Of a stretch of 64,000 nt of DNA, positions 1 through 64,000 are shown piece after piece (positions within the stretch are counted from its first letter, which is position 1; the number at the start of each line of letters is the position of its first letter). This stretch comes from Mycolicibacterium arabiense (GTDB lineage Bacteria; Actinomycetota; Actinomycetes; Mycobacteriales; Mycobacteriaceae). The notes below the pieces were generated by a model. That model saw only the letters and a program-made list of their open reading frames with translations. It did no database searches and had not been told where the DNA came from. The stretch spans positions 3,720,001 through 3,784,000 of the forward strand of contig NZ_AP022593.1 in NCBI RefSeq assembly GCF_010731815.2. Reading direction: 5' to 3'. The position numbers and the translations under genes were made by a program.

Positions 1-293
1 ACGACGATGGAGCACGCCAAGGGCGTGAACAGCCCCAACAGCAGCAAGAGCCCGCCCAACGTTTCGAGCGCCCCGGCCACCGCGGCGAAGAAAACTCCAG
101 GGCTGTAACCGATCTGCTCGAACATCGAACCGGTCTCGGCCAGGCCCTGTCCGCCGAACCAGCCGAGCAGCTTCTGCAGACCCACGGCCGCCAGTAGCCC
201 GCCGAACACGACGCGCAGGAGTAGTAATCCGAAGTCGGCCGCCGAGAGGCGACCAGGGGTTTCCGTGGTGATTCTCGAGTCGGTGATGTTCAT
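1..293 (-). CDS. DoxX-family membrane protein (3' part outside window)
   Basis: Only the first 97 or so residues are visible; the gene runs off the left edge. The protein starts MNITDSRITTETPG and then has a hydrophobic stretch (LLLLRVVFGGLLAAVGLQKL) followed by a Gly/Leu-rich second helix, the usual opening of DoxX/SURF4-like four-helix membrane proteins. DoxX proteins are small integral membrane proteins often linked to oxidoreductase or thiol-stress functions; the role here is not known. It is divergent from the aldo/keto reductase at 473 and shares that 179-base intergenic region. Family assignment rests on this N-terminal part alone. Confidence 0.75.
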   Translation of the reverse strand, partial: MNITDSRITTETPGRLSAADFGLLLLRVVFGGLLAAVGLQKLLGWFGGQGLAETGSMFEQIGYSPGVFFAAVAGALETLGGLLLLLGLFTPLACSIV

Positions 294-394
294 GAATCGA
301 CACGGTAGAACCTGAACGGAACTTCAGGTCAAGAGGTCGCGAGCGACCGGCCCGCGAACGGCGGAGTCAGATGTGCAATCGGGCGCGTAGACGC

Positions 395-446
395 TGCACA
401 GAATGTGTCGGCACAGGGGGGAGTCACCTTCCTAGGCTGAGGTGAC
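395..446 (+). promoter_or_regulatory. TGCACA-motif operator plus -10 element for the aldo/keto reductase
   Basis: TGCACAGAATGTGT lies at 395-408. The likely -10 hexamer TAGGCT lies at 433-438, starting 38 bases after the motif start, and is bracketed by the inverted repeat GTCACCT (423-429) and AGGTGAC (440-446). No -35 is obvious, which fits activation from the motif near position -44. The same motif recurs before the other transcription units up to 19.1 kb. Confidence 0.6.
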
Positions 447-472
447 GCAGTCCGCGCACAGAAGGGTCATCG

Positions 473-1489
473 ATGAAGCCATCCGACAACAGATTTCACG
501 AGAGGTCAGGCCTGACCTTCACTGCGCTGGGCTTCGGTGGCGCACCGATCGGGAACTTCAACGGCGTCTTCTCGGATGAGGGCGCGTCGGCCATGGTCGA
601 GCAGTCGTGGCGGCAGGGCATTCGGTACTTCGACACGGCTCCCGGGTACGGCAATGGCCTTAGCGAGTATCGGCTCGGCCACGCGCTCCGCGGACGAGAT
701 CGCAGTGAGCTGGTGATCTCGACGAAGGTCGGTCGGGTCCTGACGCCAACCCGTGGTGCATCGAAGGTCAACGGTCAGTATGTGGACATTCCGCCGTTCG
801 TCGCGGAGTTCGACTACACCTATGACGGCGTGATGCGGGCAGTCGAGCAGAGTATGCAGCGAATGCTCACCGACCACTTCGATGCGCTGTTCATCCACGA
901 CTGCGATCGGTACACCCACGGTGCCTCGCAGCCCGACTACTTCCGCCAGGCGCTCGTCGGTGCCTTTCCCGCGCTCGAGTCGCTTCGCGATCAGAAGGTG
1001 GTGAAGGCGATCGGCTTCGGCGTCAACGAAACCGAGGTCATGACCGACGCGATCAAGGCCACCGACGCCGACCTCTGCCTACTGGCTGGGCGCTACACCC
1101 TGCTGGAACAGGATCCCCTAGACGACCTGCTACCGATGTGCGAGGAACGCGGCGTCGGGCTCGTCCTGGGTGGTGTGTACAACAGCGGCGTACTCGCAAC
1201 GGGGCCGGTCCGCGGGGCGCGTTTCAACTACGCTCCAGCGCCTGCCGAGGTGCTGCAGAAGGCCGGCGCCATTGCGGCCATCTGTGAGAGTCACGGCGTT
1301 CCGCTCGCCGCAGCAGCTCTACAGTTCGCCTACGCCCATCCCGTCGTGACGAGCATCTGCGTGGGTGCGCGTAATTACGTGCAGCAGGCACGCAACGTGG
1401 AACTGTTCGAAACCCAGGTGCCGGAACAGCTCTGGGTCGACCTCAGGACCGCTGGGCTGATCCGCGACGACGCACCGACACCGGCCTGA
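473..1489 (+). CDS. Aldo/keto reductase, D-threo-aldose/L-fucose 1-dehydrogenase type
   Basis: A 338-residue TIM-barrel NAD(P)-dependent oxidoreductase. The aldo/keto reductase tetrad is intact: Asp54 and Tyr59 (FDTAPGYG), Lys85 (STKVG) and His142 (FIHDCD). The N-terminal GFGGAPIGN and GLSEYRLGHAL segments resemble D-threo-aldose 1-dehydrogenases, which oxidise the anomeric carbon of an aldose to a lactone; relatives act on pyridoxal. A ribosome site GAAGGG (461-466) sits 6 bases before the ATG. It is a single-gene unit, convergent with the SDR at 1506, and carries the TGCACA motif and TAGGCT -10. The aldose substrate is inferred from family likeness only. Confidence 0.85.
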   Translation: MKPSDNRFHERSGLTFTALGFGGAPIGNFNGVFSDEGASAMVEQSWRQGIRYFDTAPGYGNGLSEYRLGHALRGRDRSELVISTKVGRVLTPTRGASKVNGQYVDIPPFVAEFDYTYDGVMRAVEQSMQRMLTDHFDALFIHDCDRYTHGASQPDYFRQALVGAFPALESLRDQKVVKAIGFGVNETEVMTDAIKATDADLCLLAGRYTLLEQDPLDDLLPMCEERGVGLVLGGVYNSGVLATGPVRGARFNYAPAPAEVLQKAGAIAAICESHGVPLAAAALQFAYAHPVVTSICVGARNYVQQARNVELFETQVPEQLWVDLRTAGLIRDDAPTPA

Positions 1490-1505
1490 TCGGCCGGGTG
1501 GCCAC

Positions 1506-2378
1506 TCATCGCCCGCTGTGGCCATCGACGAGGTGTGGGGCCTTGAACGGGTTCATTGCACCGGCGTCGACGACGTGCGCCGTGCCCGTGACGTAGCGGC
1601 CGTCGTCGCTTGCCAGGTACGCCACCGCGTTGCTGACGTCGATGGGGTCGAGGAATGGGACGGGCAGCGCGTGCATCGCGGTCAGCGCGGGCAGCGCGTC
1701 GGTCTGCGTGGCGCCCTCCTTGCCGCCGGCGAATAAGCGGTTGTAGCGGGGATTGTTGATCATCGCGGTGTTCACGTTGGTGGGGTTGACGGAGTTGACG
1801 CGGATACCATGTGGGGCAAGCTCTCCCGACAGCGTGCGCATGAGACCGTTCACCCCGTGTTTCGACGCCGCGTAGTGCCCGACGTTCAGTTCGACGGTAA
1901 GCCCGGAGATGGAGCTGACGAGGATGATCGCCCCGCCCTCGTTCTGCTCGAGCAGAAAGGGCACCGTGGCCTTGATGGTCTTCCATACTCCGGTGAGGTT
2001 GACGTCGATCTGATCCTGGAATTGCCGTTCGGACAGTTCCCACAGCGGCGCGGTGTCGTTGAGGGTGCCTGCGTTGGCGACCACGATGTCGAGGCGCCCC
2101 AGCTCGTCCACTGCAGCGGAAACGCACCGCTGCATGCCGGCGAGGTCACGGACGTCCACCTCGGCGGCGAAGACACGTCGTCCACGACTCTTGATCAGGT
2201 CGACCGTCGTGACCAGATCGTCGGAGTCGGCCATTGGATAGGGCACCGTGTCGATCTGGCGGCACAGGTCGAGCACGACGATGTCCGCGCCCTCCTCGGC
2301 CAGCCGCAGCGCGTGCGAGCGGCCCTGGCCGCGTGCCGCACCCGTGATGAGCGCGACCCTTCCCTCGAGTCGGTTCAT
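1506..2378 (-). CDS. Mycofactocin-coupled short-chain dehydrogenase
   Basis: A 290-residue Rossmann SDR. It has the glycine motif TGAARGQGRSHA (residues 12-23), DLC at the end of strand 2, ANAG (101-104) and the catalytic Ser156, Tyr169 and Lys173. The RGQGRSHA signature and the long segment after DLC (about residues 38-60) are typical of the mycofactocin-coupled SDR group, which holds NAD tightly and passes electrons to the peptide cofactor mycofactocin rather than to free NAD. Likely role: oxidation of a secondary alcohol. It begins 2 bases after the stop of the TPP enzyme, so the two are one operon. No mycofactocin biosynthesis genes are in the window. Confidence 0.87.
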   Translation of the reverse strand: MNRLEGRVALITGAARGQGRSHALRLAEEGADIVVLDLCRQIDTVPYPMADSDDLVTTVDLIKSRGRRVFAAEVDVRDLAGMQRCVSAAVDELGRLDIVVANAGTLNDTAPLWELSERQFQDQIDVNLTGVWKTIKATVPFLLEQNEGGAIILVSSISGLTVELNVGHYAASKHGVNGLMRTLSGELAPHGIRVNSVNPTNVNTAMINNPRYNRLFAGGKEGATQTDALPALTAMHALPVPFLDPIDVSNAVAYLASDDGRYVTGTAHVVDAGAMNPFKAPHLVDGHSGR

Positions 2379-2380
2379 GC

Positions 2381-4165
2381 CTACTGGTGCTGCTCGCTGG
2401 CGCGCATCTCGCGGTACTCGTCGGCGCGCTCGTCGGTGATGTGTGGCAGCGGCGGGAAGTCGAGCCACCCCGGTACGAATGGGCTCGCCAGATCGCGGTC
2501 GGTCGGCACCTCGACCAGCACGGGTGCCTTGGCGTCGAATGCCCGCTTGAATGTCGGCTCGAGGTCGCCGGCCGACTCGATGCGGAAGGACTCCAGCCCG
2601 AACGACTTCCCGAGGTCCTTGAAGCTGGGGCTGTAGGGCGAGCCATCGGGACGGTTGAACTCGGTCCCGATGATCCGGTCGGTCGCGTTGCGCTGGCCGC
2701 CACGAATGGAGATGTATCCGGAGTTGTCCTGCACGACGAACACCACGGGAATGTCGTGTTGCACTGCCACTCCGATCTCCTGGGCGGTCATCAGGAAGTC
2801 GCCGTCGCCGGTGATGCACGCGACCTGCCGCTCCGGAGCGGCGAGCTTCGCGCCGAGTGCGGCGGGCACGGGCCAGCCCATGGCGGAGAACCCGCCGGTG
2901 GTCAGGTGCGTGCGAGGCTCGTACACGGGGAACGTCTGCTTGACCGCACCTTGGGTGTTGCCGGACCCGGCCAACACGATGCCGTCGCGGTCCATCACCT
3001 GCCGCAGCGCAGCCAACGGACGCTGCAGCGTGAAGGGGAAGCGATCGGTGTCGCGGCGAGAGGACAATTCGTTCTCCCACTCCGCCTTTCGCTCCGCAAC
3101 TTCGGCGAGGTACTCCGTGCGGTCGGGCGCGCCGGGCAGTGACGCGACGATCGCGGCGACAGCGGGCTTCGCGTCGGCGAGGATGCCCACTTCGGCGGGA
3201 TAGATCTTGCCGATCTCGTGCGGGTCGATGTCGATGTGGATCAGCTTCGCCGGCGGGAAGGAAAACGACCGGCCCCGGGCATAACTGGACGACGACCAGT
3301 CGGTGAAGCGGCAACCGATCGACACCACCACGTCGGCGTTGGCAGCGAGGTAGTTGCCGTGAATGGTGCCCGTCTGCCCGACACTGCCGATGAACAAGTC
3401 GTGGTCCTCGGGGAACGCGCTCTTGCCGTTCCACGTGGTCACCACGGGGATGGACAGTGCTTCAGCCAGCGCACGCACCTCGTCGGTGGCGTTGGCGCTG
3501 ATGGCCCCGCCGCCGACCACGATCACCGGGCGCTTCGCGGTGGCCAGCACCTCCACCGCGCGGGCGATCGCCGAGGGATCGGGGTACTGCAGGCCGATGG
3601 GCAGGCGGCGGGCCAGGTCGTGGAAGTTGACCTCGGCGGTCTCGGCGTGCAGATCCCACGGCACCTCGATGTGGGCCGGACCCCGGCGGCCGGTCAGCAT
3701 GGTGCTGAACGCTCGGTGCATCACGAACGGCAGGTCCTCGATGCTGTTGGCGATCCAGCTGCGCTTGGACACGGCCTCGGCAACCTGCGGAAAACCGTTG
3801 TCCTTCTGACGTTCCAGCTCCTGCAGGACGCCGCGGCCGCGCATGTGACGCGGGGGTCCGCCGGTGATCACCAGCACGCTGGTGGAGTCGCTGTATGCGG
3901 TGGCCAATCCCAGGACGGTGTTGGAGGCGCCCGCACCGATCGAGGTCACGGCGCACATGGGCTTGCCCGACACCCGGTAGTAGCCGTCGGCGAGGTGAAC
4001 GGCGCTCTGTTCGTGGTAGGTCTGGATGAACGGGATCCTGGACTCGTCCTCGTTGAAGGCGTCCATCAGACCCCAGATGCCGTGTCCGGGGATGCCTGCG
4101 ACATACGGAACCCCGTACTCCTTGAGGATGCGGCCGATGACCTGCCCGCCGTTGAGCCTTGGCAT
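2381..4165 (-). CDS. Thiamine-diphosphate-dependent enzyme, acetolactate-synthase-like
   Basis: A 594-residue protein with the three-domain layout of the acetolactate synthase/benzoylformate decarboxylase family: N-terminal pyrimidine-binding domain with the cofactor-activating Glu52 (TYHEQSAVH), central domain (about 195-340), and C-terminal pyrophosphate domain with GDG at 453-455 and the metal-ligand Asn481. It should make or break a C-C bond next to a keto group. It is too far from IlvB to call a biosynthetic acetolactate synthase, and no small subunit is near. It is the first gene of the operon with the mycofactocin-type SDR, divergent from the PucR regulator, which favours a catabolic 2-keto acid or acyloin substrate. 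Confidence 0.85.
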   Translation of the reverse strand: MPRLNGGQVIGRILKEYGVPYVAGIPGHGIWGLMDAFNEDESRIPFIQTYHEQSAVHLADGYYRVSGKPMCAVTSIGAGASNTVLGLATAYSDSTSVLVITGGPPRHMRGRGVLQELERQKDNGFPQVAEAVSKRSWIANSIEDLPFVMHRAFSTMLTGRRGPAHIEVPWDLHAETAEVNFHDLARRLPIGLQYPDPSAIARAVEVLATAKRPVIVVGGGAISANATDEVRALAEALSIPVVTTWNGKSAFPEDHDLFIGSVGQTGTIHGNYLAANADVVVSIGCRFTDWSSSSYARGRSFSFPPAKLIHIDIDPHEIGKIYPAEVGILADAKPAVAAIVASLPGAPDRTEYLAEVAERKAEWENELSSRRDTDRFPFTLQRPLAALRQVMDRDGIVLAGSGNTQGAVKQTFPVYEPRTHLTTGGFSAMGWPVPAALGAKLAAPERQVACITGDGDFLMTAQEIGVAVQHDIPVVFVVQDNSGYISIRGGQRNATDRIIGTEFNRPDGSPYSPSFKDLGKSFGLESFRIESAGDLEPTFKRAFDAKAPVLVEVPTDRDLASPFVPGWLDFPPLPHITDERADEYREMRASEQHQ

Positions 4166-4283
4166 GCGATGTCCTTCCTAGTGTTGACGGCAACGTATTC
4201 GAGGCGGTGCTCCGGACTGCACCGGAGGCTCCCCGAGACGTCGGTTCACTCGAGTGTGACTGTCCCAGCCCGTATGGCGTTAG

Positions 4284-4297
4284 ACTCATTTTGTGCA
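4284..4297 (-). promoter_or_regulatory. TGCACA-motif operator between TPP-enzyme operon and pucR-type regulator
   Basis: On the minus strand the bases read TGCACAAAATGAGT, 13 of 14 matching the consensus seen elsewhere in the island. It points toward the TPP-enzyme operon, where a weak -10 (CACACT, 4258-4253) lies 39 bases on. On the plus strand the site directly follows TAGACT (4281-4286), a plausible -10 for the regulator, so binding could also block the regulator's own promoter. A palindrome CACTCGAGTG lies at 4247-4256. Confidence 0.5.
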
Positions 4298-4342
4298 GCC
4301 GAATCAGCGGATCATGCACAGCGTGGACGGAGGTCGGCATCC

Positions 4343-5905
4343 GTGGCGATGACGGTGGAGGCGGCGCTTCAGCTCGAGGTCTTCAGTCGTGTGCCCTGGA
4401 AGGTGTACGCAGGCAACGATGCTCTGCACCGATCGATCCGCTGGGTACACCCCACCGAGGTCCCGGACATCGCCAAGTTCCTCAGGGGCGGCGAGATGCT
4501 GTTGACCGCTGGCCTGGGCATCGGAACCACTCCCGACCGTCAACGTCGATACGTTGCCGAGATCGCCGACGCCGAGGCCGCCGTGCTGGTCATCGAACTC
4601 AGCGGGCGCGCGTTCACCACCATGCCGCAAGCCCTCGTCGAGGCCGCTCGCGAGCGGGGCCTGCCCGTGGTCGGGTTGGACGGTGAGCTGCCCTTCGTCG
4701 AGGTATCGGCGCAGGTGCACGAATCGATCGTCGACCAGCGCGTGCTCGATCTCAGCGCCTACGAGCGACTCAACGCGACCTTCATGCAGCTGCTGTTGGC
4801 GGGCCGCGACCCCGTGTCGTTCACTGACGCATTGGCAAGCGAAGTCGGCTATCCCGTCGCGCTGGAGGACGCCACCCGCCAAGTCCTGGCGTACTCCGGT
4901 GGGTCGGCTTCCGGGGACGAGTTGCTCACGCAGTGGGAGCATCACTCGCGCATCGATCACGACGCCGCGGGTAGCGAATCGTCCAACGGCCACGACGTGC
5001 ACAACTGCACCCGCCGAGCGGTCGTGCTGCGCGGCGAACGCTGGGGATGGCTGCACGTGCTGCACGGCGGCGCGGCGATGGTCGGCACCGCCGGTTATGC
5101 CCTCGACCGGGCCACCGACGGCATCGCGATCGCGCTGCTGGGAGCTCGCGAGAGCGGTGCGAAGTCGGCTCAACGCCAGAACGCGCTGGTGAGCCGACTG
5201 CTGCTGGGCGACATCTCCGGTGACGACTTCGTCGCGCGGGCGCTGCGGATCGGGCGGGACCTGCGGGATCGGGCGCTCGTGGCGGTCTTCGTGGTCAAGG
5301 AGGAACCGGCCGGCTCCACCAGCGACGAAGCAATGGAAGACCTCTGCCGTGCGCTGCACGTTCCGGCGGTGGTCGCAGATCTCGGCGAGCACACGCTGAT
5401 GATCATGGGCCTGTCGCGGACGAGTTCGGAGAAGCGCGTGGTCGAGCGACTGAGCACGCTCGACGTGCGTGCGGGAATTAGCCGCCCCGTCAGCGCAAGT
5501 CAACTGGTCACGGCCGTCGAGCAGGCGCGCAACGCGGCGTCGGTGGCCGCGGCGCGCCCCGACAAGGCGGTGCATCGCTTCGACGATCTCGGTGTGCTGC
5601 GCCTGTTGGCGTCGCTGGCCGGCGGGCCGGAGCTGACCCGCTACATCGAGGACGAACTGGGGTCGCTGCTCAAACACGACGCGAAGGCGACCAATCCGCT
5701 GCTGCCGACGCTGCGCACGTACCTGGCGTGCGACGGCAACAAATCGCAGACCGCTCAACAGTTGTTCGTGCAACGACGCACCCTCTACTACCGGTTGGAC
5801 CGCATCACCGCGTTGCTCGGACGGTCCCTGGACGACCCGGACACCAGGCAGGCGTTGATCTTCGCCGTGCGAGGGCACGATCTGTTGCAGCGCAGGAACG
5901 GCTAG
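4343..5905 (+). CDS. PucR/CdaR-family transcriptional regulator
   Basis: A 520-residue regulator. The N-terminal PucR ligand-sensing domain spans about residues 8-125 (FLRGGEMLLTAGLGIG), a CdaR-type GGDEF-like middle domain about 290-400, and the C-terminal PucR helix-turn-helix about 455-515 (NKSQTAQQLFVQRRTLYYRL). The GTG at 4343 is preferred because GGAGGT (4329-4334) is 8 bases upstream; ATG 4349 is the alternative. The reading frame stays open far upstream, but that part has no similarity to the family. Relatives activate purine, amine or aromatic catabolism. It is the only regulator inside the 1-20 kb island and is divergent from the TPP enzyme, so it is the best candidate to bind the repeated TGCACA motif. 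Confidence 0.87.
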   Translation: MAMTVEAALQLEVFSRVPWKVYAGNDALHRSIRWVHPTEVPDIAKFLRGGEMLLTAGLGIGTTPDRQRRYVAEIADAEAAVLVIELSGRAFTTMPQALVEAARERGLPVVGLDGELPFVEVSAQVHESIVDQRVLDLSAYERLNATFMQLLLAGRDPVSFTDALASEVGYPVALEDATRQVLAYSGGSASGDELLTQWEHHSRIDHDAAGSESSNGHDVHNCTRRAVVLRGERWGWLHVLHGGAAMVGTAGYALDRATDGIAIALLGARESGAKSAQRQNALVSRLLLGDISGDDFVARALRIGRDLRDRALVAVFVVKEEPAGSTSDEAMEDLCRALHVPAVVADLGEHTLMIMGLSRTSSEKRVVERLSTLDVRAGISRPVSASQLVTAVEQARNAASVAAARPDKAVHRFDDLGVLRLLASLAGGPELTRYIEDELGSLLKHDAKATNPLLPTLRTYLACDGNKSQTAQQLFVQRRTLYYRLDRITALLGRSLDDPDTRQALIFAVRGHDLLQRRNG

Positions 5906-5916
5906 AACGGACGGCC

Positions 5917-5997
5917 TGCACAGTGTGTGTAGCGTGCCACCGACTGCTGCACACTTCGTGCCTCCATTGGCGACCGGCGCACTCCTAGGTTGGGAGT
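5917..5997 (+). promoter_or_regulatory. Tandem TGCACA-motif operators and -10 for the GMC/OYE operon
   Basis: Two copies lie 31 bases apart: TGCACAGTGTGTGT (5917-5930) and TGCACACTTCGTGC (5948-5961). The -10 TAGGTT (5986-5991) begins exactly 38 bases after the second motif and is flanked by ACTCC (5981-5985) and GGAGT (5993-5997), the same arrangement as at the aldo/keto reductase promoter. Confidence 0.6.
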
Positions 5998-6032
5998 ATC
6001 GCTCGTCACCGAGCCTCAGCCCGAGGAGCCCC

Positions 6033-7598
6033 ATGACCACCGCTGTAGCGGCGTTGCAGTCGCAGATCGTCACCGACCCGCCCGACGTCGTCGAGACCGA
6101 CGTCGCGGTCATCGGATCGGGCATGGGCGGAGGGAGCCTCGCCTACGCGCTGCGCGACAGCGGCGTCGACGTCCTGATCGTCGAGCAGGGCGACTTCTTG
6201 CCGATCGAGCGGGAGAACTGGTCCTTCGACGCGGTGCACACCCAGGGCCGGTACAAGAACTCCGCAGCATGGCACGACGCCGCCACGGGCATCGACTTCG
6301 TGCCCGGCAACTACCACTACGTCGGTGGCAGCACCAAGCTCTACGGGGCCACGCTGCCGCGTTTCCGCGAATGCGACTTCGGCGAGATCGCCCACGTCGA
6401 CGGCACGTCGCCGGCCTGGCCCATCGACTACGCAGACCTCGAACCGTTCTACGCGCAGGCAGAACAAATGTTCTGGGTGCACAGCAACAAGGGCGAGGAC
6501 CCGACCGACCCCTGGCGGTCCACCGACTACCCGTTCGCAGGCATCCCCCACGAAGGGGCGATGGCCAGGCTGGTCGAAAGCGCCAAGAAGCAGGGGCTGC
6601 ATCCCTTCTCCGCTCCGCAGGCAATCGACTGGCGGCCCGGCGGACGGTGCGTGCTGTCCTACACGTGCGATTCGTTCAACTGCATGCGCGATGCCAAGGG
6701 CGATGCCGACGTCGCCGCCGTCCGGCCGGCGCTCAACGCGGCGTCGAAGAACGTCCGGCTGATGACCAACTCCGAAGTGGTGCGGTTGGAGACCGACGCC
6801 ACCGGACGCACGGTCGTCGCCGCGCACATCCTGCACCAGGGACGCCGAATCCAAGTGCGTGCCAACAAGTTCGTGATCGCCTGTGGCGCGGTCAACACCG
6901 CCGCGCTACTGCTGCGCTCTGCGTCTCGAACCCACCCGCAGGGCTTGGCCAACTCCTCGGACCAGGTGGGCCGCAACTACATGGCCCACATCACCACCTT
7001 CTTCCTGGCCATCGATCCCCGCAGGAAGAACGACGCCGTCTACCAGAAGACGATCGGTATCAACGACTGGTACACGGCCGGACCCACCAACCAGTACCCA
7101 CTGGGCAACGTGCAGGGCCTGGGCAAGCTGCGTGGCCCGCAGGCGAAGATGGGCCAACCGCGGATCCCCATGCCGATTCTGGACGCGGTCACCCAGTACA
7201 CCCTTGACCTATTCATCCAATCCGAAGACCTGCCGTTGGCCGAGAACCGCGTCTACGTGAACTCGTCGAACCAGATCTGCATCGCGCGGCGCGAAACCAA
7301 CCTCACGGCGCACCGCGACCTCATCAGACGGATGAAGAAGGTCGTCCGCAAGGCCGGCTTCCCGGTGGTGCTCACCCGCAGCCTGGGCGTGGAGGCGACC
7401 TCGCACCAGTGTGGCACCGCCCGCATGGGCGACGATCCCGCCACCAGCGTCGTCGACGCCAACCTGCGCGCCCACGACGTCGAGAATCTCTGGATCGCCG
7501 ACACCTCGTCGTTCCCGTCCTCGGCGGCGGTGAATCCGGCCATCACCGCAGCGGCGCTCGCACTGCGGCTCGGTGCGTCAGGTGCGCTGACCTCGTGA
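6033..7598 (+). CDS. GMC-family FAD-dependent oxidoreductase
   Basis: A 521-residue flavoprotein. The FAD-binding GSGMGGG motif is at residues 28-34, followed by the YVGGSTKLYGATLPR segment typical of the family. The C-terminal GMC domain has the active-site pair His458 (SHQCGT) and Asn501 (AVNPA). It should oxidise an alcohol, possibly a sugar hydroxyl: this short GMC subtype includes C3-oxidising glycoside dehydrogenases. ATG 6033 has GAGGAG 4 bases upstream and matches the family start; the frame is open further up without likeness. It is the first gene of a four-gene operon and overlaps the next gene by 4 bases. Confidence 0.87.
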   Translation: MTTAVAALQSQIVTDPPDVVETDVAVIGSGMGGGSLAYALRDSGVDVLIVEQGDFLPIERENWSFDAVHTQGRYKNSAAWHDAATGIDFVPGNYHYVGGSTKLYGATLPRFRECDFGEIAHVDGTSPAWPIDYADLEPFYAQAEQMFWVHSNKGEDPTDPWRSTDYPFAGIPHEGAMARLVESAKKQGLHPFSAPQAIDWRPGGRCVLSYTCDSFNCMRDAKGDADVAAVRPALNAASKNVRLMTNSEVVRLETDATGRTVVAAHILHQGRRIQVRANKFVIACGAVNTAALLLRSASRTHPQGLANSSDQVGRNYMAHITTFFLAIDPRRKNDAVYQKTIGINDWYTAGPTNQYPLGNVQGLGKLRGPQAKMGQPRIPMPILDAVTQYTLDLFIQSEDLPLAENRVYVNSSNQICIARRETNLTAHRDLIRRMKKVVRKAGFPVVLTRSLGVEATSHQCGTARMGDDPATSVVDANLRAHDVENLWIADTSSFPSSAAVNPAITAAALALRLGASGALTS

Positions 7599-9625
7599 CG
7601 ACCACCGATGGGATCGACCCGATCCTGGCACCGCTGTTCGAGCCGATCACACTGGGCAACACAGTGATTCGCAACCGAGTGGTGATGACGGGCCACGGCA
7701 CCGGGATGGCCAAGGACTACCTGCCCACCGACCAGCACGTCGCCTACTACCGCGAACGGGCGATGGGTGGCGCCGGTCTGATCGGCATGGCGTTCCCGCA
7801 GATCCACCCCACCTCGCAGGACGTCCCGGGGGAGCCACGAGCATGGCTGCCCGAGATCGTGCCGGGTCTGCGCAAGATCAGCGACGCGGTCCACGAGTAC
7901 GGCGCCCGAATCGTGATGCAGCTCGGGCACGGTGGCCGTCAGGGGCACTCGACGTTCACCGAACGCGCGCTGTGGGGACCATCGAACACTCCGTGCCCGT
8001 TCAACCTCGAGATGCCCAAGGAGATGGAACTCGAGGACATCGACGAGATCGTCGAGGCCCATGCCGTGGGTGCCCGGCACGCCAAGCAGGGCGGTATGGA
8101 CGGGGTCGAAATCCATTCGGGGTACGGCGGTTACCTGCTTGCGTCATTCCTCTCCCACTTCTCCAACCACCGCGCCGACGAGTACGGCGGCAGCCTGGAG
8201 AACCGGATGCGCATCGTGCTGCGCGTCATCGATGCCGTCCGCGCCGAAGTCGGCCCGGGCTTCCTGGTCGGCATGAACCTGCAGGGGCACGACTTCAGCC
8301 CGAGGGGGATCGAGGTCGACGACGCCCAGCGGATCGCCCAGGCCTGCGTGGCGACGGGCAAGATCGACTACGTCTGCGTCAAGGCCGCCACCTACAACCA
8401 GGCCCACCAGAACGTCCCGGACATGCAGCATCCCAAGCGAATCTGGGAGAGCCTCGCCGCGGCCGTCAAGGCGGTCGTCGACGTCCCGGTCATCGCGGTG
8501 GGACGCATCAACGAACCCACCGACGCCGCCGACGTCCTACGCCTCGGCCACGCCGACATGGTCGCGATGACCCGTCAGCAGATCGCTGACCCGGAAACGG
8601 TCAACAAGATGAGGGACGGCCGCCTCGACGAGATCCGCCGATGCATCGGCTGCAACCAGGGGTGCATCGACCGGTTGTTCGACGTCACGCACTCGTCCTG
8701 CGTACACAATCCGGCCGCCGGATACGAGCGCGAGTTGGGCATCGGGACCCTGATGCCGGCAACGTTCCGACGACGCGTCGTCGTGATCGGCGCCGGGCCG
8801 GCCGGTATGAAGGCGGCTGAGACTGCCGCCCGTCAGGGCCACGAGGTCACCCTCGTCGAACGACGCCAACGCACGGGCGGTCAACTGCGCATCGCGGCGA
8901 AGATCGAAGGGCGCGGCGAGATCGCTGGGGTGATCGACCATCTCGACGTGATGGTCCGCAAGTACGGCGTCGACGTCCGGCTGGGTTGGTCACCGACGGC
9001 CGAGGAGGTGCTCGATCTGGAACCCGATCACGTCATCGTGGCGACCGGATCCGCACCGGGTGACGACATCGTCGGGAACCTCGCACAGGGGATCGCGTTC
9101 ACACCGGGCCTCGATCAGGAACACGTGCTGTCGGTGTGGGACGTCCTGGAGGACGACCGGCCGGTAGGGCGCCACGTGGTCGTCGTCGACGACGGTGAAG
9201 GAGGGTGGAAGGGCATCGGACTCGCGCTGCAACTGCAGAGCGACCACCGCGACGTCGAGTTCGTCACGCCGCTGCCCTACGTTGGTGCCAAGCTGGGCCC
9301 GTTCAGCGCCAACCTGGCGGTACCGCGAATTCACCAGTCGGGCATGACGACCCGCCCGTTCACGACCGTGACTGCCGTCGACGGCCCGACCGTCCACATC
9401 AGTGACCGGGCCCGTCCCGACACCGTCACCGACGTCGACACGGTGATCCTGGCCGGCTGGCATCGGCCGGTCACCGGGTTGTACTTCGCGCTCAAGGGTC
9501 GGGGAGTGTCGCTCGAGCGCATCGGTGACGCCATCGCCAGCCGATCCATGATGGAGGCGGTGCACGAAGGCGAACGCGCCGCCCGCCGCATTCCCTCGAC
9601 GACCCCTTCGACCGCGCGCGTCTAG
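7595..9625 (+). CDS. Old-yellow-enzyme family NADH:flavin oxidoreductase with 4Fe-4S cluster
   Basis: A 676-residue protein built like 2,4-dienoyl-CoA reductase and trimethylamine dehydrogenase. An FMN TIM barrel (about 12-345) carries QLGHGGRQ and the YGGSLENR segment; a Cys cluster follows (Cys350, Cys353, Cys357, Cys369); then a C-terminal FAD/NAD domain with GAGPAG at 399-404. Expected chemistry is enone reduction or oxidative N-demethylation; the sequence does not decide. The GTG start overlaps the GMC stop by 4 bases, implying translational coupling, so the two flavoenzymes probably act on successive intermediates. Confidence 0.88.
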   Translation: MTTTDGIDPILAPLFEPITLGNTVIRNRVVMTGHGTGMAKDYLPTDQHVAYYRERAMGGAGLIGMAFPQIHPTSQDVPGEPRAWLPEIVPGLRKISDAVHEYGARIVMQLGHGGRQGHSTFTERALWGPSNTPCPFNLEMPKEMELEDIDEIVEAHAVGARHAKQGGMDGVEIHSGYGGYLLASFLSHFSNHRADEYGGSLENRMRIVLRVIDAVRAEVGPGFLVGMNLQGHDFSPRGIEVDDAQRIAQACVATGKIDYVCVKAATYNQAHQNVPDMQHPKRIWESLAAAVKAVVDVPVIAVGRINEPTDAADVLRLGHADMVAMTRQQIADPETVNKMRDGRLDEIRRCIGCNQGCIDRLFDVTHSSCVHNPAAGYERELGIGTLMPATFRRRVVVIGAGPAGMKAAETAARQGHEVTLVERRQRTGGQLRIAAKIEGRGEIAGVIDHLDVMVRKYGVDVRLGWSPTAEEVLDLEPDHVIVATGSAPGDDIVGNLAQGIAFTPGLDQEHVLSVWDVLEDDRPVGRHVVVVDDGEGGWKGIGLALQLQSDHRDVEFVTPLPYVGAKLGPFSANLAVPRIHQSGMTTRPFTTVTAVDGPTVHISDRARPDTVTDVDTVILAGWHRPVTGLYFALKGRGVSLERIGDAIASRSMMEAVHEGERAARRIPSTTPSTARV

Positions 9626-9647
9626 GGTTCGGCACATCGACACGACG

Positions 9648-10532
9648 GTGTCCGCCCGGCACACCTCTGCGGCGATGTTGGTCGTCGTCGCGGCCGTGGT
9701 GCAACAGCTCGGTGCAGCACTGGCCGTCACCATCTTTCCCACCGTGGGGGCAGTGGGCATCGTCGCCTCGCGATTCCTCGTCGCGAGCGTGGTGCTGTGC
9801 ATCCTGGTGCGGCCCAGGGTGCGCGCGCTCTCCAGGCGGCACTGGCTGACTGTCGTCGGTTTGGCGGTGACGATGACCTCGCTGAGCCTGCTGTTCTACA
9901 GCGCCTCGGGACGCATCCCGTTGGGAGTCGCCGTCACCATCGAAGTCTGCGGCCCACTGGTCTTGTCGGTGGTGACGAGCAACCGGCGGTCCGCGTGGCT
10001 GTGGGCGCTGATGGCATTCACCGGCATCGTCGCGCTGGCCGCAGCGGCCGGGAACCTCGGCGATGGAAGACTGCCCGGCTACCTGTTCGCCGCGGGCGCG
10101 GCAACCGCGTGGGCCGCGTACATCATGGCGTCCTCCGTTGCGGGTCCACTGTTCCCCGGTCTCGACGCACTAGCGATTGCCACGACATTGGGGGCCTTGG
10201 TGATGGTCCCCGTAGCGGCGGTGTCGGGAACTGCCCACGCCACCGACAGTTGGCCGGTCCTCGGTACCGTGATCGTCGTGGCGTTCGCCAGCACGGTGAT
10301 ACCGCACTCGATGGAGTTGGTGTCGTTGCGGCGGTTGCCGCCGTCGACCTTCGCCGTCTTGACTTGCCTGTCCCCGGTCTTCGCCACGGTGATCGGGTGG
10401 CTGGCACTCGGTCAGCAGCTCTCCACCATCCACTACCTCGCGATCGCACTGGTCACCACGGCCAGCGTCGGCGCGGTGGCACATTCCCCGCGCCGCGGTA
10501 CCCCATCGACAGGACCTCCCCCGAATGAGTGA
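9648..10532 (+). CDS. EamA/DMT-family transporter
   Basis: A 294-residue membrane protein with ten predicted hydrophobic helices arranged as two EamA repeats, similar in length and pattern to the threonine/homoserine exporter RhtA. It begins at a GTG 22 bases after the flavin oxidoreductase and overlaps the MFS gene by 8 bases. EamA carriers move amino acids or small metabolites across the inner membrane, often outward. In this operon it could export an intermediate or by-product, or import the substrate; direction cannot be read from sequence. Confidence 0.82.
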   Translation: MSARHTSAAMLVVVAAVVQQLGAALAVTIFPTVGAVGIVASRFLVASVVLCILVRPRVRALSRRHWLTVVGLAVTMTSLSLLFYSASGRIPLGVAVTIEVCGPLVLSVVTSNRRSAWLWALMAFTGIVALAAAAGNLGDGRLPGYLFAAGAATAWAAYIMASSVAGPLFPGLDALAIATTLGALVMVPVAAVSGTAHATDSWPVLGTVIVVAFASTVIPHSMELVSLRRLPPSTFAVLTCLSPVFATVIGWLALGQQLSTIHYLAIALVTTASVGAVAHSPRRGTPSTGPPPNE

Positions 10533-11739
10533 CTCCCCAACCCAGGATCGAACTCTGGTGCTCTGGCGCTGCACCGTCTGCGCGTTCTTCGCCTCATTCG
10601 GGATGCTGCTGTCGACCTGGGCCGTGCACCTTCCGACTCTGCAGCAGCGAGCCGACATCTCGACGGCCCAGCTGGGAACCGTCCTGATGGTCCTCGGCGC
10701 CGGATCCCTGCTCGCCATGCAGTTCAGTGGGTCGTTGATCGATCGCGTGGGGAGCCGGGCCGTGGCCGTGGTGTCAGGGACGGCCATGGCACTCCTGCTG
10801 AACGTTCCGCTTCTCGCGGCCACGCTCTCGCAGGCCGTCGTCGGAGCCTTCGTCTTCGGCGTCGCCGTCGGTGCAGCGGACGTATCGATGAATGCCGCGG
10901 CCGTCGACGTCGAACGCGAGTACGACCGCCCCATCATGGCGGCATTCCACGGTGTGTTCTCCATCGGCACCGTCGCCGGATCGTTGCTCGCCGCCGCCGG
11001 GTTCAGCACCGGGGTGGATGCGACGATCCAAACCGTGGCCGTCGCAGGCCTATGCGCGTGCGTCGTCCTGGGCGCGGCCTTGCTGACGCGCCGGACCGAC
11101 CGGGGGCGCTCGGCCCCGGCGTCGAAAGGGGATCGAGACCGCCCTGGACCGACGGCCAAGAGGCGGCGGCCCTCCATGCGGGTGTTCGTCCTGGGCATGC
11201 TCGCGTTTCTGCTCCTACTGGCCGAGGGGTCTGCGATGGATTGGAGCAGTCTGCACGCTCAACGACATCTCGGCGCCTCCCCGACCTTGGGGGCACTGGC
11301 ATTCGGGACGTTCGTGACGGCCATGACGATCGGACGGTTCAGTGTCGACCGAATCGTGTCGAGGGTGGGCTCGGTACGGGTCGTTCGGTGGGGCTCGGCG
11401 GCGGCAGCTCTCGGCCTACTGATCGTCACGCTGTCTCCCGCGCTGCCCGTCACTCTCATCGGGTGGTTGCTGCTGGGACTCGGGCTCGCCGGCGGCGTGC
11501 CGCAGGCATTGACCGCCGCCGGCAATGTCGGCAGCGAGCCGGGGCGGGCACTGTCGCGGGTCGTCGGCCTGGGATACATCGGCATCCTTTCCGGACCCGG
11601 AATCATCGGGTGGGTCGCGGAGTTCACCTCGCTCAACATCGCGCTCGTCGTGCCGCTGTGCGCGGCCGTCGCGTGTGCGCTCATCGCAGGTGTCGTAGCG
11701 GTCCCGCTCAGGGAGGACGTACAGCACCAGCCGTCTTGA
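10525..11739 (+). CDS. MFS transporter
   Basis: A 404-residue major facilitator with about 12 hydrophobic helices. The loop after helix 2 carries DRVGSRAVAV, a version of the MFS A-motif, and the central cytoplasmic loop (about residues 190-215) is basic. It resembles the YbjJ-like branch of uncharacterised facilitators. It is the last gene of the GMC/OYE/EamA/MFS operon. A second transporter in one operon suggests paired uptake and efflux. Substrate unknown. Confidence 0.83.
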   Translation: MSDSPTQDRTLVLWRCTVCAFFASFGMLLSTWAVHLPTLQQRADISTAQLGTVLMVLGAGSLLAMQFSGSLIDRVGSRAVAVVSGTAMALLLNVPLLAATLSQAVVGAFVFGVAVGAADVSMNAAAVDVEREYDRPIMAAFHGVFSIGTVAGSLLAAAGFSTGVDATIQTVAVAGLCACVVLGAALLTRRTDRGRSAPASKGDRDRPGPTAKRRRPSMRVFVLGMLAFLLLLAEGSAMDWSSLHAQRHLGASPTLGALAFGTFVTAMTIGRFSVDRIVSRVGSVRVVRWGSAAAALGLLIVTLSPALPVTLIGWLLLGLGLAGGVPQALTAAGNVGSEPGRALSRVVGLGYIGILSGPGIIGWVAEFTSLNIALVVPLCAAVACALIAGVVAVPLREDVQHQPS

Positions 11740-11763
11740 CTGTGCACCAGAACCGCGCGCCGC

Positions 11764-11807
11764 TGCACATGATGTGTCTGTCGCCGTCATGGCCGCCCGC
11801 TGAGACT
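11764..11807 (+). promoter_or_regulatory. TGCACA-motif operator of the HisD-like operon
   Basis: TGCACATGATGTGT lies at 11764-11777. The hexamer GAGACT at 11802-11807, which keeps the two most conserved -10 bases (second A, last T), begins 38 bases after the motif start, the same spacing as at the 473 and 6033 promoters. Confidence 0.5.
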
Positions 11808-11870
11808 GGAGTCACGTCCGCAGGCAAGACCGCCGACGTTCGATGCCCAGCAGCGCAAGGAGATTCACCC

Positions 11871-13208
11871 GTGTCGGACACACTCAAGGCACCCGCCGCC
11901 GAAGTCTCGACGGCGAACAAGAGCAATCCTCGGGTGGTCGACACCGTCGCCGCGGTGCTCGCCGACATCCGTTCGGGCGGCGACGACGCGGTGCGCAAGT
12001 ACTCCGAGCAGTTCGACCGCTGGTCACCGGAGGCGTTCCGCCTCGACGACGCCCAGATCGCGCGCATCGTGGGGGACCTGCCGACGACGGTCATCGACGA
12101 CCTCACATTCGTACAACGTCAGGTGCGCAACTTCGCACAGGCACAACGTGACTCCATGCTCGACGTCGAGATCGAGACGCTGCCGGGCGTTCGCCTGGGC
12201 CACAAGCACGTGCCGGTGGCGGCCTCGGGCGCCTACGTTCCCGGTGGGCGCTATCCGCTGACGGCGTCAGCGCACATGACCGTCGTCACCGCCAAGGTCG
12301 CCGGGGTCGAGCGCGTGGCGGCTACCACGCCGCCCAACGACGGCATCGCCCCGCCGATCAGCGTGGCTGCCATGCACCTGGCCGGCGCCGACGAGATCTA
12401 CGTCCTCGGTGGCGTGCAGGCAATCGGCGCACTGGCACTGGGCACGGAGACGATCGCGCCCGTCAACCTGCTCACTGGGCCTGGAAACGCCTACGTGGCA
12501 GAAGCCAAACGCCAGTTGTTCGGAGAAGTCGGCATCGACTTGTTCGCAGGCCCCACCGAGGTGCTGATCGTCGCGGACGACACCGCCGATCCATTCGTCG
12601 TCGCTGCGGACCTCCTGAGCCAGGCCGAACACGGCCCGGATTCGCCGTGCGTTCTGATCACCACCTCGGAGCGGGTCGGCCGCGAGACCATTGCGGAGGT
12701 GACGCGGCAGCTGCGCAATCTGCCCACCGCCTCCGTGGCGTCGGTGTCGTGGCGGGACCACGGCGAGGTTCGGCTCGTGGACACGATCGACGAGGCCTTC
12801 GCGCTGGCCGACCGGTACGCCAGCGAGCACGTGCAGATCCTGACGGCCGAACCGCGGGCGGCCCTCACCGGCATGCGCGACTACGGTGCGCTGTTCCTCG
12901 GCGAGAAGACGTGCGTATCGTTCGGCGACAAGGCGATCGGTACCAACCACGTGTTACCCACCCTCGGCGCCGCCCGGTACACGGGTGGACTGTGGGTCGG
13001 CAAGTACCTCAAGACCGTCACCTACCAGGAGATCGACGACGCCCAGTCCAGCGCGGAGCTGGGGCGCATCTGCGGGCGGGCGGCACGCTTGGAGAACTTC
13101 GAGGGACACGCGCGCTCCGCCGACGTTCGCGCGGCCAAGTATGGCGGCGACACGCTGCCGTGGTCCGATCACGACCTCACCGCCGGTCAGCGCGCAACGC
13201 TTGCCTGA
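11871..13208 (+). CDS. Histidinol-dehydrogenase-like NAD-dependent alcohol dehydrogenase
   Basis: A 445-residue HisD-superfamily enzyme. The zinc ligands (Gln251, His254, Asp353, His413) and the catalytic Glu319-His320 pair (ASEHVQ) are all present, so it should oxidise a primary alcohol to a carboxylate in two NAD-dependent steps. The operon has no other his gene and includes an aspartase and a ThuA-like protein, so histidine biosynthesis is unlikely. The closest functional analogy I know is sulfopropanediol 3-dehydrogenase (HpsN), but no sulfolactate lyase is nearby. The GTG start has AAGGAG (11857-11862) 8 bases upstream. Confidence 0.85.
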   Translation: MSDTLKAPAAEVSTANKSNPRVVDTVAAVLADIRSGGDDAVRKYSEQFDRWSPEAFRLDDAQIARIVGDLPTTVIDDLTFVQRQVRNFAQAQRDSMLDVEIETLPGVRLGHKHVPVAASGAYVPGGRYPLTASAHMTVVTAKVAGVERVAATTPPNDGIAPPISVAAMHLAGADEIYVLGGVQAIGALALGTETIAPVNLLTGPGNAYVAEAKRQLFGEVGIDLFAGPTEVLIVADDTADPFVVAADLLSQAEHGPDSPCVLITTSERVGRETIAEVTRQLRNLPTASVASVSWRDHGEVRLVDTIDEAFALADRYASEHVQILTAEPRAALTGMRDYGALFLGEKTCVSFGDKAIGTNHVLPTLGAARYTGGLWVGKYLKTVTYQEIDDAQSSAELGRICGRAARLENFEGHARSADVRAAKYGGDTLPWSDHDLTAGQRATLA

Positions 13209-13239
13209 CACACGTCCTTCCTCAGCAAGGAGCACCGTC

Positions 13240-13791
13240 ATGACCCGACACGATCCGCCTCGGCTGCCCACTCTGCGCGCCGTCGACCACGTCGCCTACA
13301 CCGTGCCGAGCCTCGACGAGGCCATAGCGTTCTTCGTCGACCACTTCGGCGCCGAGCTGATCTTCACCGACGGCCCCTTCGCGGACCCCACATCCGACGG
13401 AATGCGCAGGCGCCTCGACGTGGACCCACGCGCGCAGTGCTCACTGGCGATGCTCCGCCTCGGCCAGCACCACAACGTCGAACTGTTCGAATACACGGCG
13501 CCCGAACAACAGTCGACGCCGCCACGCAACAGCGACGTCGGCGGGCACCACCTCGCCTTCTACGTCGACGACATCGACGCCGCATTCGACTACGTCCGGT
13601 CGATTCCCGGTGTGGTCACGCAGGAGGGGCCGAACGACGTCAGCCCCGACGCTCCGGTCGCCGGACAGCGGTGGTTCTACTTCAAGACGCCCTGGGGCAT
13701 GCAAATGGAGTTGACGACGTGCGGGGGCGACGGCTTCTACACCGGTCTGCCCGGCGCCGAGATGGTGGCGCCCACCGAGACCTGGAGATGA
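13240..13791 (+). CDS. VOC-family protein (glyoxalase/dioxygenase fold)
   Basis: A 183-residue vicinal-oxygen-chelate protein with two beta-alpha-beta-beta-beta modules. Candidate metal ligands are His17 (AVDHVAY), Glu81 (HHNVELFEY), His103 (GGHHLAFYV) and Glu157 (MQMELTT), so it probably binds a divalent metal and acts as lyase, isomerase or epimerase rather than a resistance protein. AAGGAG (13227-13232) precedes the ATG by 7 bases. It follows the HisD-like gene by 31 bases and overlaps the aspartase start by 4. Specific reaction unknown. Confidence 0.82.
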   Translation: MTRHDPPRLPTLRAVDHVAYTVPSLDEAIAFFVDHFGAELIFTDGPFADPTSDGMRRRLDVDPRAQCSLAMLRLGQHHNVELFEYTAPEQQSTPPRNSDVGGHHLAFYVDDIDAAFDYVRSIPGVVTQEGPNDVSPDAPVAGQRWFYFKTPWGMQMELTTCGGDGFYTGLPGAEMVAPTETWR

Positions 13792-15275
13792 GCGCGCCAC
13801 TGATGACCGCCCACCTCGTCGACGGGCCTCAGGCGACGCGCGTAGAGCGGGACTCCCTTGGCTCGCTCGACGTGCCCGTCGACGCCTACTACGGCATCCA
13901 CGCTGCGCGCGCAGTCGCCAACTTCCCCATCTCGGGTGTCACCCTCTCTGCCTACCCCCACTTCGTCTCTGCCTTGGCTGCGGTGAAAGAGGCGGCAGCG
14001 CTGGCGAACTGCGAACTGGGCTTGCTCGACAGCAGACGCAGCAGTGCGATCGTCGCCGCATGTGGCGAGATCCGCTCAGGCGCGCTGCACGAACACTTCG
14101 TCGTCGACGTCATCCAGGGAGGGGCGGGCACGTCGACGAACATGAACGCCAACGAGGTCATCGCCAACCGCGCCTCGGAGCTACTGGGAGGAAACCGCGG
14201 AGACTACGATCTCGTCGACCCCCTCGAGCACGTCAACAGAAGTCAGAGCACCAACGACGTGTATCCCACCGCCATCAAAGTGGCGCTGCAGATGCACATC
14301 AGCGACCTTCACGAAACCCTGCTCGGACTCGCCTCCGCCTTCGGCACGAAGGCCGAGGAGTTCGCGTCGGTCTTGAAGATGGGGCGAACGCAGCTACAGG
14401 ACGCGGTACCAATGACTCTCGGTCAAGAGTTCGGTACGTACGCTGTCATGGTCGCCGAGGACGCCGAACGACTCCGCGAGGCTGCGCGCCTGGTCTCCGA
14501 GGTCAACCTCGGCGGTACCGCCATCGGAACGGGCCTCAACTCCCATCCCGGGTACGCCCCGCTCGTGTGTGCCAAGCTCAACGAGATCACGGGACTCGAA
14601 CTGTCGACGGCTCCGGACCTCATCGAGGCGACGCAGGACGTGGGCGCGTTCGTGCAAGTGTCGGGTGTGCTCAAGCGGACGGCGCTGAAGCTGTCGAAGA
14701 TATGCAATGACCTGCGCCTGCTTTCCTCGGGCCCGCGGTCGGGCTTGAACGAGATCAACCTTCCTGCAATACAATCGGGATCCAGCATCATGCCGGGAAA
14801 GGTCAACCCCGTCATACCCGAGGTCGTCAATCAGGTTGCCTTCGAAGTAGTCGGAAACGACGTCACCATCAGCATGGCCGCCGAAGCAGGACAGCTGCAG
14901 CTCAACGCCTTCGAACCGATCATCGCTCACAGCCTGTTCCAGTCGCTGACCCACCTACGGGCGGCCTGCCAGACTCTCGTCGACCGCTGCATCACGGGGA
15001 TCAGTGCAAACGAAGCGCGACTGCATGATTCAGTCATCAACTCCATCGGCGTCATCACTGCCTTGAATCCCTACATCGGATACGCAGCCTCGGCCCGGGT
15101 GGCGAAGGCGGCGCTGCAGAGCGGTAGGACCATCCCCGACCTCGTCGTCGAGGAGGGGCTACTGACGGCGGAACAGGTCACCGTCTTGCTGATGCCAGAA
15201 TCTCTGGTGAGGCCACGGGAGATGGTGTCGCTCGGCGCCGCCACCGGAATCGACCAAGGGAAGGGCGCCCACTGA
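13788..15275 (+). CDS. aspA: Aspartate ammonia-lyase
   Basis: A 495-residue member of the aspartase/fumarase superfamily. All three conserved regions are seen: GTSTNMNANE (114-123), GRTQLQDAVP (199-208) and the catalytic loop signature GSSIMPGKVN (331-340). The text following the signature (PVIPEVVNQ, then MAAEAGQLQLN) is closer to aspartase than to fumarase. It should release ammonia from L-aspartate to give fumarate; a substituted aspartate is possible. The ATG at 13788 overlaps the VOC stop; MTAHLVDG at 13803 is an alternative start. Its presence suggests nitrogen from the island's substrate passes through an aspartate-like compound. Confidence 0.85.
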   Translation: MSAPLMTAHLVDGPQATRVERDSLGSLDVPVDAYYGIHAARAVANFPISGVTLSAYPHFVSALAAVKEAAALANCELGLLDSRRSSAIVAACGEIRSGALHEHFVVDVIQGGAGTSTNMNANEVIANRASELLGGNRGDYDLVDPLEHVNRSQSTNDVYPTAIKVALQMHISDLHETLLGLASAFGTKAEEFASVLKMGRTQLQDAVPMTLGQEFGTYAVMVAEDAERLREAARLVSEVNLGGTAIGTGLNSHPGYAPLVCAKLNEITGLELSTAPDLIEATQDVGAFVQVSGVLKRTALKLSKICNDLRLLSSGPRSGLNEINLPAIQSGSSIMPGKVNPVIPEVVNQVAFEVVGNDVTISMAAEAGQLQLNAFEPIIAHSLFQSLTHLRAACQTLVDRCITGISANEARLHDSVINSIGVITALNPYIGYAASARVAKAALQSGRTIPDLVVEEGLLTAEQVTVLLMPESLVRPREMVSLGAATGIDQGKGAH

Positions 15276-15934
15276 TGACCAACGTTCTCTACCTCTATGG
15301 CGGTTGGCCCGGGCATCGGCCGTACAACATCGCCGAATGGACTCGCGACCTCGTCGGTGAACTCGGGTACGACATCGAAGAGTCACACGACATCTTCACT
15401 CTCGATCGCGATCTCACCGCCTACGACCTGATCATCCTCGGCTGGAACAACGCGCTCACGACCGAAGACCTGTCCGACTCCCAGGAAGACCACCTACTCG
15501 AGGCCGTGGAGTCAGGGACGGGCGTAGCGGCATGGCACGGTGCAGCAGCGGCGTTCAGGTCCAGTTTGCGATACCACCTGATGCTGGGCGGTGACTTCCT
15601 CGCGCATCCGGGAGGGGAAGGGTATCCGCACCCGTACGAGGTCAACGTGACCAATCGCGACCACCCCGTGACCCAGGGCGTGAATGACTTCTCGGTGGCC
15701 TCCGAGCAGTACTACATGAGCACCGACCCCAACAACGAGGTGCTGGCCGAAACCACCTTCGACGGCTCGCACCTCGCCTGGCTCGACGGGCTCAAGAGCC
15801 CCGTGGCATGGGTCCGTCAGTGGGGTGAGGGGCGAGTGTTCTACCACTCGATCGGTCACGCGCCGCAGGATCTCGCCGGCGCAGACGTCCGCAGGCTGAC
15901 CAAGCAGGGCATCGCCTGGGCGGCGCGCCGCTGA
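15275..15934 (+). CDS. ThuA-like domain protein
   Basis: A 219-residue protein of the ThuA/glutamine-amidotransferase-like fold. The N-terminal VLYLYGGWPGHRPYN, the central GTGVAAWHGA (about residues 84-93) and the C-terminal GEGRVFYHSIGH are typical of this family. ThuA proteins act with sugar oxidoreductases that make 3-keto sugars, as in trehalose and sucrose utilisation, although the precise chemistry differs between systems. The ATG shares one base with the aspartase stop. With the GMC enzyme and the aldose-dehydrogenase-like AKR, it supports a keto-sugar or polyol-like intermediate in this island. Confidence 0.82.
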   Translation: MTNVLYLYGGWPGHRPYNIAEWTRDLVGELGYDIEESHDIFTLDRDLTAYDLIILGWNNALTTEDLSDSQEDHLLEAVESGTGVAAWHGAAAAFRSSLRYHLMLGGDFLAHPGGEGYPHPYEVNVTNRDHPVTQGVNDFSVASEQYYMSTDPNNEVLAETTFDGSHLAWLDGLKSPVAWVRQWGEGRVFYHSIGHAPQDLAGADVRRLTKQGIAWAARR

Positions 15935-16325
15935 GGCGCGAGCACTCCCGTATCCGCCAGCCAGCTAACCGCACGGGTTCCTCGGCGCTGCGTGCGCGCA
16001 CCTAGGGACGTGCAGCCGGCGCTGCCGCGACAGCCCCTTCTCGAGTGAGCTTCATCCGAGCGTCCTACCGGGTGGTGCTCGATGCCGCGAGACGTCTGTG
16101 AGCTGCAGGTTTCCGGCTCGAAACTGCGCTGTAACGGTAGTCAGCCCGTACCCACTGCGTGCAACGACCCGGGCGGTAGTTGCACACAATGGGTCTGACT
16201 CACGCACCCTCGTTCAACCACAATTCAACTGTGGCGGCAGTCACAGGCGCCAGCGCAGCACTCACTTCGCGCCCGCCGCAACGATTTCGCAGCGACCGCA
16301 GAACACCTGGATGAAGGGATACGAG
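15935..16325. other. 391-base intergenic region before the APC permease
   Basis: No gene is supported here. It holds one TGCACA-type site (16181-16194), a C-rich inverted repeat CCACA (16218-16222) / TGTGG (16230-16234) where the -10 would be expected, and a GC-rich stretch just after the ThuA-like gene that may end transcription. The long distance from the motif to the permease start implies a leader of roughly 95 bases. Confidence 0.45.
16181..16194 (+). promoter_or_regulatory. TGCACA-motif operator of the APC permease
   Basis: The bases TGCACACAATGGGT match the island consensus at 12 of 14 defined or neutral positions. The hexamer starting 38 bases on (CACAAT, 16219-16224) retains the -10 second A and last T, within a short inverted repeat. 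Confidence 0.45.
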
Positions 16326-17954
16326 ATGTTGGGAACCAATGGTGGGAGGAAGTCGCTGTCAGGCGACGATGCCCACCTCCGCGTGCTGGGCTACGAGGAG
16401 AAGTTCGACCGCAAGATCGGCCAGTGGTCGAACTTCGCCCTCGGCTTCCTCTACCTGTCGCCGATGGTTGGCGTGCTGTCGATGTTCACATTGGCGCTCA
16501 CCACGGCCGGTCCACCCTCGATTCTGTGGCTGGTGATCGCCGCCTTCGGCCAACTCCTCGTCGCGATGGTCTTCGGTGAGATCGTGTCGCAGTTCCCGAT
16601 CGCCGGCGGTCTGTACCAGTGGGCTCGGCGCCTGTGGAACGGCCCGTACGCCTGGATCATGTCGTGGATCTACATCGCCGGGATCGTCGTCGGCTGCACC
16701 ACGACCGCGATGTTCAGCGCCGACTTCGTGCTTGCGCTCTTCAACGCTGATTCGAACATCTCCTCGACTCCCTTGGAGAAGTTGGTCATCGCGACGATCG
16801 TCGTGTTGATCTGTTTGGCGCTGAACTCGACAGGGTCCAAGACGCTGGCGACGATCGCCAAAGTCGGTCTGGCCGCTGAGGTTGCCGGCATCGTGGTCGT
16901 GGGTCTCTACCTGCTCACCTTCGCGCGGAAGAACGACTTCTCGGTCCTATTCGACACGTTCGGCACGGGTGGCAGCGGCGACTACGCGAGCGCGTTCTTC
17001 ACGGCCGCGATCATCGGTCTGGTGCTTTACTACGGTTTCGAGGCTTGTGGGGAAGTCGCAGAGGAAACGCCGAACCCCAGTAGGACCATCCCGCGGTCGA
17101 TGGTGCTGACCGTGGTGCTCGGTGGAGGCGCTGCGCTGTTCTCCTTCATCGGGTACATCCTGGCTGCGCCCAACCTGCAGCAGATCGTCGACGGCGAGGT
17201 TGCCAATCCCATCACGGCCATTCTGACGGCGACGTTCGGCACGATCGGTACGAAGATCTTCCTCGTCATCGCCCTGACGTCGTTCCTTGCGTGTGTCATG
17301 GGTCAGCAGGCCGCGGGCAGCCGATTGATCTTCTCGTTCGCACGCGACGACATGTTCCCGGGGAGTGCGATATTCAAGAAGATCTCGAGCAGGAAGGTGC
17401 CCGTCAACTCGATCGTCCTCGTCGCGTTCCTTCCCATCTGTCTCTTCGTCTTGCTGTACTTCTTGCCGGATGCGCTCTTCCGGGTGGCGGCATTCCAGAT
17501 GTTGGCCGGCTACTTCGCCTTCCAGATGGTCGTCTTCGCTTCGTTGCGTGCGCGAGCCAAGGGCTGGGAGCCCGGCGGTCAGTGGTCCCTCGGGAAGTGG
17601 GGCTGGCCGGTCGGCATCGGCGCACTCGTGTACGGAGTGTTCTCGATGATCGTTCTTGCGCGCCCCAACGGTGACTTGAGCCTGCCCTTCTACGATCGCT
17701 GGATCGCCTTGATCGGATTCGTCGTCGTCGCCGCGGTCGGGCTGCTCTACATGTGGATCGCCAAGCCGTACCAGAAGTCGACTGCGCCCGAGGGCGACGC
17801 CATCCAGATCGCCGATCTGCTGCGCGCGCATCGGGCCCAGCATGACGCTGAACGGTTGGCCGAAGCAGCACCCGTGGCTGAGCCCACGCCGGATGCTCAG
17901 TCACGTCGGACGCAGGAGACCCCGCCGCGGGAACCCATCGCCTCGATCGACTGA
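16326..17954 (+). CDS. APC-superfamily amino acid/amine permease
   Basis: A 542-residue membrane protein with about 12 hydrophobic helices and a hydrophilic C-terminal tail of roughly 60 residues. The GGLYQWARRLW segment in helices 2-3 and EACGEVAEETPNPSRTIPRSM in the middle are hallmarks of the amino acid/polyamine/choline group, near the eukaryote-type amino acid permeases. It likely imports the island's nitrogen-containing substrate by proton symport. ATG 16326 has AAGGGA 6 bases upstream; ATG 16311 is a weaker alternative. It is a single-gene unit with its own TGCACA motif. Confidence 0.87.
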   Translation: MLGTNGGRKSLSGDDAHLRVLGYEEKFDRKIGQWSNFALGFLYLSPMVGVLSMFTLALTTAGPPSILWLVIAAFGQLLVAMVFGEIVSQFPIAGGLYQWARRLWNGPYAWIMSWIYIAGIVVGCTTTAMFSADFVLALFNADSNISSTPLEKLVIATIVVLICLALNSTGSKTLATIAKVGLAAEVAGIVVVGLYLLTFARKNDFSVLFDTFGTGGSGDYASAFFTAAIIGLVLYYGFEACGEVAEETPNPSRTIPRSMVLTVVLGGGAALFSFIGYILAAPNLQQIVDGEVANPITAILTATFGTIGTKIFLVIALTSFLACVMGQQAAGSRLIFSFARDDMFPGSAIFKKISSRKVPVNSIVLVAFLPICLFVLLYFLPDALFRVAAFQMLAGYFAFQMVVFASLRARAKGWEPGGQWSLGKWGWPVGIGALVYGVFSMIVLARPNGDLSLPFYDRWIALIGFVVVAAVGLLYMWIAKPYQKSTAPEGDAIQIADLLRAHRAQHDAERLAEAAPVAEPTPDAQSRRTQETPPREPIASID

Positions 17955-17965
17955 CGTAGGCGGAG

Positions 17966-18000
17966 CAGGGCCGTCGGGACCGAACGTCTCGGCGGCCCTG
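17966..18000 (+). terminator. Hairpin terminator after the APC permease
   Basis: CAGGGCCG (17966-17973) pairs perfectly with CGGCCCTG (17993-18000) around a 19-base loop, starting 12 bases after the permease stop. There is no T-run, which is usual for actinobacterial intrinsic terminators. Confidence 0.6.
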
Positions 18001-18072
18001 TCGCTTTCGCTGCATTGCTCGCGGCTGCGGCGGCCAGGTCGTGAACCGCAGCACGGGTTCTAACGCAGAGCA

Positions 18073-18109
18073 GCCCTCCCGAACGTCGATGTGACGTCAG
18101 CGGGAGGGC
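18073..18109 (-). terminator. Hairpin terminator after the mycofactocin-type SDR
   Basis: GCCCTCCCG (18073-18081) pairs perfectly with CGGGAGGGC (18101-18109), lying 26 bases beyond the stop of the minus-strand SDR. Together with the hairpin at 17966-18000 it separates two convergent units. Confidence 0.6.
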
Positions 18110-18134
18110 CGCCCAGGGTCGTGCGCAGTGCCGG

Positions 18135-18968
18135 TCAAGACTTCACTATGAACCCCGCGTCGATGACCATCGAGGTTGCCGTGATGTAGCGGCCGGGCTC
18201 GGTGACCAAATACAGGATCGCACTGCTCACGTCTCGCGGCTCGATCCATGGGACCGGGAGAAGATGTGTGCCGGAAAAGGTTTCGATGACATCCTCGCGG
18301 GTGGGCTTGTCCAAATCGGGACGGAAGAGGCCATACACGAAGTCGTTGTTGATCATGTGGGTGTCGACGCAGGTCGGATTCACCGAGTTCACGCGGATCC
18401 GATACTGCCCCAGTTCCCGGGCCAACGACGTCATCAGGCCCGTGACGCCGTGCTTCGACGCTGCGTATGACGAGATGTTCTCGGCACCCTTGAGCGCCTC
18501 GGTCGATCCGATGAAGACGATGCTTCCTCCGTCGCCCTGCGAGATCAGCGTGGGCGCCGCCGCCTTGACGGTGTGGAAGACGCCGTTCAGGTTGATGTCG
18601 ATCATCTCGCGCCAGTCCTGTGGACTGATCTCCCACGTCTTGGCTCCCGAGCAGATACCGGCATTGGGGATGACGATGTCCACGCGGCCGAAACGGTCGA
18701 TGCCGCGGTCGAATACGGCCTTCACCTGGTCGTAGTCGCGGGTGTCGGCCACTTCGGCGTGGAGCTGCCCGCCGGCTTCCTTCACCATGCGAGCCGTCTC
18801 TTCGAGGTCTTCCCGGGTGGCGCCCGCGTAGGCCGTCGTAGAGGGCTTACCGCATAGATCCAGTCCGATGATGTCGGCGCCTTCGCGTGCCAGCGCGAGT
18901 GCGTGTGAACGCCCCTGTCCCCGAGCGACACCCGTGATGAAGGCGACCTTGCCGTCAAGCTGTCCCAT
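18135..18968 (-). CDS. Mycofactocin-coupled short-chain dehydrogenase (second copy)
   Basis: A 277-residue SDR with TGVARGQGRSHA (12-23), DLCG at the end of strand 2, PNAG (101-104) and catalytic Ser155, Tyr168 and Lys172. The RGQGRSHA motif and the extended loop after residue 40 place it with mycofactocin-coupled SDRs, like the gene at 1506 but clearly divergent from it, so the two probably oxidise different alcohols in the same pathway. The ATG at 18968 gives MGQLDGKVAF, the normal family start; a longer frame reaching 19028 lacks support. It is a single-gene unit divergent from the LLM oxidoreductase. Confidence 0.86.
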   Translation of the reverse strand: MGQLDGKVAFITGVARGQGRSHALALAREGADIIGLDLCGKPSTTAYAGATREDLEETARMVKEAGGQLHAEVADTRDYDQVKAVFDRGIDRFGRVDIVIPNAGICSGAKTWEISPQDWREMIDINLNGVFHTVKAAAPTLISQGDGGSIVFIGSTEALKGAENISSYAASKHGVTGLMTSLARELGQYRIRVNSVNPTCVDTHMINNDFVYGLFRPDLDKPTREDVIETFSGTHLLPVPWIEPRDVSSAILYLVTEPGRYITATSMVIDAGFIVKS

Positions 18969-19062
18969 GCTGCGTCTCAATCCAGTCGAAGGGTACGGCG
19001 CGACCTTGTCGGGCGCCGGAAGCTGCACGTCCTGCGCAGTGCGTGGAACGTAACACGCGTTG

Positions 19063-19075
19063 TCTCACAATGAGA
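19063..19075. promoter_or_regulatory. Palindrome TCTCA-CAA-TGAGA between SDR and LLM genes
   Basis: A perfect 5-base-arm palindrome with a 3-base centre in the 294-base divergent region. A looser TGCACA-like copy, TGCGCAGTGCGTGG, lies at 19033-19046. They could serve the minus-strand SDR promoter. Function is inferred from position only. Confidence 0.35.
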
Positions 19076-19124
19076 TTGACGTGAGCGAAGTATGCCCAGT
19101 CAGCGCAATGAGGGGCTCGTGGAT

Positions 19125-19168
19125 TGCACAACATGTGCGTGGTGCCACCCGCGACGCCCCACTAGCGT
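19125..19168 (+). promoter_or_regulatory. TGCACA-motif operator and -10 of the LLM oxidoreductase
   Basis: TGCACAACATGTGC lies at 19125-19138 and TAGCGT, a reasonable -10, at 19163-19168, again exactly 38 bases from motif start to hexamer start. Because the site is nearly symmetric it could also serve the divergent SDR. Confidence 0.55.
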
Positions 19169-19262
19169 GAGATCTGGCCCCGCACTGCCCCGGCTTTCAG
19201 TGGGGTCTCGCTGCGGCACGCCGGCGCGCCATGGTGCCGAGCACAAATGGAAGGGCGGCAGC

Positions 19263-20162
19263 ATGCCGAAACTCGGATTCAAGATCGACGCCAGACCTAC
19301 GGAGGACATTCCATCGCTCGCCCGGTCGGCGGAACGGTCGGGCTTCGACCAATTTTGGGTCTGCGAGGACCTGGGGCTTGCTGGAGGCGTAGCGCAGGTG
19401 TCGGCCGCCTTGGCGTGCACCGACCGCATGGAAGTCGGCCTGGGCATTGCTCCTGCGGCAGTTCGCAATGCGATGTATCTCGCGATGGAGTTCGGTGCGC
19501 TCGCGCGGTTGTCGAACGGCCGCTTCCACGCGGGTATCGGGCACGGTATGCCGCACTGGCTTACTCAGGTCGGCCAGTACCCGACGAGCCTGATGACCTG
19601 TCTGCGTGAAGTCACCGAGTCGGTCCAGGCCCTTCTGCAGGGCGGCGAAGTCACCTTCCGCGGTGAGCACGTACGGCTCGACGCCGTCTCGCTCACTCAC
19701 GCACCCGATTCGGCACCGCCTTTGAGCCTAGGGGTGCGTGGGCCACGCGGCATCGCTCTGGCGAAGCAGCTGGGTGTCGGAGTGATTCTGGCCGAGGGTT
19801 CGACGCCGGAGTATGTCGCCGAGGTTCGCAAGATCCTCGGACCCGGTGCCCAAGTCACCGTATTCGTGTGGGCGAATTTGGACCCGGACGACGCGTTCGG
19901 TGGGACCGACGCGCTCGCCTCGACGGTGAGGGAGGCGCTTGGCAAACCGCATCTCGCCGCGCAACTGGGAAACCTCGATCGCACGGACGGCGGACCCGAC
20001 ACCATTCGACGCCTCACCGTCTCAGGCGATGCGCGCACGTGCAGAGCCGCCATCGACAGGCTGATCGAATGTGGGGCCAACGCCGTGGTATTGCAACCGA
20101 TCCACGGGCAAGAGGAAGTGCAGATCGAGTTGTTCGGCAAGCACGTGTTGGGGCAGCGGTAG
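19263..20162 (+). CDS. LLM-class flavin/F420-dependent oxidoreductase
   Basis: A 299-residue luciferase-like monooxygenase-fold protein: FWVCEDLGLAGGVAQVSAAL near the N-terminus, then GALARLSNGRFHAGIGHGMPHW (family GRxxxGxGxG loop), and a C-terminal SGDARTCRAAIDRLIECGANAVVLQP. Mycobacterial members mostly use F420, but FMN is possible. It may oxidise or reduce an island intermediate. The ATG follows the purine-rich AAGGGCGG by about 5 bases; the long upstream in-frame extension is not family-like. It is a single-gene unit and the last gene preceded by the TGCACA motif. Confidence 0.82.
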   Translation: MPKLGFKIDARPTEDIPSLARSAERSGFDQFWVCEDLGLAGGVAQVSAALACTDRMEVGLGIAPAAVRNAMYLAMEFGALARLSNGRFHAGIGHGMPHWLTQVGQYPTSLMTCLREVTESVQALLQGGEVTFRGEHVRLDAVSLTHAPDSAPPLSLGVRGPRGIALAKQLGVGVILAEGSTPEYVAEVRKILGPGAQVTVFVWANLDPDDAFGGTDALASTVREALGKPHLAAQLGNLDRTDGGPDTIRRLTVSGDARTCRAAIDRLIECGANAVVLQPIHGQEEVQIELFGKHVLGQR

Positions 20163-20238
20163 TCGCGTGGCAGCGGTGCCTGCTCCACAGCCCCAAAAGC
20201 AATCGACACCCGCGGCCTCGTCGTGAGACCGTCTGACC

Positions 20239-20709
20239 ATGTCGTGGGACGACCCGGATCGGTGCTGGCGGTTCCCGGTTGGCGAGGAGCCGCCGGGCGA
20301 TCTGCCGTCTGCGTGGGCATCCGCGTTCTCCGCGGTGACGCGCGACCTGGGTTGCCGACGGGACGGCCGGTCCATCGGTTTCGACAACGTGGTGTGGACG
20401 ATCGTGGCGAACGATGGGGCGGTGGGCGTGGGCTTCTCGCTCACCGGCGAGGCCGACGTCGGCGCCTATCGACGATGCATGAACTACCGGTTGAACACCA
20501 CCGCGGCCCAGGCGCTGGTGTGGCTGGCCGACGACGTTCAGTACGAATTGGCAGGCTACGAATTCGTGCAGTGGCCGATGTCCGGCCGGCGCATCCTGGA
20601 GCCGCGGGTCGTCGACGATCGGGCGGTGTGGGTGGATCCGATCACCGGCACGATCGCCGCGGCCATCGGCGAGTTGTGTCCGCCCGGTACCGAGCCGACC
20701 CCGTCCTGA
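20239..20709 (+). CDS. Hypothetical protein
   Basis: I do not recognise this 156-residue protein. It is soluble, Trp- and acid-rich, without signal peptide or membrane helix, and the middle (about residues 50-125) looks like a compact alpha/beta domain with FDNVVWTIV and LVWLADDVQYELAGYEF. It sits between the LLM gene and a convergent Lrp regulator 8 bases away. Coding is supported by uninterrupted frame and typical third-position GC. No function is proposed. Confidence 0.6.
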   Translation: MSWDDPDRCWRFPVGEEPPGDLPSAWASAFSAVTRDLGCRRDGRSIGFDNVVWTIVANDGAVGVGFSLTGEADVGAYRRCMNYRLNTTAAQALVWLADDVQYELAGYEFVQWPMSGRRILEPRVVDDRAVWVDPITGTIAAAIGELCPPGTEPTPS

Positions 20710-20717
20710 GTCCCGCA

Positions 20718-21218
20718 CTACGGCTTGGGCGTCGAGCGACCCCACCCGGCATCCCGAGTGGCTTCCTCCAGTAGCGGGATGACCCGGTAGGGCAACGGGG
20801 TGGTCAGCGCCAGCGTGGTGCTCGAGTGCACCACGCCGGGTATTGCGAGGATGTGCACCACCAATTCCTGGAGTTCGGCTTGCGTGGCGGTGGCCACTCG
20901 CACCAGGAGGTCCTCTCGGCCCGTGGTCGCGTGCACCTCGAGCACCTGCGGAATGCGGGCCAGTCCGCTCACGACCGACGCCATCCCGACCTGGTTGATC
21001 TCGAGCGCGACGAACGCCTGCACGGCCAGCCCGGCCTCGGCGAGATCGACGCGTGGCTGGTAGCCGGTCAGTACTCCGGACTCCTCCAACCGACGCACGC
21101 GTGACTGCACGGTGTTCCGCGATATCCCCAGTGCCGAGGACAGTTCCACGACTCCGGTGCGTGCGTCGTCGGACAACTTGCGCAGGATCTCCAGGTCGAG
21201 TCGGTCCAAGCTGGTCAT
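20718..21218 (-). CDS. Lrp/AsnC-family transcriptional regulator
   Basis: A 166-residue regulator with an N-terminal winged helix (LDRLDLEILRKLSDDARTGV, then SRNTVQSRVRRLEESGVLTGY) and a C-terminal RAM/AsnC effector domain (about 70-150) ending in VHSSTTLAL. ATG 21218 is chosen because AAGGTG lies about 8 bases upstream; an in-frame GTG at 21227 would add three residues. It is divergent from the indolepyruvate oxidoreductase, so it probably controls that gene in response to an amino acid such as an aromatic or branched-chain one. Confidence 0.88.
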   Translation of the reverse strand: MTSLDRLDLEILRKLSDDARTGVVELSSALGISRNTVQSRVRRLEESGVLTGYQPRVDLAEAGLAVQAFVALEINQVGMASVVSGLARIPQVLEVHATTGREDLLVRVATATQAELQELVVHILAIPGVVHSSTTLALTTPLPYRVIPLLEEATRDAGWGRSTPKP

Positions 21219-21235
21219 TCTTCTCACCTTAGGGC

Positions 21236-21291
21236 GTGACGGGCGTCACTAGCTGAGCATTTCGCTCTGTTGTTCGGTCATCAGTTGACCG
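21236..21291. promoter_or_regulatory. Two inverted repeats between Lrp regulator and indolepyruvate oxidoreductase
   Basis: GTGAC-GGGC-GTCAC (21236-21249) and CGGTCA-TCAGT-TGACCG (21275-21291) are perfect inverted repeats in a 130-base divergent region. They are 40 bases apart centre to centre, close to four helical turns, as expected for cooperative Lrp binding. Confidence 0.45.
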
Positions 21292-21348
21292 CCGCGTAGC
21301 CAAGACGCACGCTTGAGGCAACCAAACGATCACCCTCGGAGGTGTGTC

Positions 21349-24300
21349 ATGACCGATCTGGCCGACAAACCCCGCTCCGTCGACTTCGACCTCTCGTCCC
21401 GCTACTCGGCGTCCTCGGGACCCGTACTGCTCACCGGTGTGCAAGCCATCGCCCGCCAGATGGTCGAGCAGCACGAACGCGATCGCCGAGCAGGCAAGCG
21501 GGTCGGCACCTTCGTCTCCGGATATCAGGGCAGCCCGTTGGCCGGGCTCGACAGGCTCCTTGCCAGCCTCGGCACGGTGACGTCCGCACACGACATCCGC
21601 CTGGTGCCCGGCATGAACGAGGAACTCGCCGCCACCTCGGTGTGGGGCAGCCAGCAGGAACTACCCAAGGGCCGCCGGACACACGACGGTGTCGTGGGGA
21701 TCTGGTACGGCAAGGGCCCCGGACTGGACAGGGCGAGCGATGCGCTGCGGCACGCCGCGATGTACGGCGCGCATCCGACGGGCGGCACGTTGGCCTACGT
21801 CGGTGACGATCCCGCTGCGAAGTCGTCGACCGTCCCCGCCGCGAGCGAGCGCTCACTGGCAGCACTTTCGATGCCGATTCTGTTCCCCCGCAACGCCGAG
21901 GAGATCGTCGCCTTCGGCATGTACGGCGTTGCGCTGTCCCGGGCATCCGGATGCTGGCCCGCGCTGAAGATCGTCGCGGACGTCGCCGACGGGCTCTGGA
22001 CGCTCGACCGGGACTTCGCCGACTTCGACATCACCGTTCCCACCATCGAGTGGGATGGCCGGCCCTGGACGTACCGGCAGCGCGTCATGGCCGCTCCGGC
22101 CGACAGCCTGCTCGCCGAAGCCGACCTCTACGGTCCCCGCTGGGCGATGGTGGAGGCCTTCAACGCCGCCAACCCCATCGACACCATCGAGGTGGATCCG
22201 GCCGACGCCTGGCTCGGCATCGTCGCGGTCGGCACCGCCTACGACTCCGTGCGGCAGGCTCTCACCGACCTCGGCCTCACCGAGGGAGATCTGCTGAGCG
22301 CCGGGATTCGCATCCTGCGCGTCGGCATGCCGTATCCGCTCGGTGCGGCCAAGGTGCGCCGACTCGCCGAAGGCGTCGACCGGGTGCTCGTCGTCGAGGA
22401 CAAGACCGCCTTCGTCGAACTCCAGGTCAAGGACGTTCTCTACGGATGTGACCGCGCCCCAGCCGTAGTCGGCAAGCGGGACTTCGACGGGCGCCCCCTC
22501 ATTCCGGCCGACGGCGAGCTGACCGCGGCTCGCCTGACGTCACCGCTGCGCAAGATCCTCTCCGAACGCATGACGGTGGCCGCACCGCCGCCACCGCCGT
22601 TGTCCCTCACGGTGCTGCCCACCAAGCGCACCGCCTACTTTTGCTCCGGCTGCCCGCACAACCGCTCCACCGCGGTCCCCGCCGGCTCCCTGGCCGCAGG
22701 CGGGATCGGCTGCCACACCATGGTCACGATGTCGTCGCGGACCGACTCCCACGTCACGGGTCTGACCCAGATGGGCGGCGAGGGCGCGCAGTGGATCGGC
22801 CAGGCCGCGTACACCGACGTCGAGCACGTCTTCCAGAACATCGGTGACGGAACCTATTTCCACTCCGGCCAACTCGCGGTGCAGGCCAACATCGCCGCCA
22901 AGACCAACATCACCTACAAGATCCTCTACAACTCGGCCGTGGCGATGACCGGCGCTCAGGACGCCGAGGCGGGCCTGTCGGTGCCCGAGCTGACCCACAA
23001 GCTCGCCGCGGAGGGCGTCGCCAAGATCATCGTGTGCGCCGAGGAACCCGAGCGGCACCGCCGGGCGGCGCTGGCCCCCGGCGTCACGCTGTGGCACCGT
23101 GACCGCCTCGACGACGCGCAGCGCCTCCTGCGCGAAGTCGAGGGCGTCACGGTCCTGATCTACGACCAGCAGTGCGCGGCCGAGGCGCGCCGCAAGCGCA
23201 AGCGTGGCGCGCTGCCCGTGCGGCGGACCCGCGTCGTCATCAACGAGGCCGTGTGCGAGGGCTGCGGCGACTGCGGCGTCAAGAGCAACTGCCTGTCCGT
23301 CCAACCGGTGGACACCGAGTTCGGCCGCAAGACGCGGATCGATCAGACGTCCTGCAACACCGACTACTCCTGTCTCGACGGGCAATGCCCGTCCTTCGTC
23401 ACCGTCGAACTGCCCGAGAAGCCGCAGGCCGCGACGAAGATGACCCCGGTGCCGCCGCGGGTGGCCGACGTCGAAACGCGTCCGATCGCCGGTGTGCACG
23501 ACGTCTTCCTCGCCGGCATCGGCGGCACGGGCATCGTCACGGTCAACCAGGTACTCGGGATGGCCGCGCTGCGCGCCGGACTACACGTGCACGGGCTCGA
23601 CCAGACGGGCCTGAGCCAGAAGGCCGGACCAGTCACCTCCCATCTGCGGCTGAGTGTCGTTCCCGCGCAATCGAACCGCATCAGCCAGGGCGACGCCGAC
23701 TGCATCCTCGCCTTCGACCTGCTCACCGCCGCCGATGCGAAGAACCTGGGATACGGCGACGCCGCGCGGACGGTCACCGTCGCCTCCACCAGCAAGACCC
23801 CCACCGGCGAGATGGTCTACGACGGCTCGGTCAGTTACCCGCAGGACGACGTCCTGCTCGACCGGCTGCGCGGGCAGGCCCGCACCGTCATCACCCTCGA
23901 CGCGCTCGAAGCGGCGCGAGCGCTGTTCGCCGACACCGCGGCGGCCAACTTCCTGTTGATCGGCGCCGCCTATCAGGCTGGGGCGCTGCCCATCCCGGCG
24001 GCAGCCATCGAGGAGGCCATCGCGATCAACGGGGTTGCCGTCGACGCCAATCGCGCGGCGTTCCGCTGGGGCAGGGTGGCCGTTGCCGACCCCGCCGCGT
24101 TCCGTCGTGTGTCGGTCGCGGCCACGGTGCCGCGCCGCAGCGACACCGTGGTGCCGACGCACCTCCTCGCGGCGTCACCGGTGGCCGGTGAGACGCGGAC
24201 GATCGTCGAACGGTGCGCCGCGAATCTCGTTGCCTACCAGAACGAGCGGGTGGCGTCGCGCTACATCGCGGCCGTCGACTCCGTGTGGGACCGCGAAAGG

Positions 24301-24816
24301 GCGGTCACCGACCGCACCGACTTCTCGTCTGCAGTGGCCGCCAATCTGCACAAGCTGATGGCCTACAAGGACGAATACGAGGTCGCGCGCATGCTGACCG
24401 ATCCGGCCTTCGTCGAGTCACTGCAGGCGGAGGTGCCCGGTGGGACCAAGGCGACCTACATGCTGCACCCGCCGACCATGAAGGCGTTGGGACGCAAGAA
24501 GAAGATCGGCTTCGGCCCACGCTCGCACGGCATGCTCCGCGTGCTCGCCAAGGGCCGGGTGTTGCGTGGGACTCCGTTCGACCCGTTCGGGTACGCCCAC
24601 GTGCGCAAGGTCGAGCGCAAGCTCCTCGCCCACTACGAGGGGCTGGTCGCTGACTTGGCAGGCTCGCTGAGCGCCGAGTCCCTCGACTCCGCGGTCGCGG
24701 TCGCATCGGCGCCGGAGCTCGTTCGCGGCTACGAAGATGTCAAGCTCGGCAACGTCGCGACCTACATCGCGCGGCTGAGCGCACTCGGAGTCGACACGGC
24801 CCTGCTCCGGGATTGA
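21349..24816 (+). CDS. Indolepyruvate/2-ketoacid ferredoxin oxidoreductase (fused IorA-IorB type)
   Basis: A 1155-residue fused TPP and iron-sulfur enzyme that oxidatively decarboxylates aromatic or branched 2-keto acids to acyl-CoA, reducing ferredoxin. The N-terminal pyrimidine domain holds GYQGSPLAGLD; the TPP domain has FQNIGDGTYFHSG and NITYKILYN; a cluster motif has Cys636, Cys639, Cys642 and Cys648, with more Cys in SCNTDYSCLDGQC; the C-terminal gamma-type domain begins at GIGGTGIVTVNQVLGMAA. GGAGGTG (21338-21344) precedes ATG 21349. The divergent Lrp regulator fits amino-acid control of the step after transamination. Confidence 0.92.
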   Translation: MTDLADKPRSVDFDLSSRYSASSGPVLLTGVQAIARQMVEQHERDRRAGKRVGTFVSGYQGSPLAGLDRLLASLGTVTSAHDIRLVPGMNEELAATSVWGSQQELPKGRRTHDGVVGIWYGKGPGLDRASDALRHAAMYGAHPTGGTLAYVGDDPAAKSSTVPAASERSLAALSMPILFPRNAEEIVAFGMYGVALSRASGCWPALKIVADVADGLWTLDRDFADFDITVPTIEWDGRPWTYRQRVMAAPADSLLAEADLYGPRWAMVEAFNAANPIDTIEVDPADAWLGIVAVGTAYDSVRQALTDLGLTEGDLLSAGIRILRVGMPYPLGAAKVRRLAEGVDRVLVVEDKTAFVELQVKDVLYGCDRAPAVVGKRDFDGRPLIPADGELTAARLTSPLRKILSERMTVAAPPPPPLSLTVLPTKRTAYFCSGCPHNRSTAVPAGSLAAGGIGCHTMVTMSSRTDSHVTGLTQMGGEGAQWIGQAAYTDVEHVFQNIGDGTYFHSGQLAVQANIAAKTNITYKILYNSAVAMTGAQDAEAGLSVPELTHKLAAEGVAKIIVCAEEPERHRRAALAPGVTLWHRDRLDDAQRLLREVEGVTVLIYDQQCAAEARRKRKRGALPVRRTRVVINEAVCEGCGDCGVKSNCLSVQPVDTEFGRKTRIDQTSCNTDYSCLDGQCPSFVTVELPEKPQAATKMTPVPPRVADVETRPIAGVHDVFLAGIGGTGIVTVNQVLGMAALRAGLHVHGLDQTGLSQKAGPVTSHLRLSVVPAQSNRISQGDADCILAFDLLTAADAKNLGYGDAARTVTVASTSKTPTGEMVYDGSVSYPQDDVLLDRLRGQARTVITLDALEAARALFADTAAANFLLIGAAYQAGALPIPAAAIEEAIAINGVAVDANRAAFRWGRVAVADPAAFRRVSVAATVPRRSDTVVPTHLLAASPVAGETRTIVERCAANLVAYQNERVASRYIAAVDSVWDRERAVTDRTDFSSAVAANLHKLMAYKDEYEVARMLTDPAFVESLQAEVPGGTKATYMLHPPTMKALGRKKKIGFGPRSHGMLRVLAKGRVLRGTPFDPFGYAHVRKVERKLLAHYEGLVADLAGSLSAESLDSAVAVASAPELVRGYEDVKLGNVATYIARLSALGVDTALLRD

Positions 24817-24852
24817 CGGACCAGCGGTCGAGCAGTTCGACGGCGTCGAAGG

Positions 24853-26031
24853 TCAGTTGGACTGCAAGGGGCGGCGCATCGCCGACGTGACGAGGTGGCG
24901 ACGCAGTCGGCCGTTGGAGATCCGAAAGAGGCAGTTCATCGCGGCGACGATGCCGCGGATGTCGTCGCGCGCGGTGAGGTAGGTCCACCGGTGGGGTTCG
25001 GGTAGGGCGAAGAACTGTTCGAAGAAGCCCGGCACGTCGTCCGGTGGCATTCGCAGCAGCGACTCCAGGCCGATCCGCCGGACGCGGTGCACCACGCGCG
25101 CGTGGCGGGGCCAGACGACTCGCTGGGCGGCCGCGAGTGCTTCGTCCGGGGCGCCGGGGAGGTATGCGGCGAGTGCGGTGGCCACCTCGGGGGCGAGGCG
25201 GAGTGAGGCCGCCAGGCTGAAACCCGTCGCCGGGTGGATCAATGGCGCGGCCGCGCCGAATCCCAGCACGCCTGGTCCGCGGTGTCGCTGATGGTCCACT
25301 CGGAACAGCACCTTCTCCGAACGCACGTCACTCTGGGGATGGACGCCGTGATGGGCCAGCCGGGCGAGGAGCCGTCGTCGCAGCGTCGACAGCGGCAGCC
25401 CCGGACGGCGCGCGAGCGAGGTCTCCTCGACCAGCACTCGTCCGCCGCCGAGCGGTATGACGTACAGGAACGTCGGCCAGCCGGTTTCGCCGTGGTCGGT
25501 GCGCCAGTCCATGAAGAGCGCGTCGCCGGCGGAGACCAGCGGCGCGGCTGCGTCCTCGTCGAGGATGAGACCGTACGCGGTCTGTTCGGCAGGCGCCCGG
25601 TTCGACGGGTTGGGGTCCAAGGGACGCGCCCCGCCACCGGCGTCGATGACGACCGAGGCTCGCAGTTCAGATCCGTCGGCTAGGGCGACGACGCCGGGCT
25701 CGGGCGAGCCGACCGCGCGTCCGGCGTGGATTCGAACGCCGGTCAGTCGGTCGGTGAGGTGTGCCTGCAGGGCGGGCACGTCCAGGACGGCGTACTCCCA
25801 CCCCAGGTCGTGCTCGGTGAGTGCGATCGCCCGGCCGGCGGCGCGGGCGGCGACCACGGAGTCGGGGAAGTCGGCGGGCAGCTCTCGGCTCCACATCCCG
25901 TAGGTCGCGATCCACGGCCGCGTGGGGGACGGGTCCAGCAACCCGGTGGTCAGCCCAAGACGCTCGCAGGCCCCGGCCATGGCCAACCCGGCGGGCCCGG
26001 CGCCCACCACCAAGACGTCCATTCGTCCCAT
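24853..26031 (-). CDS. Lycopene cyclase family FAD-dependent protein
   Basis: A 392-residue flavoprotein with an N-terminal Rossmann motif (VLVVGAGPAGLAMA) and the lycopene cyclase signatures FMDWRTDH, FLYVIPLGGGRVLVEETSLA and AAPLIHPATGFSL. The plant/cyanobacterial CrtL-type enzymes close the ends of lycopene into beta-rings. No phytoene synthase or desaturase is within the window, so the carotenoid substrate must be made elsewhere, or the protein acts on another polyene. ATG 26031 or 26022 are both possible. It lies 55 bases after the PhyH-type dioxygenase, probably in one operon. Confidence 0.82.
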   Translation of the reverse strand: MGRMDVLVVGAGPAGLAMAGACERLGLTTGLLDPSPTRPWIATYGMWSRELPADFPDSVVAARAAGRAIALTEHDLGWEYAVLDVPALQAHLTDRLTGVRIHAGRAVGSPEPGVVALADGSELRASVVIDAGGGARPLDPNPSNRAPAEQTAYGLILDEDAAAPLVSAGDALFMDWRTDHGETGWPTFLYVIPLGGGRVLVEETSLARRPGLPLSTLRRRLLARLAHHGVHPQSDVRSEKVLFRVDHQRHRGPGVLGFGAAAPLIHPATGFSLAASLRLAPEVATALAAYLPGAPDEALAAAQRVVWPRHARVVHRVRRIGLESLLRMPPDDVPGFFEQFFALPEPHRWTYLTARDDIRGIVAAMNCLFRISNGRLRRHLVTSAMRRPLQSN

Positions 26032-26086
26032 CGTGCCCCGTGCCCATCGGATCTCGTGCACGGACCCGCCGCCCCGGCCGACGGAG

Positions 26087-27064
26087 CTAGCGTCCCGGGC
26101 GCGCCAGCAGCGGGTTGCGCGCGCTCGCCACCACGTGTCCCGGCTCGGCACCGGGGATGAACTTGCGCCAGTCGCCGCTGACCATGGTCGGGCTGGGCAC
26201 CACCCGGGTGCCGTCGGCGAAGTACGTCGTGGCCAGCACGACGCGGGCGGCGGTGGTCAGATTCGCGCCTGCGGTGTGGAAGCAGCTGGCGGCATGGAAG
26301 CTCACCTCGCCCGCTGCGAACGGCCCATCCTCCACGTGAACATCGTGTGCACGAAGGGTTTCCGACACTCCTCGGTCGTACGACGTGCCGTGTTTGTCGA
26401 ACGCGAGGTGCTCGACCAGCTGCCCGACGTGGACACCACGGGCGAACGCCAGTGGACCCATGTCGCGGGGGGTGGGCTGCAGCGGGATCCACGCCGTCAG
26501 CACGTCGGGGGAGTCGAGCGGGAAGTGGTGGGCGTCGTAGTGCCACGGCGTGCGGCCGGCGCCAGGTTCCTTGGACAGTGCGTTGTCGTGATAGAGCCGC
26601 ACCTGATGCGTACCGAGCAGCGCCGCGCTGATCCCCCCGATGCGCGGCGACAGCACCGCGGCGCGCACCAGGTCGTCCTCCAGCCACATCATCTCGCGGC
26701 TCTGGAAACCGACTGTGGGATCGACGGTTTCGTCGAGCATCTCGCGCAGCCGGGCCCGCAGCCGCTCTACGGCGCCGGGGGTCAAGACGCCCGGCAGCTT
26801 GATGAACGCGTCCGATTGAAACTGCTGGATCTGGTCTGCTGTGACCGGATAGGGCTCGGCCAATTCGGCGGCCACTTCGTCGTCCGACGGCAGCGGCCCG
26901 GGATCGTGCGGCGGCGGATCGACGAACGGGCCGTCGGGCACGGGACCGTCGGCCAGCGACATGTACCAATCCCACCACTGGTCGTTGCCGCGATCCCACT
27001 CGACGGCAACGTCGGACGCGGTGCCCGCCGCGGTGGTCTCGGACAGGTGCGGGTTCCGAATCAC
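26087..27064 (-). CDS. Phytanoyl-CoA dioxygenase family protein
   Basis: A 325-residue Fe(II)/2-oxoglutarate oxygenase. The facial triad is visible: His175 and Asp177 (PWHYDAHH) and His263 (CFHTAGANLT), followed by an Arg suited to bind 2-oxoglutarate. It should hydroxylate an unactivated carbon. The GTG start overlaps the methyltransferase stop by 4 bases, so the two are co-translated. Unusually, about 75 residues rich in Pro and acidic side chains precede the dioxygenase fold. Neighbourhood suggests tailoring of a lipid or isoprenoid, but this is inference. Confidence 0.83.
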   Translation of the reverse strand: MIRNPHLSETTAAGTASDVAVEWDRGNDQWWDWYMSLADGPVPDGPFVDPPPHDPGPLPSDDEVAAELAEPYPVTADQIQQFQSDAFIKLPGVLTPGAVERLRARLREMLDETVDPTVGFQSREMMWLEDDLVRAAVLSPRIGGISAALLGTHQVRLYHDNALSKEPGAGRTPWHYDAHHFPLDSPDVLTAWIPLQPTPRDMGPLAFARGVHVGQLVEHLAFDKHGTSYDRGVSETLRAHDVHVEDGPFAAGEVSFHAASCFHTAGANLTTAARVVLATTYFADGTRVVPSPTMVSGDWRKFIPGAEPGHVVASARNPLLARPGR

Positions 27065-27879
27065 GCTTGCTGCCAGATGATCAGGTGAGCTTCGTGCTCG
27101 AACTCGTACGCGCCGTTGGCGTCCCGGCACCCTGCGAGATAGCCGCCGAGCGCCTCGCTGGCCTCCATCTCGTCCAAGGACACCGAGTCGTCGAACGCGC
27201 ACCGTTGCAGGAAACCCTCGGCGACTTCCCGATCGGATGTCCCCGTGCGGTAGTGCAGCACCTGAACCTCGACCGGCGCACCCGCTGCACGCAGAGCCTC
27301 GGTAACGCCTTCGGCGTCGGTGTATGGCGTGGCCTCGGGAGCGAACGAGGCGCGGTATGCGTCGTAGAAGGTCAGGTAGTGCGAACGCGATGACGCCTGC
27401 GCGACGGCCCCGAACCCGCCCGGCCGGAGCGCCGCGACCATCCTCGCGACGCCGGCGGCCAGCTCGGCGGGCGGCAGCGCGTACAGCGCATGGGTGGCCC
27501 AGGCGACGTCGTAGCCCGTGCCGGAGAAGTCCTGCAGGAACACCTCGTGCTCGCCCGCCGCGACGAATGGGGGAGCAAGGACCGCGCGGGCCTCCGCGAT
27601 GCTGAACGCCGACGGGTCCAACAGGTCGACCTCGACGACGGGTCGATCTGGCAATCCCCCGGCGAGCAATGCGGTGGGGAACTTCCCGCTCCCGCAGGCC
27701 ACGTCGAGCAGTCGCACGCGGCCGTCGACGGCATGGCCGCTCAGGTCGGCGGCCCACGGCCGGGCGGCGACGAGCTGCCGGTAATCCTCGGTGGCCAGCG
27801 CGTAGAACGCCTCCATCCCCGATCGGCCTGCTTCACTCCAGTGGTCCAAACTGCGCGCAGCGGTATCGGGGCGAGACAT
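27061..27879 (-). CDS. SAM-dependent methyltransferase (class I)
   Basis: A 272-residue methyltransferase. Motif I is LLDVACGSGKFP (57-68), the acidic loop at strand 2 is VDLLDPSA, and WATHALYAL is the usual post-motif segment. Nothing in the sequence defines the acceptor. It heads the operon with the PhyH-type oxygenase and the lycopene cyclase-like protein and is divergent from a second methyltransferase gene with about 100 bases between them. The combination of hydroxylase and O-methyltransferase is common in natural-product or lipid tailoring. Confidence 0.85.
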   Translation of the reverse strand: MSRPDTAARSLDHWSEAGRSGMEAFYALATEDYRQLVAARPWAADLSGHAVDGRVRLLDVACGSGKFPTALLAGGLPDRPVVEVDLLDPSAFSIAEARAVLAPPFVAAGEHEVFLQDFSGTGYDVAWATHALYALPPAELAAGVARMVAALRPGGFGAVAQASSRSHYLTFYDAYRASFAPEATPYTDAEGVTEALRAAGAPVEVQVLHYRTGTSDREVAEGFLQRCAFDDSVSLDEMEASEALGGYLAGCRDANGAYEFEHEAHLIIWQQA

Positions 27880-27980
27880 CGCTCAAGCCAACCACGGAAC
27901 GAAGAGGGCGATTCTTACGCAACGGTGTCGGTCTTGATTATCGGACCGTTAGACCGGCTTTTCGAGGAACACTGGCGTCG

Positions 27981-28838
27981 GTGACAGTGATGGGGCCGCC
28001 CCTGCCCCTCGATGGACTACGGGCGCGGATCCTCGATCGACCGGCATTGCCTGCACTGTCGCCCGAGCGGTACGCCCACACGCACGCGATCTACGAGGCG
28101 GCCAGCGACCAGCGGCCACGGTTGCAGACATGGCTGGCCACGGCATTACCGCCCATGCTTGGCGACTGCGATCCGGTGCGGGTGGTCGGCGTCGGCGTCG
28201 GCGACGGAAGTGTCGATGCGCCGCTCGCCGCCGCGCTCGCCCGCAACGGTCGTCGCGTGCGCTACACCGGCGTCGAACCTCATCCACCGTCGGCTGCTCG
28301 ATTCGCCTCTCGGCTGAACGCACTCGACGCCGATTCACTCACGCCCACCGTCGTCATCGGTGAGCTGGCCGATCACGATGCGGGCCATCCCGCTGATCTG
28401 GTGCACTTCGTGCATTCGCTGTACTACGTCGCCGACCTGGCGATGGCTCTCGACCACGCCGTAAGCATGGTCAGGCCCGGCGGTCTCCTCGTCACCGCGA
28501 TCGCGCCCCTACAACCGCTCTGCGTGCTGACCGAGATGCTGTGCCCGTGGGCGGGTCTCAAGCCGTGGTTCGCCGAGGACGTCAGTGCCGAACTCGAGTC
28601 GCGTGCGCTGCGCACCCGTACCGAGACGATCGTGGGACGCCTCGACGCCCGCGATGCGCTCGAGGATCCGCTCGGCCGCGGAGAGGCCGTGTTGGATTTC
28701 CTCATCGGAGCCCGTTCGCGTGCACTGGATTTCGACGCGCGCGGGCAGTTGCTCGATTACCTGCGCGAGATCTCCCTGCCGGGCAGGCCCGGTGTTCTGC
28801 CCCACCCGGTTGACGTCCTGATCAGCCGGGTGCCCTGA
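27981..28838 (+). CDS. Class I methyltransferase-like protein
   Basis: A 285-residue protein whose middle part has a SAM-type fold: VRVVGVGVGDGSVD (motif I-like, Gly-rich), YTGVEPHPPSAARF at strand 2 and FVHSLYYVADLAMALDHAVSMVRPGG at strand 4 and after. It looks related to the histamine/small-molecule N-methyltransferase group. GTG 27981 and ATG 27990 are both in frame with weak ribosome sites; an upstream extension is unlikely. It is divergent from the other methyltransferase and convergent with a TetR gene 14 bases away. Confidence 0.72.
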   Translation: MTVMGPPLPLDGLRARILDRPALPALSPERYAHTHAIYEAASDQRPRLQTWLATALPPMLGDCDPVRVVGVGVGDGSVDAPLAAALARNGRRVRYTGVEPHPPSAARFASRLNALDADSLTPTVVIGELADHDAGHPADLVHFVHSLYYVADLAMALDHAVSMVRPGGLLVTAIAPLQPLCVLTEMLCPWAGLKPWFAEDVSAELESRALRTRTETIVGRLDARDALEDPLGRGEAVLDFLIGARSRALDFDARGQLLDYLREISLPGRPGVLPHPVDVLISRVP

Positions 28839-28852
28839 GTCCAGGGTGGCGG

Positions 28853-29434
28853 CTATCGCGCACGGAGTCCATCCACGAACAGTCGGACGACCCGTTCGTT
28901 GAACGAGTCGTCCTCGCCAGGAACCGGTTGGCAGAGCAGTGCGACGCTCACCAGGATGTCGCGTGCGGTGACATCGGATCGGATGGCGCCAGACGCGGCG
29001 CCTCGGTCGAGGATGCCGCCCAGTGCCGGGACGAGTGAATCCAGCAGCGACGAGGGCAAGCCTTCGTAGGCTGGATCGGCTGAATGAAGTGCTTCCGCGA
29101 GGCCCTGCTTGGTGCCGACGAACGTCGTGAACCGCTCGACCCACGCGCACAGCGCGTCGAACGGCTCGAGTGTCGCGCCAAGTGAAACGGCGGCTGCAAC
29201 GCAGTCGTCGACCTCTTGCCGCAGCACGGCCACGATGAGGTCTGAGCGCCGAGGGAAGTGTCGGTAGAGCGTGCCGACGCCCACGCCCGCCAGATCGGTG
29301 ATCGACTTCGCAGGGGCACTGACACCCGCGGTGGCGAACACCGTCTTCGCGGCGTCGAGCAGAGCCACGAGGTTCCGCTGCGCGTCCATACGCGGTCGAC
29401 GAGCCGACTCGGGAGCCACCGAATCACCTGGCAC
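28853..29434 (-). CDS. TetR-family regulator
   Basis: A 193-residue repressor. The N-terminal helix-turn-helix reads LLDAAKTVFATAGVSAPAKSITDLAGVGVGTLYRHFPRRSDL (about residues 20-60, shown here in outline), followed by an all-helical ligand domain. The GTG at 29434 is chosen because AAGGAGG (29440-29446) lies 5 bases upstream; the frame stays open further but has no ribosome site. It is divergent from an aldo/keto reductase, and two identical half-site palindromes lie between them, so it most likely represses both genes until a small carbonyl or drug-like ligand binds. Confidence 0.87.
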   Translation of the reverse strand: MPGDSVAPESARRPRMDAQRNLVALLDAAKTVFATAGVSAPAKSITDLAGVGVGTLYRHFPRRSDLIVAVLRQEVDDCVAAAVSLGATLEPFDALCAWVERFTTFVGTKQGLAEALHSADPAYEGLPSSLLDSLVPALGGILDRGAASGAIRSDVTARDILVSVALLCQPVPGEDDSFNERVVRLFVDGLRAR

Positions 29435-29452
29435 GGCTACCTCCTTGCGAAC

Positions 29453-29497
29453 CGGAATGACTTTCCGTATCGTCGGACTAGACGGAACGGTATTCCG
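29453..29497. promoter_or_regulatory. Two CGGAA-N5-TTCCG operators between TetR and aldo/keto reductase
   Basis: CGGAA-TGACT-TTCCG (29453-29467) and CGGAA-CGGTA-TTCCG (29483-29497) share arms and spacer length and are exactly 30 bases apart, close to three helical turns. The second extends by one pair (ACGGAA/TTCCGT). This is the layout expected for an autoregulated TetR repressor. Confidence 0.65.
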
Positions 29498-29546
29498 TTT
29501 CGAGGAGTGTACGGGGCCGTGAGCACCTCGTGGATGGGAGTACGAG

Positions 29547-30566
29547 ATGAAGTACCGCACCCTTGGCCGAACCGGCATCAACGTGAGCCCATACGGGCTC
29601 GGGGCGCTCATGTTCGCCACCCAGATGGGAAACACCGACTCCGAGTCGATGGCGATCATTCACAAGGCCCTCGATGCCGGCATCAATCTCATCGACACTG
29701 CAGACGCGTACGGCGACTCCGAACAGGTCGTCGGTCGGGCCATCAAGGGCCGCCGCGACAACGTGGTCCTCGCAACGAAATTCGGTCTACCCAACAGTGA
29801 CGAACCCAACCACAGGGGTGCATCTCGCCGGTGGATCGCGACGGCGGTCGAGAAATCGCTGCGCCGCCTGCAGACCGACTACATCGACGTGTACCAACTC
29901 CAACGTCCCGACCCCGACACCGACATGGAGGAAACGCTGTCCGCGCTGACGGACCTCGTCCGGGAAGGGAAGATTCGCACCTTTGGAACGTCGATGCTGC
30001 CCGCATCGAACATCGTCGAGGCGCACTGGATTGCGGAGCGCCACGGCCTGAGGCGGCTGCGCACCGAGCAGTCGCCCTATTCGCTCCTGAATCGCGGCAT
30101 CGAGCGGGAAGTCCTTCCCGTTGCCCAGCAGTACGGCATGGGCGTCTTGGCATGGGGGCCGCTCGGGCAAGGCATGCTCACGGGCCGAGTGCGTCGCGGC
30201 CATGACACCGATGTGATTCGCGCGCAATTCAACTCGGTGTTCGGCGACGAGAGACGACTCGGTGCCGTGGAGCAGCTGCTCCACCTCGCTGCCGAGGTCG
30301 GGTTGCCGATCACCCATCTCGCGATGGCTTTCGCCGTCTCGCATCCGGGTATCACCAGTGCCCTGCTCGGTGCTCGCACCATGGGGCATCTCGACGACCT
30401 CCTCCTGGGAGTGGAGGTCATCCTCACCGATGACGTCTTGGACCGGATCGACGAGATCGTGCCCCCGGGTACCGATGTCGGGGAACTGGACCAGGCGTAC
30501 GTGCCGCCAGGCGTCTCGAAGACGCAGCTCCGTCGACGTCCGCTGGCCGAGCGCGCCGCAGCCTGA
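29547..30566 (+). CDS. Aldo/keto reductase with altered catalytic His
   Basis: A 339-residue TIM-barrel oxidoreductase starting MKYRTLGRTGINVSPYGLGAL. Asp and Tyr of IDTADAYGDSEQ (around residues 51-56) and Lys of ATKFG (around 73) are present, but the usual catalytic His in YQLH-RPD is Gln here (YQLQRPD, about residue 115). This change is seen in some beta-type and reduced-activity members and may alter substrate choice. C-terminal SALLGARTMGHLDDL binds the NADPH phosphate region. It is regulated by the divergent TetR. Probably a carbonyl-detoxifying reductase. Confidence 0.85.
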   Translation: MKYRTLGRTGINVSPYGLGALMFATQMGNTDSESMAIIHKALDAGINLIDTADAYGDSEQVVGRAIKGRRDNVVLATKFGLPNSDEPNHRGASRRWIATAVEKSLRRLQTDYIDVYQLQRPDPDTDMEETLSALTDLVREGKIRTFGTSMLPASNIVEAHWIAERHGLRRLRTEQSPYSLLNRGIEREVLPVAQQYGMGVLAWGPLGQGMLTGRVRRGHDTDVIRAQFNSVFGDERRLGAVEQLLHLAAEVGLPITHLAMAFAVSHPGITSALLGARTMGHLDDLLLGVEVILTDDVLDRIDEIVPPGTDVGELDQAYVPPGVSKTQLRRRPLAERAAA

Positions 30567-30649
30567 CGGTGCGTCAGCATGAAGGAAGTCTCGGATCGGC
30601 TCGCGGTCGCAAGCGATTCCGTCACCGAGCGGTGGATCGAGTTGCCTCT

Positions 30650-30655
30650 TAGGCT
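30650..30655 (+). promoter_or_regulatory. -10 element of a leaderless amidase mRNA
   Basis: TAGGCT ends 6 bases before the GTG start of the amidase, so transcription should begin at or next to the start codon. No ribosome site is visible upstream, in keeping with the leaderless transcripts common in mycobacteria. Confidence 0.5.
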
Positions 30656-30661
30656 GTACTC

Positions 30662-32092
30662 GTGGCCGACTCCGAACTGTGCTGGACCCCCGCTACCGCG
30701 CTCGCCGAAGCCGTTCAGGCCGGTTCGATCTCCAGCACGGAGATCGCAGCCGCGTTCGTCGAACGCATCGAGGCGGTCAATCCCGAGTTGAACGCCTACG
30801 TTCACTTCGACCGCGAACAGGTCATGGCGGATGCCACCACGCTGCATCGGGAATTGGCTGATGGCGGGCCCCGTGGACCGCTGCATGGAGTGCCGTTCTC
30901 GATCAAGGGACTGACCTCGATGGCGGGACTGCCCTTCGACTCGTCGCTGAAACCGCTTGCAGGCGGGGTGGGTACGCGGGACGCCACGGTGGTCACCCGG
31001 TTGAAGGACGCGGGCGGCCTGTTCCTCGGCAAGACGAACGCACCCGAATTCGGCTACTACGGTGGCACCGACAGCCACCTCTACGGCCCCACGCAGAACC
31101 CCTGGCGCCATGGCCACACCGCCGGTGGGTCGAGCGGCGGCGCCGCCGCGGCGGTCGCGGCCGGGTTGGGCCCGCTAGCCGAGGGTGCCGACGGCGCGGG
31201 TTCGGTGCGCATTCCCTCTGCGATGTGCGGCGTCGTGGGCTTCAAGCCGTCGCTCGGTCGCATCCCGCACACGCTTCTCGACGGACGGCATTACACCCAC
31301 GTCTTCCACGGACCGATCGCGCGGACCGTCGCCGATGCCGCCCTCATGTTCTCGGTGATGGCCGGACCATCGGACTCCGACCCCAACAGCGTTCCGTCCG
31401 ACGGGATCGACTATGCCGCAGCCATCGAGGGTGACGTCAGCGGCTGGCGAGTGGCCTGGTCTCCGAACCTGGGCCTCGGGCACGTCGACCCGGAAGTGGT
31501 CGCGGTGTGCGCCGACGCAGTGCGGGCCTTCGAGACCCTCGGCGCCGTGGTCGAGGAGGCGACTCCAGACTGGGGCAATCCCGAAGAGGCCATGTGGAAG
31601 GGACTGTGGGTGCCGGGCTACTCCTGTGAGTACGACGTGCTCGATTGGAAGTCGCAGCGGGGCCGGGTTGACGACAATCTGATCGAGATCTTCGCCCAGG
31701 CCGAGACGTTGACGGCCATGGAGATCGGCCGCGCAGAAGCCTATCGCGGCCGAATGTGGGATACCTTCAGTCAATTCATGCGCACCTACGACATCCTGGT
31801 CAGCCCCACCCTGGCGTCGCCCACGTTCCCTCTCGAGAGGTTCGCGCCCGATTGGCTCGACGGTCAGTCGTTGCAACGGCAGCTGCTCGGGTGGCTGCTG
31901 ACCTACCCGTTCAACATGACCACGACTCCTGCCATCACGGTCCCTGCCGGGTTCACCGTCGATGGTCGGCCGGTCGGGTTGCAGATCGCCGGCCCGCATC
32001 GCGCAGATGCCGCCGTGCTGCGCGCAGCGGCGAACTACGAGGCAGCGCGTCCCTGGGCGGACGCCAAACCCGTTCTCGCTACAGCGCCTTGA
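30662..32092 (+). CDS. Amidase (amidase signature family)
   Basis: A 476-residue hydrolase with the Lys-Ser-Ser triad in place: Lys82 (FSIKGL), cis-Ser157 (AGGSSGG) and nucleophile Ser181 (DGAGSVRIPS). It cleaves an amide to acid and ammonia; the family ranges from aryl amides to aminoacyl-tRNA. The C-terminal AITVPAGFTVDGRPVGLQIAGP is the common family end. It is a single gene, convergent with the large amidohydrolase/kinase operon and overlapping its last gene by 14 bases. It differs in sequence from the amidase at 34011, although the triad falls at nearly the same residues. Confidence 0.88.
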   Translation: MADSELCWTPATALAEAVQAGSISSTEIAAAFVERIEAVNPELNAYVHFDREQVMADATTLHRELADGGPRGPLHGVPFSIKGLTSMAGLPFDSSLKPLAGGVGTRDATVVTRLKDAGGLFLGKTNAPEFGYYGGTDSHLYGPTQNPWRHGHTAGGSSGGAAAAVAAGLGPLAEGADGAGSVRIPSAMCGVVGFKPSLGRIPHTLLDGRHYTHVFHGPIARTVADAALMFSVMAGPSDSDPNSVPSDGIDYAAAIEGDVSGWRVAWSPNLGLGHVDPEVVAVCADAVRAFETLGAVVEEATPDWGNPEEAMWKGLWVPGYSCEYDVLDWKSQRGRVDDNLIEIFAQAETLTAMEIGRAEAYRGRMWDTFSQFMRTYDILVSPTLASPTFPLERFAPDWLDGQSLQRQLLGWLLTYPFNMTTTPAITVPAGFTVDGRPVGLQIAGPHRADAAVLRAAANYEAARPWADAKPVLATAP

Positions 32093-33053
32093 GCCAAAAC
32101 GGCCAACGCGGATCGGTCATCTTGAGCCGCGCGCGCATCAGCTTCCAGCAGCCGTACTTGTGATAGTCGAAGTCCCACGACGAACTCAGCTGCTGGTTCA
32201 CACACGCCCACAGTCCCCACTTGACGTCGGCCAGCGCACCGCATACTTGCACTCGGGCCACCAAGCCGAAGTCGGTCCGGCCGTAAAAGGCCTCTACCAG
32301 TTCGTTGATGCGTTCCTCGGTGTAGAACATCTCGGTGGTCAGCAGCGCCAATTCGTAGGCACGTTCGTTGTTCGACGCGAATTCGTAGTCCACGAGCTTC
32401 ATCGGCTCGCCGGGAGCGACCAGGAAGTTGCCGGGCATCGGATCGTTGTGGCAGGCAACGAGGTCCAGCCCGGAGGCCAGCAGCGCCTCCTTGGCCACCT
32501 GATACTCGCCGAGGATCAGTTCGGCGTCTTCGGGCAGCCGTACGCCAAGGTCCTTGGCCTGGGCGAGGTGTTCGTCGACCATGTCGAACATGGTCTTCGT
32601 GACCGTCAGCAGTTCACCGGAGTGCAGCACGCGATAGATGTCGATGATCTGGCGGGGGATCGCGACGTCCTTGAAGTCGCCGTTGGTGCAGGCGCGGTAC
32701 CCCTCCAGGAACTCGATGACCTCGACGCCGGTGCCGGCGTCGAAGTGGACCAGTTCGGGGCCGATCCCCAGCTCGCCGGCGCGACGCGCGGCCTCGTTGG
32801 CCAGCGCGCGGTCGATGAACGTCTCACTGCCGGCGCCGGGAATCTTCAGGAAGTAACGAGTGTCGGTGCCCTCGACGGTGATTCGCCAGTTGCTGTTCTG
32901 CAGCCCGCCCAGCACGGGGGCGTATTCCAGTCGCTTGCCCCGCCATGGCTCGATGGCCGTCAGCGCTGCCTCGACACTGCGCTCGGCCTCGTTGCGGGCG
33001 CCGCCGACGAGTCGGTTCCCGGTGGTGTCGCGAACGGTATCGGTGCCGGTCAC
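32079..33053 (-). CDS. APH/choline-kinase-like phosphotransferase
   Basis: A 324-residue small-molecule kinase. The ATP-binding Lys is Lys70 (RYFLKIPG), the catalytic loop is HND at 202-204 (CHNDPMPGNF), and the metal-binding Asp222 is in LVDYEFAS. The pattern and the surroundings of the loop resemble choline/ethanolamine kinases and LicA. It should phosphorylate a hydroxyl of a small metabolite. The GTG start overlaps the stop of the neighbouring kinase by 4 bases, and it is the last gene of the seven-gene operon. Confidence 0.85.
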   Translation of the reverse strand: MTGTDTVRDTTGNRLVGGARNEAERSVEAALTAIEPWRGKRLEYAPVLGGLQNSNWRITVEGTDTRYFLKIPGAGSETFIDRALANEAARRAGELGIGPELVHFDAGTGVEVIEFLEGYRACTNGDFKDVAIPRQIIDIYRVLHSGELLTVTKTMFDMVDEHLAQAKDLGVRLPEDAELILGEYQVAKEALLASGLDLVACHNDPMPGNFLVAPGEPMKLVDYEFASNNERAYELALLTTEMFYTEERINELVEAFYGRTDFGLVARVQVCGALADVKWGLWACVNQQLSSSWDFDYHKYGCWKLMRARLKMTDPRWPFWLKAL

Positions 33054-34009
33054 AGGTTCCTCAGGCGATCGTGGAAGTGGATGTCGTTCAGTCCGGCTCG
33101 CGCGCGTACGAACTGCCAGTCGGACAGCTTCGAGTATTCGAGTGTGCCCGGCCGCGCGGCGTCCGCATAGGCGCCGATCAAAGCCCAGCGCACGCAGTCG
33201 ACGACCCCGTAGACCCGCGCCCGGTCGAACAGGGCTTGATCGAAGCTGCCCCACGCCGACTCGAATGCCTGCCGCGCGCTCGAGTCGAAGGGGCGCACCT
33301 CGGCCAGAAGGACACCGAGGTCCTGCAGAGGGTCCATTACCGCAGCGACGTCCCAGTCCACCAGCAGCATTCGGCCGTCGTCGGCGAGCAGGACGTTGGA
33401 GACGTTGCCGTCGCCATGGCAAGGGACGGTGTCGAAGCCGGTCGCCGCGATGCGCTTCTCGGCCATCGCCAGAATTCGCGTCATCCAGTCGAAGTCGGCG
33501 GGTAGGGCGACGGCGTTGGCCACGGCCAGGTTGGTGAGCGTGCGGACGTCCTCGAACACCGTGGCCCTGCGGTTGATCGACTCGAATTCGTGCACCCGGG
33601 TGCGCAGCGCGACCAGCCGTTCGAGCTGCGCGTCGTCGTCGAAGACGTTCAGGGTGGCCGTTGAGGCGCTGTCGACGAGGTTCTCCGACACCAGGATTCC
33701 GGCCGCGGCGTCCGACGCGTAGACCGCCGGTCCGACGCCGAGTTCACCGGCTTCGGTGGCGGCCGCAAACGCCTGCGCGACGTCGACGTACGCGACGGCG
33801 TGCCCGATCATCGACTTCACGAAGGCGGTCGACGGAGTTTCCGCCTCACCGTCGGCGGCTTCGGCGCGGACGTCGAAGCACTCGGAGTCCGCACCCCACC
33901 AACTCGGGCTGGCCATCGTGGGGGTGGCGTCGGCGTTGATCGTCGTATCAGTGAACAGGCCAAGAGATCGCAGCGGGCCGAGGATGGTGGGTGTGGATGG
34001 AGAGACCAT
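33050..34009 (-). CDS. APH-family phosphotransferase (second kinase)
   Basis: A 319-residue kinase-like protein. Candidate ATP-binding Lys65 (TAFVKSM), catalytic loop CHGDGNVSN with Asp200, and metal-binding Asp218 (LLVDWD) are present, so it should be active. Its sequence is distant from the adjacent kinase apart from these motifs. One base separates it from the amidase and it overlaps the next kinase by 4 bases, so the pair may act as a heteromer or on two successive substrates. Homoserine or aminoglycoside-type substrates are possible for this family; none can be chosen here. Confidence 0.83.
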   Translation of the reverse strand: MVSPSTPTILGPLRSLGLFTDTTINADATPTMASPSWWGADSECFDVRAEAADGEAETPSTAFVKSMIGHAVAYVDVAQAFAAATEAGELGVGPAVYASDAAAGILVSENLVDSASTATLNVFDDDAQLERLVALRTRVHEFESINRRATVFEDVRTLTNLAVANAVALPADFDWMTRILAMAEKRIAATGFDTVPCHGDGNVSNVLLADDGRMLLVDWDVAAVMDPLQDLGVLLAEVRPFDSSARQAFESAWGSFDQALFDRARVYGVVDCVRWALIGAYADAARPGTLEYSKLSDWQFVRARAGLNDIHFHDRLRNL

Positions 34010-34010
34010 T

Positions 34011-35420
34011 TCAGTTGCCTCCAGGTGGTTGTGCCGCGACGGGTTCCGGCCACGCCATCGCGACGGGACGCCTACCCTCCAGCCACTTCGTCAGACGCAG
34101 GACCTCGGTGTCGGCGAAGCGGGGACCGACCACCTGGATGCCGACGGGCATGCCGTCGCTGAAACCGAAGCACAGTGCCGCAGCCGGCTGCGCGGTCTGG
34201 TTGAACCAGGCCGTGAAACCGCAGTGGCCCAACGGCTGCGACGGATCGAGGCCGCAGTCCTCGGCCGGGAAGCCCACCGTCGGTATGACGGGGGCGAGCA
34301 CGTAGTCGAATCCGGCGCAGGCGGCACGCATGAGTTCGGCTGAGCGCGCGACCGCTTCTCCGTCGCGGGCGAAGTCGGTCGCCGACAGACCTGCGCCGGG
34401 GCCGCACCAGTCGCGGATGGCCGGGTGCACCAACTCGCGCAGGTCGGCTCGAATGGATTGGAGTTCGGCGGCCGCGCGCACCTGGAACAACCGGTCCAGG
34501 GCGGGGTACGGGTCATCGGCGAAGACTGGCGCCATGACCGAGACGTCCGCGCCGCCGTCGGCCAACGCCGCCGCGGCGTCGGCCAGCACCGCGGACACCG
34601 CGTCCTCGACGCCGGAGGAAGTGCCGAGAGTGGTCAGCAGGCCGATGCGAAGTCCAATCGGCGACAGCGGCTCCCGAGCGAGCGGCGTGGTCTCCGGCGG
34701 AAGGCTCCACAGGTCGCGGGGATCGGCACCGGTCAGCACGTCGTACATGTCCAGCACGTCATCGACGGTGCGGCCCATCGGTCCGGCCGACCGCATCGTG
34801 GACGGGGCGGTGTGGGGGATGCGGCCCTGAGTGGGCTTCAGCGCTACCAACCCGCAGTGCCCGGCGGGCAGTCGCACGGATCCTGCAATGTCACTGCCCA
34901 CCGCTGAGAATCCGATGCCCGATGCGAGGCATGCGCCTGCGCCCGCGCTGGAGCCGCCGGTGTTGCGGGACGGGTTCCATGGGTTTCGGGTGACGCCATA
35001 GAGCGAACTCACGCCGGCGGCCATCATGCCGAAGTCGGGCATCGTGGTCTTGCCGACGATCACCGCCCCGGCCTCCTTGAGCCGGGCGGCGGGCGGGGCA
35101 TCGAACGTCGAGTCGGGGAGGTCGGCGTTGGCAGCGCAACCGTGCCGCCACGGGGTACCGACCGCGTGCACGCTGTCCTTGATGGTCACGGGCAGACCGT
35201 CCAACGGACTCAGCGGCGTGCCCGAGTCCCAGCGGCGGCTCGAGGCCTGCGCGGCGTTCCGGGCGCCTGCGGTGTCCACGTAGGCGAACGCGTTGATGGT
35301 GGGGTTGCGGGTCTCGATGCGTGCCAGGGTGCGGTCTAGGACGTCGACGGGGCTAAGGGTGCCACCGCGGTACGCCTGACGCACCGATTCCGCTGGAAGA
35401 TCGAGGATCTCGTCGATCAC
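34011..35420 (-). CDS. Amidase (amidase signature family), operon copy
   Basis: A 469-residue amidase with Lys81 (VTIKDSV), cis-Ser157 (TGGSSAG) and Ser181 (DIAGSVRLP). The GGSSAGAGA form of the signature is nearer to indoleacetamide and AtzF-type hydrolases. It overlaps the upstream M20 hydrolase by 4 bases and precedes the first kinase by 1 base. With the M20 enzyme it suggests stepwise removal of nitrogen from a ureido or amide compound, releasing an alcohol or amino acid. Confidence 0.87.
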
Positions 35421-36664
35421 GGGACGTGGGCTCCCTCGAGTGCCCCGGCGGCCATGCGCGCAGCGGTGGCAGTCAGGGTGTGCAGGCCGGCGAGCAGATG
35501 GGCATCAGTGCTGTACTCGCGCTCGTTGTGCGAGATGCCGTCAACGCTGGGGATGAACAGCATGACCGTCGGTACCACGTCTTTGAGGTTCACCGAGTCG
35601 TGACCGGCCATCGTGGGCAGGGTGCGCCACCGCAGCCCGAGGTCGTCGAGGACGGCCCCGGCGAGCGCGATGCCGGAGTCCTGATAGCGGGTTGACGGGC
35701 GGAAGGCGGCGCTCTCGATCTCGACGTGGCCGTCGCCGGCCTGCTCGATCTCTGCGACGCGTTCGAGGAACAGGGCGTGTGCAGCCTCTACCGTCTCCGC
35801 CTCCAAGGCACGCAGGTCCGCCGCCAAGCGGACGCGCGAGGGCACCACGACCGGCGAGTTGGGTTCCACCGTGAACCGGCCAACCGAACCCAGCACCGTA
35901 TCGGGCCCGAACTCGTCGGCCACTGCACGGACGGCCAGCACCACCTCGCTGGCGGCGACCAGCGCATCCCGCCTGTATCGCATGTGGGTGGCCCCGGTGT
36001 GGGACTGCTCACCATGCACGGTGATCGAGTACTTGTAAGCAGCCCAGTTGCACGTCACTACGCCGACGTCGAGACCCTCGTCGACGAGGGTGCGGCCCTG
36101 CTCGATGTGTATCTCGGCGTAGCAGTTGGCCCTCGGGGCAACGTCGCCACCGTGATATCCGATGTGACGCAGCGCATCTCGGACCGACGACCCGTCCTTA
36201 CCTACGGTGTCGAGGACGGCGTCGGCAGACATCTTCCCGACGTACACTGCGCTGCCCATGAGGCTTGGCGAGAAACGCGAACCCTCCTCGTTGAACCAGT
36301 TGACTGCGGCGACGTTGTACCGCGCGGCGTCCGGCCGGTCGGCTACCAGCACCGCGGCATAGGCCGCGGCCAGCACCCCGTAGGCGCCGTCGAAGCGACC
36401 CGACGTCGGTTGGCTGTCCAGGTGCGATCCGAGCAGCACGTAAGGCGTGTCCGGCGCGAATTCGGCGCAGCCAAACATGTTTCCGACGGCGTCGACCCGA
36501 CACTGCAGGCCGTGCTCGACGAACCAGGCGCGCAGCCAGTCCCGTGCCCTGCCGTCGGCGTCGGTGGCCGCTTCCCGGTCCACACCGCCAACTGGGGTTG
36601 CGCCGATCGCGGACAGCTCGGCGAAGTCGGTCAGGAACGTGGCGTCGGTGAGGCCCGTGCTCAT
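35417..36664 (-). CDS. M20-family Zn amidohydrolase (N-carbamoyl-amino acid hydrolase / allantoate amidohydrolase type)
   Basis: A 415-residue peptidase-M20-fold enzyme. Metal ligands are His81 and Asp92 in [15 protein letters not shown], Glu126-Glu127 (NEEGSRF) and His186 (AEIHIEQG); the last His is in ISHNERE near the C-terminus. The IHIEQG and GSHLDSQ motifs are characteristic of enzymes that cut N-carbamoyl amino acids, ureidoglycolate-like compounds or allantoate. The ATG overlaps the symporter stop by 4 bases, coupling uptake to hydrolysis. An imported N-carbamoyl or ureido compound is the likely substrate. Confidence 0.88.
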
Positions 36665-38217
36665 CGCGGCTCGTCGGCCAACTCGGCGGCCTGGTCCTCC
36701 AATGACACAGGGGGAATCGGAGCCGCGACGCGCATCTTGGTCTTCGCGGCCTCGAACATGTCGTTCACCCGGGCCTTGTCGGCGTCGTCGGACGTGACCA
36801 GCGCGGCCGCCGCCAGGAACACCACCAGGTTGACCACCAGGCCGACGATACCGCCGGTCAGGCTGCCGAGCCACCGAATGTCGTCGGGATAGACCCAGGT
36901 CAACACCATCGCCACCAAGAATCCCGACACCATGCCCGCGACCGCGCCCTGCTTGTTGCCGCCCCGCCAGAAGATGCCCAAGAACAGCGGCACGGCCAGC
37001 TGAATGACCCCCTGGTAGGAAATCTGAGCCAGCAACTGCAGCCGTGTCATGTTGAACGTCGCGTAGGCAACCACGCCGGCGGCGATCATGAAGACGAGCA
37101 TCGAGGTCTTCGCGACCTGGGTCAGCCGCTTGTCCGTCAATGGACGCTTCGTGGTGTTGACCAAATCGTTGGCGATCTGCAGACCGCAGACCTGCACGCT
37201 GCCGTCGATGTGGCCCATGGAGGCGGCGAAGACGATGGTGATGCCAAGTCCGAGCAGCCAGGTGCCGCCGTAGTCGCTCATGATCGTGAACCAGCCCGCC
37301 TGCGGACTGTCGGCGACGTCGGGCATGACCGTCGCCGCGATCCCGACCAACATCAGCAGCGTGTAGAAGACACCGGAGATCAGGACCGTGCACAGCGTGC
37401 CGGACTTGACCGACCGCACGCTGGAGGCGGTGTAGATGCGCTGGAAACTGGTTGGCCAGCACAGTGATCCGACCACCCCGGTGAAGATCAGCGCGAAAAT
37501 GTAGAGGGGCCCGTACTTGTCGCCGTCACCCGGCAGCACCAGGTACTTGTCGGCGACGTCGTTGAGGTCGCCGATGCTGATCGGGCTGCCCGCGACTCCA
37601 GACAGCAGCACCACGCACAGGATGGCCGAGAACACGTATGCCACGGTGCCCTGGAAGGCGTCGGTCATGATCAGACCGCGCATGCCCATCCGGACGGTCC
37701 AGTACTGCCGGATGAGGATGACCGCTAGTCCCACGATCAAGCAGGTGGTGACCGACCACGCACCGTCACTGGCGAGTTCGAAGACCGTTCCCAGCGCTTG
37801 CATTCCGAGGACGACCCAGGGGAACAGCGACACGATGCCGATCACGCTGGCCACGATCCGTACCGCGGGGGAGTCGAATCGCTTGCCCAGCAGGTCGGGC
37901 TGAGAACGCAGGTCGTACTTCTTGCCCCAGCGCCAGGCGCGGGTGGCCATGAAGTACATCATTGCCACGCCGAGGCTCGAGTAGGCCAATCCGTACAGGC
38001 CGAAGACGCCGGCACCGGTCGCCAGCCCGAAGAAGGCGATGAACGTCGAGCCAGGCCACCACGAGTTGACGTAGCTCATCGCCACGTACCAGGGCCCGTA
38101 GCTCCGACCGCCCACGGCGTACTCGTCGAAGGTCGGCGCCGTCTTCTGCTGTGTGACATACAAGATGACGATGACGATCGCGTAGAACGCAGCCAGCATT
38201 GCGAGCATGATCCACAT
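36661..38217 (-). CDS. Sodium/solute symporter family transporter
   Basis: A 518-residue membrane protein with about 13 hydrophobic helices. [19 protein letters not shown] near the N-terminus and the SSF helix text around [16 protein letters not shown] identify the sodium:solute symporter family (relatives carry proline, pantothenate, urea or monocarboxylates). The soluble tail is about 40 residues. It starts 1 base after the small membrane protein and overlaps the M20 hydrolase by 4. It is probably the uptake system for the operon's substrate. Confidence 0.9.
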
Positions 38218-38218
38218 G

Positions 38219-38497
38219 TCAGCCTCCGAGGCCCTCTGCGAGTGGTTCGAGCGAGTCGTCGTCGAGTTCGCCGCGGATGTCTTCGACGATGTAGAACGCC
38301 GTCAGGGTCAGCCCCAGCACGACGGCGTCGATGATCCAGTACATGATCGCGAAGGGGATCCCAAGAATCTGGAACCGCATGCCGCTGCCCCATAGATAGA
38401 GCGGCGGGAACAGAGCGAACAGCAGTGCGGCGGCATACAACGTCCCAAAGAAGATGACGATGGACCGTCGGCCGAGTCCCAGGATGAAGGCCTTCAC
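38219..38497 (-). CDS. Small membrane protein accompanying the symporter (DUF3311-like)
   Basis: A 92-residue protein with two hydrophobic helices (about 12-35 and 47-70) and an acidic C-terminal tail (EDIRGELDDDSLEPLAEG). Small proteins of this shape often sit just before SSS-type symporters and are thought to be accessory subunits. The GTG at 38497 is preferred: AAGGAG lies upstream and it overlaps the phosphatase stop by 4 bases. The gene is short and easily missed inside a longer open frame. Confidence 0.75.
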   Translation of the reverse strand: MKAFILGLGRRSIVIFFGTLYAAALLFALFPPLYLWGSGMRFQILGIPFAIMYWIIDAVVLGLTLTAFYIVEDIRGELDDDSLEPLAEGLGG

Positions 38498-39282
38498 AGC
38501 CGAACTCCTTGTCGTGGTAGTGGGGCCGTCACGTACGAGCGCAGAGTCTCGTGGATCAGCCCATTGCTGGCAATCCCGTTGCCACCGTCGAACATTCGCT
38601 GCCCATCGAGGCTGGTGAACCGGCCACCGGCCTCCTCGATGATCACCGGCATCGGTGCCAGATCGTAGGGCTGTGTGGTGTAGTCGACCACAGCATCGGC
38701 GTCTCCGCTGGCCACCATGGCGTAGCCGAACGCGTCGCCCCACGTTCGGAGCACCACGCCTTGGGCCCTCAAACCCTCCAAGACTCCGGGCTCCCAGTCC
38801 TCCAGCCACGTCGCCATGACGTAGGCGCCGTCGAGGTCGGCGCAGGTCGAGACCCGGGCAGGCACCCCGTTGCGCCAGCATCCCTTGCCCCGCTCCGCGT
38901 GGACGGTGATCCCGGCGCTGGGCAGATTGATGACCCCGAACACGATCTCGTCACCCTCCTGCAACGCGATGAGATTGGCGTACAGGGGGACTCCACGGAT
39001 GAACGACTTCGTCCCGTCGATTGGATCGACGATCCAGCGGTAGCCGGAGTCACCGGCGGTGTCGGGAAACTCCTCGCCGACGAACCCGTCACGGCCGAAG
39101 TCGGTGGAGACCGCCGTGCGCATTGCGTGCTCGATCTCGCGGTCGGCCACCGTGACCGGGGTGCCGTCTCCCTTGGTGTGGACCGCCAGGTCGCCGTCGG
39201 CGAAGTATCGCTGCGACATCGTGCCGGCCACTGCCGCCAGGTCGAGAGCGAGCCTGATGCGTTCGGCGCGGTCGTCGCTCAT
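38494..39282 (-). CDS. Inositol-monophosphatase-family phosphatase
   Basis: A 262-residue Mg-dependent phosphatase. Metal-site residues are Glu70 (VGEEF) and Asp86, Asp89, Gly90, Thr91 (VDPIDGTKSF); the second family motif appears near the C-terminus as TQPYDLAPMPVIIEEAGG. The family covers inositol phosphate, histidinol phosphate, fructose bisphosphate and PAP. It is the first gene of the operon that ends with two kinases, so the pathway seems to add and remove phosphate. The ATG at 39282 is the normal family start. Confidence 0.88.
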   Translation of the reverse strand: MSDDRAERIRLALDLAAVAGTMSQRYFADGDLAVHTKGDGTPVTVADREIEHAMRTAVSTDFGRDGFVGEEFPDTAGDSGYRWIVDPIDGTKSFIRGVPLYANLIALQEGDEIVFGVINLPSAGITVHAERGKGCWRNGVPARVSTCADLDGAYVMATWLEDWEPGVLEGLRAQGVVLRTWGDAFGYAMVASGDADAVVDYTTQPYDLAPMPVIIEEAGGRFTSLDGQRMFDGGNGIASNGLIHETLRSYVTAPLPRQGVRL

Positions 39283-39302
39283 CGGACCAACGGTGCGGCT
39301 AG

Positions 39303-39314
39303 ACCATTTCTGGT
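39303..39314. promoter_or_regulatory. ACCA-TTTC-TGGT inverted repeat, candidate GntR site
   Basis: A perfect 4-base-arm repeat with a 4-base centre in the 100-base divergent region between the phosphatase operon and the GntR gene. HutC-type regulators bind sites of this kind (GGTC/GACC cores). Weak evidence taken alone. Confidence 0.35.
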
Positions 39315-39382
39315 TCGTCCCGGCGCGCGTTAAGCCCATGTAACACTTCGATCGCCAGGTGGCCAGGCAGTGCGTCGGGGGT

Positions 39383-40168
39383 ATGTTCCGGGCCATGCTT
39401 CTACTCGAGCAGGCGCACGTAGCGCTGCGGCGACTCGCCGAGGAACTCGCCCTCCGGGGTGAGCCAAGGTTGCCGACCGAACGGGTGTTGGCGCAGCGTT
39501 TGGAGACATCGCGCACCACGGTGCGCAAGGCGCTCGATCTGCTCGAGGAGGATGGGGTGATCCGTCGGGTGAGGGGCCGCGCCGGCGGCGCCTACCTGAC
39601 CAATGTGGCCACCCAGGTTGCCGCGCCGCAGTCGGCGCGGGCATTCTGCCGCAGCAAGAGCATCCTGCGCAGTCTGAACACCGTGAAGGGGATCCCAGAG
39701 ATACTGCACGAGCAGGGATTTCGCGATGGCACCACCGTGATCAGCGCTGAGCTGGCGCCGGCACCGCCCGGAGTCCGGTGCGCTCTGAAACTGGAGGAAG
39801 CCGAACCGGTCGTCTCTCTGCTGAGGCTGCGGCATGCGGATGGCGAGACGCTGTCCCTGGAACAGATGTACCTGCGGATGGAGCTGGCCGGTGTGCTGCG
39901 GACCGGGATGAAGTCGGTCTATCGCACTCTGTTGGCGCAGTTCGGCGTTCAAATCTGCGTAGCCGACGAGTCCATAGAGATCGCAGGTGTCTCGAGCGGC
40001 GAGGGCGAGTTGCTCGGTCAGCCGGCTGGGACACCGGTGCTCAAACTGGAACGTACGGGCCACGACCAGTATGGCCGTGCCGTGGAGTACTCCGTCGACC
40101 TGTTCCGCGCCGACCGCACCCGCCTCCACGTGCGGTCTCACTCGCCGGTCACCGCACGCCGGATGTGA
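39383..40168 (+). CDS. GntR-family regulator, HutC/UTRA subfamily
   Basis: A regulator of about 261 residues. The winged helix includes LPTERVLAQRLETSRTTVRKALDLLEEDGVIRRVRGRAGGAY-type text (about residues 30-70, in outline), and the C-terminal UTRA effector domain spans about 90-255, with SLEQMYLRMELAGVL and a last strand YSVDLFRADRTRLHVRS. Start choice is uncertain among 39359 (GTG), 39383 and 39395 (ATG). It is divergent from the phosphatase/symporter/amidohydrolase/kinase operon and is very likely its substrate-responsive repressor. Confidence 0.85.
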   Translation: MFRAMLLLEQAHVALRRLAEELALRGEPRLPTERVLAQRLETSRTTVRKALDLLEEDGVIRRVRGRAGGAYLTNVATQVAAPQSARAFCRSKSILRSLNTVKGIPEILHEQGFRDGTTVISAELAPAPPGVRCALKLEEAEPVVSLLRLRHADGETLSLEQMYLRMELAGVLRTGMKSVYRTLLAQFGVQICVADESIEIAGVSSGEGELLGQPAGTPVLKLERTGHDQYGRAVEYSVDLFRADRTRLHVRSHSPVTARRM

Positions 40169-40180
40169 CGACTGCCGTGG

Positions 40181-41053
40181 TCACGGCCCAGGCAGCTCCA
40201 ACGTCGCCAAGCGCGCGGGGTCCACGATCGAGGTCATGGCCGTCAGCCGTCCGTCGGCCACGGTGCACACCATGATGCTCACCGGCTTGCCCCTGGCGCC
40301 CCATGCCGCGATGCCAGGTTTCCCGTTGACCAGGACGCGCCGAGCGGTCACGTGTGCGCTTCCGCCGCGTCGCACTGCATCGGTGACGGCGGCGGAACCG
40401 ACCGTGACGGTCAGTCCGCGTGGTGTGTGGTGTTCCCACGTGACGTCTGGTGCCAGCACGTCGAGCAGGGCGTCGAAGTCGCCGTCTCGGGCGGCCCGCA
40501 GGAATGCATCGACGACGGCCCGTTGCTCCTGAAGGACCTTGCGGGAGGCGGTGATCGTCGGCGCCTCCTGCACCTTGCGTCGAGCGCGGCTGGCGGCCAT
40601 CTTCGTCGCCCCCACCGACCTGCCGACGATCGTGGCGATGTCGGCGAAGGGAACGGCGAACATGTCGTGCAGGACGAACACCAACCGTTCCTCCGGCTTC
40701 AGCGAACCCAGCACCGTCAACAGGGCGACGCCGACCAGGTCGGCCAGGACGGCGGACTGTTCCGGTGCATCGACGTCCTCGGTCACGACGAGTTCGGGGA
40801 AGCCGTCGTCGAAGGCGACCTCGTGTCTGGCTGCGCGGGAGCGCAACATGTCGATGCAGATGCGCCCGACCACCGTCGTGAGCCAGCCACCGAGGTTGTC
40901 GATGGCTTCGGCGTCTTGCCGGGAGAACCGCAGCCACGCTTCTTGAACCGCGTCCTCGGCATCGGCGTGCGAGCCGAGAACCCGGTGGGCAATCGCCAGG
41001 AGGCGTTCCCGGTGCGACTCGAACAGCTGCTCGTTGCCGACCTCATCGGTCAC
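40181..41053 (-). CDS. ECF41-type RNA polymerase sigma factor (SigJ-like)
   Basis: A 290-residue protein. Sigma region 2 (about 8-75, HRVLGSHADAEDAVQEAWLRF) and region 4 (about 110-165, PEERLVFVLHDMFAVPFADIA) are followed by a SnoaL-like C-terminal domain (about 170-290) ending in VCTVADGRLTAMTSIVD. This fused layout is that of the ECF41 group, in which the C-terminal domain replaces a separate anti-sigma factor. It is divergent from a DoxX-type membrane protein, a frequent partner class for such sigma factors. I could not pick out a confident ECF41 promoter sequence in the 80-base gap. Confidence 0.9.
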   Translation of the reverse strand: MTDEVGNEQLFESHRERLLAIAHRVLGSHADAEDAVQEAWLRFSRQDAEAIDNLGGWLTTVVGRICIDMLRSRAARHEVAFDDGFPELVVTEDVDAPEQSAVLADLVGVALLTVLGSLKPEERLVFVLHDMFAVPFADIATIVGRSVGATKMAASRARRKVQEAPTITASRKVLQEQRAVVDAFLRAARDGDFDALLDVLAPDVTWEHHTPRGLTVTVGSAAVTDAVRRGGSAHVTARRVLVNGKPGIAAWGARGKPVSIMVCTVADGRLTAMTSIVDPARLATLELPGP

Positions 41054-41133
41054 GTCGTTACCTCGCTTCAGCGGAATCCGTCATTACCCCTGACGAGTCC
41101 GCACGGACTGAGGTAACCACAGGGAGCGGGAGA

Positions 41134-41517
41134 ATGAACACAGCACTTTGGATCGTTGCCGGGGCGCTCGCCGTCGGTTTCGCGGCGGGGGGCGCCAGCC
41201 TGCTCCTGATGAGCAGGACCCGGTATCGCGCGCTCGGGGCGAACCAGCACTGGGTCGACGACTTCACTCCCGGGCACCTCAAGGCAATCGGATCCATCAA
41301 GCTGGTCGGGGCACTCGGACTGGTCGTTCCTGCGCTGGGAAGCGTCGCGCCGGTTCTGGTGCCGTTCGCGGCGGCCGGCCTGATGTTGTTCATGGCCGGC
41401 GCCGCGACCACGCGATTCCGCCGAAGTGAATGGGGCTACCTGCTCGGCGACGTCCTCTTCATCGGCGCCTTCGCCTTCGTCGCATGGGGAAGATTGGCCG
41501 TCGAACCCTTGGCGTGA
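41134..41517 (+). CDS. DoxX-like membrane protein
   Basis: A 127-residue protein with four hydrophobic helices: IVAGALAVGFAAGGASLLL, then FTPGHLKAIGSIKLVGALGLVVPAL, VLVPFAAAGLMLFMAGAA and GDVLFIGAFAFVAWG. The helix-2 GxIKLxGALGLV pattern is typical of the short DoxX group. It is divergent from the ECF41 sigma factor and is its likely target. Biochemical role unknown. Confidence 0.78.
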   Translation: MNTALWIVAGALAVGFAAGGASLLLMSRTRYRALGANQHWVDDFTPGHLKAIGSIKLVGALGLVVPALGSVAPVLVPFAAAGLMLFMAGAATTRFRRSEWGYLLGDVLFIGAFAFVAWGRLAVEPLA

Positions 41518-41610
41518 ATCGGCGGGTGCGTGAACTAAATGTGCACAACCTGGCGGTACGGCTGCCGAGGTCCCACGATGGATGGGACACCACCGATCGA
41601 AGGGCATCAC

Positions 41611-42462
41611 GTGACCGTTTCGCCGCAGGCAGCGGAGCAACTCCGCAAGCCGCACTGGTCACTGGCCCGAACCTGGCTGCTGCAGCCGGGCATTCCGGAC
41701 GGCGCCGATGCCTACGACGCAGCGACCGCCGGCAGCGCCGACGCTGTCGTCCTCGACATCGAGGACGGACTGCCCGACGCGCAGAAGCCTGCCGGTCGCC
41801 GAGCGGTCGCTGAGTGGCTCCACGGTGGTTCGTCGGCCTGGGTGCGAATCAACAGCTGGAGCACGCCCGAGTGGGCGGCCGACCTGGCCGCGCTGGCCGA
41901 TGCGCCGGGGCTCGCCGGCGTGATGCTGGCCAAGGCCGAATCCCCCGACGACGTCGCCGCAACCGCTGAACGGTTGCCAGCCGGCACGCCGATGGTGGCG
42001 TTGATCGAGTCCGCGCTGGGCCTGGAATCCGCGTCCGACATCGCACGGACACCGGGCTGCTCTCGAATCGCGTTCGGCGTCGGGGATTTTCGTCGCGACA
42101 CCGGGATGAGCGCCGACCCGACGGTGCTCGCGTACGCACGCGCCCGGCTGGTGATCGCCAGCCGCGCAGCGGGATTGCCCGCCCCGATCGACGGACCGAC
42201 CCTGCGCGATCAGACGCGCCACCTCGCACGGGAAACCGCGGTTGCCAAGGCCGCCGGGATGACCGGACGGTTGTGTCTGGACCTCGCCCACGCCGAGACG
42301 ATCAACAGTTTGCTGAGCCCGTCCCCGCTCGACATCGACGAGGCGCGGGCCACGCTCGCTCGCCTGGACGCGCCCACCGGGGCGTACGACGGCAGCGTCG
42401 GCCCCACGCGGGCGCGCGCCGAAGCCGTGCTGGACCTCGCGGAAAAGCTGGGCCTCGCCTGA
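41611..42462 (+). CDS. HpcH/HpaI-CitE-like aldolase/lyase
   Basis: A 283-residue TIM-barrel protein. WLLQPGIPDG, LDIEDGLPDAQKPAGR and GMTGRLCLDLAHAETIN resemble the CitE-like group; the Mg-binding Glu and Asp lie in ALIESALGLE and FGVGDF. Members cleave or hydrolyse malyl-, citryl- or citramalyl-CoA. GTG 41611 is favoured, with GAAGGG about 7 bases upstream; ATG 41578 is an alternative. It stands alone between the DoxX-like gene and the OPT transporter, so no pathway can be assigned from context. Confidence 0.8.
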   Translation: MTVSPQAAEQLRKPHWSLARTWLLQPGIPDGADAYDAATAGSADAVVLDIEDGLPDAQKPAGRRAVAEWLHGGSSAWVRINSWSTPEWAADLAALADAPGLAGVMLAKAESPDDVAATAERLPAGTPMVALIESALGLESASDIARTPGCSRIAFGVGDFRRDTGMSADPTVLAYARARLVIASRAAGLPAPIDGPTLRDQTRHLARETAVAKAAGMTGRLCLDLAHAETINSLLSPSPLDIDEARATLARLDAPTGAYDGSVGPTRARAEAVLDLAEKLGLA

Positions 42463-42560
42463 GTGGCGTTGTGCTGAGCGGAGCGTGACCGCCAACTAAC
42501 ATCTCCCGGGCGTGCAGCGCCGCTGCGACGTTCGAACCACTACTCGGGTGGGAGATGGCC

Positions 42561-44561
42561 ATGGCCAAGCTGGATGACGTGGAGGCGACTGCCCCGTCGA
42601 TTCGTGAACTCACCGTCCGGGGTGTGGTGCTCGGTGGCGTCATCACGCTCGTCTTCACCGCGGCCAACGTCTATCTCGGCTTGAAGGTGGGACTGACCTT
42701 CGCCACCGCCATTCCGGCGGCGGTCATCTCGATGGCGATACTGCGCTACTTCCGTGGACACACGATCCTCGAGAACAATATCGTGCAGACGATCGCGTCA
42801 GCCGCAGGCACCCTCGCCGCGATCATCTTCGTCCTGCCGGGACTGATCATGATCGGCTGGTGGACGGGGTTCCCGTACTGGATCACGGTCGCGGTGTGCA
42901 TCGTCGGCGGAGTCCTCGGCGTCATGTACTCGGTGCCGCTCCGTCGCGCGCTGGTCACCGGATCGGACCTGCCCTATCCGGAGGGCGTCGCTGCCGCCGA
43001 GGTGCTCAAGGTCGGCGAGGCTGCCGAGGACGGTGGCGAGGGCAACCGGCGGAGTCTGCGCGCGATCCTGACGGGCTCGCTGGTGGCAGCGGGCTTCTCC
43101 CTGCTCGCCGCGACCAAGGCCATCTTGAGCGACGTCTCCACGTACTTCCGCATCGGCGCGGGCGGGTCCACGGTTGGTGCCAGCCTGTCGCTGGCACTGA
43201 TCGGCGTCGGCCATCTCGTCGGCGTCACCGTCGGCTTCGCGATGATCGTCGGACTGGTGATCTCCTACTTCGTGCTGCTTCCCACGCTGACGTGGAACGA
43301 CATTCCCAGCGGCGCCGACGTCTCCGAGATCGTGTCGAGCACGTTCTCGACCGACGTGCGATTCGTCGGCGCCGGTGCGATTGCCATCGCGGCGATCTGG
43401 ACGCTGTTGAAGATCGTGGGCCCCATCGTCCGGGGCATCCGGGCCGCGGCCGTCTCCAGCCGTGCGCGCCGCGGCGGGGAACGGCTCGAGCTGGTCGAAC
43501 GCGATCTCCCGATCTGGATCGTCGGCGGCACGATCGCCGTGTCGCTCCTGCCGATCGGGCTGCTGCTGTGGTGGTTCCTCGACAGCACGGAGATCGCCGG
43601 GAAGGGCCCGCTCACGATCGTCGTGACCCTGTTGTTCGTCGTGGTGATCGGCGCCGTGCTCGCCTCGGTCGCGGGATACATGGCCGGTCTGATCGGCTCC
43701 TCCAACAGCCCGATCTCGGGTCTGGGCATCCTGGTCGTCGTCATCGCGTCGCTGGTGCTGGTGCTCGTCCACGGCCGTAGCGACGATCCGGCCCAGACGC
43801 TCGGGCTGGTGGCCTACGCGCTGTTCGCCACCGCCATCGTGTTCGGCATCGCCACCATCTCGAACGACAATCTGCAGGACCTCAAGACCGGCCAGCTCGT
43901 CGGCGCGACGCCATGGCGGCAGCAGGTCGCGCTGGTGATCGGCGTCGTCTTCGGCGGGCTCGTCATCCCGCCAGTACTCGGCCTGCTCAACACCGCGTTC
44001 GGCTTCATCGGTGCGCCAGGGGCAGGGGAGAACGCGTTGGCCGCACCGCAGGCGGCGTTGATCTCGTCGCTTGCGAAGGGCGTCTTCGGTGGCGACCTGA
44101 ACTGGGGTCTGCTGGGGCTCGGTGCCGCCATCGGTGCGGTGGTCATCCTCGTCGACGAGTTGCTGAAGCGCAGTACGAGGTTCGCTCTGCCGCCGCTGGC
44201 GGTCGGAATGGGGATGTACCTGCCGATGTCGCTCACGCTGATCATCCCCATCGGCGCGCTGCTTGGCCGGTACTACGACAAGTGGTCTGAACGCGCGGGT
44301 GGTGACGTGGAGCAGAAGAAGCGGCTCGGCGTGCTGATGGCAACCGGCCTCATCGTCGGCGAGAGCCTGTTCGGCGTGGTGTTCGCGGGCATCGTCGCGT
44401 CCTCGGGAAGCGATGCACCGCTCGCCCTGGTTGGCGAAGGGTTCGCGAGTTGGGCCGAGATCCTGGGTGTCGTCCTGTTCGTCGCCGTCATCGCCGGTCT
44501 CTACAAGTGGACCCGGCGGTACGCGAATTCGCCGGTGACGGCGGGTGATCGGAACCCCTAG
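42561..44561 (+). CDS. OPT-family oligopeptide/metal-chelate transporter
   Basis: A 666-residue membrane protein with about 14-16 hydrophobic helices. The N-terminal LGGVITLVFTAANVYLGLKVGLTF followed by IPAAVISMAILR, and SDLPYPEGVAAAEVLKVGE, are the classic prokaryotic OPT signatures. It transports oligopeptides or peptide-like metal chelates with protons. ATG 42561 has GGGAG 6 bases upstream; ATG 42555 gives two extra residues. It overlaps the convergent TetR gene by 4 bases. Confidence 0.9.
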   Translation: MAKLDDVEATAPSIRELTVRGVVLGGVITLVFTAANVYLGLKVGLTFATAIPAAVISMAILRYFRGHTILENNIVQTIASAAGTLAAIIFVLPGLIMIGWWTGFPYWITVAVCIVGGVLGVMYSVPLRRALVTGSDLPYPEGVAAAEVLKVGEAAEDGGEGNRRSLRAILTGSLVAAGFSLLAATKAILSDVSTYFRIGAGGSTVGASLSLALIGVGHLVGVTVGFAMIVGLVISYFVLLPTLTWNDIPSGADVSEIVSSTFSTDVRFVGAGAIAIAAIWTLLKIVGPIVRGIRAAAVSSRARRGGERLELVERDLPIWIVGGTIAVSLLPIGLLLWWFLDSTEIAGKGPLTIVVTLLFVVVIGAVLASVAGYMAGLIGSSNSPISGLGILVVVIASLVLVLVHGRSDDPAQTLGLVAYALFATAIVFGIATISNDNLQDLKTGQLVGATPWRQQVALVIGVVFGGLVIPPVLGLLNTAFGFIGAPGAGENALAAPQAALISSLAKGVFGGDLNWGLLGLGAAIGAVVILVDELLKRSTRFALPPLAVGMGMYLPMSLTLIIPIGALLGRYYDKWSERAGGDVEQKKRLGVLMATGLIVGESLFGVVFAGIVASSGSDAPLALVGEGFASWAEILGVVLFVAVIAGLYKWTRRYANSPVTAGDRNP

Positions 44562-45187
44562 CGGGGTGCCTGACCCCGCGACAGTGACGTCCAGCCCGAG
44601 CTGATCAGCTTGGTCAGATCGTCCACCCACGCTTCGTCCAGTGGGGCGTCGTGCCTGACGATGATGCGGAAGATCGCGCTGCCGACGACGACCTCGGCCA
44701 GCATCGGCAGGTCGCCGTCGTCGCCACCTGGATCGGACCCCGGGTCCATCCTGGTTCGGAACGTCGCGAGACTCTCTGCGAAACGCGAGGTCATCCTGCT
44801 GTGCACGTCCGGATCGGCGACGGTGTCGGCGATCAACGCCGGCAGGGCGATGCGGACCTCCGGACGGTCGAACATCATGCGCGTCGCCTCGACCAAGGCC
44901 CGGATGTCGCCCTCGACGTCTCCAGAGGCACTCGGCATGGCCATGACTTCGGCGGGCAGGATCGCCTCGTGCACCAGTTGCGCCTTGCCCGACCAGCGCC
45001 GGTAGATGGCCGCGGTCGTAGTCCCGGCGCGAGCCGCGATGGCCGACAGCGACAGCGCGGTGTAGCCCGATTCGAGTAACAGGTCACGGGTGGCTTGCAC
45101 GATCGCGGCGTCGATCTTGCCGTCGCGCGGACGTCCTGCAGACGGGCGGCTCGGTCCCTTGTCATCCCCGGACCGATCTGTTCTCAT
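44558..45187 (-). CDS. TetR-family regulator of the AttH/LLM/PEP-utiliser operon
   Basis: A 209-residue regulator. The N-terminal tail is basic and Ser-rich; the helix-turn-helix is at about residues 25-70 (LLLESGYTALSLSAIAARAG, then TTAAIYRRWSGKAQL). The TetR_C-type helical domain follows. Its ATG lies 6 bases from a -10-like TATATT (45199-45194), so its mRNA may be leaderless. It is divergent from a three-gene operon at 45228 and shares a 30-base imperfect palindrome with it, so it probably regulates that operon and itself. Confidence 0.87.
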   Translation of the reverse strand: MRTDRSGDDKGPSRPSAGRPRDGKIDAAIVQATRDLLLESGYTALSLSAIAARAGTTTAAIYRRWSGKAQLVHEAILPAEVMAMPSASGDVEGDIRALVEATRMMFDRPEVRIALPALIADTVADPDVHSRMTSRFAESLATFRTRMDPGSDPGGDDGDLPMLAEVVVGSAIFRIIVRHDAPLDEAWVDDLTKLISSGWTSLSRGQAPR

Positions 45188-45191
45188 AATT

Positions 45192-45221
45192 CCAATATAA
45201 CTCGCATCGTATCGTTATTGG
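45192..45221. promoter_or_regulatory. Imperfect palindrome CCAATA...TATTGG, candidate TetR operator
   Basis: CCAATA (45192-45197) mirrors TATTGG (45216-45221), and inner ATAAC (45197-45201) mirrors GTTAT (45214-45218) with the centre shifted by one base. The element covers likely -10 sequences in both directions within a 40-base divergent gap. Confidence 0.5.
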
Positions 45222-45227
45222 AGTGTC

Positions 45228-46355
45228 GTGTTCCTGAGCCCGCTCGACGAGTACCCGATCCACCAGGCGCCCGTGCCCATCAGCGCGCCCGCGACCTCGG
45301 ACCGCAACTTCTACGACCGTTCGTACTTCAACGTCCTCGACCGGCAAGGCCGGTTCATGGCGCTGACCGGAATCGGGTACTACCCCCGGCTGGGCGTCAA
45401 GGACGCCTACCTGCTCATCCGGCGCGATGACGTGCAGACCGCCGTCCGCTTCAGCGACGCGATCGACGGCGACCGTCTCGATCAGCACGTCAACGGATAC
45501 CGGCTCGACGTGGTCGAACCCCTGCAGGAGCTGCACCTGACCGTCGCCGAGACCGAGGGCATCTCGGCTGACCTGCGGTGGCGAGGCTCGTTCCCGGCAG
45601 CGCTGGAACACCCGCACCACATGTACACGGACCGACGAGTGACGTTGCAGGCGTGCCGTTTCGCCCAACTCGGCACGTGGGAGGGCTGGATCGACGTCGA
45701 TGGCGACCGGCTGACCGTCGACTCGTCAAGTTCGGTGGGCAACCGTGACAGGTCGTGGGGCATCCGGCCCATCGGCGAGGCGGAACCGTCCGGGCGGCCC
45801 GATACGGCATTCCGCGGAATGTGGTGGCTCTACCTGCCACTGGCCTTCGACGACTACCAGATCTTCCTGATCATCCAGGAGGATCCGGATGGCCACCGCA
45901 GCCTGTACGACTGCACCCGACGCTGGCGCGACGGCCGGGTCGAACAGCTCGATGGCGTGCGCGCGACGGTGCACTACACGCCGGGCACCAGGATTCCCCA
46001 CGGCGCACACATCGAGATGATGACGCGGTCGGGTGGTCGGCTGCGGCTCGACGTCGAGTCGAAGCTGTTCGCGCCCATCGCATTCGGCTCCGGGTACGGC
46101 GGTGACTCCTCCTGGTCACACGGCACTTGGAAGGGTGAGGCGTCGTCGGAACGCGTGTCCTACGACATGACCGCCCCCGAGGTCATGGCGCGAGCCCCCT
46201 TCAGCCTGATCGACCACGTCGGTAGCGCGGTCTGCACTGAGGACGACGGGAGCACGCAGCACGGCGTGGGCCTGTTCGAGCACGCCGTGATCGGTCCGCA
46301 CCATCCGTCGGGATTCAACGACTGGACCGACGTCCTGACGGGGGACCCGTCGTGA
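45228..46355 (+). CDS. AttH/DUF7064-like protein of unknown function
   Basis: A 375-residue protein rich in beta strands and Trp, with no signal peptide or membrane helix. Segments such as RSWGIRPIGEAEP, RGMWWLYLPLAFDDYQIFLIIQED and SSWSHGTWKGE resemble the two-lipocalin AttH/carotenoid-hydratase-like fold (DUF7064/7065 group), which binds hydrophobic ligands. The GTG start follows TATCGT (45210-45215), so the mRNA is nearly leaderless. It overlaps the LLM gene by 4 bases. A hydrophobic substrate such as an isoprenoid or steroid is a reasonable guess, not more. Confidence 0.65.
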   Translation: MFLSPLDEYPIHQAPVPISAPATSDRNFYDRSYFNVLDRQGRFMALTGIGYYPRLGVKDAYLLIRRDDVQTAVRFSDAIDGDRLDQHVNGYRLDVVEPLQELHLTVAETEGISADLRWRGSFPAALEHPHHMYTDRRVTLQACRFAQLGTWEGWIDVDGDRLTVDSSSSVGNRDRSWGIRPIGEAEPSGRPDTAFRGMWWLYLPLAFDDYQIFLIIQEDPDGHRSLYDCTRRWRDGRVEQLDGVRATVHYTPGTRIPHGAHIEMMTRSGGRLRLDVESKLFAPIAFGSGYGGDSSWSHGTWKGEASSERVSYDMTAPEVMARAPFSLIDHVGSAVCTEDDGSTQHGVGLFEHAVIGPHHPSGFNDWTDVLTGDPS

Positions 46356-47329
46356 AGGTCATGACAGCCCTGTTCGGCCCGGTGGACGCGGTCGAACGGG
46401 CGGCGCTGCTACGCGAAGCCGGGGCATCGGGAGTGTTCACCTTCGAGGGGCCGCGCGAAGTCTTCACCCCGCTGATCCTGGCGTCGACGGTGAAGCCGCT
46501 CGACCTGATGACCAACGTGGCGATTGCGTTGCCCCGCAACCCGATACAGCTCGCCCACCAGGCGAACGACCTGCAGGAACTCTCCGAGGGTCGGTTCATT
46601 CTCGGGCTCGGCACCCAGGTGCGCGCGCAGATCGAGAAGCGCTACGGCACCGAGTTCGATCACCCCGTCGCACGCATCAAGGAGATGGTGGGTGCGCTGC
46701 GGGCCATCTTCGCCGCCTGGAACGACGGCGAGCGGCTCGACTTCCGCGGCGACTACTTCCGGCACACCTTGATGACGCCGACGTTCAACCCGGGCCCCAA
46801 CCCGTTTGGACCGCCGCCGATCTACCTCGGTGCGCTGGGTCCGCGGATGACCCGGGCGACGGCCGAGGTCGCCGACGGACTGCTGGTGATGCCGTTCGGG
46901 TCGAAGCGGTTCCTGCACGACAAGACCATGCCCGCCGTTCGCGAAGGGCTGGCGGCCGCCGGGCGGAACGCTGACGACTTCGCGGTGGTGCCCGAGATCA
47001 TCGTGTCCGTCGGGGAAGACCACACGTCCACGCGAATGCTCCTGGCGTTCTACGGCTCCACGCCCGCCTACCGTCCAGTGCTGGACGCGCACGGCTGGGG
47101 TGACCTGCAACCCGAACTGAACGCCATGTCCAAACAGGGGCGGTGGCAGGAGATGGCCACGCTGATCGACGACGAGGTGCTCCACACGATCGCCGCGTGC
47201 GGAACCCCGGCAGAGGTGGCCGCTCACATCGCCGACCGCGTCGACGGCGTATCGGACCGGATCTGCCTCTATCAACCCGGGCCCATCGCCGTAGAGGCGC
47301 TGGCCGAGATCATCGACGCGTTGGGCTGA
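46352..47329 (+). CDS. LLM-class F420-dependent oxidoreductase (TIGR03617-like)
   Basis: A 325-residue luciferase-like protein: LREAGASGVFTFEGPREVFTPLILA, then LSEGRFILGLGTQVRAQIEKRYG (the GRxxLGLGxQ loop), and PPIYLGALGPRMTRATAEVADGLLVMPF. These are typical of the mycobacterial F420-dependent group. Expected role is hydride transfer to or from a carbonyl, or a monooxygenation. It starts with a GTG overlapping the AttH-like stop and ends 3 bases before the PEP-synthase-like gene, so all three proteins should be made together. Confidence 0.82.
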   Translation: MKVMTALFGPVDAVERAALLREAGASGVFTFEGPREVFTPLILASTVKPLDLMTNVAIALPRNPIQLAHQANDLQELSEGRFILGLGTQVRAQIEKRYGTEFDHPVARIKEMVGALRAIFAAWNDGERLDFRGDYFRHTLMTPTFNPGPNPFGPPPIYLGALGPRMTRATAEVADGLLVMPFGSKRFLHDKTMPAVREGLAAAGRNADDFAVVPEIIVSVGEDHTSTRMLLAFYGSTPAYRPVLDAHGWGDLQPELNAMSKQGRWQEMATLIDDEVLHTIAACGTPAEVAAHIADRVDGVSDRICLYQPGPIAVEALAEIIDALG

Positions 47330-47332
47330 CGA

Positions 47333-49717
47333 ATGCACACCACGACCATCGAGTTCGGCGACGTCGTCGACGACCGCTTCGGCGGCAAGGCGCTGGGTCT
47401 GGCCGAGCTGACACGGCTGGGGCTCCCCGTCCCAACGGGTTTCGTCATCGCGCGGGCCTCCGAGCATCCCCTGCCGGACGAGGTGACGGACCGCTTCGCC
47501 CAGATGCAGGCAGCCGGTGCAGCACCGGTAGCCGTCAGGTCCTCGGCCACCGGAGAAGACGGGGTCGAGCACTCGTTCGCGGGACAGTACGACACCGTGC
47601 TCGGCGTCGACTCCGCCGAGGGCTTCGCCGCCGCCGTCCGGCAGTGCGCCGTCTCGGTCGGGTCCGAACGAGCCTCCGCCTACGCCGGCGACGACGCCGC
47701 AACCGGGATGGTCACGATGCACGTGGTCGTGCAGCGCATGGTCGACGCGCGCGCGGCCGGAGTGGTCTTCACCGCGGACCCCACGACGGGGCGCAGGGAC
47801 CTCGTGGTGATCGACGCGATCGCCGGACTGGGCGAAGCGCTCGTCGACGGGACCGCCGTCTCCGACCACCTCGTCTTGACGTCGGACGGGACACCGGCGG
47901 TGCGCGAGGTCGGCGACGTCCCCGTGCTGTCCGACGAGGAGGTCGCCCACATCCGCGCCGGCGCACTGCGAGCCGCGCAACACTGGGGCAGGCCCATGGA
48001 TCTGGAGTGGGCAATCGATCGAGGTGGGCAGCTGTGGTGGCTGCAGGCCCGGCCGATCACCACCCTGCCCGGTGACCTCAACGAGATGGACACCCCGTTG
48101 GCGGGACCGACGCACGTCTACACCCGGTGCAACATCGGGGAGATGATGCCGGGAGCGTTCTGTCCGCTGACGGCATCGGTGTCGGGGTACGCGATCGACT
48201 ACGCGATGCAGATGACGCAGGTCGTGGCGCGCGCACAGGAACGCTACGACAAGCCGTGGCTGCAGGTCGGCTACTTCTACGGGCACATGTTCTTGAACAT
48301 GACCGAAGGCACGGCGCTGAGTTCGGGCATCCTCGGGAACTCCCTGGAACAGTTCTCCATGTCGATCTGCGGCCGCGTGATCGACGAGCTGGAACCCAAA
48401 CCGCCGAAACCGTTCCTCCCCAAGCTCGTCAACACGGTTCGGTTGACGTCGTACTCGCTGTTCGCCGGCCCGGCGATACGCAAGCTCGGAGACCGGATCG
48501 CCGCATTCGAGATCCCAGCCGGCCGTGATCCGAAACAGGTGCTGCGACAGCTGGAGTCGGGCGTCGATCTGTACTGCTACGTCACGCTCGTCCACGTGCG
48601 GTCCTCGTCGCGCGCTGCCGTGGGCGCGAACGTGCTCGAAAGCTACCTGGTGCGCGCGGCCGTCAAGGCCGGTCGCGACGAGAACGAGGGTCAAGCCGAG
48701 GCAGCACGCCTCATGGCCGGCGCCGCCGACGTCGAGAGCGCCGTGATGGTCGACGAGTTGAACGCGGTGGTCAGGGCGATCGCCGCCGACGACGTGGCCG
48801 CCGAACGGTTCCTGGCTGCGACGCCGGCGGATGCCGTGACCCACTTGCGCAGCACGGACGATCCGGGCGGCGTCGCGTTGCGCGAGTTCCTCGTTCGACA
48901 TGGGCATCGTGGTTATCGCGAGCTGTGCATGCGCGATCCGGCGTGGGCCGAGGACGCCGAAGGGCTCGGTTCGATGATGCAGGTCATGCTGCAGTCAGCC
49001 CGAAACCCCACCGCCTCGGCCGCGGCTCGCAGGAACGTCGACGTGCCGGAATCGCGGACGGTGGGACTGCTGGCCCGCCTGGCCCAGGGTGGAGCCCGCG
49101 GACGCGAGGAGACCAAGTCCAAGATGGCGCTGATGGCCCATCGCCTCAAGCTCGGCTACCGCCACCTCGGCGAGGTGCTTGCCGACAGTGGGCGCCTACC
49201 GGATGCCGATCTGGTGTTCTTCTTCGATCGTGTCGAATTACCTCGTGTAGTGGGCGATACCGACATCGGCGACCTGGTTCGGCGCGCCCGGCAGCGCCGG
49301 GATGCACTGCCCTTTCAACAGTCGCTGGAGTTCGAGGACGTCGCGGTGGGACGGCCCGAACCCATCGTCCGGCGGCCGCCGAGCACCCTCGACGCCGACC
49401 AGATCATGGGGAGGCCGGCGAGCCGCGGGATTGCCGAAGGCACTGTTCGCGTGGCGAAGTCGATCGTCGATGCGCGTGACGTTCGTCCCGGTGAGATCCT
49501 CGTCGCACCCGTCACCGACGTGGGCTGGACACCGTACTTCACGGTGATCGCAGCGCTGGTCACCGACATCGGGAGTTCGGTGTCGCACGGCGCGGTCGTA
49601 GCGCGGGAGTACGGGCTGCCCTGCGTCGTCAACACGCTGGTGGCCACCCAGGTCCTCGAGACCGGTGACCGGGTCAGGGTAGACGGTGACAGGGGACTCG
49701 TGACGCGGCTCGTCTGA
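47333..49717 (+). CDS. PEP-synthase/rifampicin-phosphotransferase-like dikinase
   Basis: A 794-residue multidomain enzyme. The N-terminal ATP-grasp half spans about residues 10-245 (FGGKALGLAEL, AVRSSATGED, AGVVFTADPTTG, LQARPIT); a large central domain follows (about 250-690); the C-terminal swivelling domain carries the phospho-acceptor His752 in VSHGAVVAREYGLPCVV. The usual Gly-Gly before Ser-His is Ser-Ser here. Relatives move the beta-phosphate of ATP through His to pyruvate, rifampicin or phenol. The central domain is not the PEP/pyruvate barrel, so a phosphotransfer to a small organic molecule is more likely than PEP synthesis. Confidence 0.82.
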   Translation: MHTTTIEFGDVVDDRFGGKALGLAELTRLGLPVPTGFVIARASEHPLPDEVTDRFAQMQAAGAAPVAVRSSATGEDGVEHSFAGQYDTVLGVDSAEGFAAAVRQCAVSVGSERASAYAGDDAATGMVTMHVVVQRMVDARAAGVVFTADPTTGRRDLVVIDAIAGLGEALVDGTAVSDHLVLTSDGTPAVREVGDVPVLSDEEVAHIRAGALRAAQHWGRPMDLEWAIDRGGQLWWLQARPITTLPGDLNEMDTPLAGPTHVYTRCNIGEMMPGAFCPLTASVSGYAIDYAMQMTQVVARAQERYDKPWLQVGYFYGHMFLNMTEGTALSSGILGNSLEQFSMSICGRVIDELEPKPPKPFLPKLVNTVRLTSYSLFAGPAIRKLGDRIAAFEIPAGRDPKQVLRQLESGVDLYCYVTLVHVRSSSRAAVGANVLESYLVRAAVKAGRDENEGQAEAARLMAGAADVESAVMVDELNAVVRAIAADDVAAERFLAATPADAVTHLRSTDDPGGVALREFLVRHGHRGYRELCMRDPAWAEDAEGLGSMMQVMLQSARNPTASAAARRNVDVPESRTVGLLARLAQGGARGREETKSKMALMAHRLKLGYRHLGEVLADSGRLPDADLVFFFDRVELPRVVGDTDIGDLVRRARQRRDALPFQQSLEFEDVAVGRPEPIVRRPPSTLDADQIMGRPASRGIAEGTVRVAKSIVDARDVRPGEILVAPVTDVGWTPYFTVIAALVTDIGSSVSHGAVVAREYGLPCVVNTLVATQVLETGDRVRVDGDRGLVTRLV

Positions 49718-49722
49718 CCCTG

Positions 49723-52044
49723 CTACGCCGACAGTGTCGCCGGGGCGGCGTTCCTGGCCACGGCGTCGGTGATGGTCGGTAGGGACACGCCGAGGTTGGC
49801 CACGTTGAGGACGCCGAACGAGCCGAAGTTCTCGTAGTTGGCGGTCGACGCGACCACCTGAAGCGTCAGTGTCTGGCCGGCGCTCAACGTGTGCGCCACC
49901 TGCTCGAGCGGGATCGTGACGGTGTGGCTCTGCCCGTCGAGGGTCACTGGAATGGGCGTCACCTGGTTGCCGAGCACCGCTCCTGTTGCGTCGTCGACGA
50001 GCTGGGCGAAGACGTGCCGGCTGGTTCCGGTCCCCGAGTACGTCAGGGTCAGCTGCGGCGCGCCCACCACGTACGTGGTCTGAGACGCCGCCGGGGTGGT
50101 GAGGTTGAAGGCGTTGATCGCCCTGGTTCCTCCGATGGGAAGGACGAACAGCAGGGGTCCCGAGCCGCCGATGAGCGGAATCAGCGGCAGTGCGCCCGCT
50201 CCGCTGCTGGACGCGACGATCGACGCGGCGGGCGCGGCCGGGTAGGTGGTCGACGAGAAGAACTGTCCCCGCTGATCGACCCACTCGAATTGCGGACCGG
50301 TCGACACGTTCTGCTGCCCCTTGACGTAGTGAGCCAGCCACGCCAGCGTCTGCGTGGTGATCACCTGGCCGTCGGTGGGATCGAACAGGTTGTTGGTGCA
50401 CAGTCCGTGGCCACCGCAGAACCAGAGCACCTTGGTGGGAACGCCGTTGGCCATGAGTGCCATGGCGTTCGCCTGCGCTTCCTGCAGGGAGAACAGCGTG
50501 TCGACCGTGCCCTGGATGAGCAGCGTCGGTGCCGTGATGCTGCCCAGCAGCGCACCGGGTCCGCGCTCCGACAGCAGATCCTGCTGCTCCTGGGTCAGCG
50601 TCCCGGTCAGGTTGCCGTAGATCGACGCCGGATAGATGGCGGGGTTGGGACGGGCGTTGGTGAGCAACAACGCCGCGGTGAGCAGGGTGCCCCATCCGCT
50701 CTTGAACGCCCGACTCTTGTAGAGCGAGCTGTTGAGGCTGTTCCACGCGATCGTCGGCACGATCGCGTCGACACGGTGGTCGGTAGCCGCGGTGACGAAT
50801 TGGATGCCGCCGCCGTAGGACGCGCCGACCATCCCCATCCGCGGATCACCGGTGGCGTCGAGCTGAACCTCGGGCAGGGTCGCCACCCAGCTGATGATGG
50901 CCGAGGTGTCGCGGGCCTCGAAGTCCGGCGAGTCGAGTTCCAGCGTTCCACCCGAACGGTATTCACCCCGCGGGTCCCACGTCACCACGTTGTAGCCGGC
51001 GGCGCGCAGTACGCCCACCCCGACGGCACCGAGGTTGTCGGTGAGGATGCCGTCGAGGATCGTGCCGTCGAGGTTCGTCGCACCTGGCATTCCGAGGCCC
51101 GGCCCCTGCAGGATCGTCGTCGCGCGCTGCCCCGCCCGAAGTCCCTTGGCCGGCATGAAGTGGACGTAGATCTGGGTTCCGTCGAACGACGTCAACAGCA
51201 CGTCGCGCGACGCTGGGGCGCCGGGCGTCCCCGGTCGCACCGGGTACCCGATGAACGGGTGGATGACGTCGCCGATGATCGGGATCTGGTGGATGGCGGC
51301 GACGACAGGCGTCACGAACACGGGCCCGACGACCGGGACGTGCTGCAGCCATTCGAGCGGAGCAGTCTGCATCACGACGACCGGCGGGCCCTGAATGGCC
51401 GGCGCGGCGGGGGCGGCGGCCGGACCGGTGGCGGTCGTGCTCGCCGAGGCGGCGACCACGGCAGGCGACTCGGTGGTCGTCGTCTCCTTGCGCGCGGTCG
51501 AGGCCACACTCAGCGCGGCCAGGGACTCCGTCGGCGCGGTCGGGCCGTCGCCCGGGGCGGGTTCCGTGGCCGGGTCCTCACTCGAGATCGAGTCCTGCTG
51601 CACGACACTGTCTTCGACGTCCGTCGTACTGTCGTCGGACTCGGTGCGGGTCGAGGAGCGGTCCTTCGTCGACGTCGAGTACGAGCCGGTGTGGGCACCA
51701 CCGGTGCCGACCGCGGTGCCAGGAGCCGTGACGTGCGTCGAGGACGACGTGGTGGCTGCCGGGCCAGGGGAGTCGGCGGTCGACGACGGTGTGTCCGCAC
51801 TCACCCCGGGGTCGTCCGCCGATGGCGACGAGTCCGCGCCCGTCGCCCCGGACGCCGACGCCCCGGGCGCCGACGTACCGGATGCAGGCGCGCTCGACGA
51901 CGACTCGGCGCCGGAGGATTCCGCGGGGTCGGCCGCAGCGATTCCACAGCCGCCGTACAGGATTGCGGCTCCAATGCCGAGCGCGGCCGCCAAACTCCCG
52001 ACTCGTCCCACGTGCAACGTCTCAGCCACCCCGATTGCCCCCAT
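49723..52044 (-). CDS. Secreted alpha/beta hydrolase, S15/CocE-like, with long disordered N-terminal linker
   Basis: A 773-residue exported protein. Residues 1-38 form a signal peptide (VGSLAAALGIGAAIL, cut near AAA-DP). Residues 40-215 are Ser/Thr/Pro/Asp-rich and should be disordered. The hydrolase domain (about 225-590) has Ser409 (GASYGG), Asp515 (GTVDTLF) and His546 (GGHGLC), the order seen in the Xaa-Pro dipeptidyl-peptidase/CocE esterase fold; the last 150 residues look like a beta-jelly-roll. Substrate probably an ester or acyl peptide outside the membrane. The linker may anchor it in the cell envelope. Confidence 0.82.
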   Translation of the reverse strand: MGAIGVAETLHVGRVGSLAAALGIGAAILYGGCGIAAADPAESSGAESSSSAPASGTSAPGASASGATGADSSPSADDPGVSADTPSSTADSPGPAATTSSSTHVTAPGTAVGTGGAHTGSYSTSTKDRSSTRTESDDSTTDVEDSVVQQDSISSEDPATEPAPGDGPTAPTESLAALSVASTARKETTTTESPAVVAASASTTATGPAAAPAAPAIQGPPVVVMQTAPLEWLQHVPVVGPVFVTPVVAAIHQIPIIGDVIHPFIGYPVRPGTPGAPASRDVLLTSFDGTQIYVHFMPAKGLRAGQRATTILQGPGLGMPGATNLDGTILDGILTDNLGAVGVGVLRAAGYNVVTWDPRGEYRSGGTLELDSPDFEARDTSAIISWVATLPEVQLDATGDPRMGMVGASYGGGIQFVTAATDHRVDAIVPTIAWNSLNSSLYKSRAFKSGWGTLLTAALLLTNARPNPAIYPASIYGNLTGTLTQEQQDLLSERGPGALLGSITAPTLLIQGTVDTLFSLQEAQANAMALMANGVPTKVLWFCGGHGLCTNNLFDPTDGQVITTQTLAWLAHYVKGQQNVSTGPQFEWVDQRGQFFSSTTYPAAPAASIVASSSGAGALPLIPLIGGSGPLLFVLPIGGTRAINAFNLTTPAASQTTYVVGAPQLTLTYSGTGTSRHVFAQLVDDATGAVLGNQVTPIPVTLDGQSHTVTIPLEQVAHTLSAGQTLTLQVVASTANYENFGSFGVLNVANLGVSLPTITDAVARNAAPATLSA

Positions 52045-52146
52045 CCGAAACGGTGATAGGTGCTACCACCGCAGCGACCATAACCTCGGCTGCCTGATCC
52101 CCGTCCGGCTTTGGTGGATGAGGGGTCGGGCGGATGCCCGGCCGCC

Positions 52147-53214
52147 CTACGGTCGTATCACCACCGCCGACAGGGGATCGGACCGTCCGGCCACGATGTC
52201 GCGCCACACCGGCTCGGTGCTGCTGAGACCGGTGACCGTCTGTACCCGGAGCCAATCCGAGGCCCACGGCACGAGTTCAGAGCGTGCGGCGTCGTAGAGC
52301 GATTGCACTGCCGGCCAACCGCGTTCACGGGTGAGTTCCACCTCGCGATCACCGGTGTTGAACATCGTCAGCGGCGGGCCGGACCCCGACGGCGTGGAGC
52401 GCGCATGGGTACCGCCCACGCCGATGCTGGTGACGAGATGCCGCAAGAGCCGGTCGTGCACCGCACTGGTGACGTCGGAGGATCCTGCGACGTCCACGTA
52501 GGTGGTGCCGTCGGAGGGGGCCAACCGGTCTACCTCGTCGTAGCCGAGCACACGGTCGTAGACCCCGAACGTCTCCGCCGCGGCGCGGTGCGTCGCGCTG
52601 GTGAGTCCGACGACGCTGACGCCGGCGGCGCCCAGGAGCCGACTGAGCGCCGACGCGCTGCGACTCGACGCGCTCGACACCACGACCCTGCGCACCCCCG
52701 AGGCGAGCACGTCGGCGGCGAGCAGCGCAGCGAACGGATGGACCGGCAGCAGAACGGTCTCCACGTCTTCACTCGCCGAATCGAATTCGTCGGGCAGCGG
52801 CACGAGCCGACGGTAGATCGGCAACATGCCGACGCGGCTTTCGTCGACGGACAGCAGACCGATGTCGGTGTTCTCCACGCGCACTGCCACGCGGGTCGCC
52901 ATGGGCAGGAACCCGGCGACCCGCGTGCCGACGGCGACCACCGTCGGGTCCGCGGCGACCACCTCCGCGATTCCCCACACCGGTATCCGGGCGCGATCGA
53001 GAGACGGCGAGGGGAATGCGTCCAAGGTCTTGAGGACGTCGTTGACGAGGACGTAGCCAAGATTGTTGGCGGCCACGCTGAACCGCTCGACGGTCAGGGT
53101 CACGAGACCCGGTCGACGAGGTGGCGGCCGTTCGCGAACCAGTTCGAGTCCGTCGAGCGGTGTGGTCCGATCGACTTCCAGGACGAGGGTGTCCGGTTCG
53201 GGGGCGGTGGTCAT
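52147..53214 (-). CDS. DUF2855 family protein
   Basis: A 355-residue protein of the DUF2855 family, which looks like a medium-chain dehydrogenase without the zinc residues. Seen: a groES-like N-terminal part (LTVERFSVAANNLGYVL), VVVSSASSRSASALSRLLGA in place of a nucleotide-binding loop, and TYVDVAGSSDVTSAV. No reaction is established. It lies 24 bases after the DUF1330-like gene and 102 bases before the secreted hydrolase. Confidence 0.75.
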   Translation of the reverse strand: MTTAPEPDTLVLEVDRTTPLDGLELVRERPPPRRPGLVTLTVERFSVAANNLGYVLVNDVLKTLDAFPSPSLDRARIPVWGIAEVVAADPTVVAVGTRVAGFLPMATRVAVRVENTDIGLLSVDESRVGMLPIYRRLVPLPDEFDSASEDVETVLLPVHPFAALLAADVLASGVRRVVVSSASSRSASALSRLLGAAGVSVVGLTSATHRAAAETFGVYDRVLGYDEVDRLAPSDGTTYVDVAGSSDVTSAVHDRLLRHLVTSIGVGGTHARSTPSGSGPPLTMFNTGDREVELTRERGWPAVQSLYDAARSELVPWASDWLRVQTVTGLSSTEPVWRDIVAGRSDPLSAVVIRP

Positions 53215-53237
53215 GGCATCTCCCTCGGATGACGGCG

Positions 53238-53606
53238 TCAGAACGCCGGGGTGGTGGGTTGCAGGACGGCGGTCGCCGCCGCCTCGGCGCGCAGGTGCTC
53301 GAACGCCTGGTAGTCCGGGTCATTGACCATGTCGACGAAGTTCTGTCGGCTGGGGTAGCTGACCAGGGCCACCAGGTCCCAATCGCCACCCTCGTCCGGG
53401 ACCAGCGACGTGTGGCCGATGCCGCCGTAGACGATCGTCACGCCGTACCGTTCGTTCACGCCCGTGCTGCTGAACTTCTCCATGTACTCCCGGTACTTGG
53501 CCTCGCCACCCGGCGTGAACCTGATCAGGTTCAGCATGATCACCGGCCCACTGGGATCGTCGGCGACGAAGCGTTCGAGGTCGGCTGCATTCAAGAGGGT
53601 CATCAT
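53238..53606 (-). CDS. DUF1330/EthD-like dimeric alpha-beta-barrel protein
   Basis: A 122-residue protein with the pattern VIMLNLIRF, GGEAKYREYMEKF, WDLVALVSYPSRQNFVDMVNDPDYQAFEHLRAEA, which is the ferredoxin-like dimeric fold of DUF1330 and EthD proteins. Such proteins are often small lyases, oxygenases or accessory factors. It is divergent from a TetR gene with a palindrome between them and probably forms an operon with the DUF2855 gene downstream. Confidence 0.75.
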   Translation of the reverse strand: MMTLLNAADLERFVADDPSGPVIMLNLIRFTPGGEAKYREYMEKFSSTGVNERYGVTIVYGGIGHTSLVPDEGGDWDLVALVSYPSRQNFVDMVNDPDYQAFEHLRAEAAATAVLQPTTPAF

Positions 53607-53620
53607 TCTCTCCAGTCATT

Positions 53621-53649
53621 GTTACTTGCTATACGACACGCAACTTAAC
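53621..53649. promoter_or_regulatory. Imperfect palindrome GTTAC-TTGC...GCAA-C-TTAAC
   Basis: GTTA (53621-53624) and TTGC (53626-53629) mirror GCAA (53640-53643) and TAAC (53646-53649) with a one-base slip between the arm halves. It sits in the 75-base gap between the DUF1330-like gene and the divergent TetR gene and is its likely operator. Confidence 0.45.
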
Positions 53650-53681
53650 GCTACCCACCGACATGTGCCCGACGATGGACA

Positions 53682-54329
53682 ATGACCGCCATGGACGACA
53701 CGCCGCTGACCCGGCGCACTCAGGCGGAACGCCGCGCCGAGACGCGTCGCCGCGTGCTCGACGCCGCGACGTCCCTGGTCGCCCAACATGGATCGAGCGC
53801 GGTCTCGCTTGCCGCCGTCGGGGAGGCCGCCGGATACAGCCGCGGCATCGTCAACCACCACTTCGGCAGCAAGGCGCGACTGCTCGAAGAACTCATCAGG
53901 CACACCCAGCAATTCGACGTGCCGGCCGACTCCGCGACGGGCCTGGGGTGTCTGACTCAGTTCGTCGCGGCGTACCTCGGCGGGATGCACGACAGGTCAC
54001 CACGCTCGGAGGCGTTCCTCAAGATGTGGACCGAGTCGGCGAACCTCGAGCCGTCGCTCGCGTCGTTGTTCGCCGAACGCGACGCCGCGTTTCGTGACTA
54101 CCTCGCCCAACAGATCCGGGCGGGAGTCGGCGACGGGTCCATCGATCCCGACGTCGAACCCGATCTCGCCGCTCTCGCGATCATCGGACTCCTGCGAGGC
54201 ACGGCGATGATGGCGTTCTCCACGGCTCGAGACGTCTCCGCCACCGACCTCTCGGCTGAGGTGGCCCGACGGGTCGAGCGGAGTCTCGCCGCGCGCCAAG
54301 GGGAGCAGGTCATTCCTAGGAAGAAGTAG
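53682..54329 (+). CDS. TetR-family regulator
   Basis: A 215-residue repressor-type protein. The helix-turn-helix is at about residues 25-65 (AQHGSSAVSLAAVGEAAGYS, then RGIVNHHFGSKARLL), followed by a TetR_C ligand domain. ATG 53682 and ATG 53691 are both possible; neither has a clear ribosome site. It probably represses the divergent DUF1330-like/DUF2855 pair. Confidence 0.86.
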   Translation: MTAMDDTPLTRRTQAERRAETRRRVLDAATSLVAQHGSSAVSLAAVGEAAGYSRGIVNHHFGSKARLLEELIRHTQQFDVPADSATGLGCLTQFVAAYLGGMHDRSPRSEAFLKMWTESANLEPSLASLFAERDAAFRDYLAQQIRAGVGDGSIDPDVEPDLAALAIIGLLRGTAMMAFSTARDVSATDLSAEVARRVERSLAARQGEQVIPRKK

Positions 54330-54355
54330 CCCTGCCCCAACTGCGGCGCCGGCCC

Positions 54356-54361
54356 TACGTT
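54356..54361 (+). promoter_or_regulatory. -10-like TACGTT of the SnoaL-like lipoprotein gene
   Basis: TACGTT ends 7 bases before the ATG at 54369 and no ribosome site is present, which fits a leaderless or nearly leaderless transcript. Confidence 0.35.
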
Positions 54362-54368
54362 CGATGGC

Positions 54369-54890
54369 ATGAGGTCCTTCACACGCTCGTCCCGTCGGGT
54401 CATCACCATTGCGAGCGCTGCGCTGGCAGCGATCATGCTGATCGGGTGCAGCGCTCCCGCCGATACCGGGGACGCGGCTTGCTCCGGGCAGCAGGAACGC
54501 AACGCCCAGGTCGTCCGCGACGCCTTCGCTCGCGGAGTCGGTGGCGAGGAGAGCTTCTTCTCGATCCTGGCCGAGGACGTGCAGTGGACCGTGGCGCAGG
54601 CGGTCGAGCCGACGACGTACACGAGCCGCTCGGAGTTCTTGCGCGACGGCGCCGGGCCCATCCAGTCGCGGCTGAGCGGACCAATCCAGGCGAATGTGCG
54701 CCAGCTCATCGCGGAAGGCGATGACGTCGTTGCGATTTGGGACGGAACGGCGACCGCCCGCGACGGGAGCCCCTACGTCAACACCTACGCGTGGGTGATG
54801 ACGATGCGTGATGAGCGGGTGGTGAAGGGGACCGCGTTCCTCGACCTCGTTGCGCTCGGCGACTTCTTGAGGAGGGTGCCGCCCGCCTGA
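54369..54890 (+). CDS. SnoaL-like lipoprotein
   Basis: A 173-residue lipoprotein. The signal sequence is basic then hydrophobic (RSSRRVITIASAALAAIML) and ends in the lipobox LIGC, with the lipidated Cys at residue 27. The mature part is a SnoaL/NTF2-like cone-shaped domain (RDAFARGVGGEESFFSILAEDVQWTV-like opening, ending KGTAFLDLVALGDFL). Such domains bind small ligands or act as isomerases or hydrolases; here it would sit on the outer face of the membrane. Not obviously linked to its neighbours. Confidence 0.78.
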   Translation: MRSFTRSSRRVITIASAALAAIMLIGCSAPADTGDAACSGQQERNAQVVRDAFARGVGGEESFFSILAEDVQWTVAQAVEPTTYTSRSEFLRDGAGPIQSRLSGPIQANVRQLIAEGDDVVAIWDGTATARDGSPYVNTYAWVMTMRDERVVKGTAFLDLVALGDFLRRVPPA

Positions 54891-54940
54891 CCCCGACTGC
54901 CCGCGGGTATGTGACAGCCATCATAGGCACCCTGGGGATT

Positions 54941-54993
54941 GCTTCGATATCGAAGCGAGTTGTGCAGTGCGTAGCTGCTTCAACTTCGAAGCA
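54941..54993. promoter_or_regulatory. Two GCTTC-N6-GAAGC operators before the MDR oxidoreductase
   Basis: GCTTC-GATATC-GAAGC (54941-54956, fully palindromic) and TGCTTC-AACTTC-GAAGCA (54976-54993) lie 36 bases apart. The same element recurs before the MarR gene at 55991-56022, so MarR is the likely binder. Confidence 0.65.
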
Positions 54994-55010
54994 ATAATCG
55001 AGGAGGAATC

Positions 55011-55949
55011 ATGAAGGCTCTCTACTACCGTCAATACGGCAGCAGCGATGTTCTGGAGTACGCCGAGGCCCCGCAGCCGGTACCGGGCCCGGGGCAGGTG
55101 CTCGTGCAGGTCGCCGCCACCTCGTTCAACCCGGTCGACGCGGGCATCCGCGGGGGTTACCTGGCCGGCGTGTACTCGATCGCCTTCCCGCACGTTCCGG
55201 GCGTCGACGTCGCCGGCACCATCGCCGACCTCGGCGCGGACGTGCAGGGTTGGCACGTCGGCGACGCGGTGGTGGCGATGCTGCCGCTCGATGCCGACGG
55301 TGCGGCCGCCGAGTACGCGCTGGCACCGGCGGAATCACTTGCCAAGGCTCCACAGTCGGTGCCTCTGACCGACGCGGCTGCCCTTCCGACGGTTGGACTG
55401 ACCGCATGGCAGTCGCTGTTCGAGGTCGCCGAGTTGACCGCCGGGCAGCGCATCCTCGTCAACGGCGCCTCGGGCGCCGTCGGCGGCTACGCGGTCCAAC
55501 TGGCCAAGGAGGCCGGAGCGATCGTGACCGCGACCGCCACGTCGCGCGACGCCGACCGCCTGTACCAGTACGGCGCAGACCGGGTGGTCGACTACGTCGA
55601 CTACGCGCAGTCGCCGATCGAGGTCGATGGCGCGCCGTTCGACGTGGTCCTGAACCTGGTCAGTACGACACCGGAGCAGACCGAGGCCCTGATCAGCGTG
55701 GTGGCCGACGGTGGCTTTCACGTCGGCACGATGGCCTCGGGGCCCGAGAACCCGGGTCGCCAAGTGCGCACGCAGCGGATGTTCGTTCGCAGCGACGCCG
55801 CACAGCTCGCCGAACTCGTGAGTCGCGTCGACACCGGACGACTGCGCATCGACGTCGCCGATCGCCGCCCACTCGCAGAGGCCGCCGACGTACACGACGC
55901 ATCCGATGGCGGGCGGCTCCACGGAAAGACCATCCTCGTGCCGGCCTAA
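55011..55949 (+). CDS. Zinc-independent MDR oxidoreductase (quinone-reductase type)
   Basis: A 312-residue medium-chain oxidoreductase: an N-terminal groES-like domain (VLVQVAATSFNPVDAGIRGG, PHVPGVDVAGTI) and a Rossmann domain with LVNGASGAVGGYAVQLAKEAGA (about residues 149-170). Zinc-binding Cys residues are lacking, so it belongs with NADPH:quinone reductases. It has a strong AGGAGG ribosome site. Two MarR-type operators precede it, so it is probably induced by a quinone or phenolic compound. Confidence 0.87.
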   Translation: MKALYYRQYGSSDVLEYAEAPQPVPGPGQVLVQVAATSFNPVDAGIRGGYLAGVYSIAFPHVPGVDVAGTIADLGADVQGWHVGDAVVAMLPLDADGAAAEYALAPAESLAKAPQSVPLTDAAALPTVGLTAWQSLFEVAELTAGQRILVNGASGAVGGYAVQLAKEAGAIVTATATSRDADRLYQYGADRVVDYVDYAQSPIEVDGAPFDVVLNLVSTTPEQTEALISVVADGGFHVGTMASGPENPGRQVRTQRMFVRSDAAQLAELVSRVDTGRLRIDVADRRPLAEAADVHDASDGGRLHGKTILVPA

Positions 55950-55990
55950 TAATCCTCTGCGGCAGTCTGATCCGCCGTATCGAGCCGATG

Positions 55991-56022
55991 ATGGTAATGC
56001 TTCCAGGTCGAAGCATTACCAT
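55991..56022. promoter_or_regulatory. Perfect 13-base-arm palindrome before the MarR gene
   Basis: ATGGTAATGCTTC (55991-56003) and GAAGCATTACCAT (56010-56022) are exact complements around CAGGTC. The core is GCTTC-N6-GAAGC, as in the two sites at 54941-54993. It ends 5 bases before the MarR start codon, so binding should block transcription or start of the gene. Confidence 0.7.
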
Positions 56023-56027
56023 CAGGC

Positions 56028-56528
56028 ATGGCCGACGCGCTCGATCCCGCTCAGATGCGGACCTACTTCGCCCTGACGGAGGCGGTCAGCCTGCTGCAGT
56101 ACGAGGTGCGGCAGCAGCTGCAATCCGAGGGCGGCCTGAGCTACGTGCAGTTCGAGATCCTGGCCAAGCTGTCCGAGGCCGGCGAGCGGCAGCTCACGAT
56201 GACCGATCTAGCCGACGGTGTGGTCTACAGCCGCTCCGGTCTCACTCATCAAGCCGGGCTGCTGGAGCGCGAAGGCCTCATCGTCCGCCATGTCAGCCCA
56301 GACGACCAACGCGCCACGGTCGTCGCCATCACCAAGGCGGGTCGTGCCCGCGTCGCCAAGGTGCTCCCCGGCCACGTCCGGGTGGTACGCGAACTGCTCT
56401 TCGAATCGCTCTCGGCGCGGGACGTCCGCACCCTCGGCGACATGATGAGTCGCGCCCGCGACCACATGCGCGCCCGCCCGCCCCGCTCCGCTGCGCCGCG
56501 CAAACGCAGTGCCGGGTCTGCCGACTAG
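56028..56528 (+). CDS. MarR-family regulator
   Basis: A 166-residue winged-helix regulator. Helices around LSYVQFEILAKLSEAGERQLTMTDLADGV and the recognition/wing part VVYSRSGLTHQAGLLEREGLIVRH, then DDQRATVVAITKAGRA (the DxR wing signature), identify the family. It lies 78 bases after the MDR oxidoreductase on the same strand but has its own palindrome. It most likely represses itself and the MDR gene until a phenolic or oxidising ligand binds. Confidence 0.88.
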   Translation: MADALDPAQMRTYFALTEAVSLLQYEVRQQLQSEGGLSYVQFEILAKLSEAGERQLTMTDLADGVVYSRSGLTHQAGLLEREGLIVRHVSPDDQRATVVAITKAGRARVAKVLPGHVRVVRELLFESLSARDVRTLGDMMSRARDHMRARPPRSAAPRKRSAGSAD

Positions 56529-56629
56529 GGCAGAGGCCGTGCCGAACTCGTGATCGGTAGCGGACCGCCCGCAGCAACCTGTGCCATGTGTCTCGGCGAT
56601 CCCGTCGGACCGGAACAGGAGAGGAACGA

Positions 56630-57241
56630 ATGAACCCCACCCGCCTCGGCATTGCCCTCACCGCTGCAGTTCTCGCGGCCACCGCATTGAGCGGCTGCAC
56701 GAAGGTCAGTGAGATCAGGGACGTCGCATCGAATGCGGCCGAGCAGGTCGTCGCCTCAGGCACCGAACAGCTCGTGAACACGGTGTCGGGCGATTTGTTC
56801 ACCGCCGAGGGCATCGACGCCGCCTACTCGGCGCTCTCGGCCGAGGTCGGTGCCACCCCCATGCAGGTCGTGGAGGTGACCATCGTTGCGGGATCGCTGA
56901 CGGTGCAGGCGATCGATCCGAGCGCGCCGACCGAACTCAACCAGTGGAGCTACACCGCTGGCGCGGTCGGCCCCCTGCGGCCCGTCGACTACGGCGACGA
57001 CGTCGAAGCGCTCAACGAGAACCTGTTCTCGGTCGACGAGGTGGCGACCAACGCCATCGCCGCGGCCGCCGACGGCGCGGTGGCGGCGAGCGCGATCGAG
57101 GGCGGCGAGGTGCAGAGTCTGATCATCAAGCGGAACATGCCGTTCGACACGAGCGTGACGATGTTCATCAACGTCGAGGGCGAGCGCAGCAGCAAGCAGG
57201 TGCGAGCCGACGTCTCCGGGCAGATCACCGACGTCGTCTGA
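56630..57241 (+). CDS. Putative lipoprotein of unknown function
   Basis: A 203-residue protein with signal peptide and lipobox LSGC (lipid-modified Cys near residue 22). The mature part has two segments that look like repeats of a PepSY-like or lipoprotein fold (YSALSAEVGATPMQVVEVTIVAGSL and AIEGGEVQSLIIKRNM-type strands). GGAGAGGAAC just upstream is a good ribosome site; an in-frame upstream ATG at 56588 would spoil the signal peptide. It probably faces the periplasm. Function not known. Confidence 0.72.
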   Translation: MNPTRLGIALTAAVLAATALSGCTKVSEIRDVASNAAEQVVASGTEQLVNTVSGDLFTAEGIDAAYSALSAEVGATPMQVVEVTIVAGSLTVQAIDPSAPTELNQWSYTAGAVGPLRPVDYGDDVEALNENLFSVDEVATNAIAAAADGAVAASAIEGGEVQSLIIKRNMPFDTSVTMFINVEGERSSKQVRADVSGQITDVV

Positions 57242-57279
57242 GCGAGGGCGCCGCTGAAGTTGAAGTGGTTGGTAGGCAA

Positions 57280-57861
57280 CTACTGTCGGCGACCGGACGT
57301 TTCGATCAGGGTGACCAGGGCGTCGGTGAGATCTTCTGCGGTGGTGTGCCAGTTGTCGGTGCTGAGAAGGCCGCTCTTCTCGAGGCCGGCGGCACCATGT
57401 ACGCCAGTCAGGAGGATGGCCGCGCAGCGCTCGGCGTTCGTGTCGCCGACGACGTCGGCGACGATGGCGAGGAATTCGTCGCACATGCGCTTCGCGGCCA
57501 TGACGACCGCCGCCGGATCTCCCGTGGGGGTGGCGAACATCAACTGGTACAGATGCGGCTGTTGCCGGCTGACGGCGATGACGCCCAGAAGTGCCGCCCG
57601 TAGTTTGTCGGTGGCTGGTGAACCGGATTCCGTTCGGACTGCGTGCATGTGATCGCCGAGACGTTCCCAGCCTCCGGCGGCAACTGCCGTCAACAGGCTC
57701 GCCTTGTCGGCGAAGTGGCGATAGGGCGCGCCGCGGCTGACTCCTGCGCGGGCGCCGACCTCGCGCAGCGTGACTGCGTCTGGTCCGCCGCCGTCGAGCA
57801 GTTCGGCGGCTTCGCCGAGCAGGGCGCGGCGAGTGGCTGCGGCTGATTCGGCGCGACTCAC
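57280..57861 (-). CDS. TetR-family regulator
   Basis: A 193-residue repressor. Helix-turn-helix at about residues 12-55 (LLDGGGPDAVTLREVGARAG, VSRGAPYRHFADKASLL), then a TetR_C_33-like helical domain. The GTG start is 13 bases from a perfect palindrome shared with a divergent SDR gene. It should repress the SDR and itself. Confidence 0.88.
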   Translation of the reverse strand: MSRAESAAATRRALLGEAAELLDGGGPDAVTLREVGARAGVSRGAPYRHFADKASLLTAVAAGGWERLGDHMHAVRTESGSPATDKLRAALLGVIAVSRQQPHLYQLMFATPTGDPAAVVMAAKRMCDEFLAIVADVVGDTNAERCAAILLTGVHGAAGLEKSGLLSTDNWHTTAEDLTDALVTLIETSGRRQ

Positions 57862-57874
57862 GTTCCCTCACCAT

Positions 57875-57907
57875 CTGAGTTGACAGCGTCAACTCAGCGG
57901 GTACGGT
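57875..57907 (+). promoter_or_regulatory. TetR operator overlapping -35, with -10, of the SDR at 57915
   Basis: CTGAGTTGAC (57875-57884) and GTCAACTCAG (57888-57897) are perfect complements around AGC. The -35 TTGACA (57880-57885) lies inside it, and TACGGT (57902-57907) follows after 16 bases and ends 7 bases before the ATG. This is a near-ideal repressor-blocked promoter with a leaderless start. Confidence 0.7.
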
Positions 57908-57914
57908 CATTGAG

Positions 57915-58817
57915 ATGACACCGTCACCCGAAAGTCAACAGATGGTCATCGTAACCGGGGCGTCCAGCGGCATCGGCGCAGCCGCGGCGCGCGAACTGGC
58001 TCGCCGAGGGTTCCACGTCCTCGCGGGTGTGCGACGCGACCGGGATGCCGACGCGATCCGCGGGCCTGGAATCGAGCCGGTGCTCGTCGACATCACCAAT
58101 GCCGAGCACGTCCGCACGCTTGCGGCCCGGGTCGACGAGGATCCGCAGGGTCGACGACTGCGCGCCGTCGTGAACAACGCCGGCATGGGGGTGAACGTGC
58201 CGGTCGAAACCTTCCCCATGGATGCGTGGCGAAACCTGTTTGAAGTCAACCTGTTCGGTCATGTCAGGGTGACTCAGGCCGTGCTTCCGGCCCTGATTCG
58301 CAGCAAGGGTCGCGTGGTCAACATCAGCTCCGTGGGCGGCAAGGTGGCGATGGCGACCTACGGTCCCTATGCCGCCACCAAGTTCGCCCTCGAGGCGGTC
58401 AGCGATGCGCTGCGGCGGGAACTCGCTGCGACCGGTGTCCAGGTCGTCGTCGTAGAGCCCGGCGCAGTGAGTACCGAGATGCCGAGTCGAGCGATTTCGG
58501 CCGCGAACGACCTTGCCGCGGCCATGACGCCGGAGCAGCAACTGCGCTACGGCGGGCTGATACGAGCAGTGAATGCGCAGACCGTTTCCCACACCACGTC
58601 GTGCCTACCGGCCGACGCCGCCGCCATGGTGATCGCCACGGCGGTGACGACCCGTCGGCCACGGACCCGCTACACCGTGGGCCGTGAAGCCGCGCTGATC
58701 CGCTTCACGCGGTTCATGCCCGACCGGGCGCTCGATCGTGCCCTCGCTGCGGCGCTGCGTCCTCATTACCGAGCAGGTGATGGATCTCTACTTGACATTG
58801 CGTCGACTTCAAGCTGA
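57915..58817 (+). CDS. Short-chain dehydrogenase
   Basis: A 300-residue classical SDR. TGASSGIG (14-21), NNAG (87-90), Ser139, Tyr152 and Lys156 are all present. The C-terminal extension of about 70 residues (TRYTVGREAALIRFTRFMPDRALDRALAAAL) is seen in SDRs acting on larger, often lipid-like substrates. ATG 57915 is probably a leaderless start. It is repressed by the divergent TetR protein. Confidence 0.87.
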   Translation: MTPSPESQQMVIVTGASSGIGAAAARELARRGFHVLAGVRRDRDADAIRGPGIEPVLVDITNAEHVRTLAARVDEDPQGRRLRAVVNNAGMGVNVPVETFPMDAWRNLFEVNLFGHVRVTQAVLPALIRSKGRVVNISSVGGKVAMATYGPYAATKFALEAVSDALRRELAATGVQVVVVEPGAVSTEMPSRAISAANDLAAAMTPEQQLRYGGLIRAVNAQTVSHTTSCLPADAAAMVIATAVTTRRPRTRYTVGREAALIRFTRFMPDRALDRALAAALRPHYRAGDGSLLDIASTSS

Positions 58818-58829
58818 CACTGTGTCGAG
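58794..58829. promoter_or_regulatory. Direct repeats TGACA-YTG-YGTCGA before the second SDR
   Basis: TGACATTGCGTCGA (58794-58807) and TGACACTGTGTCGA (58816-58829) differ at two positions and are 22 bases apart, about two helical turns. Each is itself a partial inverted repeat. They start at the 3' end of the upstream SDR gene and lead into the SDR/TetR pair at 58872. Confidence 0.45.
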
Positions 58830-58871
58830 TAAGGCGTCGCGCTGCGCGGCGCTTGGACGGTCGGAGGCATC

Positions 58872-59723
58872 GTGAAGACGTTCTTCATCACTGGGGTCAG
58901 CAGCGGTTTGGGGCGCGCGTTCGCGGCAGGGGCATTGGACGCCGGCCATCGAGTGGTCGGCACCGTCCGCAAGGTCGAGGACGCCGAACCGTTCGAAGCC
59001 CTGTCACCGGCTCGGGCACATGCCCGCCTGCTCGACGTGACCGATGATGCCGCGGTCGCACGTACGGTGGCCGACGTCGAGTCGACTGTTGGTGCCATCG
59101 ACGTCGTGATCGCCAACGCCGGTTACGGCGTCGAGGGCACCTTCGAGGAGACGCCGTTGTCGGAATTGCGAGCGCAGTTCGCCACCAACGTGTTCGGTGT
59201 TGCCGCAACCCTGCAGGCCGCGCTGCCGTACATGCGGCGCCGGCGTGCCGGCCACTTGATGGCGGTGACGTCGATGGGCGGCCTCATGGCAGTTCCCTGT
59301 ATGTCCGCCTACTGTGCGAGCAAGTTCGCGGTCGAGGGTCTACTGGAGAGCTTGCGCAAGGAAGTCGCCGCATTCGGCATTCACGTCACGGCGATCGAGC
59401 CTGGTTCGTTCCGCACCGACTGGGCGGGCCGATCGATGACGCGTGCCGAGCGCACCATCGGGGACTACGACGAGTTGTTCGAGCCCATTCGTGCTGCACG
59501 GCTCAAGGCCAGCGGCAACCAGCTCGGAGACCCGGCGAAGGCATCGGACGCGATTCTGGCAGTCCTGGACGACGCCGAACCGCCAGGGCACCTGGTGCTG
59601 GGCTCAGATGCCCTGAAGTTGATCGGAGCCGCACGGGCTTCAGTCGACGAGGACATTCGTCGGTGGGAAAGCGTCTCGCACAGCACGGATTTCGATGACG
59701 GCGCGCAACTGTCCGTCGTGTGA
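58872..59723 (+). CDS. Short-chain dehydrogenase
   Basis: A 283-residue SDR with TGVSSGLG (7-14), NAG (82-84), Ser134, Tyr147 and Lys151. The SSGLGRAFA start and LDVTDDAAVARTVADVE segment place it among general oxidoreductases often annotated as dehydrogenase/reductase. The GTG start has GGAGG just upstream. It lies 24 bases before a TetR gene on the same strand, which suggests co-transcription with its own regulator. Confidence 0.86.
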   Translation: MKTFFITGVSSGLGRAFAAGALDAGHRVVGTVRKVEDAEPFEALSPARAHARLLDVTDDAAVARTVADVESTVGAIDVVIANAGYGVEGTFEETPLSELRAQFATNVFGVAATLQAALPYMRRRRAGHLMAVTSMGGLMAVPCMSAYCASKFAVEGLLESLRKEVAAFGIHVTAIEPGSFRTDWAGRSMTRAERTIGDYDELFEPIRAARLKASGNQLGDPAKASDAILAVLDDAEPPGHLVLGSDALKLIGAARASVDEDIRRWESVSHSTDFDDGAQLSVV

Positions 59724-59747
59724 CACAGCTGGGTTAGGGTTGCGACG

Positions 59748-60362
59748 GTGACCAAGTCCTGGCCCTCTCGCCGAACTGCGCCGGCCGTACGCAAGGGCGA
59801 CCTTCGCGAGCGGCAGATACTCGACGCCGCCGAGGCGCTGCTCGAGACGCGCGGCTACGCGGAGATGACGGTGGGCGAGATCGCCGAGGCGGCGGGAATG
59901 ACCCGCGGCGCCCTGTACTTCTACTTCGCTTCCAAGCAGGACGTTCTCATCGCGTTGGTGGCGCGGACCGTGCAGGCTCTGCAAGAGAAGTCGGGTGCTG
60001 CGTTGACTGCGACCGGACCGGTGGACGACGTCATCGCTACCGCGTTGGAGCGCACTGCACGGCTGTGGCGGGAGCACGGTCTGGTCATGCGCGCCGCGGT
60101 CGACCTCAGTTCCACCGTGCCCGAGATCGATCAGTTGTGGACGGGCACAGCCGATGTCTTCGCCGACGCCATAGCAGCGGTGCTGCACCGTGCCGGGGTG
60201 CCGACTGGGAGCGGACCGGGAGACGCCGCGGCGCTCGGTCACGCCCTGTGCTGGATGATCGAACGCACCTTCTACCAGGCGTCCAGGAATTCGATCGACG
60301 ACCTGGACGACGCGAAGGAGACTTGCCGGGCAGTGTGGTTGCGCATGGCCGAACAGCGCTGA
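59748..60362 (+). CDS. TetR-family regulator
   Basis: A 204-residue regulator. A basic N-terminal tail is followed by the helix-turn-helix (about residues 20-65: ALLETRGYAEMTVGEIAEAAG, MTRGALYFYFASKQDVL). The ligand domain resembles the EthR-type. GTG 59748 is 7 bases after TAGGGT (59735-59740), so it may also have its own leaderless promoter. It probably controls the SDR just upstream, perhaps through the direct repeats at 58794-58829. Confidence 0.86.
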   Translation: MTKSWPSRRTAPAVRKGDLRERQILDAAEALLETRGYAEMTVGEIAEAAGMTRGALYFYFASKQDVLIALVARTVQALQEKSGAALTATGPVDDVIATALERTARLWREHGLVMRAAVDLSSTVPEIDQLWTGTADVFADAIAAVLHRAGVPTGSGPGDAAALGHALCWMIERTFYQASRNSIDDLDDAKETCRAVWLRMAEQR

Positions 60363-60501
60363 CCGCTACCAAAGCCCCAGCGGACGAGGCGGAAGCTGAC
60401 TTATGCGGGTAAACCCGTTGCACGAGTGGTCGTTTGGCTGCCATCCTGGTAACCCGGGGGGCGGCGCGGGGCGGCCCGCCGGGGTGAACGGGGGAGAAGA
60501 C

Positions 60502-60741
60502 GTGCGATACCGCAGGGGTGAACTGGTCACCGCCCGACGCGATTTCCAGGGTATGGACCGACCGCTGGTGCCCGAGGGGACGGTGGGCGAGATCGTGAGT
60601 ACGACGGTGCTGACGGGGCGACCGAAGACAGTGCGGTTCCAGCTCATGACGGAGTGGGGACCCAAGACCTTCACGACGTACGTCACCAACGAGGACGTCG
60701 AGCGAGCGGAGCAAGTGGCAACGCAGCACCGCCGCAGTTAG
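60502..60741 (+). CDS. Small hypothetical protein, KOW/SH3-like
   Basis: A 79-residue protein not assigned to a named family. RYRRGELVTARRDFQGMDRP, VPEGTVGEIVS and VRFQLMTEWGPKTFTTYVTNEDVE read like a single small beta-barrel similar to KOW or DUF4926 domains. The GTG at 60502 is chosen because GGGGAG lies just upstream; a longer frame to 60403 has only low-complexity Gly-rich text. It stands alone between a TetR and an SDR gene. Confidence 0.55.
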   Translation: MRYRRGELVTARRDFQGMDRPLVPEGTVGEIVSTTVLTGRPKTVRFQLMTEWGPKTFTTYVTNEDVERAEQVATQHRRS

Positions 60742-60831
60742 TGCGTGTAACGACGTCGCAGGCGGTCCGATGTTTCCCGGCGGCCGGTGAGGGAATCACC
60801 CGAGCACCGACTCAGTGTGGAGAGGCCCGCC

Positions 60832-61791
60832 ATGATCGACGACGCCGTCGGATTGTTGGGCCGCACTGCCGTCCGGACCCTCCGCGGTATCCCGGTCGTG
60901 GGTCGGCTGCTGGGTGCTGCGCCCAGTTTCGATGTCGAGGGGCGGGTGCTGTTCATCACCGGCGCGGCCCGTGGCCTCGGTGCCGAGATCGCCCGACAGG
61001 CACATGCGCGCGGCGCCCATGTGGCCCTCGTGGGGCGCCGCATGGCGCCCTTGCAGGAACTCGCCGACGACCTCGGCGAGCGTGCCGCCGCCTTCGAGGC
61101 CGACGTCACCGATTCCGACAAGCTTCAGGATGCGGCCGACGCGGTAGTGGCACGGTTCGGCGGCATCGACGTGGTGATCGCGAACGCGGGTATCGCCCCG
61201 CCATCGGACACCATCGCCACGATTGACCCGGCCGCGTTCGAGCGCACCGTCGAGGTCGACCTGCTCGGCCAGTGGCGCACGGTGCGGGCAGCGCTGCCGG
61301 CGGTCATCGAGCGGCAGGGACACGTCGTAATGGTCGGGTCCGTCTACGCCTTCTTCAACGGCGTACTGGCCGCGTCCTACGCGGTGAGCAAGGCAGGCGT
61401 CGAGCAGCTCGCCAGGACGCTGCGGGTCGAACTCGCGCAGCACGGGGTGAGCGTCGGTTACGCCTACCTCGGGTTCATCGACACGGACCTGGCCACCGAG
61501 GTGTTCGCCGACGATCACGTCGGAGCGGTACGCCAGGCGATCCCCGGATTCCTCACCCGGCCCATGACGGTTCAAGCAGCGGCCGCTGCCGTGCTCTCGG
61601 GTGTCGACCGGCGCGCGGCACGGATCAGCGCACCGGGCTGGGTCGCCCCGATGCTGGCGACCCGCAGCCTGACCACGGCGGTGATGGACGACGTGCTGAT
61701 GCACAACTCGGGCGTCACGGGGGCGATCCGGACGGCTGAGGCATTGCGCGCAAAAGAGGTCGTCGAGCGCGCGGGGGTTACTGACCGATGA
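60832..61791 (+). CDS. Short-chain dehydrogenase with N-terminal extension
   Basis: A 319-residue SDR. About 35 extra residues precede the Rossmann fold; these are partly hydrophobic (GLLGRTAVRTLRGIPVVGRLLG) and could bind membranes. TGAARGLG (43-50), NAG (118-120), Ser170, Tyr183 and Lys187 are intact. GGAGAGG (60819-60825) precedes ATG 60832. Its end overlaps the convergent RidA gene by 14 bases. Substrate unknown; a lipid is plausible because of the extension. Confidence 0.83.
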   Translation: MIDDAVGLLGRTAVRTLRGIPVVGRLLGAAPSFDVEGRVLFITGAARGLGAEIARQAHARGAHVALVGRRMAPLQELADDLGERAAAFEADVTDSDKLQDAADAVVARFGGIDVVIANAGIAPPSDTIATIDPAAFERTVEVDLLGQWRTVRAALPAVIERQGHVVMVGSVYAFFNGVLAASYAVSKAGVEQLARTLRVELAQHGVSVGYAYLGFIDTDLATEVFADDHVGAVRQAIPGFLTRPMTVQAAAAAVLSGVDRRAARISAPGWVAPMLATRSLTTAVMDDVLMHNSGVTGAIRTAEALRAKEVVERAGVTDR

Positions 61792-62185
61792 CGGCCAGCG
61801 CGTCGATCTCCACCAGCATGACCTCGTGCGGAAGCTCGACGAAAACCGTTGTCCGACACGGAAGCGCGCCAGAGGTGACGTTCTCGGCGATGAACTCGCC
61901 ATACACCTCGTTCATGGCTGCGAAGTCGTCGCGCTTGGTGAGGTAGACCCGGAACATGAGCACGTCGCCGACGCTGGCGCCGCCGGCTAAGAGGATGGCC
62001 TTGACGTTCTCCAGGGTGCGTCGGGTTTGGGCGCGCACGTCCCCCTCGCCGATGTAGGCGTTCGTAGCGGGGTCCATCGGGCCCTGCCCGGACACCTGCA
62101 GAAAGCCGCCCTTCACGACTCCCTGGCTGAACGTGTGTGCTGGTGCAGGCGCGGCGTCGGTGCGGACGACCTGTGAGTGGGACAC
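61778..62185 (-). CDS. RidA-family protein
   Basis: A 135-residue YjgF/YER057c/UK114 protein. VSGQGPMDP, QTRRTLENVKAILLAGGASVGDVLMFRVYLT and the Arg in PCRTTVFVELP (equivalent to the catalytic Arg105 of RidA) are present, so enamine/imine deaminase activity is expected. It lies 36 bases after the IclR gene on the same strand and looks like the third gene of the sugar-kinase operon, where it may clear a reactive intermediate. Confidence 0.87.
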   Translation of the reverse strand: MSHSQVVRTDAAPAPAHTFSQGVVKGGFLQVSGQGPMDPATNAYIGEGDVRAQTRRTLENVKAILLAGGASVGDVLMFRVYLTKRDDFAAMNEVYGEFIAENVTSGALPCRTTVFVELPHEVMLVEIDALAVIGQ

Positions 62186-62221
62186 GCTGGGCTCCTTCGG
62201 TTGTGGTGGTTGTCGAGTGAG

Positions 62222-62971
62222 TCAGGATGGCGGCCGGTAGCCGCAGTCGCGGGAGATGCGTTCGCCGACGGCCTGCAACGGGTCGAGGAGTTCGAGCACT
62301 TGGTCGGCGGACAGCACGACGTTCGGCACCGACACCGATACAGCTGCGACCACCTTGCCCGACGCACCGCGGATGGGGACTCCGATGCAATTGATCGACG
62401 GTTCGTTCTCCTCGCGATCCTGCGCCCATCCCTGGGCGCGGACGGTGGCGATCTCGTCGAGATACCTGTCGGGACTCGTGATGGTGTTGGGCGTGCGCCT
62501 GGTGAAGTCCATCGTGGCGACGATCTGCTCCAGCTCCGAATCCGGTAGATCCGCGAGGATGATCTTCGCCACCGCGGTCGAATTCAGGTTCGCGCGCAGG
62601 CCGATTCGCGAGAACATCCGTATCTGATCGTGCGACTCCAGCTTGTCGATGTAGACGATGTCGTCGCCCTCCATCGCAGCGAGATGGGTGGTACGGCCAT
62701 GAGCGCGGTTGAAGGCCACCAGATGCGGCGAGGCGATGGTCCGGATCTCGCGTTGATCCGTGCCCTGTGCCGCCAGGTCGAAGATCCTGGACCCGAGGTG
62801 GTAGCGATTGTTCTGATCGCGAAAGGTGAACCGTTCCTCGGACAGCGTGCGTAGGAGGCGCAGAACCGTCGTCTTGTGCACGCCGGTCGATTCGGCGAGT
62901 TCGTCGAGGCTGGCGGGCCCGCTACCGAGTTGGATCAGCAAGTGCAGTGCACGTGCAACGCTCTGGCTCAT
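62222..62971 (-). CDS. IclR-family regulator
   Basis: A 249-residue regulator. The winged helix (about residues 1-60: SVARALHLLIQLGSGPASLDELAESTGVHKTTVLRLLRTL-type, in outline) is followed by the IclR effector domain (about 75-245) with TTHLAAMEGDDIVYIDKLES and PNTITSPDRYLDEIATVRAQG. It starts 4 bases after the sugar kinase stop. IclR proteins such as KdgR sense sugar acids; here it probably controls the kinase operon. Confidence 0.9.
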   Translation of the reverse strand: MSQSVARALHLLIQLGSGPASLDELAESTGVHKTTVLRLLRTLSEERFTFRDQNNRYHLGSRIFDLAAQGTDQREIRTIASPHLVAFNRAHGRTTHLAAMEGDDIVYIDKLESHDQIRMFSRIGLRANLNSTAVAKIILADLPDSELEQIVATMDFTRRTPNTITSPDRYLDEIATVRAQGWAQDREENEPSINCIGVPIRGASGKVVAAVSVSVPNVVLSADQVLELLDPLQAVGERISRDCGYRPPS

Positions 62972-62975
62972 CGAT

Positions 62976-63995
62976 TCACCTTCCCCCTGGCGGCGTGAAG
63001 CCCGCGGCCGACACCACGATCGTCGACCAGGCCCGCGGCGAACAGGTCAGCATGTGATCGCGCAGGGCATCGGGGGGTGGCGGCGCCGAGTCGGAGGCGA
63101 CGGTCAGGGTAGCCGCCGCACCGATGTGGCCGCGGCGCAGACACGTCTCGGTGTCCTCGCCGCGCACCATGCCACTGAGGTAGCCGGCGGCGAACGCATC
63201 ACCGGCCCCGACGGGTTCCACCACGTCGACGCGCAGTGCGGGCACTTCGACCGTTCGGCTCCGGCGGTCCACCGCCACTGCGCGTTTCGCGCCGTCCTTC
63301 ACGACGATCGTCTCGGGGAGCGGCAGGATGCTGCGCAGCGCAACGGGATCGTCGGTACCCATCACCCTGAGCGCCTCGTCGGCGCCGACGAGGACCAGGT
63401 CGGCTCGATTCGCCAGGTCGACCACCACACCGGGATCGCCGTCGGACCACAACTGCTCGCGCCAGTTGACGTCGAAACTCACCGTTCCCGAGATTCCGGG
63501 ACGGTCCGACAGCAGCCGGTACATCAGTGCTCGGCACGAGTCCGACAGCGCTGCCGTGATGCCGCTGCAGTGCACTACCGCGGCTCGGCTCAAGACTGCG
63601 GTCACCGCGGTGCGGTCGAGGAACTCCGGTCCCATGGCGGAGGCGGCCGAACCCGAGCGCTGGTAGTGGCTCGTCGTCCTGCGCTCCCCGTCGTCAGCTG
63701 TTTCGGTGTGTTTCGCGTAATGACCGGTGGGGCGGGAGGAGTCGATTTCAACGGCCGAGACGTCGACGCCACGCTCGCGCAGCTCCCCGCTGATTCTGGC
63801 GCCATATTCGTCGTCACCCAGTCTCCCGATCCAGGCGGCGGGCACGCCGATGGCCGAGAGTCCGGCGGCGACGTTGGCTTCGGCGCCTGCCAGGTGCAGT
63901 TGCGTTGCGGCACTGGCTCCAGACTCGGGTGGTGAGACGAGGACCAACGCCTCGCCGAGGCACGCGATGGGCCGAGTAGCGGTTGTTTCCTGCAC
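62976..63995 (-). CDS. PfkB-family sugar kinase, 2-keto-3-deoxygluconate-kinase-like
   Basis: A 339-residue ribokinase-fold enzyme. The N-terminal ACLGEALVLVSPPE and LAGAEANVAAGLSAIG, and the second PfkB signature with GAGD at 263-266 (catalytic Asp266), are complete. The LAGAEANVA start is typical of 2-keto-3-deoxygluconate kinases, which feed Entner-Doudoroff-type catabolism. The visible start is a GTG 5 bases from the right edge; an upstream start outside the window is possible. It heads the operon with IclR and RidA. Confidence 0.83.
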   Translation of the reverse strand: MQETTATRPIACLGEALVLVSPPESGASAATQLHLAGAEANVAAGLSAIGVPAAWIGRLGDDEYGARISGELRERGVDVSAVEIDSSRPTGHYAKHTETADDGERRTTSHYQRSGSAASAMGPEFLDRTAVTAVLSRAAVVHCSGITAALSDSCRALMYRLLSDRPGISGTVSFDVNWREQLWSDGDPGVVVDLANRADLVLVGADEALRVMGTDDPVALRSILPLPETIVVKDGAKRAVAVDRRSRTVEVPALRVDVVEPVGAGDAFAAGYLSGMVRGEDTETCLRRGHIGAAATLTVASDSAPPPPDALRDHMLTCSPRAWSTIVVSAAGFTPPGGR

Positions 63996-64000
63996 GGCCC

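Follow-up and report, generated by a model that had tools for sequence, protein, structure and literature searches.

A two-armed operator at six promoters of a PucR-containing catabolic island in Mycolicibacterium arabiense

Six transcription units of a 19-kb island in Mycolicibacterium arabiense are preceded by one shared operator, a two-armed dyad of the form TGTGCA-N17-TGCACAnnATGTGTC (29 bp across both hexamers), in which a 14-base motif is paired with an inverted arm 17 bp upstream of it. With a probability of about 0.82, and as judged from sequence, the PucR-type regulator encoded in the island would bind this dyad, activate the six units from just upstream of the -35 region and probably repress its own gene.

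Operators and genes of the island

The window, that is the whole stretch of 64,000 nt that was analysed, covers positions 3,720,001-3,784,000 of the forward strand of contig NZ_AP022593.1 (assembly GCF_010731815.2). Its operators are given below together with the neighbouring -10-like boxes (nAnnnT, the form taken as the mycobacterial -10 consensus).

372..409, +: operator 1, TGTGCA-N17-TGCACAGAATGTGTC, before the aldo/keto reductase gene; -10 TAGGCT at 433-438
4283..4320, -: operator 2, TGTGCA-N17-TGCACAAAATGAGTC, between the divergent ThDP-enzyme gene and pucR; on the ThDP side, -10-like CACACT at 4258-4253 (-), serving the ThDP unit
5926..5962, +: operator 3, TGTGTA-N16-TGCACACTTCGTGCC, before the GMC/OYE unit; -10 TAGGTT at 5986-5991
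11741..11778, +: operator 4, TGTGCA-N17-TGCACATGATGTGTC, before the HisD-VOC-AspA-ThuA genes; -10 GAGACT at 11802-11807
16158..16195, +: operator 5, CGTGCA-N17-TGCACACAATGGGTC, before the APC permease gene; -10-like CACAAT at 16219-16224
19102..19139, +: operator 6, AGCGCA-N17-TGCACAACATGTGCG, before the luciferase-like gene; -10 TAGCGT at 19163-19168; its left arm is the weakest of the six

The sequence-only reading had reported seven intergenic copies of the 14-mer, each before an operon. All seven are present and lie between assigned genes, with no mismatch at 395 and 11764, one at 4284 (minus strand), 5917, 16181 and 19125, and three at 5948. The regulatory nature of the motif was upheld, but the count was not, and the 14-mer proved to be only one arm of a dyad and not the whole element. 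The copy at 5917 was rejected as a separate operator: no nAnnnT follows at +38/+39, and the copy consists of the inverted (left) arm of the 5948 operator, at a spacer of 16, plus the outer part of that arm. The copies at 5917 and 5948 are thus the two arms of one operator, which leaves six operators, each two-armed.

The genes served by these operators, and their neighbours, are as follows.

473..1489, +: aldo/keto reductase
1506..2375, -: mycofactocin-type SDR (coordinates taken from the conserved start region)
2381..4165, -: ThDP-dependent enzyme of the acetolactate synthase/glyoxylate carboligase type
4349..5905, +: pucR (alternative GTG start at 4343), with a PucR N-terminal domain, a GGDEF-like domain and a C-terminal HTH_30 (Pfam)
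6036..7598, +: GMC oxidoreductase
7598..9625, +: FadH/OYE-type flavoenzyme
9648..10532, +: EamA-type transporter
10525..11739, +: MFS transporter
11874..13208, +: HisD-family dehydrogenase, closest solved relative sulfopropanediol 3-dehydrogenase
13243..13791, +: VOC (glyoxalase-like) protein
13791..15275, +: aspartase/fumarase-family lyase
15275..15934, +: ThuA-domain protein
16326..17954, +: APC amino-acid/amine-type permease
18135..18968, -: second mycofactocin-type SDR, divergent from operator 6
19266..20162, +: luciferase-like oxidoreductase
20718-21227: Lrp/AsnC-type gene, just beyond the island edge

The PucR protein matches PF07905 (PucR N-terminal domain, 3.4e-33, above the cut-off), PF17853 (GGDEF-like middle domain, 4.1e-10) and PF13556 (C-terminal PucR-type helix-turn-helix, 1.9e-21). 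It had been called the only regulator of the island, and Pfam indeed finds no other within it, the Lrp/AsnC-type gene lying just outside.

Promoter geometry and the proposed role of PucR

At promoters of the class II type, the activator site lies next to the -35 region at a fixed distance from the -10, the -35 itself is poor, and transcription needs both the activator and its contact with the polymerase. The earlier suggestion of such a geometry gained support from the rigid spacing found here, since nAnnnT stands 38 or 39 bp from the start of the core at all six window operators. The -10 hexamers placed at +38 for 395, 5948 and 19125 are exactly where they had been read; at 11764 the same spacing holds, but its hexamer is not weaker as had been stated, GAGACT being the commonest form in relatives (AGACTGG). 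The sites at 4284 (CACACT, +39) and 16181 (CACAAT, +38) also carry a -10-like box, and 29 of 43 sites in relatives have theirs at +38 and a further 12 of the 43 at +39. The -35 regions of the six promoters match TTGACA at no more than four of six positions, at spacings of 15-19, a count made with no control set. With transcription starts inferred from the -10, the core arm falls at about -50 to -36, beside the -35, with the inverted arm some two helical turns farther upstream. When the genome was scanned with the promoter pattern, two matches lay off the island.

In the mechanism proposed, the 14-base motif would be the promoter-proximal arm of TGTGCA-N17-TGCACAnnnTGnGTC (with a spacer of 16 at the GMC promoter), and an oligomer of the island PucR would bind the two-armed operator. 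Given the positions of the two arms, PucR would touch RNA polymerase at promoters where a -10-like box is paired with a poor -35, and a metabolite signal would make it turn on six units for the uptake and oxidation of a single substrate. The far edge of operator 2 lies 23 bp (GTG) or 29 bp (ATG) before the pucR start codon, and on the pucR side no -10 was found at the usual spacing, so that repression is the probable outcome there.

PucR might instead bind the dyad and repress the six units, with an inducer lifting the repression. The direction of control is not readable from sequence, and PMC7652997 quotes B. subtilis PucR as able both to activate and to repress; the other family members listed there are, however, activators. 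The whole core also sits upstream of the -10 at a set distance of 38-39 bp, and the -35 boxes are poor, which makes general repression improbable.

Enrichment and conservation of the dyad

Six copies of the 14-mer with at most one mismatch occur in the window, against a shuffled mean of 0.18, and none of 100 shuffles reached six. A genome-wide scan (6.45 Mb, the same threshold) returned nine copies. Six belong to the island; the remaining three run across open frames, one inside a hairpin-like stretch as judged by eye. The two-armed pattern at up to three mismatches gave four matches in the genome, 4/4 in the island, against one for the reversed control, operators 3 and 6 falling outside this cut. 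No wider regulon was found in the same genome at the thresholds used.

In the island loci of relatives (19 genomes, which are not independent samples), 32 two-armed matches were obtained, against a mean of 0.04 and a maximum of 4 for 300 permuted patterns. A spacer of 17 yielded these 32 matches and other spacers from 10 to 25 yielded 0-5. None of the 32 lies inside a tblastn-mapped gene. Conservation upstream of orthologous operons was observed at 21 of 21 hisD promoters examined (at most four mismatches), the conserved bases being confined to the arms and the -10; the hisD promoter of G1130 also has a site. The persistence of the element across rearranged gene orders in related genomes supports one shared operator.

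Across pucR carriers, 61 matches were counted in 19 genomes (control 6); in 111 mycobacteria without this pucR the operator is no commoner than the control (38 against 34 matches). The sequences display the element, its arms and spacing, its conservation and its near confinement to these islands, and the motif very probably has a genuine regulatory function.

PucR itself gained support as the regulator from the copy conserved at pucR, from the co-occurrence of pucR and hisD and from parallel change in paralogous PucR islands. Of 20 genomes, window included, 19 have an operator close to pucR (at most five mismatches). They include G637, G397, G563 and G844, where the divergent gene is not that of the ThDP enzyme; the operators at pucR of G616 and G367 are weak, with five mismatches, and G290 lacks a site both near pucR (up to five mismatches) and genome-wide (up to three). 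In the genus sample, pucR and HisD (at least 84%) occur together in 18 of 18 pucR carriers.

Only a small likelihood is left for another regulator, from outside the island, binding the operator while PucR acts elsewhere. GntR- and TetR-type regulators act as dimers, and such a dimer could suit the near-palindromic core TGCACA-N3-TGTG; the loci of the relatives also show an excess of TGCACA and TGTGCA at a distance of 3, G360 (73% complete) has HisD with sites and no pucR match, and the case for PucR binding the operator is itself drawn from sequence. Against this stand the element at pucR in genomes with differing neighbours, the finding of no other regulator within the island by Pfam, an Lrp gene without a match in the relatives' fetched stretches, and half-sites that vary along with PucR in paralogous islands. 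A chance cluster or functionless repeat remnant can be dismissed as next to impossible: the 14-mer by itself is not enriched when thresholds are loose (24 found against 31.8 expected in the window at up to three mismatches; in the genome at up to two, 120 found and 116 with the reversed control), but the two-armed, shuffle, spacer, permutation and footprint (sequence conservation) results contradict it.

Paralogous islands, pathway and known systems

Paralogous PucR islands keep the layout and have altered half-sites. It is possible, if on balance doubtful, that an actinobacterial PucR clade follows a rigid promoter code (arms 16-17 bp apart, -10 at 38-39 bp) in which paralogues rewire the half-site together with one recognition-helix residue, Tyr/His after RRTLY going with YRCACA and Asn with TTCCCR. 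This covariation is suggestive only. G242 breaks the rule (Asn with TGCACA), and the degenerate pattern gave no usable site at HisD of G227 or anywhere in G299. As that pattern was written after some altered sites had been seen, its matches, which also fell away from mapped targets and once inside PucR of G227, form no independent test. HisD paralogues at 66-67% (G578, the second copy of G616, and G424) have no site before HisD at up to five mismatches. If true, the code would make it possible to deduce from sequence the regulons of PucR proteins not yet characterised.

The regulon groups as one unit an HpsN-like dehydrogenase, a ThDP enzyme, an aspartase-like lyase, mycofactocin-type SDRs and a GMC oxidoreductase, which narrows the search for the substrate. 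The nearest solved structures (of HisD, the ThDP enzyme, the lyase, GMC, FadH/OYE, ThuA and the aldo/keto reductase) do not settle it, nor do the extra genes near the G563 island (an Fe-type alcohol dehydrogenase, a peptide-type ABC transporter, a phosphoesterase, a LacI-type regulator and an acetamidase-type enzyme); an amino alcohol or polyol would be a guess. Binding, spacing and autoregulation are directly testable, since a single genome offers six promoters, 21 orthologous hisD promoters are at hand and the geometry is fixed.

Few PucR-type regulators have been studied so far, and about half of the members have a GGDEF-like domain, according to PMC7652997. Inverted-repeat operators, to which the present dyad with its 17-bp spacer corresponds by sequence, are known there for GabR, AdeR and PutR and not for B. 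subtilis PucR. The best NCBIfam match of the window PucR is PmfR (NF045769), mostly over the N-terminal domain, but its 78.1 bits against a cut-off of 800 mark a related and not the same protein; a PmfR binding site was not found among the open-licence papers listed, nor was any description of this regulon or motif. AdeR and PutR of Bacillus subtilis are PucR-type activators with a GGDEF-like domain and inverted-repeat sites, although these measure 24 and 17 bp against 29 bp here, as compared by quoted lengths (PMC7652997). GabR of Corynebacterium glutamicum, a PucR-type activator of gabTDP, resembles the window protein as a family member that adjoins its targets, activates and uses inverted-repeat sites (at about -87 to -23 of the target start); it differs in having two 21-bp inverted repeats at one promoter and no GGDEF-like domain (PMC7652997), whereas each of the six promoters in the window carries a single dyad with a spacer of 16-17 bp, and the window PucR does contain that domain. 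The regulon is new, of a familiar PucR type.

Operators and promoters of the island

All seven positions at which the sequence-only reading had placed a 14-base motif (TGCACA-NN-ATGTGT at 395, 4284 on the minus strand, 5917, 5948, 11764, 16181, and 19125) were recovered, with exact matches at 395 and 11764, one mismatch in four copies, and three at 5948. Alignment of the sites revealed an inverted arm upstream of this core at constant spacing, giving TGTGCA-N17-TGCACAnnATGTGTC. The operator of the GMC oxidoreductase gene has a spacer of 16 (TGTGTA-N16-TGCACACTTCGTGCC), and 5917, being without nAnnnT at +38 or +39 from the core start, was rejected as a separate operator; it represents the left arm of the GMC operator, and the near-palindromic half-site makes it resemble a second motif copy. 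The positions before transcription units stand but their number does not, as 5917 and 5948 form one operator, leaving six operators for six units.

At one mismatch or fewer, the window holds six motif copies against 0.18 expected (0/100 shuffles reaching six) and the 6.45-Mb genome nine, six of them within the island; the three off-island copies lie across open frames longer than 150 codons, and one of these copies falls in a stretch judged by eye to be hairpin-like. With looser thresholds the 14-mer alone showed no enrichment, giving 120 copies genome-wide versus 116 for the reversed control at two mismatches and 24 copies in the window, where 31.8 were expected, at three. The two-armed pattern at up to three mismatches matched four places in the genome, none of them outside the island (positions 372, 4283 on the minus strand, 11741, and 16158), with one match for the reversed control; adding the -10 at the same threshold gave seven places, namely five island operators, operator 6 (before the luciferase-like gene) being among those recovered, and two elsewhere (control, three).

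The proposed fixed distance of the -10 was upheld, with nAnnnT found 38 or 39 bases from the core start in 6/6 window operators (TAGGCT, CACACT, TAGGTT, GAGACT, CACAAT, and TAGCGT; chance approximately 0.058 per site), although the offset derives from four previously noted sites and hence only the other two are independent. Among 43 relatives' sites (up to four mismatches, before a mapped gene), nAnnnT lies at +38 in 29 and at +39 in 12, and each remaining offset between 15 and 51 accounts for at most 7. The best -35 match at spacings of 15–19 reaches at most 4/6 in the six window promoters. Counting from the -10, the core is predicted to span roughly -50 to -36, with the second arm further upstream at roughly -73 to -68.

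The island encodes an APC permease, an aldo/keto reductase (nearest to L-galactose dehydrogenases), a ThDP enzyme of the acetolactate synthase/glyoxylate carboligase kind, two mycofactocin-type SDRs, a GMC oxidoreductase (nearest to glucose and fructose dehydrogenases), a FadH/OYE flavoenzyme, a HisD homologue closest to sulfopropanediol 3-dehydrogenase, an aspartase-like lyase, ThuA, and VOC. Divergent from operator 1, an open frame runs leftward from about 292 (1–292, minus strand), which we take to resemble a DoxX-type membrane protein. Just outside the island, at 20718–24816, an Lrp/AsnC-type gene diverges from an indolepyruvate-oxidoreductase-type gene; neither the pair nor its Lrp-type member was matched in the relatives' fetched stretches (L numbers; genomes bear G numbers).

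Conservation in relatives

Orthologues of pucR were found in 18/396 genomes sampled from the genus (own genome counted), in one genome of the family outside the genus (G290, 66%), and in two from other families (G844, 52%; G1130, 54%); the relatives identified by name comprise Mycolicibacterium wolinskyi and five Mycobacterium records. Across 439 kb of island loci from 19 relatives, which are not independent samples of one another, the window-derived pattern gave 32 matches at up to three mismatches, against a mean of 0.04 and a maximum of 4 for 300 permuted patterns, while spacers other than 17, from 10 to 25, gave 0–5. None of the 32 falls inside a tblastn-mapped gene. A spacer of 16, together with nAnnnT at +38 or +39, recurs at the GMC promoters of G661 (-10 TAGGTT, identical to the window's), G616, G367, and G637; a fifth spacer-16 match, in G488, is without nAnnnT there, and the GMC promoters of other relatives have spacer 17.

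Conservation before orthologous genes held, a site (up to four mismatches) being present at 21/21 of the HisD orthologues inspected (19 from the genus, at 84% identity or above, plus G290 and G844), including those relocated from pucR or on a different contig (G563, G397, G637, and G529). HisD of G1130 also carries one, with three mismatches. In the alignment of 19 HisD promoters (2/21 left out as 90% identical), information content is 1.7 and 1.5 bits per base in the arms and 1.3 in the -10, compared with 0.45–0.56 for the two spacers and approximately 0.3 for the outer flanks.

PucR as the candidate binder

Four lines of sequence evidence suggest PucR as the binder of the operator. PucR is, as had been noted, the sole regulator in the island by Pfam. 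An operator (up to five mismatches) lies directly upstream of pucR in 19/20 genomes, the window counted and G336 included; it is missing in G290, weak in G616 and G367, and kept in G637, G397, G563, and G844, where the divergent gene is other than ThDP. Within the genus sample, HisD (at least 84%) accompanies pucR in all 18 carriers. G360 (73% complete) is the one genome that has such a HisD (89%) and sites yet lacks a pucR match; its island fragment (contig G360:C111, L124) bears three operators. Over whole genomes, the 19 pucR carriers gave 61 pattern matches versus 6 for the control (at least one in 18/19, none in G290), whereas 111 genus members lacking a pucR match (118 genomes minus six carriers and G360) showed no excess, with 38 matches, each at three mismatches, versus 34. 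Because sites and genes travel together, what this contrast shows is an association of the motif with the island, not strictly with PucR.

Paralogous islands with HisD, AspA, GMC, ThDP, and ThuA occur in stretches L139–L142, L161–L163, and L168. In paralogous islands, whose PucR is approximately 40–46% identical, the operator layout is kept and the half-sites before HisD are altered.

Sites in paralogous islands
G432, altered half-site before HisD: TTCCCGCAATGGGTC, nAnnnT at +38
G375 and G625, altered half-site before HisD: TTCCCGCGATGAGTC, nAnnnT at +38
G230, arm facing HisD: TTCCCACAATG
G155, site upstream of pucR: TTCCCGCCTTGCGTC

In the recognition helix, RRTLY is followed by Tyr or His in carriers of YRCACA sites (window clade, G844, G1130, and G548) and by Asn in the five TTCCCR carriers, with G242 (Asn with TGCACA) as the exception; no site was found at HisD in G227 (Asn) or anywhere in G299. 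That the half-site changes alongside this residue is suggestive of, though not proof for, PucR as the binder. A two-way operator in G1130 (L160; positions 26664 and 26682 of L159+L160; two and three mismatches), possibly a further target, fronts genes without a match to the window's island genes. In five genomes (G346, G482, G470, G312, and G448), HisD-like genes of 67–68% identity show a single stop within the match; these are possibly decayed copies, or the stop may fall at the match edge.

Proposed mechanism and known PucR-type systems

Most likely, an effector-responsive PucR oligomer would occupy both arms on one DNA face and activate RNA polymerase where a promoter combines a -10 with a poor -35. 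Towards pucR, the window has no nAnnnT at the standard distance, a place that already falls within the pucR coding sequence, and the operator edge lies 23–29 bp upstream of the start codon; PucR bound at its own operator should therefore block pucR. Among the family members that PMC7652997 lists, B. subtilis PucR is both activator and repressor and the others are activators.

No publication on the regulon or motif appeared among the matches listed from open-licence PubMed Central papers. PucR-type activators with inverted-repeat sites are already known, PMC7652997 quoting two 21-bp repeats for GabR, 24 bp for AdeR, and 17 bp for PutR. PucR-type regulation as such is known; the regulon of six promoters, the 16–17 bp spacer, and the rigid distance to the -10 are the particular traits of this case.
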